From an uncultured Acidimicrobiales bacterium (lineage in GTDB: Bacteria > Actinomycetota > Acidimicrobiia > Acidimicrobiales > SZUA-35): a stretch of 44,300 nt of DNA. How positions within the stretch are numbered: position 1 is the first letter of the stretch; each line of letters begins with the position of its first letter. Shown here in pieces: positions 1-44,300 of the stretch. The stretch lies in the NCBI GenBank assembly GCA_938029215.1, contig CALHFG010000124.1, forward strand, positions 1 through 44,300, read 5' to 3'. The notes beneath the pieces are model-generated. The model saw only the letters and a program-made list of their open reading frames with translations, was not told the origin of the DNA and did no database searches. The position numbers and the translations under genes were made by a program.

Positions 1-192
1 GAACGGTCGGAACTACACGACGAGTCGATTCTGCATATCGTCGACAACGAGGGTGCCCTCTCCCGACGCTTTGGCCTCACGGTCACCCCCGCCACCGTTC
101 TCGTTGACGCAGACGGCAACGTGACGGTGGCCCGCGGCGGCCTGGACGCCCAGGACTTCCGGGACGCAGCAGATCTGATCAGCGGCTTCTAG
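1..192 (+). CDS. Thioredoxin-fold (TlpA/AhpC-like) protein, C-terminal end only
   Basis: The window opens inside this gene; 63 codons and a TAG stop remain. The fragment contains FGLTVTPATVLVDADGNVT, with the cis-proline (TP) and the xxLVDxDG strand-turn typical of TlpA, ResA and peroxiredoxin-type thioredoxin folds. It ends in a short helix (DFRDAADLISGF). The active-site CxxC, if any, lies upstream of the window, so I cannot tell a disulfide reductase from a peroxiredoxin. The gene converges on rnz, with a hairpin between them. Confidence 0.7.
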   Translation, partial: ERSELHDESILHIVDNEGALSRRFGLTVTPATVLVDADGNVTVARGGLDAQDFRDAADLISGF

Positions 193-214
193 CCCACCCA
201 TACACAACCCGCCT

Positions 215-248
215 CGAGGCCGTCTTGTGGAAACACGGGTCGGCCTCG
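215..248. terminator. Hairpin between convergent genes
   Basis: CGAGGCCG (215-222) is exactly complementary to CGGCCTCG (241-248). An inner TGTG/CACG pairing closes around GAAA. It sits between the stops of the thioredoxin-like gene and rnz, so it may end transcription from both sides. There is no long U tract, so intrinsic termination is only probable. Confidence 0.5.
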
Positions 249-267
249 GGCCGCGTTCTCCGTGTTG

Positions 268-1188
268 TCAGGAACTACGCAACGGGATGTGATCAAAGTC
301 CCGTAGAGCCACGACGTCGGGATGAAACTGGGCGGCCTCGGCCTCGAAGGCCCGCAGATCGTTGTAGCGAGCGGAGAAGTGAGTAAGAACGAGCTTCTTG
401 ACTCCCGCCGCTGCTGCCATCCGACCAGCGTCAGCGGCGGTCATGTGGGCGTACTGATCGGCGAGATCACGTTCAGACTCCAGGTACGTGCTTTCACAGA
501 CCAGCATGTCCGCGCCGCTGGCCAACAGCACTCCCGCATGGCAGAAGCGACTATCCATTACCAGCGCGAAACTCTGCCCCGCCACCGGTTCACTAACATC
601 TTCGTAGAGGATCGGGCCGTTCGGGCCGTTCACCGTGCCCTCGGCAGCGAGGCGCCCCACGATGGGCCCGCTGATTCCTGCTTCGTCGAGTAATGATGCA
701 ACAAACCGCCGCGAATCCGGCTCACTGATGCGGTAGCCCTGCGCGGTGACTCGATGATCCAGCGGTGCCACCTGCACTCGCAGGTGACCAACCATTCCAG
801 CCTCGGTCAAGCCGTCAGGCGCAGCCGTCACAGGCCGAGGGCTGAGGTTCGGCTGCATCGAACTTGCCGTGCAGGTGCGCAGTCGCTCATAAAAGACCTC
901 GCCGTCGGCAGGATAGAAAATCTGCAGATCGTCGGGACAACGATCGAGGCCGCGCCGAGCGATAAGCCCAGGCAATCCAAGACAATGGTCGCCGTGAAAA
1001 TGGGTGAGGCAGACGGCATTGGCCCGTGCGATCGCAACGTTCCCGATGGTGCACTGCCGTTGAAAGCCTTCACCCGGGTCAAAGAAAATCATCTGATCGT
1101 CCCACCGGAGCACATACCCGTTGTGATTGCGATGTCTGGTAGGTGCGGCTGAGGACGTTCCTAGGGCGACGAGCTCACGGACGCTCAT
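268..1188 (-). CDS. rnz: Ribonuclease Z (tRNA 3'-end processing endonuclease)
   Basis: 306 residues, the usual length of short-form RNase Z, a cytoplasmic zinc enzyme that removes the 3' trailer of tRNA precursors. The metallo-beta-lactamase motif THFHGDHCLGLPGL gives zinc ligands His63, His65, Asp67 and His68. Further metal-site residues are visible in PLDHRV, VMDSRF and LTHFSARY. The N-terminal LGTSSAAPT loop is typical of the family. The start ATG overlaps the stop of the upstream acyltransferase gene by four bases (ATGA), so the two are probably translationally coupled. GHAPRT-type exosite sequences are less clear, but RNase Z is the best call over other MBL hydrolases. Confidence 0.93.
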   Translation of the reverse strand: MSVRELVALGTSSAAPTRHRNHNGYVLRWDDQMIFFDPGEGFQRQCTIGNVAIARANAVCLTHFHGDHCLGLPGLIARRGLDRCPDDLQIFYPADGEVFYERLRTCTASSMQPNLSPRPVTAAPDGLTEAGMVGHLRVQVAPLDHRVTAQGYRISEPDSRRFVASLLDEAGISGPIVGRLAAEGTVNGPNGPILYEDVSEPVAGQSFALVMDSRFCHAGVLLASGADMLVCESTYLESERDLADQYAHMTAADAGRMAAAAGVKKLVLTHFSARYNDLRAFEAEAAQFHPDVVALRDFDHIPLRSS

Positions 1189-1952
1189 CGCGTTCTTGCC
1201 ACGAGCTCGACCGCTCGGTTTTGACGGTCCTGCAGCGCCTCCCGGAGACGACTGGTGAACTCGCTGAGCTGCTGACGCTTCGCCCGTCCACTCTCGCTAG
1301 ATGGGGCCGGCATGGGGTCACCCACCGAGATCCCCACTTTGGAGCGCCGGATGAGTCTCTGACCGGGCGCCAGCGCGTCGGCGGTACCGGCGATTCCGAT
1401 TGGCACGACGACTGCGCCGGTTCGCGATGCGAGCCAGGCTGCACCATCGAAGAGGGTCTGCACGGTGTTGCGCTGGATCGGATCGTCACTCTCGAGCCGG
1501 CCGCCCTCCGGAAAAACAAAGAGCGCCTCTCCTCGGTCAAGCAACGCCTTTGCAGCCTTGAGCGCCTCTTTGTCGGCCGCTCCACGTCGAACCGGAATTG
1601 CGCCGAGGGCCGCGCACATCCAGCCAACCCCGGGGGTGGAAAATAGACTCTCCTTCCCAAGGGCTCGCAGCCGCCTGGCGCACACCGTCGCCACCAACAC
1701 GCTGTCGAGGTGACTGCGGTGCACCGGCGCCAGGATCATCGGACCATCGCCCTCGAGCACCTCGGTGTTTTCCGCCCGCACCGACAGATAGGGAACGAGG
1801 AACGTTTTTGACACCATCCGAACCGCTCGGTAGGTGCGGAGCGAACCAGGCCGATCACCCACTTCGAACGCCCAATCCCGCAACGCGGTTGAATCGGAGC
1901 GATCAACAGCCACTTCGACCTCCTGAACTGTCTCGAACACCTCGAAGTTCAC
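1185..1952 (-). CDS. 1-acyl-sn-glycerol-3-phosphate acyltransferase family (PlsC-like)
   Basis: 255 residues. The catalytic HX4D motif is HRSHLD (His78-Asp83), and the phosphate-binding block is FPEGGR at about 147-152, as in PlsC/LPLAT enzymes that acylate lysophosphatidate at the inner membrane face. I chose the GTG start at 1952, which directly follows AGGTGG. A TATATATT stretch lies just upstream, in the 29-base divergent gap before the transporter genes. It is co-transcribed with rnz (ATGA overlap). The exact acyl acceptor cannot be read from sequence; actinobacteria often carry several such paralogues. Confidence 0.85.
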   Translation of the reverse strand: MNFEVFETVQEVEVAVDRSDSTALRDWAFEVGDRPGSLRTYRAVRMVSKTFLVPYLSVRAENTEVLEGDGPMILAPVHRSHLDSVLVATVCARRLRALGKESLFSTPGVGWMCAALGAIPVRRGAADKEALKAAKALLDRGEALFVFPEGGRLESDDPIQRNTVQTLFDGAAWLASRTGAVVVPIGIAGTADALAPGQRLIRRSKVGISVGDPMPAPSSESGRAKRQQLSEFTSRLREALQDRQNRAVELVARTR

Positions 1953-1981
1953 CCACCTATATATTCAATCAGGCCGCGGTG

Positions 1982-3217
1982 ATGGCACGCTTGTCTTTCG
2001 CTGTTTCCCGTGACTCCCCCTGCATGCGCCCCGCTCCTTCCTCCCCCAATTCCCCAACGGCTCGATCTCGTCTGAGCCCAACCGAACTCACCGCCGCGGC
2101 GGTGATGGCCGACCTCGCGGTCGGGGTCGTCCTCATCGCCAAGCTCACCCCATTTGCCTACCTGACCACCGTGCTGGGAGGGATTCCGTTCGCCGTCTTG
2201 GCCCTACGGCATCGCCGTCAAGTTGTGACCGTTGCCTTCTGGATCGCAGTCATCTTGACCTTCTTGCTCGCCGGCTTCTCTTCTGCCACCCAAGTTCTTG
2301 TGATGGCGGTGTTCGGTGCTGTTTCCGGGCGGGCGTACAAAGCCGGTTGGAGTCGGACCAGAACCGCGTTTACGGCAATCGCGGTCGGGTGGACGCTGGT
2401 GTCGGGGTTGAGCGTTGGCATCTTGACACTGTTCTCTGGGTTTCGGCGCCTCAACCTGGACGTTGCAGCCACCCAGTGGGAAGGATCATCGAAGGCTCTC
2501 GATCGCATCGGTCTCGGGTCGGTAGCTCGCACTTTTGATCCGGTGGTCACCTGGTCGATCGAGAACTGGTACCTGGCAATCCCATTGGGCCAACTGCTCT
2601 TCTCCGTCGTCGTGGTGCTGCTGATCGGTCGAATCGGTAAGCCGACGGTTCAACGAGTGGACCGCTCCGTGCGCCAGGGAGAAGGTCCCAAAGTGCCTCA
2701 GGACCTGGTCGACAAGGTGATCGAAGGAGAAGGCCTCACGATCGTGACCGGACCCAATGGGGCGGGAAAGTCCACCCTGTTGCGGGCGGTGGCCAACGAG
2801 CGCCCCGAGTTGCTGGGGACCAACAACGGGGTCGCCTGGATTGGACAACGACCTGACAGCCAGATCGTCGGAGCTCGAGTCCAGGATGACCTCGTCTGGG
2901 GAATCGACCCGATGCCGTCGGAAGCAGCGGTGTCGAAGGTGCTCGACCTCGTGGGGCTGGCCGGGTTTCATCGACGCGAAACCGACACGCTGTCGGGCGG
3001 CGAGCAACAGCGGTTGGCGGTCGCGGCCGCCTTGCTCCGCGAGCCGACAATGATCCTGTCCGACGAGACCACTGCGATGCTGGATCCCGAAGGGCGGCAA
3101 CTCCTACGAGAGACCCTGAGTCGTATCGCATCCACCGGAACTGCAGTTGTTCATGCGTCTCATTTGGAGGCGGACGTCCAGCTTGGTGGTCGACGAATTC
3201 ACGTGGGACCGAAGTAG
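1982..3217 (+). CDS. ECF-type transporter: membrane domain fused to ABC ATPase
   Basis: About 411 residues from the ATG at 1982; ATGs at 2024 and 2105 are also possible. The N-terminal ~220 residues hold about five hydrophobic helices resembling the DUF2232/S-component-like membrane family. A cytoplasmic ABC ATPase follows, with Walker A GPNGAGKST (about residue 257), a Q-loop of EcfA style (GQRPDSQIVGARVQDDL), signature LSGGEQQR (about 337), Walker B ILSDETTAMLD and switch His in VVHASH. With the next two genes it forms a complete ECF module in which substrate-binding and first ATPase subunits are apparently one chain. The substrate is unknown; ECF systems usually import vitamins or metals. 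Confidence 0.8.
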   Translation: MARLSFAVSRDSPCMRPAPSSPNSPTARSRLSPTELTAAAVMADLAVGVVLIAKLTPFAYLTTVLGGIPFAVLALRHRRQVVTVAFWIAVILTFLLAGFSSATQVLVMAVFGAVSGRAYKAGWSRTRTAFTAIAVGWTLVSGLSVGILTLFSGFRRLNLDVAATQWEGSSKALDRIGLGSVARTFDPVVTWSIENWYLAIPLGQLLFSVVVVLLIGRIGKPTVQRVDRSVRQGEGPKVPQDLVDKVIEGEGLTIVTGPNGAGKSTLLRAVANERPELLGTNNGVAWIGQRPDSQIVGARVQDDLVWGIDPMPSEAAVSKVLDLVGLAGFHRRETDTLSGGEQQRLAVAAALLREPTMILSDETTAMLDPEGRQLLRETLSRIASTGTAVVHASHLEADVQLGGRRIHVGPK

Positions 3218-3219
3218 AT

Positions 3220-3870
3220 ATGGCGCTGCTCGAATTGCGTGGCGTCCGCGTTGCCCACGCAGCAGGCACCCCCTGGGAGCAGCCTGCTCTCGACCGGATC
3301 GACCTTCGGATCGAGGCGGGAAACCGTGTGATCATCGTTGGTGGGAACGGGTCCGGCAAGAGCACCCTGATGTCCGTTCTGTCGGGACTCATCGTCCCAA
3401 CCGAGGGCTCCTGCGAACTAGACCACATACCTGTCTCAGAGCAACCAGACCGAGTCGCGCTGCTCCTTCAGAACACTCGGCTGCAGCTGACTCGCCCCAC
3501 GGTGAGCGAAGAGCTGGAAGACATGGCAGCTGATGCGTCCCTCATCCCGGGCGTGGTGGCCAAACTCGGTTTGGGTCCACTGCTCAATCGCCGGATCGAC
3601 GAACTCTCGGGCGGGCAGCAACGCCGAGTGGGACTGGCCACTGCGATCATTCGTCGAGCGGATCTCATGCTCCTCGACGAGCCAATGGCCGGCCTCGATG
3701 CAAAGTCGGTTGCCGGACTGCTCTCTGCGCTCGAGGTGGTCCGGCACGATGCCATCGTCGTCGTTGTTACCCACGACTTTGAGACGACCGAACCGCTCCT
3801 ACATCAGGGCAACGTCGGACGAGTGATCGAGATCACAGACGGCGCTATCACCGAACGGGAGCCAACGTGA
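3220..3870 (+). CDS. ECF transporter ATP-binding protein (EcfA2-like)
   Basis: 216 residues, starting two bases after the previous stop. It is a single ABC ATPase with Walker A GGNGSGKST, signature LSGGQQRR, Walker B LMLLDEPMAGLD and switch His in VVVTHDFE. The Q-loop region LLLQNTRLQLTRPTVSEEL follows the EcfA pattern. It is expected to pair with the ATPase half of the upstream fusion to give the heterodimeric EcfA1/A2 motor driving EcfT. Its stop overlaps the GTG start of the next gene (GTGA), which supports an operon. Confidence 0.88.
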   Translation: MALLELRGVRVAHAAGTPWEQPALDRIDLRIEAGNRVIIVGGNGSGKSTLMSVLSGLIVPTEGSCELDHIPVSEQPDRVALLLQNTRLQLTRPTVSEELEDMAADASLIPGVVAKLGLGPLLNRRIDELSGGQQRRVGLATAIIRRADLMLLDEPMAGLDAKSVAGLLSALEVVRHDAIVVVVTHDFETTEPLLHQGNVGRVIEITDGAITEREPT

Positions 3871-4622
3871 GGAACCAGCTCAATCTTCTTCGCTACGTAG
3901 AAGGTGACTCGCCAATCCACCGCCTCAATCCTCGCGCCAAGGTTGGAGCTCTCGTTGCCATGATGGCGGTTTTCTCGTTCGACGCTTCTTGGTTGGCCGT
4001 GGCGCTCCTTTGGGTCGTCGTCCTCGGCGGTGCCAAGCTCGCCGGACTCCCACGGAGCGTTGCACCGCGGCCTCCCCGGATTCTGCTCATCACGATGGCC
4101 ATCACCGTTGCGTTGGGCTGGATCGCCGGCGGCGATCCCTATGGTCTCGGCGGCGTGATCCTGCAGCTCCGGCTCTTCGGTTTCACCCTCGGGTTGCTCG
4201 GGATGTCGATGGTGCTCGGATGGACGACACCAACCGCCGACTTGCCGGTAGCAGCCGCGTGGCTTCTGACCCCGCTGCGTGCGATCAGGGTTCCCGTAGA
4301 CGACATTGCAGCCGGCCTGGCCATCGCCGTTCGAGCGCTTCCGTTGGTGGCTGAAGAATTCAGCACCGTGATATCCATGAACCGGTTTCGCTCCAAACAG
4401 CACAAAGACCTGGTCGTACGCGGAATGGATATCACCGCGACCGCCACGGTGGCGTCGGTTCGACGGGCTCGCGAAATAGGTGAAGCAGTGCAGGCCCGTG
4501 GCGGTGCACCAACCGCAGCTCAGATCGCCCAAACTCCAAGCTGTCCAAACCGTTGGGGTGTCGCCGAAGTTGGTCTTGCAGTCGCGACCGTGGGAGCCAT
4601 CGCCGCGGTGACGGCGTTCTAA
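3867..4622 (+). CDS. ecfT: ECF transporter transmembrane protein EcfT
   Basis: 251 residues. Several hydrophobic segments precede a long cytoplasmic coupling region. Near the C-terminus, VVRGMDITATATVAS and AVQARGG are placed like the two X-R-G coupling motifs by which EcfT contacts the ATPases. A final hydrophobic helix ends the protein. The GTG start at 3867 overlaps the stop of the ATPase gene by four bases. It is the last gene of the ECF operon, and its TAA interlocks with the stop of the convergent LLM gene. Confidence 0.85.
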   Translation: MRNQLNLLRYVEGDSPIHRLNPRAKVGALVAMMAVFSFDASWLAVALLWVVVLGGAKLAGLPRSVAPRPPRILLITMAITVALGWIAGGDPYGLGGVILQLRLFGFTLGLLGMSMVLGWTTPTADLPVAAAWLLTPLRAIRVPVDDIAAGLAIAVRALPLVAEEFSTVISMNRFRSKQHKDLVVRGMDITATATVASVRRAREIGEAVQARGGAPTAAQIAQTPSCPNRWGVAEVGLAVATVGAIAAVTAF

Positions 4623-5467
4623 GACAACTGAGGCAAAACGTCGGTGGCCGCAAGTTCGAGCTGACTCTGAGGATCCCCAAACGGCACCAGCACGATGCTG
4701 TCTACCTCCGTTTCGAAAAGCTCGCCGAGCTGCTCAGCCACTTCGTCAGCTGACTCACCCACGGCGGCCCATCCCGGAATCATCTCCTCCGAAGGTGGCG
4801 GCGGAAGTTCGGCCATTGGACCGCAGTAAAACCCGACGAACAAGGTGAGACGGTGCGGGTCGGTCCGGTTGGCCTCGACGCGTGCCTGTGCAATGATCTC
4901 CACCGCTCGATCGATGTGGTCGGGTCCGTGCCCCTCGGGAATAATCGTGCCGTCGGCCACGCGGCCACTCAGGGCCAGTGTCTTGGGGCCAACGGCACCC
5001 AAAGACACCCCGGGGGCCGGATCGGGCGGAAACTCCAAGGTGTAGCCGCTCACCGACCGATAGCGACCGGCGAGTTCTGGGTCCTCGCCTGCGAGCAGTG
5101 CCTTCGTAGCGATCGTGGTCTCTTCAAGAAGGGTGAGCGGCGACGCGACTTTCTCGCCGATGGCGGCCATCCAGCTCTGGACGCCGTGACCAAGACCACA
5201 GCGCAGTCGACCAGGGTAGATGCGGGCCAGCGTTGCCCATTCCATCGCAAGAGCCATCGGGTTCCGAAAGGGACCGGGCGCGATGCCGTGGCCGATCATG
5301 CAGTCGTCGGTATGGCGAAGAACTTCGGAAAGTTGGCTGATGCCACCCGCGAACGGGAGGTCTTCCACGATCCATAACTCATTGAAGGCCGGCGCCAGCG
5401 ATGCGGCGTGCATCCCCACGTTTTCGGGCGGAACGTCACGCCGAATCATTGCGCCAATCTCAGCCAT
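4619..5467 (-). CDS. LLM-class flavin-dependent oxidoreductase (luciferase-like, possibly F420)
   Basis: About 282 residues from the ATG at 5467. Upstream extension would run into the preceding gene's stop, so this start is preferred. LLM features are MIGHGIAPGPFRNPMALAME near the N-terminus, WATLARIYPGRLRCGLGHG (the PGR-GLGxG block typical of F420-type LLM proteins), and SLGAVGPKTLALSGRVADG with PEG ahead of a helix. Such enzymes use FMN or F420 on small substrates; cofactor and substrate are not readable. It starts 8 bases after the biotin/carboxyltransferase gene, so the two are probably one operon, which hints at acyl-CoA metabolism. Confidence 0.85.
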   Translation of the reverse strand: MAEIGAMIRRDVPPENVGMHAASLAPAFNELWIVEDLPFAGGISQLSEVLRHTDDCMIGHGIAPGPFRNPMALAMEWATLARIYPGRLRCGLGHGVQSWMAAIGEKVASPLTLLEETTIATKALLAGEDPELAGRYRSVSGYTLEFPPDPAPGVSLGAVGPKTLALSGRVADGTIIPEGHGPDHIDRAVEIIAQARVEANRTDPHRLTLFVGFYCGPMAELPPPPSEEMIPGWAAVGESADEVAEQLGELFETEVDSIVLVPFGDPQSQLELAATDVLPQLS

Positions 5468-5475
5468 AACGCATT

Positions 5476-7260
5476 CTAGGCATGCTCGGCGCCGGTCCTT
5501 TCGAAGAGCAACCGTAGCCACTGTGCGGTCTCGGCTGGATCGATGACGTCGTCTATCTCGAAGTGATCGGCCATGCTCAAGCCCTTTCCAACTTCGTACA
5601 TCTTGGCCACCATTTCCTCATAGCGGGCCTCGCGCTCTTGTTCATCCTCGATCGCAGCCAGTTCGTCCCGATAACCAAGCTTCACAAAGCCCTCCAACCC
5701 CATACCACCGAACTCACTAGTCGGCCACGCAATGGTGGCGATCGGCTGCTTGAAGCCACCACCCGCCATCGCCTGGGCTCCAAGCCCGTAGCCCTTGCGA
5801 GTCACCACGCTAAGGAACGGCACGGTGAGGGCAGCTCCTGCGATAAAGAGCGCCCCGGCGGCGTCCACGAGACCGGTGCGCTCGGTGTCTGGACCCACCA
5901 TGAATCCGGGCGTGTCACAGAAAAACGCCACCGGAAGTCTGAGTTTCTCGGCAAGGCCGAGAATTCGAGCAGTTGTCCGAGCAGCATCGGTGTCGATCGC
6001 CCCACCAAGGAACCTGGGATCGTTGGCAACAACAACCAACGGCCTTCCCTCGAAACGAGCGAAGGCCGTGATCGTGCTCGGGCCAAAGTCCGGTCGAACT
6101 TCGACGACGGATCCAACGTCGAAGACTGCGCCGAGGATTGCCCGCATGTCGTACACGGAGCGACGATTCTCCGGCACCAAATCTCGAAGCGTTTCCGCCG
6201 GGGCTCGTTCGACGACGTCGTGTAGCTGTCCCGTCATCAGTGATAGCACCTGCTTCGCCGCGTCGACCGCTTCCCGGTCATCGGGAACCACGATGTCGAG
6301 CACACCATTGGATGTCTGGTCTTGCACCGGGCCGATCTCGGTAGGTTTGACGACGCCGAGCCCGCCTCCCTCGATCATCGCCGGACCCGCCATTCCTACA
6401 TAGGAGTCCTCGGTAGCAATTCGTACGTCACACATTCCCAACAGGGCGGCGTTACCGGCGAAGCAGTAGCCGGTGTTCACTCCGATCACCGGTACACGTA
6501 GGGCAAGTCGAGCCAACAGGGCGAAGGCCAGGCAATCGAGACCGGCGACGGTGACACCGTCGGTCTCCCCGGGTCGTCCACCCCCACCCTCGGCAAAGAG
6601 AATGACCGGAAGCCGAAGTCGTTCAGCAAGTTCAAACAACCGATCCTTCTTGCGGTGGTTCTGGTGGCCTTGGGTGCCGGCGAGGACCATGTAGTCATAG
6701 GTCATCACCACACAGCGAGTGCCGTCGACCTCAGCGATGCCACCGACCAGGCCATCGCCAGGAGTCTTGGAGATGAGCTCCTCCTTGCCTCGGCGAGACC
6801 GCTGGGCCGCCAGCACGAGTGGGCCGTACTCGGTGAGACTCCCCTCGTCGACGAGCGCGTGGATGTATTGGCGGGCGGTCATTCGACCCGTCGCGTGTCG
6901 ACGCTCCACCGCCGCGATTCTGTTGGTGTCGAGGCCGAACGCCCGGCGCTGCCGAACCTCGGCGAGAGCGGCCGATTCCGCATCAGCCGACACATCTACC
7001 GACGTTGCAGCCTCACCGCCCGCTACGGCGTCACGGCCGTCAATGTGCCGAAGGACAGCGACCGGTTGCCCAACGACAACTTGATCTCCAACCGCCACGT
7101 TGACGGCCTCGACCTCGCCGTCGAAAGGGGCGACAACCGGATGCTCCATCTTCATCGACTCGATGATCACCGCGGCCGTTCCGGTGGCCAGCGCCGTTCC
7201 CACCGGGGCTACCCGGGCGACGGTGCCGATGAGAGGAGACGTTAGCTCGGTGGTTTTCAC
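5476..7260 (-). CDS. Biotinyl-domain/acyl-CoA carboxyltransferase fusion protein
   Basis: 594 residues, GTG start. Residues 1-75 form a biotinyl domain with the biotinylation motif ESMKMEH (Lys37). Residues ~95-590 form the two crotonase-like halves of a carboxyltransferase beta subunit, with TGQLHDVVER between them and a C-terminal half containing DTPGFMVGPDTE and GYGLGAQAMAGG. It would move carboxyl groups from its own biotin to an acyl-CoA. In most actinobacterial acetyl/propionyl-CoA carboxylases the biotinyl domain sits on the biotin carboxylase chain, so the fusion to the CT N-terminus is unusual. No biotin carboxylase gene lies in the window. Confidence 0.88.
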   Translation of the reverse strand: MKTTELTSPLIGTVARVAPVGTALATGTAAVIIESMKMEHPVVAPFDGEVEAVNVAVGDQVVVGQPVAVLRHIDGRDAVAGGEAATSVDVSADAESAALAEVRQRRAFGLDTNRIAAVERRHATGRMTARQYIHALVDEGSLTEYGPLVLAAQRSRRGKEELISKTPGDGLVGGIAEVDGTRCVVMTYDYMVLAGTQGHQNHRKKDRLFELAERLRLPVILFAEGGGGRPGETDGVTVAGLDCLAFALLARLALRVPVIGVNTGYCFAGNAALLGMCDVRIATEDSYVGMAGPAMIEGGGLGVVKPTEIGPVQDQTSNGVLDIVVPDDREAVDAAKQVLSLMTGQLHDVVERAPAETLRDLVPENRRSVYDMRAILGAVFDVGSVVEVRPDFGPSTITAFARFEGRPLVVVANDPRFLGGAIDTDAARTTARILGLAEKLRLPVAFFCDTPGFMVGPDTERTGLVDAAGALFIAGAALTVPFLSVVTRKGYGLGAQAMAGGGFKQPIATIAWPTSEFGGMGLEGFVKLGYRDELAAIEDEQEREARYEEMVAKMYEVGKGLSMADHFEIDDVIDPAETAQWLRLLFERTGAEHA

Positions 7261-7366
7261 GCCCCCATGGTGTTCATATCCGCATGCCCGGCATCAAATC
7301 CACCCAGGTGGATCTGCCTGTCCGGGCCTGGCGACCACCCAGAGTGGGAGGACTATCATCGTAGAT

Positions 7367-7678
7367 GTGCCGCCGCCGTTCAGAGTTACCCGTCAAACCC
7401 GCCTCTTGCTTGCAGAGTTCCTTTCGAATCCGACAGGAGACCACTACGGATTCGAAATCTCCAAAGCCACTGGCCTGAAGCCCAGCACCCTGTATCCGAC
7501 GTTCGCTCGACTGGAGAACGCTGGCTGGATCGAGGGCACGTGGGAGAGGATCGATCCGGACAAAACCCGGCGCCCCGCCCGCCGCTACTACCGGCTCACG
7601 CCGCGGGGTCACTTCGAGGCCAACAATATCTTTGCCGGCCTGCACACCGGCGACATGAGCACAGCGTTCGGCGGTTAG
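7367..7678 (+). CDS. PadR-family transcriptional regulator
   Basis: About 103 residues. The winged helix reads HYGFEISKATGLKPSTLYPT followed by FARLENAGWIEG, the classic PadR recognition helix and wing, then RYYRLTPRG. It is a short PadR with little C-terminal dimerisation helix. I prefer the GTG at 7367 (VPPPFRVTRQT); GGGAGGA lies 14 bases upstream, a longer spacing than ideal. It is followed after 9 bases by a membrane protein gene, a common PadR arrangement in which the regulator controls its membrane partner. Confidence 0.85.
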   Translation: MPPPFRVTRQTRLLLAEFLSNPTGDHYGFEISKATGLKPSTLYPTFARLENAGWIEGTWERIDPDKTRRPARRYYRLTPRGHFEANNIFAGLHTGDMSTAFGG

Positions 7679-7687
7679 CCACTTGTT

Positions 7688-8452
7688 ATGACTGGCCTGC
7701 TGCGTGCGCTGATTTCACTGGGGAGCATGATCCTTCCACTGGACCACCGGTCGCGCTTGCGTGACGAGTGGAACGCCGAGCTGTCGATCATCAGCACCCA
7801 GTCTGGGCGGTTGGCCGCCCTGCGATTCAGCCTGGGCTTACTCCTCGGCGCCCCTATGACCGCTTTGGCGCTCGGCGCCGACGAGGGCAACCCGTTCCGC
7901 GAAACCAGCATCGTGGCCCAGACCGTATTGCTCCCATGTACGTTTTTCGTGGCGTACGGCGTCCTGAGCCGTCAGCTGCACTTTCTCCTCGCCCACACCG
8001 GCCTACTGGTCGGTGTGACCCTGGTTTCGATCGGAATGTGTCGAGACCTTCGTCATCCGTTGGAAACGATGTGGGCGCGTGCTGGTCTTGTGCTCGCCAT
8101 CGTGTCAGGCAGCATGGTGACTGCCATCAACGTGAACGGCGAGGTAACAAACCCCATCCTGTCGGGTGCGTTCCGCGTCTATTTGGGAAGTTCGGTCGTA
8201 ATGCTCGGCCTGCTTCTCTTGCTCGTTTCCGGGCTCGTTCCGCTCTACCGCCATCGGTCGATCCAAATTGGCTTGCTGTTCACCGGAGCTGGCGCCCTTG
8301 TGTGGACACTCCTCGTCATCGCAAACACGGTACTCGCCGCCACATGGGTCGACCGAACCTTCCAGATCGTCACCGCGCCCACCCTGATCGCTGCGTCGTA
8401 TGCGGCGTGGAAGGCATTCGGCCGTCCCGAAACCTACGGGATTCCTGGTTAG
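7688..8452 (+). CDS. Integral membrane protein paired with PadR regulator
   Basis: 254 residues. The N-terminus carries LPLDHRSRLRDEWNAEL, an amphipathic segment like the WRxEWxAEL prefix seen in membrane proteins encoded beside PadR regulators. About six hydrophobic helices follow (roughly residues 57-75, 77-105, 122-140, 156-180, 190-215 and 220-240). No catalytic motif is visible and I cannot name a function. Its short distance from the PadR gene suggests co-transcription. Its stop (TAG, 8450-8452) interlocks with the stop of the convergent small gene. Confidence 0.7.
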   Translation: MTGLLRALISLGSMILPLDHRSRLRDEWNAELSIISTQSGRLAALRFSLGLLLGAPMTALALGADEGNPFRETSIVAQTVLLPCTFFVAYGVLSRQLHFLLAHTGLLVGVTLVSIGMCRDLRHPLETMWARAGLVLAIVSGSMVTAINVNGEVTNPILSGAFRVYLGSSVVMLGLLLLLVSGLVPLYRHRSIQIGLLFTGAGALVWTLLVIANTVLAATWVDRTFQIVTAPTLIAASYAAWKAFGRPETYGIPG

Positions 8453-8700
8453 TCGTTGCGGCGGACGCGGATCGAGGGGACGTCGTGTCCCTGGTTCCTG
8501 AGCCACACCATGTAGTAGGTGCCCACGGCAACCGTGAAGGTAAAGCGGACCAGTACCCACACCGCCATTCCTTCTTGAACCGCGGTAGCGGTCCACCAGG
8601 AACCAACCGCAACAGAGACGGCCAGGCCAACCAATGCAACAATCGAAGCAGTGGTGGCCGGCACGGACCTTGTCCTACGTCTACTGCCTCCCCACATCAC
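8449..8700 (-). CDS. Small two-helix membrane protein
   Basis: 83 residues. A basic N-terminus (GGSRRRTRS) precedes two hydrophobic stretches, about residues 14-34 and 45-66, and a charged C-terminal tail (IRVRRND). I see no homologous family. It is supported as real by the charge distribution expected of a membrane protein and by the tight convergent stop overlap with the PadR-linked gene, a pattern repeated elsewhere in the window. Confidence 0.55.
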   Translation of the reverse strand: MMWGGSRRRTRSVPATTASIVALVGLAVSVAVGSWWTATAVQEGMAVWVLVRFTFTVAVGTYYMVWLRNQGHDVPSIRVRRND

Positions 8701-8823
8701 ACTGCCGAGGGTACGGAACCGTGCGGGGTCGCCCCAGGGTCAATCTCCCCCACGTAGACGGGCGATTTTCCCCGAGTAGCGGAGTGAAAGGGAATACAGA
8801 CACCGTTCCGGGGTTGCATTTTC

Positions 8824-9261
8824 ATGCGACCCATGACCGATGACGAAGCGTTTGCATTTCTGCTAGAAGGTACCCGCACCGGAAAACTGGGCTGGGTCGG
8901 TGCGGATGGACGACCTCACGTCGCTCCGGTGTGGTTCACTCTCGAGGGTGAACCCGGCAATTTCGAGGTGGTGTTCAACACCCACATCGACGCCGGGAAG
9001 GCAAAGGCGATGAAGCGCGAAAGACGGGCATGCTTGACCGTCGACCAGGAGGCCCAGCCCTACGGCTTTGTGAAGATCGACGCCACCGTAACGTTCGAGG
9101 ACGACGCCGACCAGGTTCGAGCTCTCGCCACGAAGGTGGGCGGCCGATATATGGGATCTGATCGCGCTGAGGAGTACGGCGCTCGAAACGGTGTACCGGG
9201 CGAGCTGGTGGTACGACTCAGCCCCACCAAGATCACCGCGCTGGCTGCGGTGAGCGACTAG
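8824..9261 (+). CDS. PPOX-class flavin/F420-dependent oxidoreductase (split-barrel)
   Basis: 145 residues, a typical length. The pyridoxamine-phosphate-oxidase-like split barrel is recognisable from TRTGKLGWVGADGRPHVAPVWF (N-terminal strands and flavin-binding loop) and VVFNTHIDAGKAKAMKRERR (phosphate-contacting Lys/Arg stretch typical of F420/FMN binders). It ends with LSPTKITALA. PPOX proteins of this kind in actinobacteria include F420-dependent reductases, but cofactor and substrate are not determined by sequence alone. ATG at 8833 (MTDDEAF) is an alternative start. Confidence 0.8.
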   Translation: MRPMTDDEAFAFLLEGTRTGKLGWVGADGRPHVAPVWFTLEGEPGNFEVVFNTHIDAGKAKAMKRERRACLTVDQEAQPYGFVKIDATVTFEDDADQVRALATKVGGRYMGSDRAEEYGARNGVPGELVVRLSPTKITALAAVSD

Positions 9262-9334
9262 CCGTCGGCCACTCTCAGCACCTCACTTCACTGAAATTCA
9301 GCGCTGGTTCAACTACAGGGTCGATACTGGTGTG

Positions 9335-10021
9335 ATGTCGCCTCCGCCCCGGTCTCGGTATCGGGCTGTCTCTCGCCGCACGATGCTCAAGACCGCCCTC
9401 GGTGCGGGAGCTGCATCGGTACTCGGGGCGTGCGCAGACGCTGATGCCGAGGTTTTTGGCGGCCAGGTTGCAACGCCAGAGCCAACGACGACCACGACGA
9501 CCACGGCCCCCACAACAACGAGCACAACGACCGAACCCACGATCTCGGGACCGGGCATTGCGGTGGACGGTGAGATGGTGATCTCCTTCACCTACACCAG
9601 AGCTCTGGGAGGCAAGCTCGAATCGCCGTATGTGGCGGTGTGGATAGAGGACGACGATGGGTTCTTGGTCGACACGGTCGCGCTGTTCTATCAACAGGAA
9701 CGACGGGGCGCTCGATGGCTTGATCACCTCGACCGATGGTTCACCGTCGACGCGCAACGCATTGCGGCTGGCGGCGTCGACACAGCGGCTACTATTTCGG
9801 CGGCCACCAGAGCTCCCGGCGCCTACTCGGTTGCATGGGACGGAGTCGCGAGCGAGGAGGTCGTTCCTGCTGGACCGTATTTTGTCTGCATCGAATCGGT
9901 TCGAGAAGACGGCCCGTACTCGTTGATCCGCGAGCGGTTCAACCTCACTGGATCGCTCCCCGAAACTCGTCTCCCCGATGTCGGTGAGCTCTCGCTCGCG
10001 TCCGTTCGGATCAATGGCTGA
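9335..10021 (+). CDS. DUF2271-domain Tat-exported lipoprotein
   Basis: About 228 residues; GTG at 9332 or ATG at 9335. The N-terminus carries a Tat signal (SRRTMLKTALGAG) ending in the lipobox LGAC, then a Thr-rich linker of about 20 residues. The folded part includes SPYVAVWIEDDDGFLVDT, WTARWLDHL-like RGARWLDHLDRWF and SVAWDGVASEEVVPAGPY, matching DUF2271, a periplasmic family usually encoded with PepSY membrane proteins and ApbE. That is exactly its context: the PepSY gene overlaps its stop by 8 bases and apbE converges beyond it. The domain probably takes part in extracytoplasmic redox chemistry; its own reaction is unknown. Confidence 0.78.
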   Translation: MSPPPRSRYRAVSRRTMLKTALGAGAASVLGACADADAEVFGGQVATPEPTTTTTTTAPTTTSTTTEPTISGPGIAVDGEMVISFTYTRALGGKLESPYVAVWIEDDDGFLVDTVALFYQQERRGARWLDHLDRWFTVDAQRIAAGGVDTAATISAATRAPGAYSVAWDGVASEEVVPAGPYFVCIESVREDGPYSLIRERFNLTGSLPETRLPDVGELSLASVRING

Positions 10022-10673
10022 GACAGCGACCGAGGTCGACGACCGGTTGGCTGCACGGCTGAAGGCACAGCAGTCCAAGCCTGGGGGCCGGGCAACGGCT
10101 CGATTTCAACGGTGGATGCGTTGGGTGCATGTGTACGTCAGCATGGCCGCATTCGTGATTATCGGCTTCTTTGGCGCTACCGGCTTGTTGCTCAATCATC
10201 CCAGCTGGTTTGGAGGCGATGAGCTCGTGACATCCCTGGAGGAGGGCACGCTACCGGAGACGGTGCGCCGCGATGGCGGGGTGGAATTCCTCGCGGTAAG
10301 CGAGTTCCTCCGAGCCGAACACGGCGTCGTCGGAGAGGTCACCAACTTCGATCAGGTGGGTAATGAGGCCTCGATCAACTACACGGGACCGGCATATGGA
10401 GCGTCAGCCAGATTTGATGTTGAAACCCTTGGATACACGGTCCGAATCACCGAGGAGAACCTCGTCAACGCGATGAGGGACCTACACACCGGCAGCGACA
10501 CCAATGCGGTGTGGGACCTCGCCATCGACGCGTCGGCGATTCTCCTGCTACTCGTCTCGGCAACCGGCCTCGGAATCCAGCTGTTCATGCGCAAGCGACG
10601 ACTGAGTGCGTTGGGCTGGCTCGCACTCGGTGCGGTGGTGTCGGTTCTCCTGGGCTGGTTCACGCTCGTCTAA
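10014..10673 (+). CDS. PepSY-associated transmembrane protein
   Basis: 219 residues. After a basic N-terminus comes a helix-rich opening (FQRWMRWVHVYVSMAAFVII) with an HVY-type histidine, typical of PepSY-TM proteins, then FGATGLLLNHPSWF. An extracytoplasmic PepSY-like segment (about 65-150) follows, and two closing helices. LHTGSDTNAVWDLAID with its conserved His precedes the second helix. Such proteins often pass electrons across the membrane. I found no [S/D]GAxxT ApbE flavinylation site. ATG at 10014 lies inside the previous gene's end; the stop overlaps apbE by 14 bases. Confidence 0.78.
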   Translation: MAETATEVDDRLAARLKAQQSKPGGRATARFQRWMRWVHVYVSMAAFVIIGFFGATGLLLNHPSWFGGDELVTSLEEGTLPETVRRDGGVEFLAVSEFLRAEHGVVGEVTNFDQVGNEASINYTGPAYGASARFDVETLGYTVRITEENLVNAMRDLHTGSDTNAVWDLAIDASAILLLLVSATGLGIQLFMRKRRLSALGWLALGAVVSVLLGWFTLV

Positions 10674-11529
10674 ACCGGTCCGAACTCACAACGACCTCTC
10701 CGCCTTTCAGCACCAGCAGGCAGATAGCGTCCTCGACTTCTGCGAGCGCCAGAGATTCGTCAGGGTGTAGGACGAGTGCCGTTGTAGCGAACACATCGGC
10801 TGTGGCCGCATCGGGGGCCACCACGGTCGCGCTCGCAATGTGATCAACCGGTCCACCGGTACGGGGATCAAGGACCTTGGAGAACCGTGTTCCGCCAACC
10901 GTCCACCACCGGCGTGCGGTCCCGCTCGTCGCCATCGCCTCGTTGCTGATCTCCACGGTTGCCAATGGTGCGACATTGTCATACGGGCGGTTCGGGTCTT
11001 CGACACCCACCACTAACGCCCCCTCGCCGCGATGCACAAGATCACCGCCGACGCTCAGCCAGGCGCTGGAGATCTCCTCGCCGGCAGCGCGAGCGCGGTC
11101 TAGCGCGCGCTCAACTGCGGTTTGCACAATCCAACCCTTTGCCAGGGCGTTGAGATCAAGCTGTTCCATGTTCGGCGCCTGAATCTTGTTCACAATGTCG
11201 GAAAGAACGGCATCGGCAGGAATGCGGCCGACTCTTTCCGCGTTGGCCCACACATCCACCATTTCCTGTAGCGACGGATGAAAAGCTCCATCGGTTCGTT
11301 GGTGCCACATCATCGCCAGGTTGATCACCGCCCGGAGCTCAGGATTACGTGTTGTACCGGACCGACGCATGTGGCTGAGCGCCGAGTCGGGATCAAACAC
11401 GGAAAAGACCGGCTCGAGCCGCTCGATCTCGTCGATGATCTCGTCTTCGACGGTTCGGGCAACCACAGAGTCCCACGCAGCGACTTCGAGCTCCGCACGA
11501 GTGCCGAGCACCGGTTCCACAACTCTCAT
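10660..11529 (-). CDS. apbE: ApbE-family FAD:protein FMN transferase
   Basis: 289 residues from ATG at 11529; an in-frame ATG at 11589 would add 20 residues without an obvious signal peptide. ApbE landmarks occur in order: VLGTRAELEV, SVFDPDSALSHM, DLNALAKGWIV (family DLGgiAKGy), SVGGDLVHRG, AMATSGTARRWW, SKVLDPRTGGPVDH and the metal-binding ADVFATTAL. The family transfers FMN from FAD onto threonines of extracytoplasmic proteins. Oddities are SKVLDP where the family normally has a histidine before IDP, and no clear export signal. It converges on the DUF2271-PepSY pair, so its target is likely in that system or elsewhere in the genome. Confidence 0.85.
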   Translation of the reverse strand: MRVVEPVLGTRAELEVAAWDSVVARTVEDEIIDEIERLEPVFSVFDPDSALSHMRRSGTTRNPELRAVINLAMMWHQRTDGAFHPSLQEMVDVWANAERVGRIPADAVLSDIVNKIQAPNMEQLDLNALAKGWIVQTAVERALDRARAAGEEISSAWLSVGGDLVHRGEGALVVGVEDPNRPYDNVAPLATVEISNEAMATSGTARRWWTVGGTRFSKVLDPRTGGPVDHIASATVVAPDAATADVFATTALVLHPDESLALAEVEDAICLLVLKGGEVVVSSDRFRRA

Positions 11530-11593
11530 CGGCGCTTCATCACAGTGGCGGACCGCTGACTTGTCAATCGCGGGCGGGAACGGCGCCATTCGT

Positions 11594-11599
11594 TACCCT
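11594..11599 (+). promoter_or_regulatory. Candidate -10 element (TACCCT), leaderless MBL gene
   Basis: TACCCT fits the actinobacterial -10 TANNNT and ends six bases before the ATG at 11606, the spacing expected for a leaderless transcript. TTGTCA at 11561-11566 is too far upstream (27 bases) to be a matched -35, so the assignment is tentative. Confidence 0.35.
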
Positions 11600-11605
11600 G
11601 TACCG

Positions 11606-12217
11606 ATGGCCGGAACGCTTCACCACGCCGACACCGACTTGGAGATCCACAAGATCGTGGTTGGTCCAGTCGACAACAACGTGTTCGTGCTCCGGTGTCG
11701 CCACACCGGCGACGCCGTATTGCTCGATGCGGCCAATGAGCACGAGCGTCTACTAGACCTGTGCAAGACGCTCAACGTTCGTACGGTTCTGGAAACTCAC
11801 GGCCACTGGGACCACATCGGAGCGGTTACCGAAGTCCGCGATGCGGGCTACGACGTGGGCGTCACCGCAGCCGACGCCCACATGCTGCCCAGCTATGACT
11901 ACATCCTCGACGACGACACCGTGATCGAGGTGGGCCGACTCAAGCTCCGAACCATCATTACCCCCGGTCATACCCCGGGTTCGATCTGTTTCAAGGTCGA
12001 AGACAAGCCTTTGCTGTTTAGCGGCGACACGTTGTTTCCCGGAGGGGCCGGCGCAACCAAGTTCGAGGGCGGGAGCTTTGAGCAAATCATCGAAAGCATC
12101 GACCGCAAGCTTTTCACTCTCGATGCGGAGACGATCGTGATGCCCGGCCATGGCTCCGACACCAAGATTGGAGACGAGCGCCCCAGCCTGGACGAGTGGA
12201 TCGCTCGCGGTTGGTGA
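11606..12217 (+). CDS. MBL-fold hydrolase (glyoxalase II-like)
   Basis: 203 residues, compact like the short glyoxalase II-type proteins of actinobacteria. The zinc motif is THGHWDH (His65, His67, Asp69, His70). Further ligands follow in TPGHTPGS (His), FSGDTLFPGGAG (Asp) and VMPGHGSDT (His). It probably hydrolyses a thioester or similar small substrate in the cytoplasm; no C-terminal glutathione-binding domain is present. ATG at 11606 has no Shine-Dalgarno. Its stop overlaps the GTG start of the MFS gene (GTGA). Confidence 0.85.
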   Translation: MAGTLHHADTDLEIHKIVVGPVDNNVFVLRCRHTGDAVLLDAANEHERLLDLCKTLNVRTVLETHGHWDHIGAVTEVRDAGYDVGVTAADAHMLPSYDYILDDDTVIEVGRLKLRTIITPGHTPGSICFKVEDKPLLFSGDTLFPGGAGATKFEGGSFEQIIESIDRKLFTLDAETIVMPGHGSDTKIGDERPSLDEWIARGW

Positions 12218-13482
12218 GTGCCGCCGAGGCTGAACACCTCGAAGAAATCCCGCAAGGATCGCCCAGGGATGCACTAGCAGAGCCCGCCTTCAGACGGATT
12301 TACGCCGCGTCGTTTGTGTCGAACATTGGTCGCTGGATGCAGTTCGCTGCGCTGGGTGTCCTAGGTCAGAAACTCACCGGTTCGCCTCAGTTCCTGGGAC
12401 AGCTTGTGTTTGCGCAGCTCATTCCCATGGCATTCCTCAGCCTCATCGGAGGCAGTCTCGCCGACTCGATGAGCAAGCGGACCTTGCTTACGGTGACCCA
12501 GGTGTGGCAGATGGTCTCCACGTTTGTCCTTGCAGCGCTGCTGATCGACGATGCGATCAACACAGATTTGCTGTTGGCCATCGTTTTCATTACCGGCCTA
12601 GGCCAAGGCCTCTACGCGCCGGTGTTTGGGTCGACGTTGCCCACGTTGGTGAGACGGCAAAACCTCAGCGCAGCGGTTTCGCTGAACTCGGTACAAGTGA
12701 ACGGCGCTCGAGTGATCGGACCCGCCATCGGAGGGTTCCTCGTGTCGCAGTTCGGCTTTGCGCTCGTGTTCTTCATCAACGGAATGAGCTACCTCTTCGT
12801 CATCGGTGCCGTACTCCTCACCACATTCCCAGCCGCTACCGCAACGTCGAGGTCAGTAAAGGACCGCATCTTGGGCGGGTTCACGATTGCCCGGAGGGCA
12901 CCGCAGGTTGGGCGGCCACTCATCATCATGTCCTCCTTTGCATTCCTTTGCCTGCCCTTTATTGGTCAGCTGCCGGGAATCGCCGAGGACCGGCTCGGAA
13001 TCGATTCCGACAGCACCACCTACGGACTGTTCTACGCGGCGTTCGGAGTCGGGGCGCTTCTCGGCGCCCTGTTGGTTGGCACCGTGTTGCTTCGGGCTCC
13101 GAAGCCGTTGGTGGCCCGCCTCACCCTTGGACTGTTTGCCGTGTCCTTGGCCTGGTTCAGCACGATCAGAGAAATCGAATTGGCCTACTTCGCAGTCTTC
13201 TTAGTTGGCCTCTTCTACTTCGCCCTGCCGACAACGCTGAACACCATTTGGCAACAACACGTTGACGACTCGATCCGAGGGCGGGTTTCGGCTCTGTGGG
13301 TCCTCGCCTTCGGTGGAACCGTTCCTGTCACAAACCTGCTGGCAGGAAATGTGGTAGAAGCGATCGGTCTTCAACCAGTCCTGCTTTTTGGAGCTCTAGC
13401 CGCCGCGCTGCTGGGTCTCGTGGTTCGGATTCCGACCGGCGATGTCGTGGGCGAAGAGATCTTGCTTGCACCAGTTCGGTAA
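12214..13482 (+). CDS. MFS exporter (EntS-like family)
   Basis: About 422 residues using GTG at 12214, which forms a GTGA overlap with the upstream stop; GTG at 12196 would overlap by 22 bases. The opening FRRIYAASFVSNIGRWMQFAALG, then LIGGSLADSMSKRTLL (the loop 2-3 motif A region) and about twelve hydrophobic helices match the EntS/MdfA-like drug or siderophore exporter branch of MFS. A cytoplasmic break lies near residue 215-235. The substrate is unknown. It lies 68 bases upstream of sufC on the same strand. Confidence 0.85.
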   Translation: MSAAEAEHLEEIPQGSPRDALAEPAFRRIYAASFVSNIGRWMQFAALGVLGQKLTGSPQFLGQLVFAQLIPMAFLSLIGGSLADSMSKRTLLTVTQVWQMVSTFVLAALLIDDAINTDLLLAIVFITGLGQGLYAPVFGSTLPTLVRRQNLSAAVSLNSVQVNGARVIGPAIGGFLVSQFGFALVFFINGMSYLFVIGAVLLTTFPAATATSRSVKDRILGGFTIARRAPQVGRPLIIMSSFAFLCLPFIGQLPGIAEDRLGIDSDSTTYGLFYAAFGVGALLGALLVGTVLLRAPKPLVARLTLGLFAVSLAWFSTIREIELAYFAVFLVGLFYFALPTTLNTIWQQHVDDSIRGRVSALWVLAFGGTVPVTNLLAGNVVEAIGLQPVLLFGALAAALLGLVVRIPTGDVVGEEILLAPVR

Positions 13483-13550
13483 GTCTCCAACACCCAAATA
13501 ATTGTTCCTACGGAGCTAGGAGAAATTACCGCTTTCGATAGACTGAAGCC

Positions 13551-14312
13551 ATGAGCGTCCCCCTGTTCGAGGTCACCGATCTTCATGCCCGAGTAGCCAC
13601 CGACATAGAGGCCGAGGCCACACCGATCCTTAAGGGTCTCAACCTCACCATTATGCCCGACGAGATCCACGTGATCATGGGCCCCAACGGGTCTGGCAAG
13701 AGCACCCTGGCAAACGTGCTGCTCGGCTCACCCGAGTACGAGGTCACCCAGGGAACCGTCAAGTTCAACGGCGACGACATCACCGACTGGGGTCCCGACG
13801 TTCGCGGCAAAGCAGGTATTTTCCTCGCATTCCAACACCCGATGGAAGTGTCGGGTGTGAGCGTCCTCAACTTCCTACGGCAGGCCTTGAGCGCCCGCAA
13901 AGGTATCGACATGAGCGTTCTTGAGCTTCGGCTCTCGCTCATGGAATGGATGGACACCCTCGGCATGGACAAGAGCTTCATGGAACGGCACCTCAACGAA
14001 GGTTTCTCAGGCGGCGAACGCAAGCGCAATGAGATTCTGCAGATGGCGGTCCTCGAACCAGAGATGGCGATCCTCGATGAGACCGATAGCGGACTAGACA
14101 TCGACGCCCTCCGCATCGTTGGCGAAGGCGTTCAGGCAATTCGCAAGGATCGTGGAGGACTGGGCGCCCTGGCGATCACCCACCATGAACGGCTCCTCAC
14201 TTTCCTCCAACCGAACAAGGTTCACGTGCTCATCGACGGCCAGATCGTTCACACCGGCGGCATGGAAATAGCCGAGAAGATCGACTCCGACGGATACGAG
14301 AGCTTCCGATGA
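13551..14312 (+). CDS. sufC: Fe-S cluster assembly ATPase SufC
   Basis: 253 residues. Walker A GPNGSGKSTLANVLLG, Q-loop FLAFQHPMEVSGVSV (highly typical of SufC), signature FSGGERKRNEILQ and Walker B MAILDETDSGLD followed by ALAITHHERL. SufC powers the SufBCD scaffold that builds [Fe-S] clusters in the cytoplasm. The SufC-specific ERKRNE block separates it from transport ATPases. Its TGA overlaps the ATG of sufS (ATGA). A -10-like TAGACT lies at 13539-13544. The usual upstream sufB and sufD are absent here. Confidence 0.95.
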   Translation: MSVPLFEVTDLHARVATDIEAEATPILKGLNLTIMPDEIHVIMGPNGSGKSTLANVLLGSPEYEVTQGTVKFNGDDITDWGPDVRGKAGIFLAFQHPMEVSGVSVLNFLRQALSARKGIDMSVLELRLSLMEWMDTLGMDKSFMERHLNEGFSGGERKRNEILQMAVLEPEMAILDETDSGLDIDALRIVGEGVQAIRKDRGGLGALAITHHERLLTFLQPNKVHVLIDGQIVHTGGMEIAEKIDSDGYESFR

Positions 14313-15547
14313 GCCCGGGACCAGACTTCGCCGCACTGAAGAAGGACTTCCCGATTCTGGCCACCGAGCGACATGGCAAACCGCTGGTCTTTCTCGACTC
14401 CGCAGCATCGTCCCAGCGCCCAACGCAGGTCCTCGATGCAATGGACTACTCCTACAACAACGCCTACGCCAATGTGCACCGTGGCGTTTACGGATTGGCC
14501 GAAGCAGCAACGAACGCGTACGAGTCGGCCCGCCTGAAGGTCGCTCGATTCATTGGCGCACCCGACAGCAGCGAGATCATCTTCACCAAGAACGCCACCG
14601 AGTCACTCAACCTGGTAGCGGCCAGTTGGGGGCGGGCAAACCTTGGCCCAAGCGACGCCATCGTGCTGACGGTGATGGAGCACCATGCCAACATTGTTCC
14701 CTGGCAAATGCTGCAGGCCGAAAAAGGCTTTGAGATTCGCTGGATCCCGCTTGGCGACGACGGGAAGCTAGATCTGTCCAACATCGACACGCTGCTCGAC
14801 GGCGCGAAGCTGCTCAGCTTCGCCACGATGTCGAACGTTCTTGGCACGATCAATCCGGTTGAGCAGCTGGTCAAGGCGGCCCGGAAAGCCGGCGCCGTCG
14901 TCTGCCTCGATGCGTGCCAGTCGGTCCCCCATATGCCTACCAACGTTGCCGACATGGACGCCGATTTCGTGGCCTTTAGTGGCCACAAAATGCTCGGCCC
15001 GTCGGGCATCGGAGTCCTCTGGGGGCGGATGGAACTCCTGGAGGCAATGCCGCCGTTCCTTGGCGGAGGTGGCATGATCAGCCACGTCACCACCGAAGGC
15101 TTCATGCCAGATGCAGTTCCGTCGAAGTTCGAAGCGGGCACGCCGCCTATCGTTGAGGCGGTGGGGCTTGGCGCCGCGATCGACTATCTCGAGGCGATCG
15201 GCATGGAGAACATTCGCCAACACGAGATCGAACTCACGGCGTACGCGCAACGCACGCTCAAGGAGAAGCTCGGCGATGCCATTACGATCCACGGCCCCTC
15301 AGAACCTTCCGAGCGTGGCGGCGTCCTGTCGATCGAGCTACAAGGCGTCCACGCCCACGACATCAGCCAGGTATTGGATAGTCACGGGGTCGCCGTCAGG
15401 CCTGGCCACCACTGCGCCAAACCTCTGATGCAGGAGCTCGGCGTCAACGCCACCGCCCGCGCCAGCTTCTATCTGTACAACGACACTTCCGACGTGGACG
15501 CCTTAGCCGATGCTCTGGCCGAAGCGTTGTCCTTCTTTGCTATCTAG
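14309..15547 (+). CDS. sufS: Cysteine desulfurase SufS
   Basis: 412 residues, group II desulfurase length. The PLP lysine is Lys227 in FSGHKMLGPSG, and the persulfide cysteine is Cys368 in RPGHHCAKPLM, the short conserved loop of SufS. Other landmarks are LDSAASSQRP near the N-terminus, EHHANIVPW, and the LDACQSVPH Asp/Gln pair. It strips sulfur from cysteine and hands it to the neighbouring SufU. Start overlaps the sufC stop by four bases; sufU follows after 11 bases. Confidence 0.96.
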   Translation: MSPGPDFAALKKDFPILATERHGKPLVFLDSAASSQRPTQVLDAMDYSYNNAYANVHRGVYGLAEAATNAYESARLKVARFIGAPDSSEIIFTKNATESLNLVAASWGRANLGPSDAIVLTVMEHHANIVPWQMLQAEKGFEIRWIPLGDDGKLDLSNIDTLLDGAKLLSFATMSNVLGTINPVEQLVKAARKAGAVVCLDACQSVPHMPTNVADMDADFVAFSGHKMLGPSGIGVLWGRMELLEAMPPFLGGGGMISHVTTEGFMPDAVPSKFEAGTPPIVEAVGLGAAIDYLEAIGMENIRQHEIELTAYAQRTLKEKLGDAITIHGPSEPSERGGVLSIELQGVHAHDISQVLDSHGVAVRPGHHCAKPLMQELGVNATARASFYLYNDTSDVDALADALAEALSFFAI

Positions 15548-15558
15548 GAACCGGACCA

Positions 15559-16026
15559 ATGTCTGATCTCGAAGATCTCTATCGCGAAATAATTCTGGAC
15601 CACTACCGGTCGCCACGAAACTCGGGCGAACTGGAGCCCCCGGCGCACAAGGCTGAAGGGTTCAACCCGCTCTGCGGGGACGAAATTGTTGTCTACCTAC
15701 TTTTGGGGGACGACGGAACGATTTCCGACATCAAAATTGGAGGCCAGGGCTGCTCCATCTCTCAGAGCAGTGCATCCATGATGTCAGCCGCTGTAAAGGG
15801 CAAGACCCCAGAACAGGCACGCGAGCTGATGACAAGCTTCAAAGGCCTCATGAGCATTGCCGAAAAAGGCGAGGAACTCGCCGAACCGACCCCGGCGGAG
15901 ATTCGCGAGCTGGGCGACCTCGCCGCCCTGCGCGGTGTGGTCAAGTTTCCGACTCGAATCAAATGTGCCACGCTCGGCTGGAACACTCTCGACGAGGCTC
16001 TCACCGCGGTGGCCGAAGGAACCTAG
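15559..16026 (+). CDS. sufU: Zinc-dependent sulfurtransferase SufU
   Basis: 155 residues. The SufU signature is complete: HYRSPRNSGEL, then zinc ligands Cys39 and Asp41 (NPLCGDEI), Cys65 (GGQGCSISQ) and Cys136 (RIKCATLGW). The insert of about 20 residues between the second and third cysteines separates it from IscU scaffolds. It accepts persulfide sulfur from SufS. It is the last gene of the suf run; its TAG shares the sequence CTAG with the stop of the convergent dehydratase gene. Confidence 0.95.
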   Translation: MSDLEDLYREIILDHYRSPRNSGELEPPAHKAEGFNPLCGDEIVVYLLLGDDGTISDIKIGGQGCSISQSSASMMSAAVKGKTPEQARELMTSFKGLMSIAEKGEELAEPTPAEIRELGDLAALRGVVKFPTRIKCATLGWNTLDEALTAVAEGT

Positions 16027-16322
16027 ACCTCCGGGGTTCGGGCCAGCCGATCAGCTTCAGCAGCCCATTGGAAGTCGAGGCTTGTCAACCCGCCGGCATC
16101 GTGGGTACTGATGCGAATCTGGACATCGCGGTAGGTGTTGGTCCATGTTGGATGATGGTCCAGCTCTTCTGAAACCTCGGCCATGGCTGCCATGAATTCC
16201 ATCGCAGCCGTGAACGACCCAAACACCAAATCGCGGGCCAAATTGCCATCGACCACTCGCCAGTCCGGGAACTGCTCGAGCTTGCTTTTTAGTTCCTCAG
16301 GAGGCAGAACGGTCGGTCGCAT
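16023..16322 (-). CDS. 4a-hydroxytetrahydrobiopterin dehydratase (PCD/DCoH)
   Basis: 99 residues, full family length. The diagnostic run is EELDHHPTWTNTYRDV followed by IRISTHDAGGLTSLD, giving the catalytic His-His-Pro and the THxxGGxTxxD motif. PCD dehydrates pterin-4a-carbinolamine in aromatic amino-acid hydroxylase cycles, but in bacteria lacking those enzymes its role is often unclear; no hydroxylase is in the window. It converges on sufU with a 4-base stop overlap. Upstream is an AT-rich, hairpin-rich divergent region. Confidence 0.93.
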   Translation of the reverse strand: MRPTVLPPEELKSKLEQFPDWRVVDGNLARDLVFGSFTAAMEFMAAMAEVSEELDHHPTWTNTYRDVQIRISTHDAGGLTSLDFQWAAEADRLARTPEV

Positions 16323-16390
16323 TGCCCCATTCTTGCAAGCCCGCTGTTCAGAGCGCTAGTCGGCGTACTTCAAATTTTAAACGAATAAGC

Positions 16391-16517
16391 ACAACCACCC
16401 AGGCGCATGAACCATGTTGGTTGTCCAAGCTGGTCTACATTAGGTCATAGCTAGGCAACTAGCCTCCTGCAGAAACCTTCTTTGAGGTTTATGCTCATAG
16501 GTCCTTAAGTGGGACCT
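16391..16517. repeat. Cluster of short perfect inverted repeats
   Basis: Four perfect arm pairs follow each other in the AT-rich divergent region: ACAACCA/TGGTTGT (16391-16397, 16418-16424), GCTAG/CTAGC around GCAA (16450-16463), AAACCT/AGGTTT (16473-16490) and AGGTCC/GGACCT (16499-16517). The last one spans the -35 of the sigma28-like promoter. They could be operators for the RHH gene or folds in a transcript from further upstream. Confidence 0.5.
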
Positions 16518-16532
16518 TGTACATGCCGATAG
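16506..16532 (+). promoter_or_regulatory. Sigma28 (FliA/WhiG)-like promoter for RHH gene
   Basis: TAAG (16506-16509), 15 bases, then GCCGATAG (16525-16532), against the consensus TAAA-N15-GCCGATAA. The expected start of transcription is near 16540, giving a leader of about 54 bases before the ATG at 16594. Two further sites with the same spacing occur in this window. Confidence 0.55.
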
Positions 16533-16593
16533 ATTCTGTGCCGTTGCACCGCGACGGATGAAAATGAATCGAATATTTTGATTGGATGCCGCC

Positions 16594-16833
16594 ATGACAA
16601 CAACTACTACCCAGCGCAAGGCCCTGCACGCCTATCTGAGCGACGATGCTCACGAGCAATGGCACACCTTCGCCGCCCAAGAGGGCGTGAGCGTTAGTGC
16701 CGTACTGGAAGCCCTTGCGACCGAGCTTGATTTCTCGAACGACACCTCCGAGGCTCCGATGAAGGATCGCCTCAACGAAGTGGTCGCGATCGCTCGCCGC
16801 ACCGACGCAAGCCGCCGTCGCCGTCGCCGCTGA
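16594..16833 (+). CDS. Small ribbon-helix-helix-like DNA-binding protein
   Basis: 79 residues from ATG; an in-frame TTG at 16582 is less likely. Residues 8-45 (KALHAYLSDDAHEQWHTFAA, then EGVSVSAVLEALATEL) have the strand-helix-helix pattern of Arc/CopG-type regulators, with the GVS(V)SA turn between helices. The C-terminal tail SRRRRRR is strongly basic and could bind nucleic acid. No toxin gene adjoins it, so it is probably a stand-alone regulator or nucleoid-associated protein. It has its own sigma28-like promoter and an excellent terminator. No clear Shine-Dalgarno is visible. Confidence 0.75.
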   Translation: MTTTTTQRKALHAYLSDDAHEQWHTFAAQEGVSVSAVLEALATELDFSNDTSEAPMKDRLNEVVAIARRTDASRRRRRR

Positions 16834-16864
16834 GCCAACGTTCAACCGCACGAGCGGGAACCTC

Positions 16865-16890
16865 AAAAGCTGACCTTCGGGTCGGCTTTT
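16865..16890. terminator. Bidirectional intrinsic terminator
   Basis: AAAAGCTGACC (16865-16875), a TTCG tetraloop, and GGTCGGCTTTT (16880-16890) form an 11-pair stem with one G-U pair and A/U tails on both strands. It lies between the RHH gene (plus) and the hydrolase gene (minus, stop at 16908) and should serve both. Confidence 0.9.
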
Positions 16891-16907
16891 CTGGTTTTGG
16901 GCCCCCG

Positions 16908-17711
16908 CTACCGAATGAGCTGCAGATAGTCCTCGGGCGAATCGAGAATGCCCAGGTGGTACTGACCCTCCAGCATGACCGAGGTCGCATTGTTCAACGC
17001 TCGCGTGAGCTCGTCGACCCCAGCGGCATCGACCTCGCTGTCGTAGGTTCCGGCACAGACCGCAACGGGCACCGAGATCTCTGCTGCCATTTCCTCGATC
17101 GCCGGCTCACTGGTCATCGAAATTCTGAAAACCAGACCGAAGGTGACCGGATCGACAAGAGACAGTTGCTCGTGGGCGAACCTGGCCGCCTCGCTGTCAC
17201 CTTCGGGGCACCAGCGCTTCACCAACTTTGGAACAACATCGGCCACCGGGTCGGAGTCTTCATCGTCTTCATCCCAGGCGGTGGCCTCCATGATGAGATC
17301 GAGCCAATCGTTTCGCTGAGCATCGCTGCGACCGTAGGGAACACCGAGAATGACGGCTCGCTCCACCATGTCGGGATGGGCGCGGGCCAACGCCAGCGCC
17401 ACCAATCCGCCAAGAGAATGGCCAAGCACATGCACCGGGCCGAGATCCTCGCGCAAGATCAGCTTGCGGACCTGACGCACATAATCATCGATGTGCAGTG
17501 GCCGACTTGGACGAGGGGTTTCACCATGCCCCAGAAGGTCCACGGTGTAGATCGACGTCTCGTCCGCTCCATCCTCGACCAGTGCTGCACGGAATCTGTC
17601 CCACATCGCAGATGTGAGGCCGGTGCCGTGCAACAGAACAATCGGGTTCTTGTAGGCACCCATTACGTTCCAGGCTAGCGTCGGTCGGTCCCGTCGCCGC
17701 CGTATCCTCAT
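16908..17711 (-). CDS. Alpha/beta hydrolase
   Basis: About 267 residues from ATG at 17711; ATG at 17663 (MGAYKNPIVLLHG) would remove the first strand, so the longer form is preferred. The fold is shown by IVLLHGTG (oxyanion hole), DLLGHGETPRPSRP, the nucleophile elbow GHSLGG, and a C-terminal GQYHLGILDSPEDYLQLI with the catalytic His. An acidic cap insert (AWDEDDEDSDP) lies in the middle. Substrate unknown. Its start is 7 bases from the divergent cupin gene, and both starts lie in one 13-base palindrome. Confidence 0.85.
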   Translation of the reverse strand: MRIRRRRDRPTLAWNVMGAYKNPIVLLHGTGLTSAMWDRFRAALVEDGADETSIYTVDLLGHGETPRPSRPLHIDDYVRQVRKLILREDLGPVHVLGHSLGGLVALALARAHPDMVERAVILGVPYGRSDAQRNDWLDLIMEATAWDEDDEDSDPVADVVPKLVKRWCPEGDSEAARFAHEQLSLVDPVTFGLVFRISMTSEPAIEEMAAEISVPVAVCAGTYDSEVDAAGVDELTRALNNATSVMLEGQYHLGILDSPEDYLQLIR

Positions 17712-17721
17712 AGGCCCTATG
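17709..17721. promoter_or_regulatory. Palindrome carrying both divergent start codons
   Basis: CATAGGCCCTATG is a perfect 13-base palindrome. Its left end is the complement of the hydrolase ATG and its right end is the ATG of the cupin gene. Each strand reads AGGNCCTATG-like, giving an AGG a few bases before each start. Promoters must therefore lie inside the opposite coding sequence, for example TATCCT at 17703-17708 for the plus strand. Confidence 0.55.
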
Positions 17722-18330
17722 ACCTCTCTTTCCACACTTGTCGAACGGCTTCGCCGGGCCGCCCAGTCGGGCGAGCCCATGCGCGACGTTGCCGTGGTGG
17801 TAAGCGAGTTCGTTGATGACGGGGGCGTTGAACTTGTGGACGACCCCTTCCACCCGGCTCGAAAGGACCGCCAAGAAGGTCTGGTCGCGCCGGTCAGCCT
17901 CACCGAAGACGCTGCCGTCGTTCTCATACGATCTGCAGCTGGCCTGACCCCAGTCCCCCAGCGTCAAAGCTTGCCCGTCGCCATCGGGATTCTGGCCGGC
18001 CAAGTCACCGTCGACGTGTACGCCGAAGATGAGGAGTCGGGTGAGCTACTGAGTGCTGGCGGCATCGATGTGCTCCCAGAAGAGGTATATGTGATCGAAC
18101 CCGATGTTGTCCACAACGTGCGCTTCTCCGGTGAAGAACCAGGGCTTGCGCTCCATGTGGTTGTGGGCGACCTACAGCGGACGGTTCGCACCCGCTGGCT
18201 ACATGGCGAACGACAGGATCTCGCTCCTTCCGACGCGTACCCGCTCACCGCGCTCGCTATGCCATTGGCCGACACATCGGATCCGAACGACGAGATCATC
18301 GACGAAGAACTCCCCACCGACGAGGCCTGA
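17719..18330 (+). CDS. Cupin-like protein (cysteine dioxygenase-type fold suspected)
   Basis: 203 residues. The central part reads as a double-stranded beta-helix: SLPVAIGILAGQVTVDVYAE, LSAGGIDVLPEEVYVIEPDV, then VHNVRFSGEEPGLALHVVVGDL, similar to the HxVxN..EPalSLHvYg strand of cysteine dioxygenase-like cupins. The first metal motif (HxH) is not evident, so catalytic activity is doubtful and it may be a degenerate cupin. The C-terminus is acidic. It starts divergently from the hydrolase and is followed after 10 bases by an MFS gene, probably in one operon. Confidence 0.55.
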   Translation: MTSLSTLVERLRRAAQSGEPMRDVAVVVSEFVDDGGVELVDDPFHPARKDRQEGLVAPVSLTEDAAVVLIRSAAGLTPVPQRQSLPVAIGILAGQVTVDVYAEDEESGELLSAGGIDVLPEEVYVIEPDVVHNVRFSGEEPGLALHVVVGDLQRTVRTRWLHGERQDLAPSDAYPLTALAMPLADTSDPNDEIIDEELPTDEA

Positions 18331-18340
18331 GTGACCCTCG

Positions 18341-19519
18341 ATGCGTAGAAGGGCCGATCGGCCCCAAGAAAAGCTGGTAACGCCTCGCTTTGCAACCATC
18401 TGCGGCGCCGCGCTCAGCTACTTCTTGGCACTAGGGATGCTCGTGCCCACGCTACCGAGATACGTAGAGGGCGACCTCGCGGGATCGAAACTCGAAGTCG
18501 GCCTCGTGGCTGGCGTCTTCGGCGTAGCTGCCGGACTGATTCGACCATGGCTCGGACGGTTGGGAGACCTCTACGGTCGCCGACTGCTCTTGGTGGTCGG
18601 GGCGACCGTCGGGGCCGTCACGATCTTCCTCTACCCCATGTGGGCTTCGATTCCCTTTCTGATCGGACTTCGGATGGTCAGCGGAATCGGCGAAGCGGGC
18701 GTGTTTATCGGCGCCGCAGTTAGCACCCAAGATCTCGCGCCCGACGATCGGCGGGGCGAAGCAACCAGCTACTTCAGCCTCGCCCTCTACTCCGGCCTCG
18801 GCATCGGTCCGGTCTTTGGTGAGTTCATCGACGAACGGTTCGGGTTTTCTACGGTGGCGTCGATCTGCGCTGGACTGTTGTTGGTCAGCGCGATCCTCGG
18901 CTTCGCCATTCCTCGCCACGTCCCGACACCCAGACCAGAACATCGCCGAAAGGGATTCCTTCACCCTGCCGCCGTCATACCCGGCGGTTTACTCCTCTTG
19001 AGCCTCATCGGTTTCGTGGGGTACACGGCCTTCCTTTCGCTGTATCTCGACCGGTTGGCCGGCGGCGAGGGTTTGGGCCGATCAGGGCCAGTTTTTCTGC
19101 TTTACAGCGCAATCGTTGTCGTCTTTCGTCTCACCTTGGCCGACCTCCCCGATCGACTCGGTGGGCGTCGAGCCGGCGCGTTGGCGTTCTTGTTCATCAT
19201 CGCTGGACTGAGCATCGTGTCGCTGTGGGGATCGCTAACCGGCGTCTACGTGGGAACCGCGGTGCTGGCAATCGGCGCGGCATTCAACTACCCGGCGCTC
19301 TTCCTTTTGGTGATGGCCAAAACCGAAGCCAGCGAACGAGCCTTCGCCATCGCGTCGTTTGGGTTCTTCTTTGACTCGGCGAGCGCTCTGGGGCCACCAC
19401 TGTTGGGGGCCGTCATTTCGCTCACCGGGAGCGAGCGACCCGCCTTCGGCCTCGGCGCCGCAGCTGCGACCCTAGGGCTCTATGGACTGCTCCGGGCGAC
19501 GAACCCGGAGCCGGCGTGA
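18341..19519 (+). CDS. MFS transporter
   Basis: 392 residues with about twelve hydrophobic helices. MFS motif A appears as RPWLGRLGDLYGRRLLL in the 2-3 loop, and LADLPDRLGGRRAGALAF in the 8-9 loop is its second copy. The N-terminal RRRADRPQEK is basic and cytoplasmic. RMVSGIGEAGVFIGAA and FSLALYSGLGIGPVFGE place it in the drug/sugar efflux-type group. Substrate unknown. Probably transcribed with the cupin gene 10 bases upstream. Confidence 0.88.
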   Translation: MRRRADRPQEKLVTPRFATICGAALSYFLALGMLVPTLPRYVEGDLAGSKLEVGLVAGVFGVAAGLIRPWLGRLGDLYGRRLLLVVGATVGAVTIFLYPMWASIPFLIGLRMVSGIGEAGVFIGAAVSTQDLAPDDRRGEATSYFSLALYSGLGIGPVFGEFIDERFGFSTVASICAGLLLVSAILGFAIPRHVPTPRPEHRRKGFLHPAAVIPGGLLLLSLIGFVGYTAFLSLYLDRLAGGEGLGRSGPVFLLYSAIVVVFRLTLADLPDRLGGRRAGALAFLFIIAGLSIVSLWGSLTGVYVGTAVLAIGAAFNYPALFLLVMAKTEASERAFAIASFGFFFDSASALGPPLLGAVISLTGSERPAFGLGAAAATLGLYGLLRATNPEPA

Positions 19520-19534
19520 CGCCTAAACAACCTT

Positions 19535-19576
19535 CTTAGAGGGTCGCGCTTAGAGGGTCGCGCTTAGAGGGTCGCG
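19535..19576. repeat. Three tandem copies of a 14-base repeat over a stop codon
   Basis: CTTAGAGGGTCGCG occurs at 19535-19548, 19549-19562 and 19563-19576 without a mismatch. The third copy contains the TAA stop of the minus-strand aldolase gene and its last codons. The others lie just beyond it, so the stop has been copied twice into the 3' flank. Confidence 0.9.
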
Positions 19577-20583
19577 GCCGCCTTGGCAAAGCCATCGATC
19601 GTGGCCGAGATGTCGGAGTCGCTTACATCGAGATGAGTCACCAAGCGATAACTCGGCCCACCCCGGACACCGATTCCCGTGTCGTTCAGAACCGAGTTAA
19701 AACCGTCGATCTGATCTGTGGCCATGTCGACGGTGACGAACACCATGTTGGTTGCCCGTTTGTCGACGGCAATCCGGTCAATCGCCCCAAGTCCAACCTC
19801 GAGATCGGACGCCCGGCGATGGTCTTCGGCCAGTCGATCCACGTTGTTGTCGAGTGCAAAAATCCCCGCGGCTGCCAGAATTCCGGCCTGGCGCATCCCG
19901 CCGCCCACCATCTTGCGCCAGCGTCGTGCTTGCCCAATCAGGTCGGCTGATCCGACCAGCACCGAGCCAACCGGTGCGCCGAGGCCCTTGCTGAGGCAGA
20001 CCGACACCGTGTCAAAGCCCTTCGCAATGTCAGCTGGCGATGTGGCTTGCTCAACGGCGGCGTTAAACAACCTGGCGCCGTCCAAGTGGGTGGACAGCCC
20101 GGCGTCGCGGGCAATCGCTTGGGCGTCCGCCACATACTTTGGTGGAAGTGGTTGTCCGTCGTGGGTGTTCTCGAGCGCCAGCATCTTGGTATGAGCGAAG
20201 TGGTTGAGGCTCGGCTGGGGCTTGATGTAGGACCGAATCCGATCAAGATCCATCGTGCCGTCGGCATTCATCTCGATGGGCTGTGGCTGAATGCTGCCCA
20301 GAACCGCAGCTCCACCCGCCTCCCATTTATAGGCATGGGCCAACTGGCCCACCAGGTACTCATCACCGCGCTGGCAATGGGCCAGGATGCCGATGAGGTT
20401 CGACTGTGTTCCCGACGGAACAAACACACCGGCTTCTTTCCCCAAAACCCTTGCAGCCTGGGCTTCTAGACGGTTGACGGTGGGGTCCTCGCCGAAAACG
20501 TCGTCGCCGACTTCGGCGTGAGCCATCACCTTGCGCATCTCCGGCGAAGGCTTGGTGAACGTGTCGGACCGCAGATCGATCAT
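19564..20583 (-). CDS. ltaE: Low-specificity L-threonine aldolase (beta-eliminating lyase family)
   Basis: 339 residues, the normal length. The N-terminus MIDLRSDTFTKPSPEMR is diagnostic of threonine aldolases. FVPSGTQSN forms the PLP phosphate site, THLDGARLFNA carries the PLP Asp, and Lys199 in VCLSKGLGAPVGS is the Schiff-base lysine. It cleaves threonine or allo-threonine to glycine and acetaldehyde. The C-terminal codons are part of a tandem repeat that also duplicated the stop. Divergent from the AAA ATPase gene with about 50 bases between starts. Confidence 0.93.
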   Translation of the reverse strand: MIDLRSDTFTKPSPEMRKVMAHAEVGDDVFGEDPTVNRLEAQAARVLGKEAGVFVPSGTQSNLIGILAHCQRGDEYLVGQLAHAYKWEAGGAAVLGSIQPQPIEMNADGTMDLDRIRSYIKPQPSLNHFAHTKMLALENTHDGQPLPPKYVADAQAIARDAGLSTHLDGARLFNAAVEQATSPADIAKGFDTVSVCLSKGLGAPVGSVLVGSADLIGQARRWRKMVGGGMRQAGILAAAGIFALDNNVDRLAEDHRRASDLEVGLGAIDRIAVDKRATNMVFVTVDMATDQIDGFNSVLNDTGIGVRGGPSYRLVTHLDVSDSDISATIDGFAKAAATL

Positions 20584-20632
20584 GGCCTGAGAGTATCTAC
20601 AGCAGGGCCTCTTTCGTGCCGTTATCTCTTCG

Positions 20633-22063
20633 GTGAGTGATGATTCAGCACCCGTAGAAAGCCCGTCCGCCCCTCGCCCCGCAGTTGCGGGACCTACAAT
20701 CGGCGCCGCCTATCGCATGCCGACCCGCGTGGAAGAGTTGGGTATCCCGCTGAACATGGTCGAAGATCTCTTCTGCCGCCGGGTGCTCAACGCCCGGCGG
20801 ACGACCATTCGGGCCGCGGCCGCCGAGATCGGCATCAGCCTGAACGTCGCTACCGGAGTCGCCGAGGACCTACGCGGGCGAAACCTAATGGAGTTCCACG
20901 GACTCGATGGCCGTGACTACATCATTGGTCTGACCGAGCAAGGACGTTCGATCACCTTTGATGGAATGCGCGAGTCGAGCTATGCCGAAATCATGCCGGT
21001 GCCGCTGGCGCTGTACGTGCAGACGGTGCATTCCCAGAAGGCCAAACTCAAGATCAACCGCGACAGCATCAAGGAAGCGTTCAACGATCTCGTCGTGAGC
21101 GACAAGCTGCTCGACCAACTAGGTCCAGCGTTCCTGAACGACGGCGCAATCTTCATGTACGGGCCCCCAGGAACTGGCAAGACCAGCCTGGCCGAGCGAA
21201 TGATCCGGATCCACAAAGACGCGATCTTGATCCCTCACTCGGTCGAGATGGATGGCCAAGTCATCACCGTTTTCGACCCTGCGGTCCATACCCCCGTTGC
21301 CCAGCAGCCGCCGGGCCTCGACCCTCGCTGGATTCTGTGTGCGCGGCCAATTGTGATCGTTGGCGGCGAGCTAACCCTGGACATGGTCGACCTCGAGCTC
21401 GACGAGAAGTCCGGCACATACAAGGCTCCGATTCAGATGCAGGCCAACAACGGCATCCTGGTGGTCGATGACTTTGGTCGTCAGACCATCCGCCCTTCGG
21501 ATCTGCTCAATCGCTGGATCATCCCGCTCAGCCGCGGTATCGACTTCCTGAAGCTCGCCAACGGAACCAAGTTCACCGTTCCCTTCGAGATCAAGCTGGT
21601 GGCTTCAACCAACCTCAATCCCAACTCTCTCGGCGACGACGCGTTTCTTCGGCGCCTTCGCAACAAGGTGTATGTCGGCGCAGTAGAGGAAGAGGCATTC
21701 AACTGGATCCTCGCTCGCGTGTCTCAAGCCAAGGGGCTGCAGGTGACCGCCGAAGGTGCGGAACGATTGCGTCAGCAAGCCGAGAAACACCTCGGTGAAC
21801 TGCGACCCTATCTCGCCATCGACTTCTGCGAACTCGCGCTCGGCATCTGCGAGTACGAAGGCATGGCGCGCACGCTCGACACCCGCATGATCGACCGCGT
21901 GGCCTCGGTCTACTTCGTGAATGAGGAAGTGGCGGAGGAGCCCAAGACCTCAGCGCAGCGAGCCGCGGAACTGGCCCAAAAGGCTGCCGAGTTGGCCGCC
22001 AGCAGTTCCAATGCCAACCCGCTCGGCTTCGATCCCTTCAGCCTCACACTCCACCAGGGGTAA
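20633..22063 (+). CDS. Orphan AAA ATPase with N-terminal winged helix
   Basis: 476 residues, GTG start. Residues 1-30 are Ala/Pro-rich and flexible. Residues ~32-110 look like a winged helix-turn-helix (TTIRAAAAEIGISLNVATGV, then DYIIGLTEQG). The AAA core has Walker A GPPGTGKT (177-184), Walker B NGILVVDDFG (about 273-282), sensor 1 LVASTNLNP and an Arg pair DAFLRRLRNKV as the likely finger. The last ~25 residues are Ala-rich. Similar ATPases are scattered in several phyla without an agreed function. No partner (VWA, pilus or secretion genes) lies next to it, and its operon appears monocistronic. Confidence 0.75.
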   Translation: MSDDSAPVESPSAPRPAVAGPTIGAAYRMPTRVEELGIPLNMVEDLFCRRVLNARRTTIRAAAAEIGISLNVATGVAEDLRGRNLMEFHGLDGRDYIIGLTEQGRSITFDGMRESSYAEIMPVPLALYVQTVHSQKAKLKINRDSIKEAFNDLVVSDKLLDQLGPAFLNDGAIFMYGPPGTGKTSLAERMIRIHKDAILIPHSVEMDGQVITVFDPAVHTPVAQQPPGLDPRWILCARPIVIVGGELTLDMVDLELDEKSGTYKAPIQMQANNGILVVDDFGRQTIRPSDLLNRWIIPLSRGIDFLKLANGTKFTVPFEIKLVASTNLNPNSLGDDAFLRRLRNKVYVGAVEEEAFNWILARVSQAKGLQVTAEGAERLRQQAEKHLGELRPYLAIDFCELALGICEYEGMARTLDTRMIDRVASVYFVNEEVAEEPKTSAQRAAELAQKAAELAASSSNANPLGFDPFSLTLHQG

Positions 22064-22071
22064 CCGGGAAG

Positions 22072-23763
22072 CTACTTCTTCTTTCGCTTCTGCAAATTGG
22101 CCCACTCGTCTCGCAGGCCAACGGTGCGGTGGAAAACCGAAGGATCATCTAGGTCGGCGGCGAAATAGCCGAGTCGTTCAAACTGAATGACCTCGCCAAC
22201 TCCGATGTCGGCCAATACGGGTTCGACCTTGGCGTGACAGATCTCTTTCGCACGCGGGTTGAGCGACTCTAAGGGGTCGGTTCCTTCGGACCCAGGGTGA
22301 GAATCGGTGAACAACCGGTCGTAGAGGTTCACGGTGGCATCGACTGCATGTTCGGCCGAAACCCAGTGCATCGTGCTCTTCACCTTGCGGCCATCGGGGG
22401 CGTTCCCACCTCTGGTGTCGGGGTCGTAAGTGCAATTCACTTGCACGATGGCGCCGTCCCCATCGACCTCGGCGTCGACCGCAGTGATCAAGTACGCGTT
22501 GCGTAACCGCACCTCGCGGCCGGGCGTGAGCCGAAAGTACTTCGGTGGAGGGTCTAGCTTAAAGTCGTCGTCTTCGATCCACAGTTCACCGCTGAACGGA
22601 ACACTGCGGGTGCCCAAATCAGGATTGTTGGGGTGGTTGGCCACATCGAACCATTCGATCTGACCCTCCGGCCAATTGGTGATGACTACCTTGACCGGCT
22701 TGGTGACCGCCATGCGTCTCGGGGCAATCTCGTTGAGCTCGGTTCGCACGAACGACTCGAGCAGCTCGACCTCGACGGTGCTGTTGGTCTTGGCAACGCC
22801 AACTCGATCGACAAAGTCACGCAACGCCGATGCGGGGTAGCCCCGTCGGCGGAGTCCCCTGACCGTCGGCATTTGGGCGTCGTCCCAACCGTCCACATGA
22901 CCCTCTTCGACAAGCGTCCGGAGAACCCGCTTGGACAGAACTGTGTGGGTGATGTTGAGCCGAGCAAACTCGGTCTGCTCTGGGGTATCACCAGGAAGGT
23001 CGAGATGACTCAAACACCACTCATACAGCGGCCGATGATCCGCGAACTCCAGTGTGCATATCGAATGCGTGACGCCTTCGATGGCATCGCTCTGGCCGTG
23101 GGCCCAGTCGTAGGTGGGGTAGATGATCCAGCGATCTTCGGTGCGATGGTGAGGGATCCTTCGGATGCGATAGAGCACCGGATCGCGAAGCCACATATTG
23201 TCCGCCTGCATGTCGATCTTGGCTCGCAGGACCTTCTCACCGTCGGCGAACTGGCCGTCGCGCATCCCGCGAAACAGCGCAAGGTTCTCTTGAACGGAAC
23301 GATCTCGGAACGGGCTTTCGATTCCTGGCTGACCGAACCCGCCTCTTTGTTCTGAAATCGTCTCGGCGCTCTGATCATCGACGAACGCCAGGCCCTTGTT
23401 GATGAGGTCCTCGGCCCAGTCGTAGATCTGCTCGAAGTAGTCCGACGCGTAGCGAGCTTCGCCCGCCGGGGTCACTCCGAGCCACTCGAGGTCCTCCTGG
23501 ATCGCCCGAACATAGGACGTGTCTTCGGTCTCGGGGTTGGTGTCGTCAAATCGCAGAAGGCAGGTGCCGCCAAACTCCTCGGCGATTCCAAAGTTCAGGT
23601 AGATCGATTTTGCGTGCCCGATATGCAAAAAGCCATTGGGTTCAGGCGGGAACCGAGTCTGCACTCGGCCGTGAAACCGATCGGCGGCGATGTCGCTCTT
23701 CACCTTCTCGCGCACGAAGTCAACCGACTCGAACTCGTTGTCCGCCGAACGACCTTCTTCCAT
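22072..23763 (-). CDS. glnS: Glutaminyl-tRNA synthetase
   Basis: 563 residues from ATG at 23763; the reading frame continues upstream but the extension has no family character. HIGH-type motif PPEPNGFLHIGHAKS (about 39-53), LLRFDDTNPETED, TYDWAHGQSDAIEGVTHS, and the KMSKS-type VLSKR. The C-terminal half has the anticodon-binding beta-barrels (RLTPGREVRLRNAYLI). DGWDDAQMPTVRGLRRRGY is characteristic of GlnRS rather than GluRS. Most actinobacteria make Gln-tRNA with GatCAB, so a GlnRS here points to lateral acquisition somewhere in the lineage. A -10-like TACGGT lies 7 bases before the start. Confidence 0.95.
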   Translation of the reverse strand: MEEGRSADNEFESVDFVREKVKSDIAADRFHGRVQTRFPPEPNGFLHIGHAKSIYLNFGIAEEFGGTCLLRFDDTNPETEDTSYVRAIQEDLEWLGVTPAGEARYASDYFEQIYDWAEDLINKGLAFVDDQSAETISEQRGGFGQPGIESPFRDRSVQENLALFRGMRDGQFADGEKVLRAKIDMQADNMWLRDPVLYRIRRIPHHRTEDRWIIYPTYDWAHGQSDAIEGVTHSICTLEFADHRPLYEWCLSHLDLPGDTPEQTEFARLNITHTVLSKRVLRTLVEEGHVDGWDDAQMPTVRGLRRRGYPASALRDFVDRVGVAKTNSTVEVELLESFVRTELNEIAPRRMAVTKPVKVVITNWPEGQIEWFDVANHPNNPDLGTRSVPFSGELWIEDDDFKLDPPPKYFRLTPGREVRLRNAYLITAVDAEVDGDGAIVQVNCTYDPDTRGGNAPDGRKVKSTMHWVSAEHAVDATVNLYDRLFTDSHPGSEGTDPLESLNPRAKEICHAKVEPVLADIGVGEVIQFERLGYFAADLDDPSVFHRTVGLRDEWANLQKRKKK

Positions 23764-23813
23764 GGGCCAAACCGTAGCGCCCTCTGGGTAGTGGTTGGAC
23801 CGGATTCGTCTAG

Positions 23814-24428
23814 CTACTGAACGTCTTGTTCCCGTACCGCCATGGTGAGCCCCACCCCAAGGAGCCCCAGAACAACAACCCCACCCATAAGGAACGCCCA
23901 CGGAACATCGGAGACCTCGACGCGCCGTTGTTCACGGACGGTCTCAAGCACAACGGGGTCGACCGCATCAGGTTGGCGGCCGACTCCAACGATCTGCTCA
24001 AGATCTCGTTCGGTTGAACCGTCGGGAGAGACCGACATGACCGAACAACCGTCGGTTCGCAGCGCTCCGTCAGCCGCCTCGCTGGCCAGAATCACCATCG
24101 AGCCGTTGCCACCGCTAAAGCCACAGTTTCCGCCATCGTCGCGATGACTTTGAACAAACACATGATCTTTGATCTCGCCGCGGTAGACCGTGTCTACTTG
24201 GAAGGTCATCTCTACCGCTTCCTCACCAAAGTCGTTTCGAGCTTCAATCTCGCGAAGCTCGATCATCTCGCCAACGAACACGATGTTCGGCCCACCTTCG
24301 GTTCGCAGCCATTCAAGTGGTCCCATACAGCTACACGCCGATGCAGGCGGAGCGAAACCAAATGTGGACACGGCGAGCATGATCGCAGTGCTGGAAAGAA
24401 TTCGAAGGGCGAGTCGTGGGGGCTTCAT
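23814..24428 (-). CDS. Membrane-anchored netrin/TIMP-like (NTR) domain protein
   Basis: 204 residues from ATG at 24428. A signal peptide (residues ~1-31) ends before ACSCMGPLEWLR. The CSC motif followed by FVGEMIELRE and a later GNCGFSG cysteine matches bacterial NTR (TIMP-like) domains, in which the first Cys-X-Cys forms disulfides after export. One C-terminal hydrophobic helix (AFLMGGVVVLGLLGVGLTMA) anchors it, with a short charged tail inside. The function of bacterial NTR proteins is largely unknown. It starts 26 bases after the hyuA stop and may be co-transcribed with it. Confidence 0.7.
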   Translation of the reverse strand: MKPPRLALRILSSTAIMLAVSTFGFAPPASACSCMGPLEWLRTEGGPNIVFVGEMIELREIEARNDFGEEAVEMTFQVDTVYRGEIKDHVFVQSHRDDGGNCGFSGGNGSMVILASEAADGALRTDGCSVMSVSPDGSTERDLEQIVGVGRQPDAVDPVVLETVREQRRVEVSDVPWAFLMGGVVVLGLLGVGLTMAVREQDVQ

Positions 24429-24454
24429 GGTAATACGACGAAAAGCACGTGACC

Positions 24455-26374
24455 CTAGTTCCCGACCGCGTGGGTCAGTGTTCCCTCCAAGAGGCATTCG
24501 ACGAAGAAGTCGGCACCGTCGATGTGAACGCTGTTGTCGTGGCGCTCGATGCTGATCTGAACCTCCTCTTCGCGAACCTCAAGACCTGACGATCGGTGTC
24601 TAGCATTTAGCTGCGCTATCAGCCGATCGGTCGCCTCCTCGACCGCCTCGTCCAAGGTCTCAAACGATGTGGTAACTCCCGGGCGGTGAACAACAAAGCC
24701 GGCACGCTTGGGGGAGGTAATCGAGGCGGTGAGCTGCATCCGAACACTACCCACTGCAGCGCCGATGGCGTTGGCCACCTCGCTCCATTCCGGAATGTGA
24801 ACATCTGTCCCGAGCAACGAAGCCAACGGCGGGTGATGCAGCGCTGCCGATGCTCCAATTCCGATGATTGGCCGATCAAGCTGCACACCGACTCGGTACA
24901 GCTCCTGAGAGCGCAACGTTTCTGTCCACACGGTGGAGGGCACACCCACCGCCGAGGCGATCACCGATCCCGTCCGATGCTGCACCTCGGCGAGTATCGA
25001 CCGCGCCGCGTCCTGCCCCGACTCGAAACGCGGCACGCCGAAACGACCAAGAGTCGCAGCAAACAACTCGAGCCCACTTTTCGAGGCCACCTGGTCAAAG
25101 GCCGATCCAAAGCTGTCTCGGTCCACGAGCCCCGCCGCCCACGCCGCATCGGTTGGGGTCAACGCCACGAACTGAAGCTCACCAGCACTCGCCCGTCGCC
25201 GCGCGGCGAGGTACTCCCGCCGGGTCGAGAATGCGGTAGTTGCCTCGAGTAGTTCGCCATCAGGAGTCACACAGAACAGTCCGTCGGTCTCGCTCACGAT
25301 GCGGCGACTGGCCTGCGCTTGCAGAAGATCGTTGAGTTGCGGAAACCGTACCTGGGCTGCCCCGAGGGGAATCACACGACCCGGACCGACTTTTAACACT
25401 CCACGGTGCTCGTCCCAGCCCACCTCGCTGTCTCCGCCCAAACCCTCCGTCCTAATCCGAGGCGACCGGATCATTGTTCCCACCCCTCCAACCGTCGCCC
25501 CGTCGTCGACGATCTCGGGTATCCCGTTCGAGACCACCGCGACGTCGGTCGTGGTGCCGCCGATGTCGACGATGATTGCGTCCTGGACGCCGGCGAGGTG
25601 GATCCCACCAACCAACGAAGCGGCGGGCCCGGACAGAATGGTCTCCACGGGCCGTTCCATGGCGTGACCAAGCGACATGACAGACCCATCGGACCGGACC
25701 ACTACCAGGGGCGCGTCGACGCCGGCCTCTCTGACCGAACGTTCAAAGGCATCGATCAGTCGCCGAACCGGAGCTGTCAGTACGGCATTGGCCAACGCAG
25801 TTGCTGCTCGCCTCGGGCCGTCCAGGCGGCCGCTGAGTTCATGAGAACAGGTAACAGGGATGTGAGCAGTCTTGGGGTCTCGGGCCAGAAGGCTCCTCAC
25901 TGCCCGCTCATGGGCGTCATTCCGGACCGCAAAGAGTGATGCAACCGCGATGGCCTCGGTCTTGGCCAACGAATCGATTTCCGCCACCAGTGCGTCGGTT
26001 CCGAGTTCGTCGATCTCACGACCTTGGGCGTTGTGTCCGCCCGAAATGGCGATCACATGGGCAGCGCTCGCCAACCCATCAATCCGCTCCACGGCACCCG
26101 GGTCGAATCCCGCCACAACTAACGCCGCGCCGCCTCCGGTGTGTTCGACCATGGCGTTGGTCGCCAACGTGGTACTTAGGGCAACCGAGGATATCTGCGA
26201 CCTGGCAGAGCCTGCAGCCTCCATTGCCGTGAGCACCCGATCGACGGCAGTCGATACCCCGACGATCAGATCACGATGTGTCGTCGGCGCTTTGGCACTG
26301 ACGAAGACGCTCCCGTCACCACGTAGCAACGCAGCGTCAGTGAACGTCCCGCCCGTGTCAATTCCTAGCCGCAT
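24455..26374 (-). CDS. Hydantoinase/oxoprolinase family protein (HyuA-like)
   Basis: 639 residues from ATG at 26374 (MRLGIDTGGTFTDAALL). The DTGGTFTD phosphate loop, ALSTTLATNAMVE, and the second ATPase motif DIGGTTTDVAVV place it in the HyuA/5-oxoprolinase ASKHA family, which couples ATP hydrolysis to ring opening of hydantoins, oxoproline or related compounds, or to carboxylation. It is slightly shorter than many HyuA proteins (about 690), mostly at the C-terminal end. No HyuB partner or hydantoin racemase is adjacent, so the substrate cannot be inferred. Confidence 0.88.
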   Translation of the reverse strand: MRLGIDTGGTFTDAALLRGDGSVFVSAKAPTTHRDLIVGVSTAVDRVLTAMEAAGSARSQISSVALSTTLATNAMVEHTGGGAALVVAGFDPGAVERIDGLASAAHVIAISGGHNAQGREIDELGTDALVAEIDSLAKTEAIAVASLFAVRNDAHERAVRSLLARDPKTAHIPVTCSHELSGRLDGPRRAATALANAVLTAPVRRLIDAFERSVREAGVDAPLVVVRSDGSVMSLGHAMERPVETILSGPAASLVGGIHLAGVQDAIIVDIGGTTTDVAVVSNGIPEIVDDGATVGGVGTMIRSPRIRTEGLGGDSEVGWDEHRGVLKVGPGRVIPLGAAQVRFPQLNDLLQAQASRRIVSETDGLFCVTPDGELLEATTAFSTRREYLAARRRASAGELQFVALTPTDAAWAAGLVDRDSFGSAFDQVASKSGLELFAATLGRFGVPRFESGQDAARSILAEVQHRTGSVIASAVGVPSTVWTETLRSQELYRVGVQLDRPIIGIGASAALHHPPLASLLGTDVHIPEWSEVANAIGAAVGSVRMQLTASITSPKRAGFVVHRPGVTTSFETLDEAVEEATDRLIAQLNARHRSSGLEVREEEVQISIERHDNSVHIDGADFFVECLLEGTLTHAVGN

Positions 26375-26463
26375 CGATGACAGCCCTTCGCCCAAAATGT
26401 GTCCGGATTCACACCCCAAGTATGGCCTTCCGCCCCAGCTCAGCGACGGAAGTTCGATTCTGA

Positions 26464-26492
26464 TTTTCAGTTTCCAACCATCGACCTATAGT
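26464..26492 (+). promoter_or_regulatory. Sigma70-type promoter with AGTTGAG repeats
   Basis: TTTTCA (26464-26469), 17 bases, then TATAGT (26487-26492). ATG at 26504 follows after 11 bases, so the transcript would have almost no leader. AGTTGAG at 26490-26496 overlaps the -10 and recurs at 26523-26529, with an inverted copy (CTCAACT) at 26539-26545. These may be operator half-sites. Confidence 0.5.
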
Positions 26493-26503
26493 TGAGACTC
26501 GCT

Positions 26504-26638
26504 ATGAGAGACGCCGTTCAACAGTTGAGTGCATCAACCTCAACTAGCACCAGAGGGTCGCGAAGTGAGTTGATGAGACCACTTTGCGAGGTATCGCTTG
26601 AGGCAAGGTTGACGGTCAGAATTGAGCGTTCCGAATGA
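26504..26638 (+). CDS. Possible 44-residue ORF coupled to next gene
   Basis: ATG at 26504 opens 44 codons (MRDAVQQLSASTSTSTRGSR at the N-terminus) ending in a TGA that overlaps the ATG of the next gene (ATGA at 26635-26638). The Ser/Thr-rich start and alternating LEARLTVRIERSE end match nothing I recognise. Third-position GC is only about half, below its neighbours, so coding is uncertain. It may be a leader peptide that couples translation of the next gene. Support comes from the promoter just upstream and the exact 4-base overlap. Confidence 0.4.
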   Translation: MRDAVQQLSASTSTSTRGSRSELMRPLCEVSLEARLTVRIERSE

Positions 26639-26952
26639 GTGGGGCGCCACGCTGGGAGCCGATCGCCCGCCTCGCGATCAGACTTAACCGCATCGAACCC
26701 GAGGTGGCTGATCGTCAAACGGCGATCGATACCGCAGCCGTTCAGCTGTGCGAAGCATGCGATTACAACGATGTCCTGTTGCGCGAAGCGCTCGCGGTGT
26801 TTGTGGCCGGCGCCGATCGCGGCCGGATTGGGGCTCGAGCGGCCGACAGTCTGCGCCTGGCGATCAGGAAGAGCGACGGGGCCAAGAAGCCGTTCCGTGG
26901 CGTTCGACTTCGTGGCCGACGTCGCCCGGTTGCCCGCCAGCCCCAGCGTTAG
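26635..26952 (+). CDS. Small basic helical protein of unknown function
   Basis: 105 residues. Residues ~5-85 are predicted helical (EPIARLAIRLNRIEPEVADR, then QTAIDTAAVQLCEACDYNDV and LLREALAVFVAG), and the C-terminus is strongly basic (RGVRLRGRRRPVARQPQR). An in-frame stop at 26623 fixes the start close to 26635. Codon third positions are GC-rich, as expected for a real gene here. It is probably the second gene of a small unit with its own promoter and 3' hairpin. The basic tail suggests nucleic-acid or membrane contact; no family recognised. Confidence 0.6.
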   Translation: MSGAPRWEPIARLAIRLNRIEPEVADRQTAIDTAAVQLCEACDYNDVLLREALAVFVAGADRGRIGARAADSLRLAIRKSDGAKKPFRGVRLRGRRRPVARQPQR

Positions 26953-26973
26953 ACGACCGACTGGAACGGTCGT
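26953..26973 (+). terminator. Hairpin after small gene
   Basis: ACGACCG (26953-26959) and CGGTCGT (26967-26973) form a perfect 7-pair stem starting one base after the stop codon. Only a short T run follows, so it may be a weak terminator or an mRNA-stabilising 3' end. Confidence 0.45.
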
Positions 26974-27225
26974 TCCAACGCCCGAGATCCTCACAGGCGG
27001 TGCAGTGCGTTCGCTCTCGATGAGCATGCCGACGGCTCTAGTCGGACCGCTTCGAATCGACATGTGACGACACGCAGTGCTTCTACCTGCGACTGCTGGT
27101 CCCAATGGCCCTCTTGCAGGGAAAATCCTCCCTGGTGCACTAGGCAAGCATCACAAAAGGGTCTACCGTCCTGTCCGTGGGGTGGAGCTTACCTAGGGCG
27201 TTGTAAAGCCAACCAAGGAGCATCC

Positions 27226-29181
27226 ATGAAAAGCAGATCATTGAAGGCCGCTTTGGCCTTCCTCACCGCTGCGAGTGCGGTCGTCGGTTTCGCCGGCGCG
27301 TCCTCAGCTGCAAACGTGGAGGGGCAGACCTACAGTTTCCCCCTTCAGGCCAAGAGCGACGCCGACATTACCGGCAACGCCTCGGCCACCGTTAACGGCG
27401 CCAACGTCGACTACACCATCTTCGCCGACAACGTCGACGTCGATGCGGTTGTGATGCATTGGCACGCCGGAGACAACTGCGATGCAGCCGGCGGCGTCGA
27501 GATCGGCATTCCCGGCGAGACCACCGTGGTCCGCAACCCGGCTGAGACGGTGAAGAACGGTTTCGTTATCACCGGTAGCGCACCCCTCGGCACAGCCGAC
27601 ATGGAGAACGTCTACTTCAACGTGCACGAAGCAGGCAACCTGGCCAACGTGATCGCCTGTGGCGAGCTCGATGCGTCTGATTCACCCTTGCTCATAGACG
27701 GGAGCGGCAACAACCGCTCGACAGCGTTCTCTGCCACGAACGCCAACACGCTCAACGGCACCGACGTAGTCCTCACCGGTGGCGTGACCTTGGAAGGCAA
27801 CAAGCTGGCCGTCAACCTGCAACTGACCGGCGACGATCTCCTCGATGGAAACAACCGAGTAGTGACCCTGCGAAACAACAGCAGCTGCGACGCATCCACC
27901 GACACGTATCTGACGAGCGACATCATTCGAAGCCTCACAGGCCAGGGAACTACCGCACCTCCCTCCGCTTCCAACGACCTGCTGACTGTGTTCAACAACA
28001 GTGCGTGGTCCAAGACAATCGGAGCCCCACCAGCGCCATCAACGGCACAGGTCAACACCACCATCATCCTCACCCCAGAAGAGGTTGATGCCTATGGCGA
28101 CATGACCATCGTTGTCCACGGCAACGAGAGCAACTCCGATATGACCGTTCTGCCAGCACCGCTCAACCTCATGGTTCGACAGGCCCAGCCTGTGGCATGT
28201 GGCCAGCTCGGCGTTGGGGATGCAACCGCACCCATCAACGGCAACTACTACGCCCTCGAGTTTGAAGAGGTCGGTAGCTCGGGCTACTCCGGTACGGGAA
28301 CGCTCAAGAACACCACCGCTTCCGACGCCGGCTCGGTTGAAGCCCACGTGCTTATCAACGCCCCCGCCGCCGCTGCTGGTGTACACAAGGTAGTTCTCGA
28401 CAACGACACCTCCTGCGACGCACTAACCGCCCCAATCGGATGGGCCTCCATTGCTCCCGATCTCCTGGCCAACGGGACCGATCAGATCGACATCAACACC
28501 GGTGTCCTCCGTTCGATCTTTGGCCCGCTCGAGAACACCGGGGCGTTCAGCGGCGCAGATGCCACCACTGTCAACGACGGACAGTTCACGGTGCTCATCG
28601 CGAATGAGTCCAAAGACACCGTTCTGGCCTGTGCTCAGCTCAGCCGTACCTTCGGTGAAGCTCCAGAGGCTCCGCCGGCTCCCAGCGATGTACCTCCCTT
28701 CGACGGCACCGTCGCTGAGGCGACCACCCTGGAAGAGATCCTGATGGCCTCGGACTACCGAGCCAACGCGACCAACACCGGCACCGATCAAGAGATCATG
28801 CGTCTCTATCAGGCCTTCTTTGGCCGTGACCCCGATGTCGCAGGTGTCCAGTACTGGATCAGCGTCAGCAAGGGCGAGGTCAATGGCACGGTGTACAGCA
28901 CGCTGGAACTGGCCGGGTTCTTCCCAGGCGCTTCCGACGAGTTCGCCAACCAGTTCGAAGGTATCTCCAACCAGGCATTCGTCGATGCGGTCTACCAGAA
29001 CGTTCTCGGACGTGAAGGTGAAGCCGCCGGCGTCGCATACTGGAATGACATCCTTGACGGCACCAACAACAGCGGCAACAACCCGGCGCTCTCACAGGGC
29101 ACCCGAGCCGACGTTGTGTACTACGTCGCCATCAACCAAGAGTTCATCAATCGTGAGCCCTACGCGGTTCCCGCTGGTTAA
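27226..29181 (+). CDS. Secreted three-repeat protein with C-terminal DUF4214 domain
   Basis: 651 residues from ATG at 27226, preceded by AAGGAG. A Sec signal (about 1-28, ending SSAA) is followed by three similar beta-rich repeats, about 34-150, 165-330 and 340-480. Each has a CDA motif and ends in a strand with ACGEL, ACGQL or ACAQL. The mature protein has exactly six cysteines, one pair per repeat (85/145, 221/325, 397/469), suggesting one disulfide each. The first repeat has MHWHAGDNCDA, resembling CHRD-type domains. After a Pro-rich linker comes DUF4214 (about 513-650; MRLYQAFFGRDPDVAGVQYW). Probably a cell-surface protein. A strong terminator follows. Confidence 0.82.
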   Translation: MKSRSLKAALAFLTAASAVVGFAGASSAANVEGQTYSFPLQAKSDADITGNASATVNGANVDYTIFADNVDVDAVVMHWHAGDNCDAAGGVEIGIPGETTVVRNPAETVKNGFVITGSAPLGTADMENVYFNVHEAGNLANVIACGELDASDSPLLIDGSGNNRSTAFSATNANTLNGTDVVLTGGVTLEGNKLAVNLQLTGDDLLDGNNRVVTLRNNSSCDASTDTYLTSDIIRSLTGQGTTAPPSASNDLLTVFNNSAWSKTIGAPPAPSTAQVNTTIILTPEEVDAYGDMTIVVHGNESNSDMTVLPAPLNLMVRQAQPVACGQLGVGDATAPINGNYYALEFEEVGSSGYSGTGTLKNTTASDAGSVEAHVLINAPAAAAGVHKVVLDNDTSCDALTAPIGWASIAPDLLANGTDQIDINTGVLRSIFGPLENTGAFSGADATTVNDGQFTVLIANESKDTVLACAQLSRTFGEAPEAPPAPSDVPPFDGTVAEATTLEEILMASDYRANATNTGTDQEIMRLYQAFFGRDPDVAGVQYWISVSKGEVNGTVYSTLELAGFFPGASDEFANQFEGISNQAFVDAVYQNVLGREGEAAGVAYWNDILDGTNNSGNNPALSQGTRADVVYYVAINQEFINREPYAVPAG

Positions 29182-29215
29182 CCCTCAACCTCTCCCCTAG
29201 GGAGTCAAAACTGAG

Positions 29216-29243
29216 AGAAGCGCCGGGTTTGCCCGGCGCTTCT
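29216..29243 (+). terminator. Strong intrinsic terminator after DUF4214 gene
   Basis: AGAAGCGCCGGG (29216-29227), loop TTTG, CCCGGCGCTTCT (29232-29243), then TTCGTTTTT. A 12-pair stem with a U-rich tail, 34 bases after the stop. Confidence 0.93.
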
Positions 29244-29311
29244 TTCGTTTTTCCTTTGAGTTGTAGTCGAGGCTTTGCGCAACCCGTTGGGATTGCCCGT
29301 CGCTCGGTCGG

Positions 29312-29485
29312 TTAGACCGAGGCCTCGAGTTCGTTGAGACGAATGATCTCGCCGCAGTTGCGGCACTCTCGAGTGTCTGCGTCGTTGTCATGAAGGACCG
29401 CAATTGGGCGCAGATGTCGAAAGTCGCTGCTCCGCGCGGTCATGCAGCACGTAGGGCACTGCACATTTGTTGTTGATATTTCCAC
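29312..29485 (-). CDS. 57-residue zinc-ribbon protein
   Basis: GTG start at 29485 opens 57 codons ending in TAA. The protein has CPTCC near residue 10 and CRNCG near residue 41, spaced like a small treble-clef or zinc-ribbon. In between is a basic stretch (TARSSDFRHLRP), and the C-terminus is acidic (IIRLNELEASV). Such proteins often act as small regulators or RNA/protein adaptors; I do not recognise a named family. A sigma28-like promoter ends 6 bases before the GTG, so the mRNA would be leaderless, consistent with the lack of a Shine-Dalgarno. Confidence 0.72.
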   Translation of the reverse strand: MEISTTNVQCPTCCMTARSSDFRHLRPIAVLHDNDADTRECRNCGEIIRLNELEASV

Positions 29486-29491
29486 TTGTAC

Positions 29492-29518
29492 CTATCGGCG
29501 CTATGCGCCTGCTTTTTA
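29492..29518 (-). promoter_or_regulatory. Sigma28 (FliA/WhiG)-like promoter for zinc-ribbon gene
   Basis: On the minus strand TAAA (29515-29518), 15 bases, then GCCGATAG (29492-29499). This is the best match in the window to TAAA-N15-GCCGATAA, differing only in the last base. The -10 ends 6 bases before the GTG start at 29485. Confidence 0.65.
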
Positions 29519-29524
29519 CTATCC

Positions 29525-29785
29525 ATGCCAAATCTGGCATCGCCACCACGTTGGCAGCATTTCGTTGGTTCTCCCATTGAGATCAATGGGCTGAGGACCG
29601 AAGCGATTCGTCGCACCACACTGATGCGGCTCGCTCCAACTAGATCATACCACATCGAGCGCGGCCAGTGATTTCGGGGGCGTTGGGTCCATCGGCGGAC
29701 AAGGGGCATGAGCAACCTCATAGAGAACAGATGAACATCCGCTGAGCAGGACGGCGATAGGCCAAAGGGCCGATAGCCTTTGGCC
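29525..29785. repeat. Palindrome-rich 304-base intergenic region
   Basis: Between 29486 and 29789 I see no supported gene. It holds three clean palindromes: ATGCCA/TGGCAT around AATC (29525-29540), CCCATTGA/TCAATGGG around GA (29573-29590, operator-like) and GGCCAAAGG/CCTTTGGCC (29760-29785). The last encloses exactly GCCGATAG and ends 4 bases before the ATG at 29790, where it may block or regulate initiation. A long minus-strand frame through the region has no protein-like character. Confidence 0.6.
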
Positions 29786-29789
29786 CTCT

Positions 29790-31307
29790 ATGGCCCGCCG
29801 TATTGAGGTAGAACTCACCAGCACAAAAGACGCAGACACATGGACCTGGAGGGCAGCTGGCGCAAAGCAGCCCAAAGGTGAAGTTGCGGCGTCCCTTCTC
29901 TATGCCGACGCAAAGGTTGGTGACATCTGCCGAGTAGAGGCAGAATTCCACCTCGACGGCATCGAAGTCCTTGAGGTCTTTGCACCCAAGGCCAAAAAGG
30001 AACGCGACAACCTGCTCGAGCTCATCTCCCGCCCGATTCCTGATAGCGAGCTAGTCACTGAGGTAAAGGCACCGAAGGGCCGTGGACGGGGTCGAGACGG
30101 CGACCGGCCTCGCCGCGATCGTGGTCCGCGCAAAGAAGGCTCCAGCGACCGTGGTTCGCGGCCACCTCGGGACCGTAAACCAGCTACTCCGGCCAAACCA
30201 CGCCCCACCCGTTTGAAGCCTCGCCGGGTCCATCGTGATGCCGTGGTGGCATCCGTGCCAGAAGAGCACAAGCCCATCGCCGACCAGCTGCTCAAGGGTG
30301 GTCTTCCCGCAGTCCGAACCGCCGCAAAGGACGACCCGAACGCGAAGGCGATTATCGCCATCGCCGAAGGCCTCCAACCTAAGCTCGCTACGGCCGAGTG
30401 GCGTGACCGAGCCGAGGCCGCCATGGGCGACATCGAACAGCTGGATCTCCGTGACCTTCGTCAGGTTGTCGTTGCCGCCGACAAGGGTGCCCGCGACGAA
30501 GAAACGCGAGCGATGGCAGCCGAGCTTCGGGAGGCGCTGAGTCGTCGAATTGAGGCCGACCACACCGAATGGCTCTCCGATCTCGAAACCGCCGTGAAGG
30601 AAGAGCGCACTATCCGTGCGCTGCGTCTGACGTCGCGCCCGGTGAAGGCCGGATCGCCGATTCCCGTCGAGATCGCCGAACCGCTCGCGGCCCAGACCGC
30701 AGCAGCGCTTGGCCCTGAGACCTTTCCTGATCGTTGGGCGTCGGTAGTTGATGCTCTGGCGTTCTCCCCCATCCGTAATGCCGTGACGCCGGAGCACTAT
30801 CCAGACAATCTCGACGAGATGTCGCTCGACATCATCCGGTCCGTGGCTGATCGTGTCCCGGCGATCGCCGCCCACTACGGAATCAAGCCAGCCGAATCCA
30901 AGGCTGCTGCCAAGCGCGTTCGGGCTGCACGTAAGGCTGCTGGCCCCCGTGGCCGAGGCGGTCGACCCGGAGGCAGCGACCGTCCCCGGGGCCCTCGCAA
31001 GGAAGGTGCTGGAGCGGCAGGTGAACGGGGCGAGCGCAAGCCTCGTGAGAAGCGTGAGAAACGAGATCGTGATTCCGGACCCAAGGTCCACAAGGGTCAT
31101 GCTGACCTCCTCCGAACGCCTTCACGGCCGCGCCCGGGCACGATTGTCCCCGAGCCAGAACCCGAACCTGAGGTAGTAGAAGAGGTTGCGGCAGACGCCG
31201 AGGCGCCTGCCGAGGCCGTGGAAGCCACTGAAGAAGCAGCTGCTGCTCCGGAAGCCGAAGCGCCTGCAGCTGACTCACCGGAGGAAGAGACTCCCCCGGC
31301 CGAGTAG
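29790..31307 (+). CDS. Charged low-complexity protein, possible RNA binder
   Basis: 505 residues. Residues 1-65 look like a small beta domain (ASLLYADAKVGDICRVEAEF, then HLDGIEVLEV), perhaps OB-like. Residues ~95-150 and ~370-430 are Arg/Gly/Lys-rich (for example GRGRGRDGDRPRRDRGPRK). The middle (~150-365) is helical with many EADHTEWLSDLETAVKEERT-type heptads. The last 65 residues are Glu/Ala/Pro-rich and acidic. The layout of folded helices between basic tails resembles RNA-associated scaffold proteins, but I know no named family. It lacks a Shine-Dalgarno and starts just after a hairpin. A good terminator follows. Confidence 0.75.
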   Translation: MARRIEVELTSTKDADTWTWRAAGAKQPKGEVAASLLYADAKVGDICRVEAEFHLDGIEVLEVFAPKAKKERDNLLELISRPIPDSELVTEVKAPKGRGRGRDGDRPRRDRGPRKEGSSDRGSRPPRDRKPATPAKPRPTRLKPRRVHRDAVVASVPEEHKPIADQLLKGGLPAVRTAAKDDPNAKAIIAIAEGLQPKLATAEWRDRAEAAMGDIEQLDLRDLRQVVVAADKGARDEETRAMAAELREALSRRIEADHTEWLSDLETAVKEERTIRALRLTSRPVKAGSPIPVEIAEPLAAQTAAALGPETFPDRWASVVDALAFSPIRNAVTPEHYPDNLDEMSLDIIRSVADRVPAIAAHYGIKPAESKAAAKRVRAARKAAGPRGRGGRPGGSDRPRGPRKEGAGAAGERGERKPREKREKRDRDSGPKVHKGHADLLRTPSRPRPGTIVPEPEPEPEVVEEVAADAEAPAEAVEATEEAAAAPEAEAPAADSPEEETPPAE

Positions 31308-31321
31308 TCATCACGTATTCC

Positions 31322-31354
31322 GAGCCCGGTTCAGAGTTCGCTCTAACCGGGCTC
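31322..31354 (+). terminator. Intrinsic terminator
   Basis: GAGCCCGGTT (31322-31331) pairs with AACCGGGCTC (31345-31354) around an inner AGAG-TTCG-CTCT hairpin, followed by TTTGTGTTTTGG. It ends the charged low-complexity gene. Confidence 0.88.
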
Positions 31355-31408
31355 TTTGTGTTTTGGTTCACCCAACGTCTCGTTAACAGGTAACGGTACG
31401 GGCGGACC

Positions 31409-31873
31409 TCAGAACGCTCGATGGGCGGTAAGTAGACGAGCCTTGAGCCCGAAGGTCTCAAAGAAGTTCTTCGTCGCTCGATCTCCCGGCAGCGCCCACG
31501 CATCGACCCCTACACATCCTCGTGAAATGAGGTCGGCGACGACGAGATCCATCATCGCTTCCCCGATTCCGACTCCCTGTGCGTCCGGATAGACCGCGAA
31601 GTCAAAGAGGCGACCCAGTTTTTCGCCGGTGTCGCGAAGCTCCACGGTGAAGATGGCATACCCGAAGACGATCCCGTCGAACTCCCCCACGACGCAACGT
31701 TGGTCGGGGATGGCGGCCGACGCTCGGTCGGCGGGGCTTTGGAAGCCAATCTCAAAGGAGGAGAATACGGGGCCACCGCGAGCCTCTGGCATCGGAGCGA
31801 GCGCGGCATCACCGATCCACTCGATGTCGTTCAGGTCGTCTGGGGTTGCGAGCCGAGCGGACTCGAAGGCCAT
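31409..31873 (-). CDS. GNAT-family N-acetyltransferase
   Basis: 154 residues, standard size. Motif A appears as FDFAVYPDAQGVGIGEAMMD (the pyrophosphate-binding QGVGIG loop after the V-strand), followed by a helix, WALPGDRATKNFFETFGLKA as motif B, and a C-terminal LLTAHRAF strand. It would acetylate an amine from acetyl-CoA; the acceptor is unknown. Its ATG is directly adjacent (no gap) to the stop of the upstream gene, so the two are an operon. Confidence 0.88.
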   Translation of the reverse strand: MAFESARLATPDDLNDIEWIGDAALAPMPEARGGPVFSSFEIGFQSPADRASAAIPDQRCVVGEFDGIVFGYAIFTVELRDTGEKLGRLFDFAVYPDAQGVGIGEAMMDLVVADLISRGCVGVDAWALPGDRATKNFFETFGLKARLLTAHRAF

Positions 31874-32464
31874 CTAGGATTCCAGACGATCGAGCTTTGC
31901 CAGAATCGTCTTGCGGTTCCGGTTGGCCTCTTCGTGCTTACGAACCCGAGTCCGTTGGGCGGCGGTGAGATCACCGACGAGCGCGACCACTTCTCGAGCC
32001 GTCAAATCGTCGTATCCGGCGATGGGGAGGCGTGGGCCCTTGCTCGCTGCCGACGCCTTTGTGGGAGCGCCCTTCTTGGCCGGCTTCTTTGGCGCGCTCT
32101 TGGCCGAATCACCCTTGGGCGTGGTGGCCTTGGGGGCGGGAGGCGGAGGTGCAATCTCCGATGTCACCTCGGCTGGTGGCGCCTCGTCTTCAGGCGGGGC
32201 TAACCCGACCGCTTGTCCGAATTCGGTAATTCCCCGCGCTGCGATCGTGGCCATTGTGGTGAGGGCATCGGCGGCGGCACGTTCGGCGCCGGCGCTTCCC
32301 TTTGACGCCGCCATTCGACCGATGAACATGCCGAGCTGCATCTGGGAGCGGCCCTTCTTCACCAGCTGCGGCATGACCTTGCGATACTCGTAGAGAAACC
32401 CTACGGGGGCGTACAACATGACATCGAGAAGGTCGAGATCTTCGTCTTTTTCCTTGGATGCCAT
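31874..32464 (-). CDS. Low-complexity protein with actinobacterial C-terminal helical domain
   Basis: 196 residues. The N-terminus (LDLLDVMLYAPVGFLYEYRK, then MPQLVKKGRSQMQLG) is amphipathic, followed by an Ala/Lys/Pro-rich linker (about 98-142, with SAPKKPAKKGAPTK). The end, GYDDLTAREVVALVGDLTAA followed by QRTRVRKHEEANRNRKTILA, is a small helical domain common to several actinobacterial proteins annotated as lipid-droplet or membrane-associated. Lies between the acidic gene and the GNAT gene in one run. Function not established. Confidence 0.7.
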   Translation of the reverse strand: MASKEKDEDLDLLDVMLYAPVGFLYEYRKVMPQLVKKGRSQMQLGMFIGRMAASKGSAGAERAAADALTTMATIAARGITEFGQAVGLAPPEDEAPPAEVTSEIAPPPPAPKATTPKGDSAKSAPKKPAKKGAPTKASAASKGPRLPIAGYDDLTAREVVALVGDLTAAQRTRVRKHEEANRNRKTILAKLDRLES

Positions 32465-32481
32465 AGTTGTTTGTTACTCCC

Positions 32482-32958
32482 TTAGGAGAAGATTTGAGAA
32501 ATCGAGGGACAATCGGGGTCGCCGACAGGGCAGCGAGGGCTCTTGGCTGAGCCAAATTGGCTGCGGTTCACCATGAGGAAGCAACTATTGCAGACGAACT
32601 CACGATCGCGTTGGGCCGACACCTTGGGGGCGTCATCGTCCTCTTCATCTTCGTCGTCATCGTCGGTTGCCATGCGGTCCTGAAGGATGTCGCTGAGATC
32701 GGCCTCGATGTCATCGGGATCGAGCTCATCGTCGTCATCTTCATCGTCGGTGTTTACCTTGCGGGCGCGAGGTGCGGGCGCCTCATCTTCTGCTTCTTCC
32801 TCATCTTCGACGTCGGCAGCTTCAAAGTCGTCTTCGCCGATATCGGCTTCGAGATCATCATCGAGATCGTCTTCTAGATCATCGACAAGATCGACATCAT
32901 CGGGGTCACCGACGGCCTCCTCGTCTTCAACTACTTCGTCTTCGAAATCTTCAGCCAT
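32482..32958 (-). CDS. Very acidic protein with DUF4193-like C-terminal Cys motif
   Basis: 158 residues. The first ~110 residues are dominated by Asp and Glu (many DDDDE blocks). The C-terminus FVCNSCFLMVNRSQFGSAKS with a later CPVGDPDC matches the shape of actinobacterial DUF4193 (CSSCFLVxHRSQL...C..C), which likely binds one metal. The gene has an AAAGG ahead of its ATG. The acidic N-terminal extension is longer than in most DUF4193 proteins. First gene of a run of three towards the GNAT gene. Confidence 0.72.
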   Translation of the reverse strand: MAEDFEDEVVEDEEAVGDPDDVDLVDDLEDDLDDDLEADIGEDDFEAADVEDEEEAEDEAPAPRARKVNTDDEDDDDELDPDDIEADLSDILQDRMATDDDDEDEEDDDAPKVSAQRDREFVCNSCFLMVNRSQFGSAKSPRCPVGDPDCPSISQIFS

Positions 32959-33059
32959 GAAACACCTTTATTGAACGCGACCGCTGGATGCGGCGGACTC
33001 TACAGAATCCTTCGGCAACTCCCACCGTCGCGACTGTCTCATTCGACACACCGGCCAAA

Positions 33060-33971
33060 TTACTTGGAGACAAACATTGCTCGGTGGCTGGTCACGTTGG
33101 CCACATACGAGTGTGTGCTGGTGTACCAGCCGTTAGCCCGAACAGCTCCCTGGCCCTGATAGTAGGCGGCGATTGCGTCGTTTTCGTTGTCCATTTCGAC
33201 GAGCAGCCAGCCCAGGTAGGCGGCGCTCATCCTTATGTTGTCCTCAGGCTCGGTACGGTCCAGCGACGGGTCACCAATAATGCTGTTGGCGATCCATTCG
33301 CCAGTGGCCGGCATGATCTGACCGATCCCGAACGCACCGGCGCTGGAGATTTGATCGTTTCGCCAGCCCGACTCTTGCCATGCGACGGCCATGAGAAGAT
33401 CGGTCGGAACGCCATAGTGGACGCTCCACTTCTCAAGGCTCGGCAGAATTGCCAGCCGGACGGGATCGTTCACGATCCGAGGATGCAGGTTCGGGTAGTT
33501 AGCAGCCGAGCCAGGCACCTGAAGTTTCTGGCCCACTCGTATGCGGTACGGACTGCTGATGTTGTTTTGCTTGGCGATCTCGCGCCAGCTCACGCCAAGC
33601 TTCGATCCGATTCGGCTGAGCGAATCGCCTGACACGACCGTATAGCTTCCGGTACCTCCGGAGAAGTTGGCCGGGTTGACCGCCTTCGGCTTGTCGGTTG
33701 ACGCCGCCGCAGCCGGCTGGGCCGGTGTGGAGGACTGTCCGCTGTGGGGAATGCTCAGAACTTGCCCAACACGAATGCGGTTTGGGTTCGAAATGTCATT
33801 CTCTTTCGCGATCGCCGAAACGGATACGTCGTACTTTCGTGCGATGTGGCCCAGGGTCTCGCCTGACTTCACGGTGTGGGAGCCATGCGCAGACGCAGGT
33901 GCCACCGAGAAAAGCATGGCAGCACCGGCAAGCGCGGGAACGGCAACGGTTTTAAGGATCTTCGAGTGCAT
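33060..33971 (-). CDS. LysM-LysM lytic transglycosylase (SLT domain), secreted
   Basis: 303 residues. Signal peptide about 1-28 (ending PASA). Two LysM domains at about 31-75 and 108-153 (HTVKSGETLGHIARKYDVSV and YTVVSGDSLSRIGSKLGVSW) bind peptidoglycan. A transglycosylase domain follows (~180-285), with catalytic Glu200 in AVAWQESGW, then SSAGAFGIGQIMPAT and AAYYQGQGAVR. It would cleave glycan strands outside the membrane. A sigma28-like promoter ends exactly 6 bases before its ATG, so transcription is probably leaderless and tied to that sigma factor. Confidence 0.9.
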   Translation of the reverse strand: MHSKILKTVAVPALAGAAMLFSVAPASAHGSHTVKSGETLGHIARKYDVSVSAIAKENDISNPNRIRVGQVLSIPHSGQSSTPAQPAAAASTDKPKAVNPANFSGGTGSYTVVSGDSLSRIGSKLGVSWREIAKQNNISSPYRIRVGQKLQVPGSAANYPNLHPRIVNDPVRLAILPSLEKWSVHYGVPTDLLMAVAWQESGWRNDQISSAGAFGIGQIMPATGEWIANSIIGDPSLDRTEPEDNIRMSAAYLGWLLVEMDNENDAIAAYYQGQGAVRANGWYTSTHSYVANVTSHRAMFVSK

Positions 33972-33977
33972 GTAGGC

Positions 33978-34004
33978 CTATCGGCCCATACCCCACTGCC
34001 ATTA
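33978..34004 (-). promoter_or_regulatory. Sigma28 (FliA/WhiG)-like promoter for LysM transglycosylase
   Basis: On the minus strand TAAT (34001-34004), 15 bases, GCCGATAG (33978-33985). The -10 is 6 bases from the ATG at 33971, the same spacing as at the zinc-ribbon gene. Confidence 0.6.
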
Positions 34005-34047
34005 GAGGAACTGATCTGTTTCCGTACAACCCGCTGGTCAGCGCCAG

Positions 34048-34236
34048 CGTTCGCCACACAAGCAACAGGCGAGCGCCCTGAAAACCTCAACGTTGCCGCC
34101 GCGCCAGCAAGGCAGCACATACGCTCGATCAGGCAGCCCGCAGGCCAGCGGAGCGACCCGCCAAACTCAGACAACAGACCCCTCAAAAACGCCCAAAACA
34201 ACCAACCCGTTCGCCACACAAGCAACAGGCGAGCGC
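34048..34236. repeat. Two 29-base direct repeats 160 bases apart
   Basis: The same 29 bases occur at 34048-34076 and 34208-34236, beginning CGTTCGCC and ending GGCGAGCGC. The TTCGCC/GGCGA arms let each copy fold. They lie between the LysM gene promoter and the 3' end of the ThyX-like gene; I see no gene between them. Confidence 0.8.
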
Positions 34237-34245
34237 AGCGAAATA

Positions 34246-35847
34246 TTACAGCATCGCTCGCTTTTGTTCGGCTCGGCGCTCAGCTTCGAGCCGTTCAAGG
34301 TCGGCTTCGCTGCTGTGATTCACGAAGGTCATCATCCCTGCGATCGCTTTGTGACCGGCGGTCTCGGCGATGGCGGTGTGCATCTCTTGCGCAACCGTGC
34401 GATAGGCCGGATGCCCTTGCGGCGTTGACCGCAGCTCGAGCATATGCATTGCCGAGCGAGCATTGAGGTCCATCATGAACCGAACCCGATACGCAAGAGA
34501 CACCGCGTAGGAAGCGGATGAGCCAAACGGCTCGAGGGCGCCGAACAGCGCAGCGGAGCGATGCATGGCGGCATCAAACTCGTCGGTGAGTCCAATCTCA
34601 TCGATCAGCTCAGGCCGGGTGTAGCCATGACTGGGGTTGAGTTGTTGCCACTCGACGGTGAGCAACCGGTGCCGCTGCAGATCTCGGAACGCGCCGTAGT
34701 CGGCGAGAATGTCGAAGCGGTACGCGGGACGCTCGAGCGCCCGGCCCGGACGGTGGCGGCGGTTCTGTCGATTGCCGGTGTAGGCCTGAATTACGCGAAT
34801 CCGATCCTCGACCGTCATGGCGTGCACCTGATCGGTCAGGGCTGCTTCGGAGAGGCGAGAATACGGGTACAGCATCGCTGCGACCATCTTCACCTCTGCT
34901 TCGGGATCAAAGTCAACGAGGTCGACTCGTGCTCCCTGATCCGCGGGCCCGGTTGTGAGTAGGTCTGCTGCGACCTCGTTCATATGGAGGTTGATGTCGC
35001 TCAGGTATTCGCTGTGGACCTCGCCTCGCTCGGGCAGGTCGACACGTCGAACGAATGAAGGAATGACCTTTCGGAGCTCGGTCAGCATCAGGTCGGCGTA
35101 CGCGTTGGCCTCGGGCAGCGGGTTGGCTCTCATCCGAATGAGCATCTGCTCGTAGGCCTGCCCGCTGGCATAGATCCCGACGTTACTTTGCGCCGACGCT
35201 GGCAAAATTCCACGGACCGCATCCAAAGCTTTGGCCTTCACCGCTTGCCGATAGATGAAGTCACTGTCGCCGGGGGCCTTGGGAATCACCTGCTTGATGT
35301 GCTCTTCGACTTTGGGCGCCATCTGGGCGTAGGTGTCGAACAACCGATCCATGTCGCCGACGTACCGCGTCCCGAACGTGGACGCCAGGATCTCCGGGTC
35401 GCGGAAATACCGGTAGCGGCCCCCATAGCGCGAGTCATAGGGGATGTAGCGGGTGGACTGCTCGAGGTATGAGGCCAAGCGGCCCCACTCGAGCACCTTG
35501 GTCAGCAGGTTCGACGCCTGTTCACATGCGAGGTGAACCCCGCCCAACTGAGCCACCGAGTCATCGCCGTATTCCACGAAAATGCGCTCATAGAGGCTCT
35601 CGGCTCGTTCGAGGCCGATGGTGGCGTCGATAGTGGCGTCACCCTCGATATCGAGTTCGTTCACAAACTCGTCGAGAAACAAACGGCGCAGACTCTTCGC
35701 CGAACGCGAATAGCGTGCAAACAGGGCTCCCTTGACGACCTCGGGCAAGTTCACCAGAGCGAACACGGGCCCATCGAGATTTGTAAAATACCTGCGAAGC
35801 ACGTCGGACTCAGCCGACGTGAACTCCTCTGCGACGTACGCTCCCAC
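34246..35847 (-). CDS. Duplicated ThyX-like (FAD-dependent thymidylate synthase family) protein
   Basis: 533 residues, about twice a normal ThyX. The N-terminal half has GRLASYLEQSTRYIPYD (122-138), matching the SxxEQSxRY part of the ThyX motif but with EWGR where RHR should stand. The C-terminal half has QRHRLLTVEWQQ (391-402), which keeps RHR but has lost the S..NExSxR part. Each half ends with the ThyX-like helix pair (SNVGIYASGQAYEQMLIRMR; RSAMHMLELRSTPQGHPAYR). The two halves could form one composite site, or the protein may have a different function. Genomes with this form should be checked for a true thymidylate synthase. Confidence 0.75.
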   Translation of the reverse strand: MGAYVAEEFTSAESDVLRRYFTNLDGPVFALVNLPEVVKGALFARYSRSAKSLRRLFLDEFVNELDIEGDATIDATIGLERAESLYERIFVEYGDDSVAQLGGVHLACEQASNLLTKVLEWGRLASYLEQSTRYIPYDSRYGGRYRYFRDPEILASTFGTRYVGDMDRLFDTYAQMAPKVEEHIKQVIPKAPGDSDFIYRQAVKAKALDAVRGILPASAQSNVGIYASGQAYEQMLIRMRANPLPEANAYADLMLTELRKVIPSFVRRVDLPERGEVHSEYLSDINLHMNEVAADLLTTGPADQGARVDLVDFDPEAEVKMVAAMLYPYSRLSEAALTDQVHAMTVEDRIRVIQAYTGNRQNRRHRPGRALERPAYRFDILADYGAFRDLQRHRLLTVEWQQLNPSHGYTRPELIDEIGLTDEFDAAMHRSAALFGALEPFGSSASYAVSLAYRVRFMMDLNARSAMHMLELRSTPQGHPAYRTVAQEMHTAIAETAGHKAIAGMMTFVNHSSEADLERLEAERRAEQKRAML

Positions 35848-35913
35848 GGACGTTAAGGGTATTCGGGAACGGCTCGATGCCCGCGGATGCAGGCGAGGAG
35901 ATTAGGCCTTTTC

Positions 35914-36501
35914 CTAAACGACCACGAGGCCAGCGTCGGGCCTGACGACCACCTTGATCCTTGTCGTTTCACCGACCAGGACCCCATCCACACGAACCGG
36001 GGTGCCCCGCTCGAAACTATGCACAACTTCGGGCTTCCTCGTCATCTTCAAACCGGGGTGGGGCAGGTGGACTCCGGTGATGGCTCGCTTCTTCGCCATC
36101 AGTCGCTGCTGGAGTCCCAGTTGTCCGACGGTGGTGTCGACAAGGCCGTCGTTGGGATGAGAACGGGGGCCGAGATACAACCCGTCGACGTACGCCGCAT
36201 TCATCGCCGCCAAGAACACGCCCGCCCACAGCCGGCGACGAACAACCACATGCGCCGCTGCCACGTGGAGCGAGCCATCTTCCAGCTCGATTTCTAGGAG
36301 ATCAACCGGGTACGCGCGATGTGAAACACCGGCCGGTGCTCCCCCACCCAACGTCGCAAGTAGGTCTCCTCCGGTGATCGTGCATGGGTCGCTGCCTTTC
36401 TCTGCGATGTGACGAGCCAATTGGGCGTCGGTCCTCAGCGTTGGCCAGGTCGGATCGATCGACGACTCAAAGCCATAAGAAGACCCCTTGCCGATAACCA
36501 C
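35914..36501 (-). CDS. Stand-alone DAGK/YegS accessory-domain-like protein
   Basis: 195 residues. The C-terminal two thirds (RLWAGVFLAAMNAAYVDGLY, then GPRSHPNDGLVDTTVG and AITGVHLPHPGLKM) resemble the beta-sandwich domain that follows the catalytic domain in diacylglycerol-kinase/sphingosine-kinase-like proteins. The nucleotide-binding domain with its GGDGT loop is absent, so no kinase activity is expected alone. It starts 2 bases after helY, and is the last gene of the tatB-tatC-helY run. Confidence 0.6.
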   Translation of the reverse strand: MVIGKGSSYGFESSIDPTWPTLRTDAQLARHIAEKGSDPCTITGGDLLATLGGGAPAGVSHRAYPVDLLEIELEDGSLHVAAAHVVVRRRLWAGVFLAAMNAAYVDGLYLGPRSHPNDGLVDTTVGQLGLQQRLMAKKRAITGVHLPHPGLKMTRKPEVVHSFERGTPVRVDGVLVGETTRIKVVVRPDAGLVVV

Positions 36502-36503
36502 GA

Positions 36504-39257
36504 TTAGACCTCGGGCGAGGAGTTCTCATCGTCCTCGGCTTCGTTTTCGGCTTCGTTCTCGGCCAGGTCCGCGTCGGCAGCTTCAATCTCGGCGTCGGTG
36601 GAGATTTGCGAGACGGTGACCAAGTCTCGGAAGAGTGCATCGAGCGCCTGGCGGGCGGCACGTTGGGTGAGCGGTACCGGCGCCAGCTGGGCTAGTTGAG
36701 TCAACAGGTCCATCAGCTGCTTAATGTTGCGGACGAAATCGCCGGGCGTGCTCTCGCTGGCTGACAGCACGGGGTCGAGCTCAAGACCCAACGCCCACTG
36801 GTAGGCCACATTCATAAACCCCGGGTCGGGCACCTTCGTCTCCCGAAGCCCGGCATTCCGCTCATCGCGCGCCAGATACCGATGGAGCCGTTCGACCGCC
36901 TTGTACCGACGCCGCAGCTCGCTCGTCGGGAAGATGGTGCCACTAGGAGGTTTTGGACCCCGATCATGTCGCCGCCCTTTGCCCGAGGGTGCCTTACTAG
37001 GCTTGCCGCGCTCTTCGTAGCCGAAGACCGACGCCAAGGCGGCTACCTCAGGGGCCGACAGTCCATCGAAAACCCCTTCTTCCAGCGACTCGACGACCAA
37101 TAGATCGGCCTCGTGGTAGGTGCTGGCCAATCGTCGACCCGAACTGGTGAGCGACCAGTCTTCGACATGCCCCCGGTCTCGAAGGACCCCCAAGACGGCA
37201 TCAAATTGGCGGGCAAGGGAATCCACATCTTTTACCACCACGCGCCGGATTCGATCGATGTCGTTGTCCAGCTTCTGCAGTCGCTTGAGCGCCTTGATCG
37301 CTGGCCGAGGGATCGAATCGCCATCGAGCCGGGCCTTTGCCGTGGTCGAGTCGGCGGTGGTCCTCCGTCGTCGCTTGGTGCTCGTGAGTCGTGCGCGGGA
37401 CAGGTCCTGACTCATCTCATATTTGAAGCTGACGCTGTTCGGCAGATATGGCTCGGGCACCTCCACCGAACCGATGATGATCGGCATCTCATCCAGGGAC
37501 TTGCCGTCTAGCTCATACGTATCGCCGTCGACGTCGACCCCGACCACCTTGACGCGGTTGCCCTTCCGATACGCAACGGACACGACCGCCAAGTGGGGTG
37601 GAAGGCCCGGTCCTTCTGCCTCGATTATCTGGCCCGGACGAAGCTGGCTAAGCGCAAAGCTCACATCGTCGGTGGGAGCGTCTGTCTCTGAGCGGGTACG
37701 CACCTCCCGCACGACGGCCCGTAGTTCATCTACCGGGCCGTACTCGCTTTCGATCTTGCGGACGACCTCGTCGCGTCGATCGAGTAACCGCTCCAGTTCG
37801 TGCTCGGAACGGACGATGCCCGCGTTGGCCCGAAACTGCGCAAATGAGAGGTTCAATAATTGCCGGGCCCGTTCGGGCTCGTACCGCCGCACGAGATTTG
37901 CGGTCATGTTGTAGGTGGGGCGGAACGCAGATGTGAGCACAAATTCGCGGCTCGACGCGAGGTTCGCAACCTGTTCAAAGGTGACCCACGGAGACCAGAG
38001 CACCAGGGCCTGCCCCACCTCGTCAATCCCCCGGCGGCCGGCCCGGCCGGTGAGCTGGGTGTACTGGGCAGGTGTAAGAAACTCGTGGTGTTCACCGGTC
38101 CATTTGGTGAGCTTGTCGATCACCACGGACTTCGCGGGCATATTGATTCCTAGAGCGAGGGTCTCGGTGGCATAGACCATCTTTACAAGGCCTCGCACAA
38201 ATGCCGCTTCCACCAGCTCCTTGAATACCGGGACCATGCCGGCGTGGTGGGCCGCCACGCCCGCCTCTAGTTGCTCCATAAAGCTGTCGAACTGAAGCGT
38301 CTGCAACTCTTCGGTGGTCAACTGATGCACATGTTGATCCGCCAGTGATCGAATCTCCACCCGCTCCTCGGGCGTCGTGAGCGTGATGCCAGCCGACGAG
38401 ACTTCTCGGGCTGCGTCGTCACAGGCGGCCCTACTGAAGATGAAATGAATCGCCGGAAGCATCTCAGCCCGGCGCAGTTCACGAAGTGCCTCGGCCCTCG
38501 TTGGTGTTCGATATCGCCGCGGCGATCGCTTCTGCTTTCCGCCAGTGCGCTTTCCTCGCCGGCGACGATCGAACGCTGCGTTCGCGTCGGGATCGAACTC
38601 AAACCCTCGATTGTTGGGTTTGGAACCCGTCATGGTTGGAATGACGGTGATCGATCGACCATCTCGTTCCGCTACCACATACCGGTTCTCCAGTTCTACT
38701 GGGCGCTTCGTTTCGACGACGAGAGTGGTGGGGCCCCGAACGGTCTGAATCCACTCGGCAAGCTCCGGCGCGTTGCTGACCGTGGCGGAAAGGCAGACCA
38801 GCTGTACTCGATGTGGAAGGTGGATGATCACTTCTTCCCACACCGGACCGCGGTAGGAATCTTGTAGATAGTGCACCTCGTCGAGCACAACCGACTGCAG
38901 CTGTTCCAGTTCGGCGCCGGCATACAGCATGTTCCGCAGGACTTCGGTCGTCATCACCACGATGAGGGCATCGGGGTTGATGGCATTGTCGCCCGTGAGC
39001 AGACCGACGTTGTCGCTCCCGTGCTCGGCCTTCAAGTCGTTGAACTTCTGATTGCTCAGGGCCTTGATCGGCGTGGTGTAGAACAGCCTCCGGCCAGCGG
39101 CTACCGAACGACGGGCCGCATGTTCGGCGATGTAGGTCTTGCCCGAGCCGGTCGGCGCGGCCACGACCACATGCTCGCCCGCATCGACCGCATCGGTGGC
39201 CTCAACTTGAAACTTGTCGGGCGTGAATGAGCGCTGCGCCGGCTTCTGTTCTGTCAC
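36504..39257 (-). CDS. helY: Ski2/Mtr4-type superfamily 2 RNA helicase HelY
   Basis: 917 residues. Walker A APTGSGKT (34-41), motif II DEVH (126-129), motif III LSATVSN, motif VI QLTGRAGRRGID, then a C-terminal helical/DSHCT-like region with long charged inserts. Residues ~225-250 (RRRRGKRTGGKQKRSPRR) are a basic insert typical of actinobacterial HelY. It probably unwinds structured RNA during turnover. Immediate linkage to tatC (2-base gap) is the common actinobacterial order and supports the taxonomic inference. The extreme C-terminus is acidic (NEAENEAEDDENSS). Confidence 0.93.
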   Translation of the reverse strand: MTEQKPAQRSFTPDKFQVEATDAVDAGEHVVVAAPTGSGKTYIAEHAARRSVAAGRRLFYTTPIKALSNQKFNDLKAEHGSDNVGLLTGDNAINPDALIVVMTTEVLRNMLYAGAELEQLQSVVLDEVHYLQDSYRGPVWEEVIIHLPHRVQLVCLSATVSNAPELAEWIQTVRGPTTLVVETKRPVELENRYVVAERDGRSITVIPTMTGSKPNNRGFEFDPDANAAFDRRRRGKRTGGKQKRSPRRYRTPTRAEALRELRRAEMLPAIHFIFSRAACDDAAREVSSAGITLTTPEERVEIRSLADQHVHQLTTEELQTLQFDSFMEQLEAGVAAHHAGMVPVFKELVEAAFVRGLVKMVYATETLALGINMPAKSVVIDKLTKWTGEHHEFLTPAQYTQLTGRAGRRGIDEVGQALVLWSPWVTFEQVANLASSREFVLTSAFRPTYNMTANLVRRYEPERARQLLNLSFAQFRANAGIVRSEHELERLLDRRDEVVRKIESEYGPVDELRAVVREVRTRSETDAPTDDVSFALSQLRPGQIIEAEGPGLPPHLAVVSVAYRKGNRVKVVGVDVDGDTYELDGKSLDEMPIIIGSVEVPEPYLPNSVSFKYEMSQDLSRARLTSTKRRRRTTADSTTAKARLDGDSIPRPAIKALKRLQKLDNDIDRIRRVVVKDVDSLARQFDAVLGVLRDRGHVEDWSLTSSGRRLASTYHEADLLVVESLEEGVFDGLSAPEVAALASVFGYEERGKPSKAPSGKGRRHDRGPKPPSGTIFPTSELRRRYKAVERLHRYLARDERNAGLRETKVPDPGFMNVAYQWALGLELDPVLSASESTPGDFVRNIKQLMDLLTQLAQLAPVPLTQRAARQALDALFRDLVTVSQISTDAEIEAADADLAENEAENEAEDDENSSPEV

Positions 39258-39259
39258 CG

Positions 39260-40045
39260 TTACGCGGTGGACTCGGCGTACGGATCCTTCTTCTTCCGGC
39301 GCGAGCCGATCAGGATCGAGAGTTCATAGAACAGATACATCGGGACCGCGAGCACCCCAAGGGTGAACGGGTCACCGGTGGGTGTGATAATCGCCGCCAA
39401 CACGACCACAAAGATGATCGCCACGCGACGGTTGTTCTTGAGCGTGTCCGGCTGGACAAGCCCGACCAGCTGCAGGAACACCAGGACCACCGGTAACTGG
39501 AATGCAATTCCGAAGGCCAAGATCATCTTGGTGAGGAAACTGAGATACCCGGTCGCCTCGAAGTTCGCTTCGAAACGGTCGCCACCGAGGTCATTCACCA
39601 AGACCGAGAGAGCCCGGGGCAGGAACCAATACGCCAGAACCATGCCGCCAGCCAACAGGATGGTGGACACGACCAAATAGGGAGCGAGCGCTCGCTTTTC
39701 GTGCTTGTAGAGGCCGGGCAGCACGAATCGACCGAGCTGAAACAGGATGATGGGCAGCGCAAGAATGATGCCCCCGTAACCCGAGAGTTGAAGCTTGACA
39801 TTGAACGGCTGCAGAGGGTCGGTGGCGAGGAAGGTACAGGACTGCTGCAATTCGGACCGCAGGTCGCAATATGGCGCCGACAGGAACGCAAGTATCGGGT
39901 CGTAGAACACCCATACCGCAATGGCGCCGATGAAGACCGCAACCGCGATCTTCATTAGCCGAGTCCGTAGCTCCTGGAGATGTCCGAGGAGCGTCATCTC
40001 CCCCGGGCCGGGTCCCCGCGGGTTGCGCTTAAGCGGGTTCTTCAT
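39260..40045 (-). CDS. tatC: Sec-independent translocase subunit TatC
   Basis: 261 residues from ATG at 40045, preceded by GGAG 5 bases away; ATG at 40057 is an alternative. Six hydrophobic helices. The N-terminal MTLLGHLQELRTRL carries the conserved Glu of the twin-arginine recognition site, and FVLPGLYKHEKRAL is the periplasmic/cytosolic landmark after helix 2. It receives folded proteins with RR signals; the DUF2271 lipoprotein in this window has such a signal. Start overlaps the tatB-like stop by 17 bases. Confidence 0.95.
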   Translation of the reverse strand: MKNPLKRNPRGPGPGEMTLLGHLQELRTRLMKIAVAVFIGAIAVWVFYDPILAFLSAPYCDLRSELQQSCTFLATDPLQPFNVKLQLSGYGGIILALPIILFQLGRFVLPGLYKHEKRALAPYLVVSTILLAGGMVLAYWFLPRALSVLVNDLGGDRFEANFEATGYLSFLTKMILAFGIAFQLPVVLVFLQLVGLVQPDTLKNNRRVAIIFVVVLAAIITPTGDPFTLGVLAVPMYLFYELSILIGSRRKKKDPYAESTA

Positions 40046-40709
40046 CAGGCTCCGCATCTAAGGCTTGCTCAATCGACGCATCCAGTTGATCGGCTGCCGC
40101 TGCGCTCTGTTCGGCAACCGGACCGCCCACATCGACATGATCGCGAACATCGGCCCACGGATTTACCGGCTCCGGAATCTCAAGTTTCTTCTTCGCCCGC
40201 TCGGGTTGGGTAATGGGTTGGATCCGCTCATCGGCCCAGGGGTCGGGCCGCTCGTTGGCCGCAGCCGCAACCGTCGGCGGCACCGCCGCCGCCGAACTCG
40301 TAGACGTGGCAGACGGCGTATCGGCCCCCTCATCTACTCGCTTGTCAACAACGTCTGCATCGCCGTTCGGTCCGTCGGCACTGTTCTGATCAGCGAAGCC
40401 ACGCGGCACGATGGGGTCATCCTCGGTGCCTGCACCCCACTGCTTAACATCGGCGGCATCGGTGACCGTTTTGGAAAGGTCGGTCATTCCGGTCTGGAAT
40501 TCGTTCATTCCTTCTTGGAATTCCTTGAAGGTGTCCTGCATTGGCTCGGTCGCTGCCATGAATTCGGCCCGAAGCGACGAACTCATCTGGCGAGCCTGTG
40601 CGGCATAGTGGCCCATCTTGCGGATCAGCCCCGGAAGCTGGTCCGGGCCAACCACCACAAGGGCCAGCACGATGATGAGGGCAAACTCCTGCCCTCCAAC
40701 GTTGAACAT
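40029..40709 (-). CDS. TatA/TatB-family translocase protein (TatB-like)
   Basis: 226 residues from ATG at 40709. A single N-terminal membrane helix (EFALIIVLALVVVGPDQLPG) is followed by the VGPDQLP hinge and an amphipathic helix (KMGHYAAQARQMSSSLRAEF), as in TatA/B. The Glu/Gln before the helix and the long, acidic, Pro/Ala-rich tail (about 130 residues) favour TatB, the partner of TatC. No second TatA-like gene is seen in the window. A good terminator separates it from the upstream zinc-ribbon gene. Confidence 0.85.
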   Translation of the reverse strand: MFNVGGQEFALIIVLALVVVGPDQLPGLIRKMGHYAAQARQMSSSLRAEFMAATEPMQDTFKEFQEGMNEFQTGMTDLSKTVTDAADVKQWGAGTEDDPIVPRGFADQNSADGPNGDADVVDKRVDEGADTPSATSTSSAAAVPPTVAAAANERPDPWADERIQPITQPERAKKKLEIPEPVNPWADVRDHVDVGGPVAEQSAAAADQLDASIEQALDAEPDEEPA

Positions 40710-40779
40710 GCCTACATGGTACCGCGCTGGATGAAAGAGAAAGGGTCTAGCTACCCGAGCGGAGGCCATGAAAACAGCA

Positions 40780-40807
40780 AACGACCCGGGCCGAAGCCCG
40801 GGTCGTT
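40780..40807 (-). terminator. Intrinsic terminator (minus strand)
   Basis: AACGACCCGGGC (40780-40791), CGAA, GCCCGGGTCGTT (40796-40807). Read on the minus strand the stem is followed by TGCTGTTTTC. It ends the zinc-ribbon gene (stop at 40828), before the tatB-tatC-helY run. Confidence 0.85.
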
Positions 40808-40827
40808 CTGCTGCGTCGTAGGTTCGT

Positions 40828-41157
40828 TTACTGGCTGAACTGAGCCATTGCCTGCTCGAGAGCGGCATCGTCGCTCAGCAGGTCATGAAAGTCGAGAAGA
40901 TCATCGTGACTGATGGGTGCACCCTGATGATTTTCTTCCAGCTCAGCGGGGAGGCGCCAAGTAGTGAATGCCACTCCCGAAGCAACAAGAAGATCGATCG
41001 TGCGGGGCTCGGCGCTCTTCACCACTGTCATTTCGCAGTGGGGGCACCGGAAGGAATATGTTCCAGCATTATTGTCGTCACAGATGCGAACGTGAACGTC
41101 TGACGTGGTGAGTTCCACGTCTCCGCAGTCTTGACAGCTGGCCCTGATGGTTGCCAT
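40828..41157 (-). CDS. Zinc-ribbon protein of unknown function
   Basis: 109 residues from ATG at 41157, preceded by AGGAGG. CQDC near residue 8, a lone Cys at about 26 (VRICDDNNAG) and CPHC near 38 make a zinc-ribbon. The second half is helical and acidic (DLLDFHDLLSDDAALEQAMA). No family is recognised; perhaps an adaptor or regulator. A perfect 7-pair hairpin adjoins and partly covers the Shine-Dalgarno, so translation may be regulated by RNA structure. Confidence 0.72.
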   Translation of the reverse strand: MATIRASCQDCGDVELTTSDVHVRICDDNNAGTYSFRCPHCEMTVVKSAEPRTIDLLVASGVAFTTWRLPAELEENHQGAPISHDDLLDFHDLLSDDAALEQAMAQFSQ

Positions 41158-41171
41158 GAAATTACTTCCTC

Positions 41172-41190
41172 CTACTTGGCGTACAAGTAG
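41172..41190 (-). promoter_or_regulatory. Hairpin overlapping the Shine-Dalgarno of zinc-ribbon gene
   Basis: On the minus strand CTACTTG (41190-41184), loop TACGC, CAAGTAG (41178-41172). The AGGAGG at 41173-41168 begins inside the last arm by two bases. Folding could restrict ribosome access. Confidence 0.45.
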
Positions 41191-41339
41191 ATTCGGCACC
41201 TCGGGCGCAGTTCTTGAGACTTTGGACAAACATCGGCGAAACCTCACCCCACAAGCCGTTTAGTCTGTAATGCCAAAGGTGATCCGCGGTGGACCCCTCT
41301 TCGCCGTGAAACACAGCTGCAACATCGTTTGGATACAAC

Positions 41340-42083
41340 GTGACCGAATCAAACACCAAGAGCAACCCGCCACCACGGCCGCCTCGACACACATCGCTGC
41401 GGACACCCCCTATTAGCTTCGCCCATAGAGGTGCGAAGGCCCATGCACCAGAAAACACGTTGGAGGCGTTCTCACTCGCAGTGAAGCTCGGCGCCACCGG
41501 GATCGAATCTGACGTTTATGTTACGGCCGACGGTGAAGCCGTTCTCGATCACGATGGCGTGGTGGGTTCGTTCCTTCGAAAGAAGCGAATCGGTGAAGTA
41601 AGAAGGTCCGAATTACCTAGTCACATTCCTACCCTCGACGAGCTCTACGAGACGGTTGGAAGCGACCTTCAGCTCAGTCTTGATGTGATGGATCCATCGG
41701 CATTTGACGCCGTGGTTGGCGCTGCCCGAAACGTCAACGCCGAGACGAACCTGTGGTTGTGCTTTCCCCATATCGACCAACTGGTCCAATGGCGGACTAG
41801 AACCTCCGCCGTTTTGGTCGACTCGCCCGGACGCAAACGAATCGAAGAGGGGGTTGAGCGTCGGACCGCCAAGCTGGCCGACCTAGGCATAGACGCTCTG
41901 AACCGCCCCTGCGGCGACTGGAATGCTGGGCAGGTTGCAACCACCCATCGATTCGGTTTGTTTGCGCTGGGATGGGACGCTCATCAGCACCGCCAAATCA
42001 CTGCGATGATCGACATGGGAATCGATGGTTTCTATAGCGACCACGTCGATCGGATGACCGAATGTATGGAGCTGTTTTTCTGA
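41340..42083 (+). CDS. Glycerophosphodiester phosphodiesterase family protein
   Basis: 247 residues, GTG start. FAHRGAKAHAPENTLEAF is the diagnostic GDPD opening, with catalytic His, Arg and the metal Glu; GIESDVYVTADGEAVLDHD adds Glu-Asp and the second catalytic His. A TIM barrel end follows (FALGWDAHQHRQITAMIDMG, then DGFYSDHVDRM). It would hydrolyse glycerophosphodiesters to glycerol-3-phosphate. No signal peptide, so cytoplasmic. It converges on the RNase gene with a 35-base gap. Confidence 0.9.
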   Translation: MTESNTKSNPPPRPPRHTSLRTPPISFAHRGAKAHAPENTLEAFSLAVKLGATGIESDVYVTADGEAVLDHDGVVGSFLRKKRIGEVRRSELPSHIPTLDELYETVGSDLQLSLDVMDPSAFDAVVGAARNVNAETNLWLCFPHIDQLVQWRTRTSAVLVDSPGRKRIEEGVERRTAKLADLGIDALNRPCGDWNAGQVATTHRFGLFALGWDAHQHRQITAMIDMGIDGFYSDHVDRMTECMELFF

Positions 42084-42118
42084 GCTTCTGTGTTGGACAG
42101 CCTTCGAAACCCTGTGTG

Positions 42119-42643
42119 TCAGTCTTCGATGACGATCTCACGGAACGAGTCATAGTGGTCTGAGGTGTAATACAGCTCCCCATCGGCTCCGGCGACGATG
42201 CGCTTTGCTCCCCGGTGGTCGAGGCCGGGCGTGATGACCGTGAACTCCTGATAGTGCCCGCGCGGGTGATCAGGAAGCAGACCTTCTCGGTTCTGGAACG
42301 TCAGGCCGTCGCGGTCGAACGGGTAGGGACCGCCCGAAGAAATAAGGTCCAATGTGTCAATGGCCTCGAGTGGAAGCTCGGTGACTGCGATTGGCGGAAG
42401 GTCAGAGAACTGTTGGAACGTCGCGGGTTCATCGATAACCGCAGTGGTGGTCTCGGGTGCTTGCGAGGTGGTCACCGCCGACTCTTGGCTGCCGAAGGAT
42501 CCGCCACCAACGTCGACGGTGTCGTTCCCACCAGCACCGCCGATGAAGTAGCCAGCGACGAAGATAAAGACACCTGCCAACATTCCCCACACCCAGCCGG
42601 GAATGGCGGGGCTCTGTTGTCTACTGGAACCGGTGTCGCTCAC
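42119..42643 (-). CDS. Membrane-tethered guanyl-specific ribonuclease (RNase Sa-like)
   Basis: 174 residues. One N-terminal membrane helix (about 16-36, WVWGMLAGVFIFVAGYFIGG), a Gly/Thr-rich spacer, then a ribonuclease domain (~85-174). It aligns well by eye with RNase Sa/barnase-family microbial RNases: LPLEAIDTLDLISSGGPYPF, FQNREGLLP, HYQEFTVITPG, KRIVAG and YYTSDHYDSF. Catalytic residues are preserved as Glu133, Arg144/Arg148 and His163. Unlike Sa, it has no cysteines and so no disulfide. The domain would face outside. No barstar-like inhibitor gene adjoins it. Confidence 0.85.
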   Translation of the reverse strand: MSDTGSSRQQSPAIPGWVWGMLAGVFIFVAGYFIGGAGGNDTVDVGGGSFGSQESAVTTSQAPETTTAVIDEPATFQQFSDLPPIAVTELPLEAIDTLDLISSGGPYPFDRDGLTFQNREGLLPDHPRGHYQEFTVITPGLDHRGAKRIVAGADGELYYTSDHYDSFREIVIED

Positions 42644-42704
42644 CCGTTCAGTTTAGGAGGCCGACGGAGTTGCCTTTGTCCGCCCCCTCCACTGAACTGG
42701 GGCA

Positions 42705-44069
42705 ATGTCTGACCTCCGCGACGTCCAGGGCCGAACCGACGAGACGGTCGAGCTGCTCCAGGCGCTCATCCGGAACCGATGTGTCAACGATGGAACCGCC
42801 GAGTCCGGGCAGGAGGTCCGCAACGCCGACACGATCGAGGCATACCTCGACGGCGTCGGGCTCGATATCGAACGGTTCGAACCAACCCCGGGCCGCGTGT
42901 CGCTAGTTGCGCGGATCGAAGGCTCAGACCCGGACGCGCCGAGCATCTGCCTGATGGGCCACACCGACGTGGTGCCTGTGAACGAGTCGGGTTGGACTCG
43001 AGATCCATTCGCTGGCGACGTGGTCACCACCGATGGGATCGAGGAGGTTTGGGGGCGGGGCGCGGTCGACATGCTCAACCTCACCTCATCGATGGCCGTT
43101 TCCTTCCGGCACCTGGCGGCAACCGGTTTCAAACCGAAGGGAGATCTCATCTACTTCGCGGTCGCCGACGAAGAGTCCGGCAGCGCCCATGGGATGCGCT
43201 GGATGGCGGACAACGCAGCCGACGCAATCCGAGCGGACTATGTGATGACGGAGAACGGCGGCCTCCACGACGGATCTGCCGAAGCACCGAACATTGGAGT
43301 CACGGTCGCGGAAAAGGGGGTCGCATGGCGCCGGTTACACATCAAGGGCGTCCCCGGCCACGGGTCGATGCCTTACCGCAAGGACAACGCCTTGGTGAAA
43401 GCGGCCGGCATCATCCAGCGAATCACTGACTATGCACCACCAGCCGCGGCGACCGAACTCTGGCGGGCCCAGGTGGAGGCAATGGAGCTCGACCCCGACA
43501 CGACCGCACTTCTCCTCGACCCCGACCGAGTCGACGAGGTACTTGCCGCGATGCCTGCCAATACCGCCTCCTACCTTCATGCGTGCACCCACACCACGTT
43601 CTCTTGCAACGTCCTGGACGGTGGTCTGATGAAGACCAACGTGATTCCGGATTCAATCTCCATCGACGTCGATGTTCGCACGCTGCCCGGGGATACAACA
43701 GCCGAAGTACAAGCCCATCTCGATGCCGCTCTCGGCGACCTGGCGAACGGTGTAGACGTTGAGATTTTGATGGACGATGCGTCCTCGATCAGCCGGACCG
43801 ACAACACGCTGTGGGATGCGATCGGTGCCGCCGTGGCCCGCCCGTTTCCTACCGCAAAACTCTCGCCTCGCATGTCGGTGGGCTTCACCGATTCACGGAT
43901 CTACCGGGAGATGGGTGCGGTCTCCTATGGCACGGGTCTCCTGTCACCCACGCTCGATCCAGGGTCGTTTGGCGCGAGGTTCCACGGAAACGACGAGCGC
44001 ATCGATACCGAGTCGCTGGGTTTGTCCACCCAGTTCTGGATCGACGTCATCGCCGGCCTGCAAACCTGA
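42705..44069 (+). CDS. M20-family metallopeptidase (ArgE/DapE/ACY1-type)
   Basis: 454 residues. LMGHTDVVPVN gives the first zinc His/Asp pair, VWGRGAVDMLN the bridging Asp, FAVADEESGSAHGMRWM the catalytic Glu-Glu, and VPGHGSMPYRKDNALVKAA the lid/dimer-domain motif. A final metal His appears in ARFHGNDERIDTESL. Cytoplasmic hydrolase of N-acyl amino acids or dipeptides; the exact substrate is not readable. Divergent from the RNase gene, with only 61 bases between starts. Confidence 0.9.
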   Translation: MSDLRDVQGRTDETVELLQALIRNRCVNDGTAESGQEVRNADTIEAYLDGVGLDIERFEPTPGRVSLVARIEGSDPDAPSICLMGHTDVVPVNESGWTRDPFAGDVVTTDGIEEVWGRGAVDMLNLTSSMAVSFRHLAATGFKPKGDLIYFAVADEESGSAHGMRWMADNAADAIRADYVMTENGGLHDGSAEAPNIGVTVAEKGVAWRRLHIKGVPGHGSMPYRKDNALVKAAGIIQRITDYAPPAAATELWRAQVEAMELDPDTTALLLDPDRVDEVLAAMPANTASYLHACTHTTFSCNVLDGGLMKTNVIPDSISIDVDVRTLPGDTTAEVQAHLDAALGDLANGVDVEILMDDASSISRTDNTLWDAIGAAVARPFPTAKLSPRMSVGFTDSRIYREMGAVSYGTGLLSPTLDPGSFGARFHGNDERIDTESLGLSTQFWIDVIAGLQT

Positions 44070-44081
44070 TGCGGTGACGTG

Positions 44082-44204
44082 CCCGGAGGGAATCAGACTG
44101 CCGTTCCGGAGCGACCCGGAGGGCCGTGGCGGTGAAGCGAGCGCCAGCGAGTGAGAACACCGGCGATAGGCCCGCAGGCGAGCGAGAGGCCCCCGGAGGG
44201 AATC
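44082..44204. repeat. Intergenic GC-rich repeat array
   Basis: CCCGGAGGG occurs three times (44082-44090, 44115-44123, 44192-44200); the first and last continue with AATC. The block between the peptidase stop and the lepB stop also contains GCGAGCGCCAGCGAG-like runs resembling the direct repeats near 34070. It looks like a dispersed intergenic repeat, with the last copy touching the lepB stop. Confidence 0.5.
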
Positions 44205-44300
44205 CTACAAATTCCCGATTCGGTCGAACGGGAAGAACAAGAAGAACGCTCGCCCGACGACGCGGTCTTCGCTGATCGTTCCAAAGCGTCGGGAGTCCAG
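44205..44300 (-). CDS. lepB: Signal peptidase I, C-terminal end only
   Basis: 31 codons and a TAG stop remain; the gene continues beyond the window. LDSRRFGTISEDRVVGRAFF followed by FPFDRIGNL matches the SxDSRxFGxVxxxxIvGkaxxixWPxxRiG end (box E) of type I signal peptidases, the membrane proteases that cut Sec and Tat signal peptides. Catalytic Ser/Lys lie upstream and are not visible. Confidence 0.85.
   Translation of the reverse strand: MDSRRFGTISEDRVVGRAFFLFFPFDRIGNL

Follow-up and report, generated by a model that had tools for sequence, protein, structure and literature searches.

Three sigma-28-type sites of an uncultured Acidimicrobiales bacterium as members of a conserved promoter set probably read by a second FliA/WhiG-type sigma factor

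The window, which is the whole analysed stretch of 44,300 nucleotides from an uncultured Acidimicrobiales bacterium (contig CALHFG010000124.1), carries three candidate promoters of the sigma-28 type. Site 1 (16506..16532, forward strand) has the form TAAG-N15-GCCGATAG, site 2 (29492..29518, reverse strand) the form TAAA-N15-GCCGATAG and site 3 (33978..34004, reverse strand) the form TAAT-N15-GCCGATAG. The preliminary description had placed them at these coordinates, in intergenic positions, and had considered them more frequent than chance allows. All of this is borne out: the spacing between TAAN and GCCGATAG is exactly 15 bases in each, the three sites lie outside called genes and are oriented toward the next gene, and three matches compare with a mean of 0.01 in 100 dinucleotide shuffles, none of which reached three. 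In all three sites the -10 element GCCGATAG matches the sigma-28 consensus GCCGATAA at seven of eight bases, and the TAAA-type -35 box is present at 15 bp in its TAAG, TAAA and TAAT variants. GCCGATA occurs 12 times in the window (3.55 expected), and T-N-A-N stands at the correct distance in three of these 12, which are sites 1-3. Neither Rfam nor tRNA scans found a match in the window.

Site 1 precedes a gene at 16594..16833 (forward strand) for a 79-aa protein of a small conserved family, with a predicted transcription start at about 16538-16540 and a leader of about 55 nt; the site is kept as TAAG-N15-GCCGATAG in one relative, G002. The protein was formerly labelled RHH-like, a label that finds no backing, as it has no Pfam match and none of its 70 homologs has a listed Pfam domain. 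An RHH fold was likewise not confirmed: the structural model is all-helical and of middling quality (pLDDT 75.4), and a fold search returned no match at E <= 0.001. Site 2 faces a gene at 29312..29485 (reverse strand), whose start is most likely the GTG at 29485, 6 nt past the -10, which corrects the product to 57 aa. This protein has two CxxC pairs, looks zinc-ribbon-like by eye, has no Pfam match over the cut-off and has three homologs, one of which is named in its source "transcription elongation factor Elf1". The G002 ortholog keeps GCCGATAG-N6-GTG, the one relative in which site 2 is kept. Site 3 lies before the gene of a 303-aa LysM2-SLT lytic transglycosylase (33060..33971, reverse strand), whose earlier naming is confirmed by Pfam matches to LysM (115.9 bits) and SLT (80.6 bits), both over cut-off, and whose N-terminus is signal-peptide-like by eye. 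Its orthologs in G001-G004 are 72-79% identical, and GCCGATAGGCC-N3-ATG is kept before the gene in all five genomes of the genus. The start codons of the site 2 and site 3 genes stand 6 nt past the -10, which leaves no room for a leader, and therefore both mRNAs are predicted to be leaderless, with transcription starting at or beside the GTG at 29485 and the ATG at 33971, respectively.

A genome scan for TAAN-N15-GCCGATA, which had been proposed as a check, gives nine exact sites in the 3.94 Mb genome and three in the reversed control, but on its own the strict motif has little value as a genome-wide marker, because one of the nine sites lies within a called coding ORF (C22) and another (C92) looks coding by eye. 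The geometry GCCGATAG-N6-RTG is present at sites 2 and 3 and at four of the nine strict genome sites, and is absent at site 1. TAAN proves too narrow as a motif, since the second -35 base varies (T-N-A). As a marker of the regulon beyond the genus it was rejected, as the family shows no excess (107 matches versus 105 in the control), while the genus alone has 21 versus 6. GCCGATA followed by RTG after 1 to 13 bases is found 214 times in the genome and 109 times in the control. Among the matches listed (the first 100 of the 214), N6 is the commonest spacing from GCCGATAG to RTG, with 7 of 39, which is suggestive only.

The distance to the start codon defines a wider promoter set. In the five genomes of the genus, GCCGATAG-N6-RTG occurs at 72 sites versus 8 in the reversed control. 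These sites were chosen without reference to the -35 region, and T-N-A is found exactly 15 bp upstream (position -19) in 29 of 42 intergenic gene-start sites versus 2 of 28 others (Fisher 1.5e-7). No other offset has T-N-A in more than 4 of the 42 sites, and with one site per family the count at -19 is 11 of 22, followed by 3 at the next offset (p 0.0009). Thirteen of the 42 sites have no T-N-A at -19. The combined pattern T-N-A-N16-GCCGATA-N7-RTG is found 112 times versus 6 in the control among 39 genomes of the family, and 46 times versus 8 among 109 genomes of other families.

Among the target proteins, twelve homologous groups have a site in at least two genomes. The LysM-SLT transglycosylase has one in 5/5 genomes of the genus, a VanY-like peptidase and a redoxin-NHL protein have one in five genus genomes each, a PleD-like protein with a degenerate GGDEF domain in three and SLT_2 in two. 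The idea of a sigma-28-type regulon that combines wall remodelling with regulators is supported, with site 3 kept throughout the genus. Genes labelled by eye as GlgX-like and GH65-like have a site in two genomes each, which lacks T-N-A at -19, and the sites of the GH65-like genes overlap the upstream ORF. The possible role in motility that had been suggested was set aside, as FlhA (PF00771), the product of the flagellar gene looked for, has no match in the genome, which is 94.6% complete.

A FliA/WhiG sigma gene had been expected, and two proteins of the genome exceed the TIGR02479 cut-off. The name FliA/WhiG is correct as to type but has to be divided between a WhiG ortholog and another sigma factor, Sig2. 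The WhiG ortholog scores 348.9-349.3 bits (equivalog cut-off 343) and its gene lies in a dprA-whiG-M23-rpsB-like neighbourhood (labels mostly by eye), while Sig2 is encoded near gyrA. The steadiest neighbour of Sig2 is the gene of an NAD-binding protein, in 10 of 12 named loci, and no anti-sigma was recognised among its neighbours. Control of the Sig2 gene through the promoter class assigned to Sig2 was rejected, as the conserved site before Sig2 differs in -35 and spacing. At the sequence level, the comparison establishes the -35/-10 pattern, its fixed distance to gene starts, its conservation before ortholog groups, and a genome that encodes two FliA/WhiG-type sigmas and has no FlhA match. 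The three sites are probably sigma-28-type promoters (T-N-A, 15 bp, GCCGATAG) of this wider conserved set that are read by Sig2, two of them with predicted starts at the start codon.

The main alternative, that the WhiG ortholog reads the three sites, is unlikely, although it draws on the score and neighbourhood of this protein and on the agreement of the strict TAAN-N15-GCCGATA with the WhiG/flagellar consensus in PMC8325347, which also gives RsiG in three of four Acidimicrobiales species. The same-genus draft G001 (88% complete) also speaks for it, with six hits of the leaderless pattern, WhiG and no Sig2 match. This draft counts against the reading by Sig2, as do Sig2-bearing families nearly without sites (f3: G040 0, G098 0, G137 1), the 13 of 42 gene-start sites that lack T-N-A and the missing excess of strict TAAN in the family. 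Against WhiG, in the 109 non-family genomes the leaderless pattern tracks Sig2 (1.05 hits per genome with it versus 0.27 without, p 0.001) and not WhiG (0.45 versus 0.38, p 0.41), in tests that ignore phylogeny and base composition and depend on score cut-offs. The pattern persists in the seven genomes outside the family with Sig2 and without WhiG (seven hits versus 0 in the control, three of the seven genomes having a hit), and another promoter class, CTCAAG-N14..17-GCCGAT, is what WhiG tracks. Among the fetched non-family sites, 13 of 16 in Sig2-bearing genomes open an ORF of at least 90 aa, six of the 16 being from the single genome G113, versus 4 of 17 in genomes without Sig2. These comparisons lower the likelihood of WhiG as sole reader, and the comparative evidence favours Sig2.

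It is decidedly improbable that the sites are common to both sigmas or are read by a further one: WhiG and Sig2 belong to one promoter-specificity family and the genome is rich in sigma-type genes (67 region-4 matches), but two proteins only pass the FliA/WhiG cut-off and GCCGATA is the -10 of that family (PMC8325347). That the sites arose by chance or form a non-promoter element of a GCCGATA-rich window would fit the 12 copies and the poor yield of the strict TAAN motif in the family and the genome, but is highly improbable given the independent -35 at one exact offset, the conservation across orthologs and the enrichment of 72 versus 8.

In the reading by Sig2, RNA polymerase with this sigma would bind the sites, melt GCCGATAG and initiate on or beside the R of RTG, which would yield leaderless mRNAs. 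The genes of LysM-SLT, the VanY-like peptidase, SLT_2, surface proteins, the PleD-like protein and small proteins would therefore be switched on together. As for the trigger, a growth-phase or surface transition is a guess from the likeness of the targets to the pilus and c-di-GMP genes in the WhiG regulon of Rubrobacter.

That regulon belongs to a non-sporulating actinobacterium, and PMC8325347 reports flagellar-type promoters (TAAA, GCCGATAA), 12 of them confirmed by start-site mapping, with type IV pilus and DGC/PDE targets. The set described here shares with it flagellar-type promoters and targets outside motility. It differs from that account in the T-N-A form of the -35, the G after GCCGATA in the searched set, start codons 6 nt past the -10, wall enzymes as recurrent targets and a second sigma as the better candidate. 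As in Streptomyces, where whiH and whiI are known targets of the sporulation sigma WhiG (PMC4255298), a WhiG ortholog is encoded (PMC4255298; PMC8325347); neither whiH nor whiI is among the names given to the target groups here. The promoter type and sigma family are those of the FliA/sigma-28 flagellar regulon, but here FlhA has no match. Leaderless genes are estimated at more than 20% of actinobacterial genes in PMC3160421. As here, a -10-like signal precedes their start codon by about 10 bp, but it is TA-like in that account and a sigma-28-type -10 accompanied by its own -35 in the present set. In the literature on acidimicrobial WhiG/FliA sigmas and on leaderless genes of Actinobacteria, searched with subscription journals mostly uncovered, no description of such a regulon was found.

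A tentative but plausible generalisation is that Acidimicrobiales have two sigma-28-type factors with distinct promoter grammars: CTCAAG-N14..17-GCCGAT would be the class of WhiG, and T-N-A-N15-GCCGATAG, with initiation at the start codon, that of a new subfamily, Sig2. Sig2 would then be a dedicated switch of a leaderless envelope, pilus and c-di-GMP-type regulon in non-flagellated bacteria. The analysis tells two sigma-28 paralogs apart by promoter pattern and genome distribution and supplies a list of candidate targets, open to testing, of a flagellar-type sigma for a large actinobacterial order whose members are mostly uncultured. A regulon in which promoters double as translation starts would be well suited to the question of why an alternative sigma goes together with leaderless mRNAs.

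The window, a complete 44,300-base contig of a draft genome of 3.94 Mb (94.6% complete), carries three TAAN-N15-GCCGATAG sites at 16506-16532 (+), 29492-29518 (-) and 33978-34004 (-), which lie outside called genes and each face the next gene, as the preliminary description had it. In shuffled windows the motif matches on average 0.01 times, and none of the shuffles has three matches. In the whole genome the strict motif has 9 matches vs 3 for the reversed control, and the genus of five genomes also has an excess (21 vs 6); the 39 genomes of the family have none (107 vs 105), which was counted against the suggestion that these sites define a small regulon. The 6 genome sites beyond the window are on contig C22, inside a called coding ORF, on C92, coding in appearance (by eye), and on C84, C101, C105 and C122, upstream of called genes. 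In 4 of the 9 (29492-29518, 33978-34004, C101 and C122) a start codon lies exactly 6 nt past GCCGATAG, and the TAG within GATAG is then always an in-frame stop immediately before it; the C122 start placed in this way is 26 codons upstream of the ORF caller's choice, in the same frame. GCCGATA itself occurs at 12 places in the window, three times commoner than the 3.55 predicted by shuffles, and 9 of these copies fail the -35 test for promoters. At 29754-29790 (+) a CCAAAGG-GCCGATAG-CCTTTGG inverted repeat flanks GCCGATAG, without a -35, directly before the gene at 29790.

The pattern GCCGATAG-N6-RTG, which carries no -35 information, has 72 sites in the five genus genomes vs 8 for the control. 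The gene-start table covers 70 of them, leaving out one contig-end duplicate and the LysM gene site of the relative G001, which was taken from a separate reading of LysM upstream regions. Forty-two of the 70 open a coding ORF from a position clear of any other called ORF; another 11 also open one yet fall within another called ORF, and for the remaining 17 the criteria used give no coding ORF. A T-N-A starting at -19 is found in 29 of the 42 intergenic gene-start sites, with every other offset at 4 or fewer, vs 2 of the 28 remaining sites (Fisher 1.5e-7); when each ortholog family is represented by a single site, 11 of 22 have it, and the runner-up offset has 3 (p 0.0009). An identical GCCGATAG-N6-GTG string precedes a GlgX-like gene at two contig ends of the genome, C48:63-79 (+) and C101:63-79 (-), suggesting that the assembly has an overlap or a repeat here.

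Grouping of the 53 gene-start sites, among them the 11 overlapping ones, gives 12 groups of homologous proteins with a site in at least two genus genomes. The LysM-SLT group has one in all five, the fifth from the separate LysM reading; its site, at 33978-34004 in the window, is retained as GCCGATAGGCC-N3-ATG throughout, with T-N-A at -19 in three genomes and one base closer in two. Five genomes also have a site for a VanY-like peptidase (30.4 bits in the one run against Pfam, cut-off 25) and for a redoxin-NHL protein, one site of which is within another called ORF, with T-N-A at -19 in only 2 of the 4 others. A protein of about 550 aa of unknown kind has a site in four genomes and a REC protein in three, while groups of two comprise SLT_2 (25.6 bits, cut-off 24.3), an SGNH-like protein (below cut-off), a TPR protein, the zinc ribbon, a 260-aa protein of unknown kind, and GlgX-like and GH65-like proteins, both labelled by eye. 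The site of the 79-aa protein (16506-16532), whose family has 70 homologs, is retained in G002, as is that of the zinc-ribbon protein (29492-29518; 3 homologs), though there the -35 is shifted or lost; the neighbourhoods retrieved from G001 and G003, which are incomplete, showed no zinc-ribbon ortholog. Tad-pilus-type proteins are isolated targets, with Tad (G001) and TadE (G002) above cut-off, a Tad match below cut-off in G054, and a target in G041 that is Flp-pilin-like by eye and has no Pfam match. The genome has two DUF4214 proteins, one encoded in the window at 27226-29181 (+), running convergently with the zinc-ribbon gene, and one at L179:1-1449 (-) on contig C111; the C111 gene starts with GCCGATAG-N6-GTG and the window gene does not.

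The REC protein has 644 aa and 13 homologs, 9 of which match Pfam REC. Its predicted structure is middling (pLDDT 71.7, pTM 0.44). PleD, a REC-REC-GGDEF diguanylate cyclase, accounts for the ten best fold matches, with low whole-chain TM-scores (0.2-0.3), and GGDEF domains alone reach up to 0.73 of target. Catalysis is unlikely, because the family consensus has RRDxRS at the position where GGDEF is expected.

A search for the FliA/WhiG sigma gene that the preliminary description called for found two members above the FliA/WhiG cut-off. The first passes the WhiG equivalog and has a whiG-like gene order around it (labels mostly by eye). The second, Sig2 (C33:9700-10575), is alongside gyrA, gyrB and recF (by eye), is below the WhiG cut-off (191.4 vs 343) and is 36% identical to the genome's WhiG. 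In two single-contig genomes (G040, G125) the Sig2 ortholog is some 12 kb away from base 1. Of the 12 close named relatives of Sig2, 9 are labelled as Acidimicrobiales or Acidimicrobiaceae MAGs and 3 just as actinobacteria or Actinomycetes. By score cut-offs, under which four WhiG fragments or weak matches were scored present, Sig2 orthologs count as present in 38 of the 39 genomes of the family and in 21 of the 109 outside it.

T-N-A-N16-GCCGATA-N7-RTG, the leaderless pattern, in which the mRNA is predicted to begin at the start codon, matches 112 times in the family, vs 6 for the control, with hits in 31 of 39 genomes; of the 109 genomes beyond the family 29 have a match, and the totals there are 46 vs 8. 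In tests that ignore phylogeny and base composition, matches to this pattern outside the family do not track WhiG (0.45 vs 0.38 per genome, p 0.41) and do track Sig2 (1.05 vs 0.27, p 0.001). An ORF of at least 90 aa without a long in-frame extension is opened by 13 of 16 fetched sites (of 22; 6 of the 16 from G113) in genomes with Sig2, and by 4 of 17 (of 24) in those without; an 18th site of the latter, from G041, which has a Sig2-like match below cut-off, was excluded and would fail this criterion. The 35 genomes with neither sigma have 9 matches, spread over seven genomes, vs 3 for the control, so the pattern by itself also picks up chance matches. Counted against reading by Sig2 are G001, where leaderless sites occur and no Sig2 match was found, and family f3, where Sig2 is present yet three genomes give one match.

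CTCAAG-N14..17-GCCGAT is likely a second sigma-28 promoter class in Acidimicrobiales. In tests that likewise ignore phylogeny and base composition, the excess of this class goes with WhiG (p 0.0009) but not with Sig2 (p 0.16). There are 297 matches vs 122 for the control in 53 genomes with WhiG and without Sig2, and 119 vs 104 in the 35 with neither; when those of the 35 that have some other FliA-like match are dropped, 28 remain, with 69 vs 79. Across the 148 genomes the class is above control wherever WhiG was scored present. CTCAAG[GT]T-N14-GCCGATAA is conserved upstream of Sig2 in four of the five genus genomes, the fifth having no Sig2 match; the site is at L048:9630-9658 on C33, with related loci L235, L236, L237, L244 and L245. 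Further copies of CTCAAGTT-N13-GCCGAT occur in G003, G005 and G020. A WhiG-class promoter perhaps feeds Sig2, forming a sigma cascade.

Leaderless genes in Actinobacteria are estimated at more than 20% (PMC3160421). The nearest described case for the present promoter set is WhiG of Rubrobacter, whose targets are type IV pilus and DGC/PDE genes and which is itself controlled by RsiG and c-di-GMP (PMC8325347); the same paper finds RsiG in 3 of 4 Acidimicrobiales species. Judged from sequence, the present set would be a variant, in which sigma-28-type promoters with a predicted leaderless layout serve non-flagellar targets, probably through a second sigma factor.
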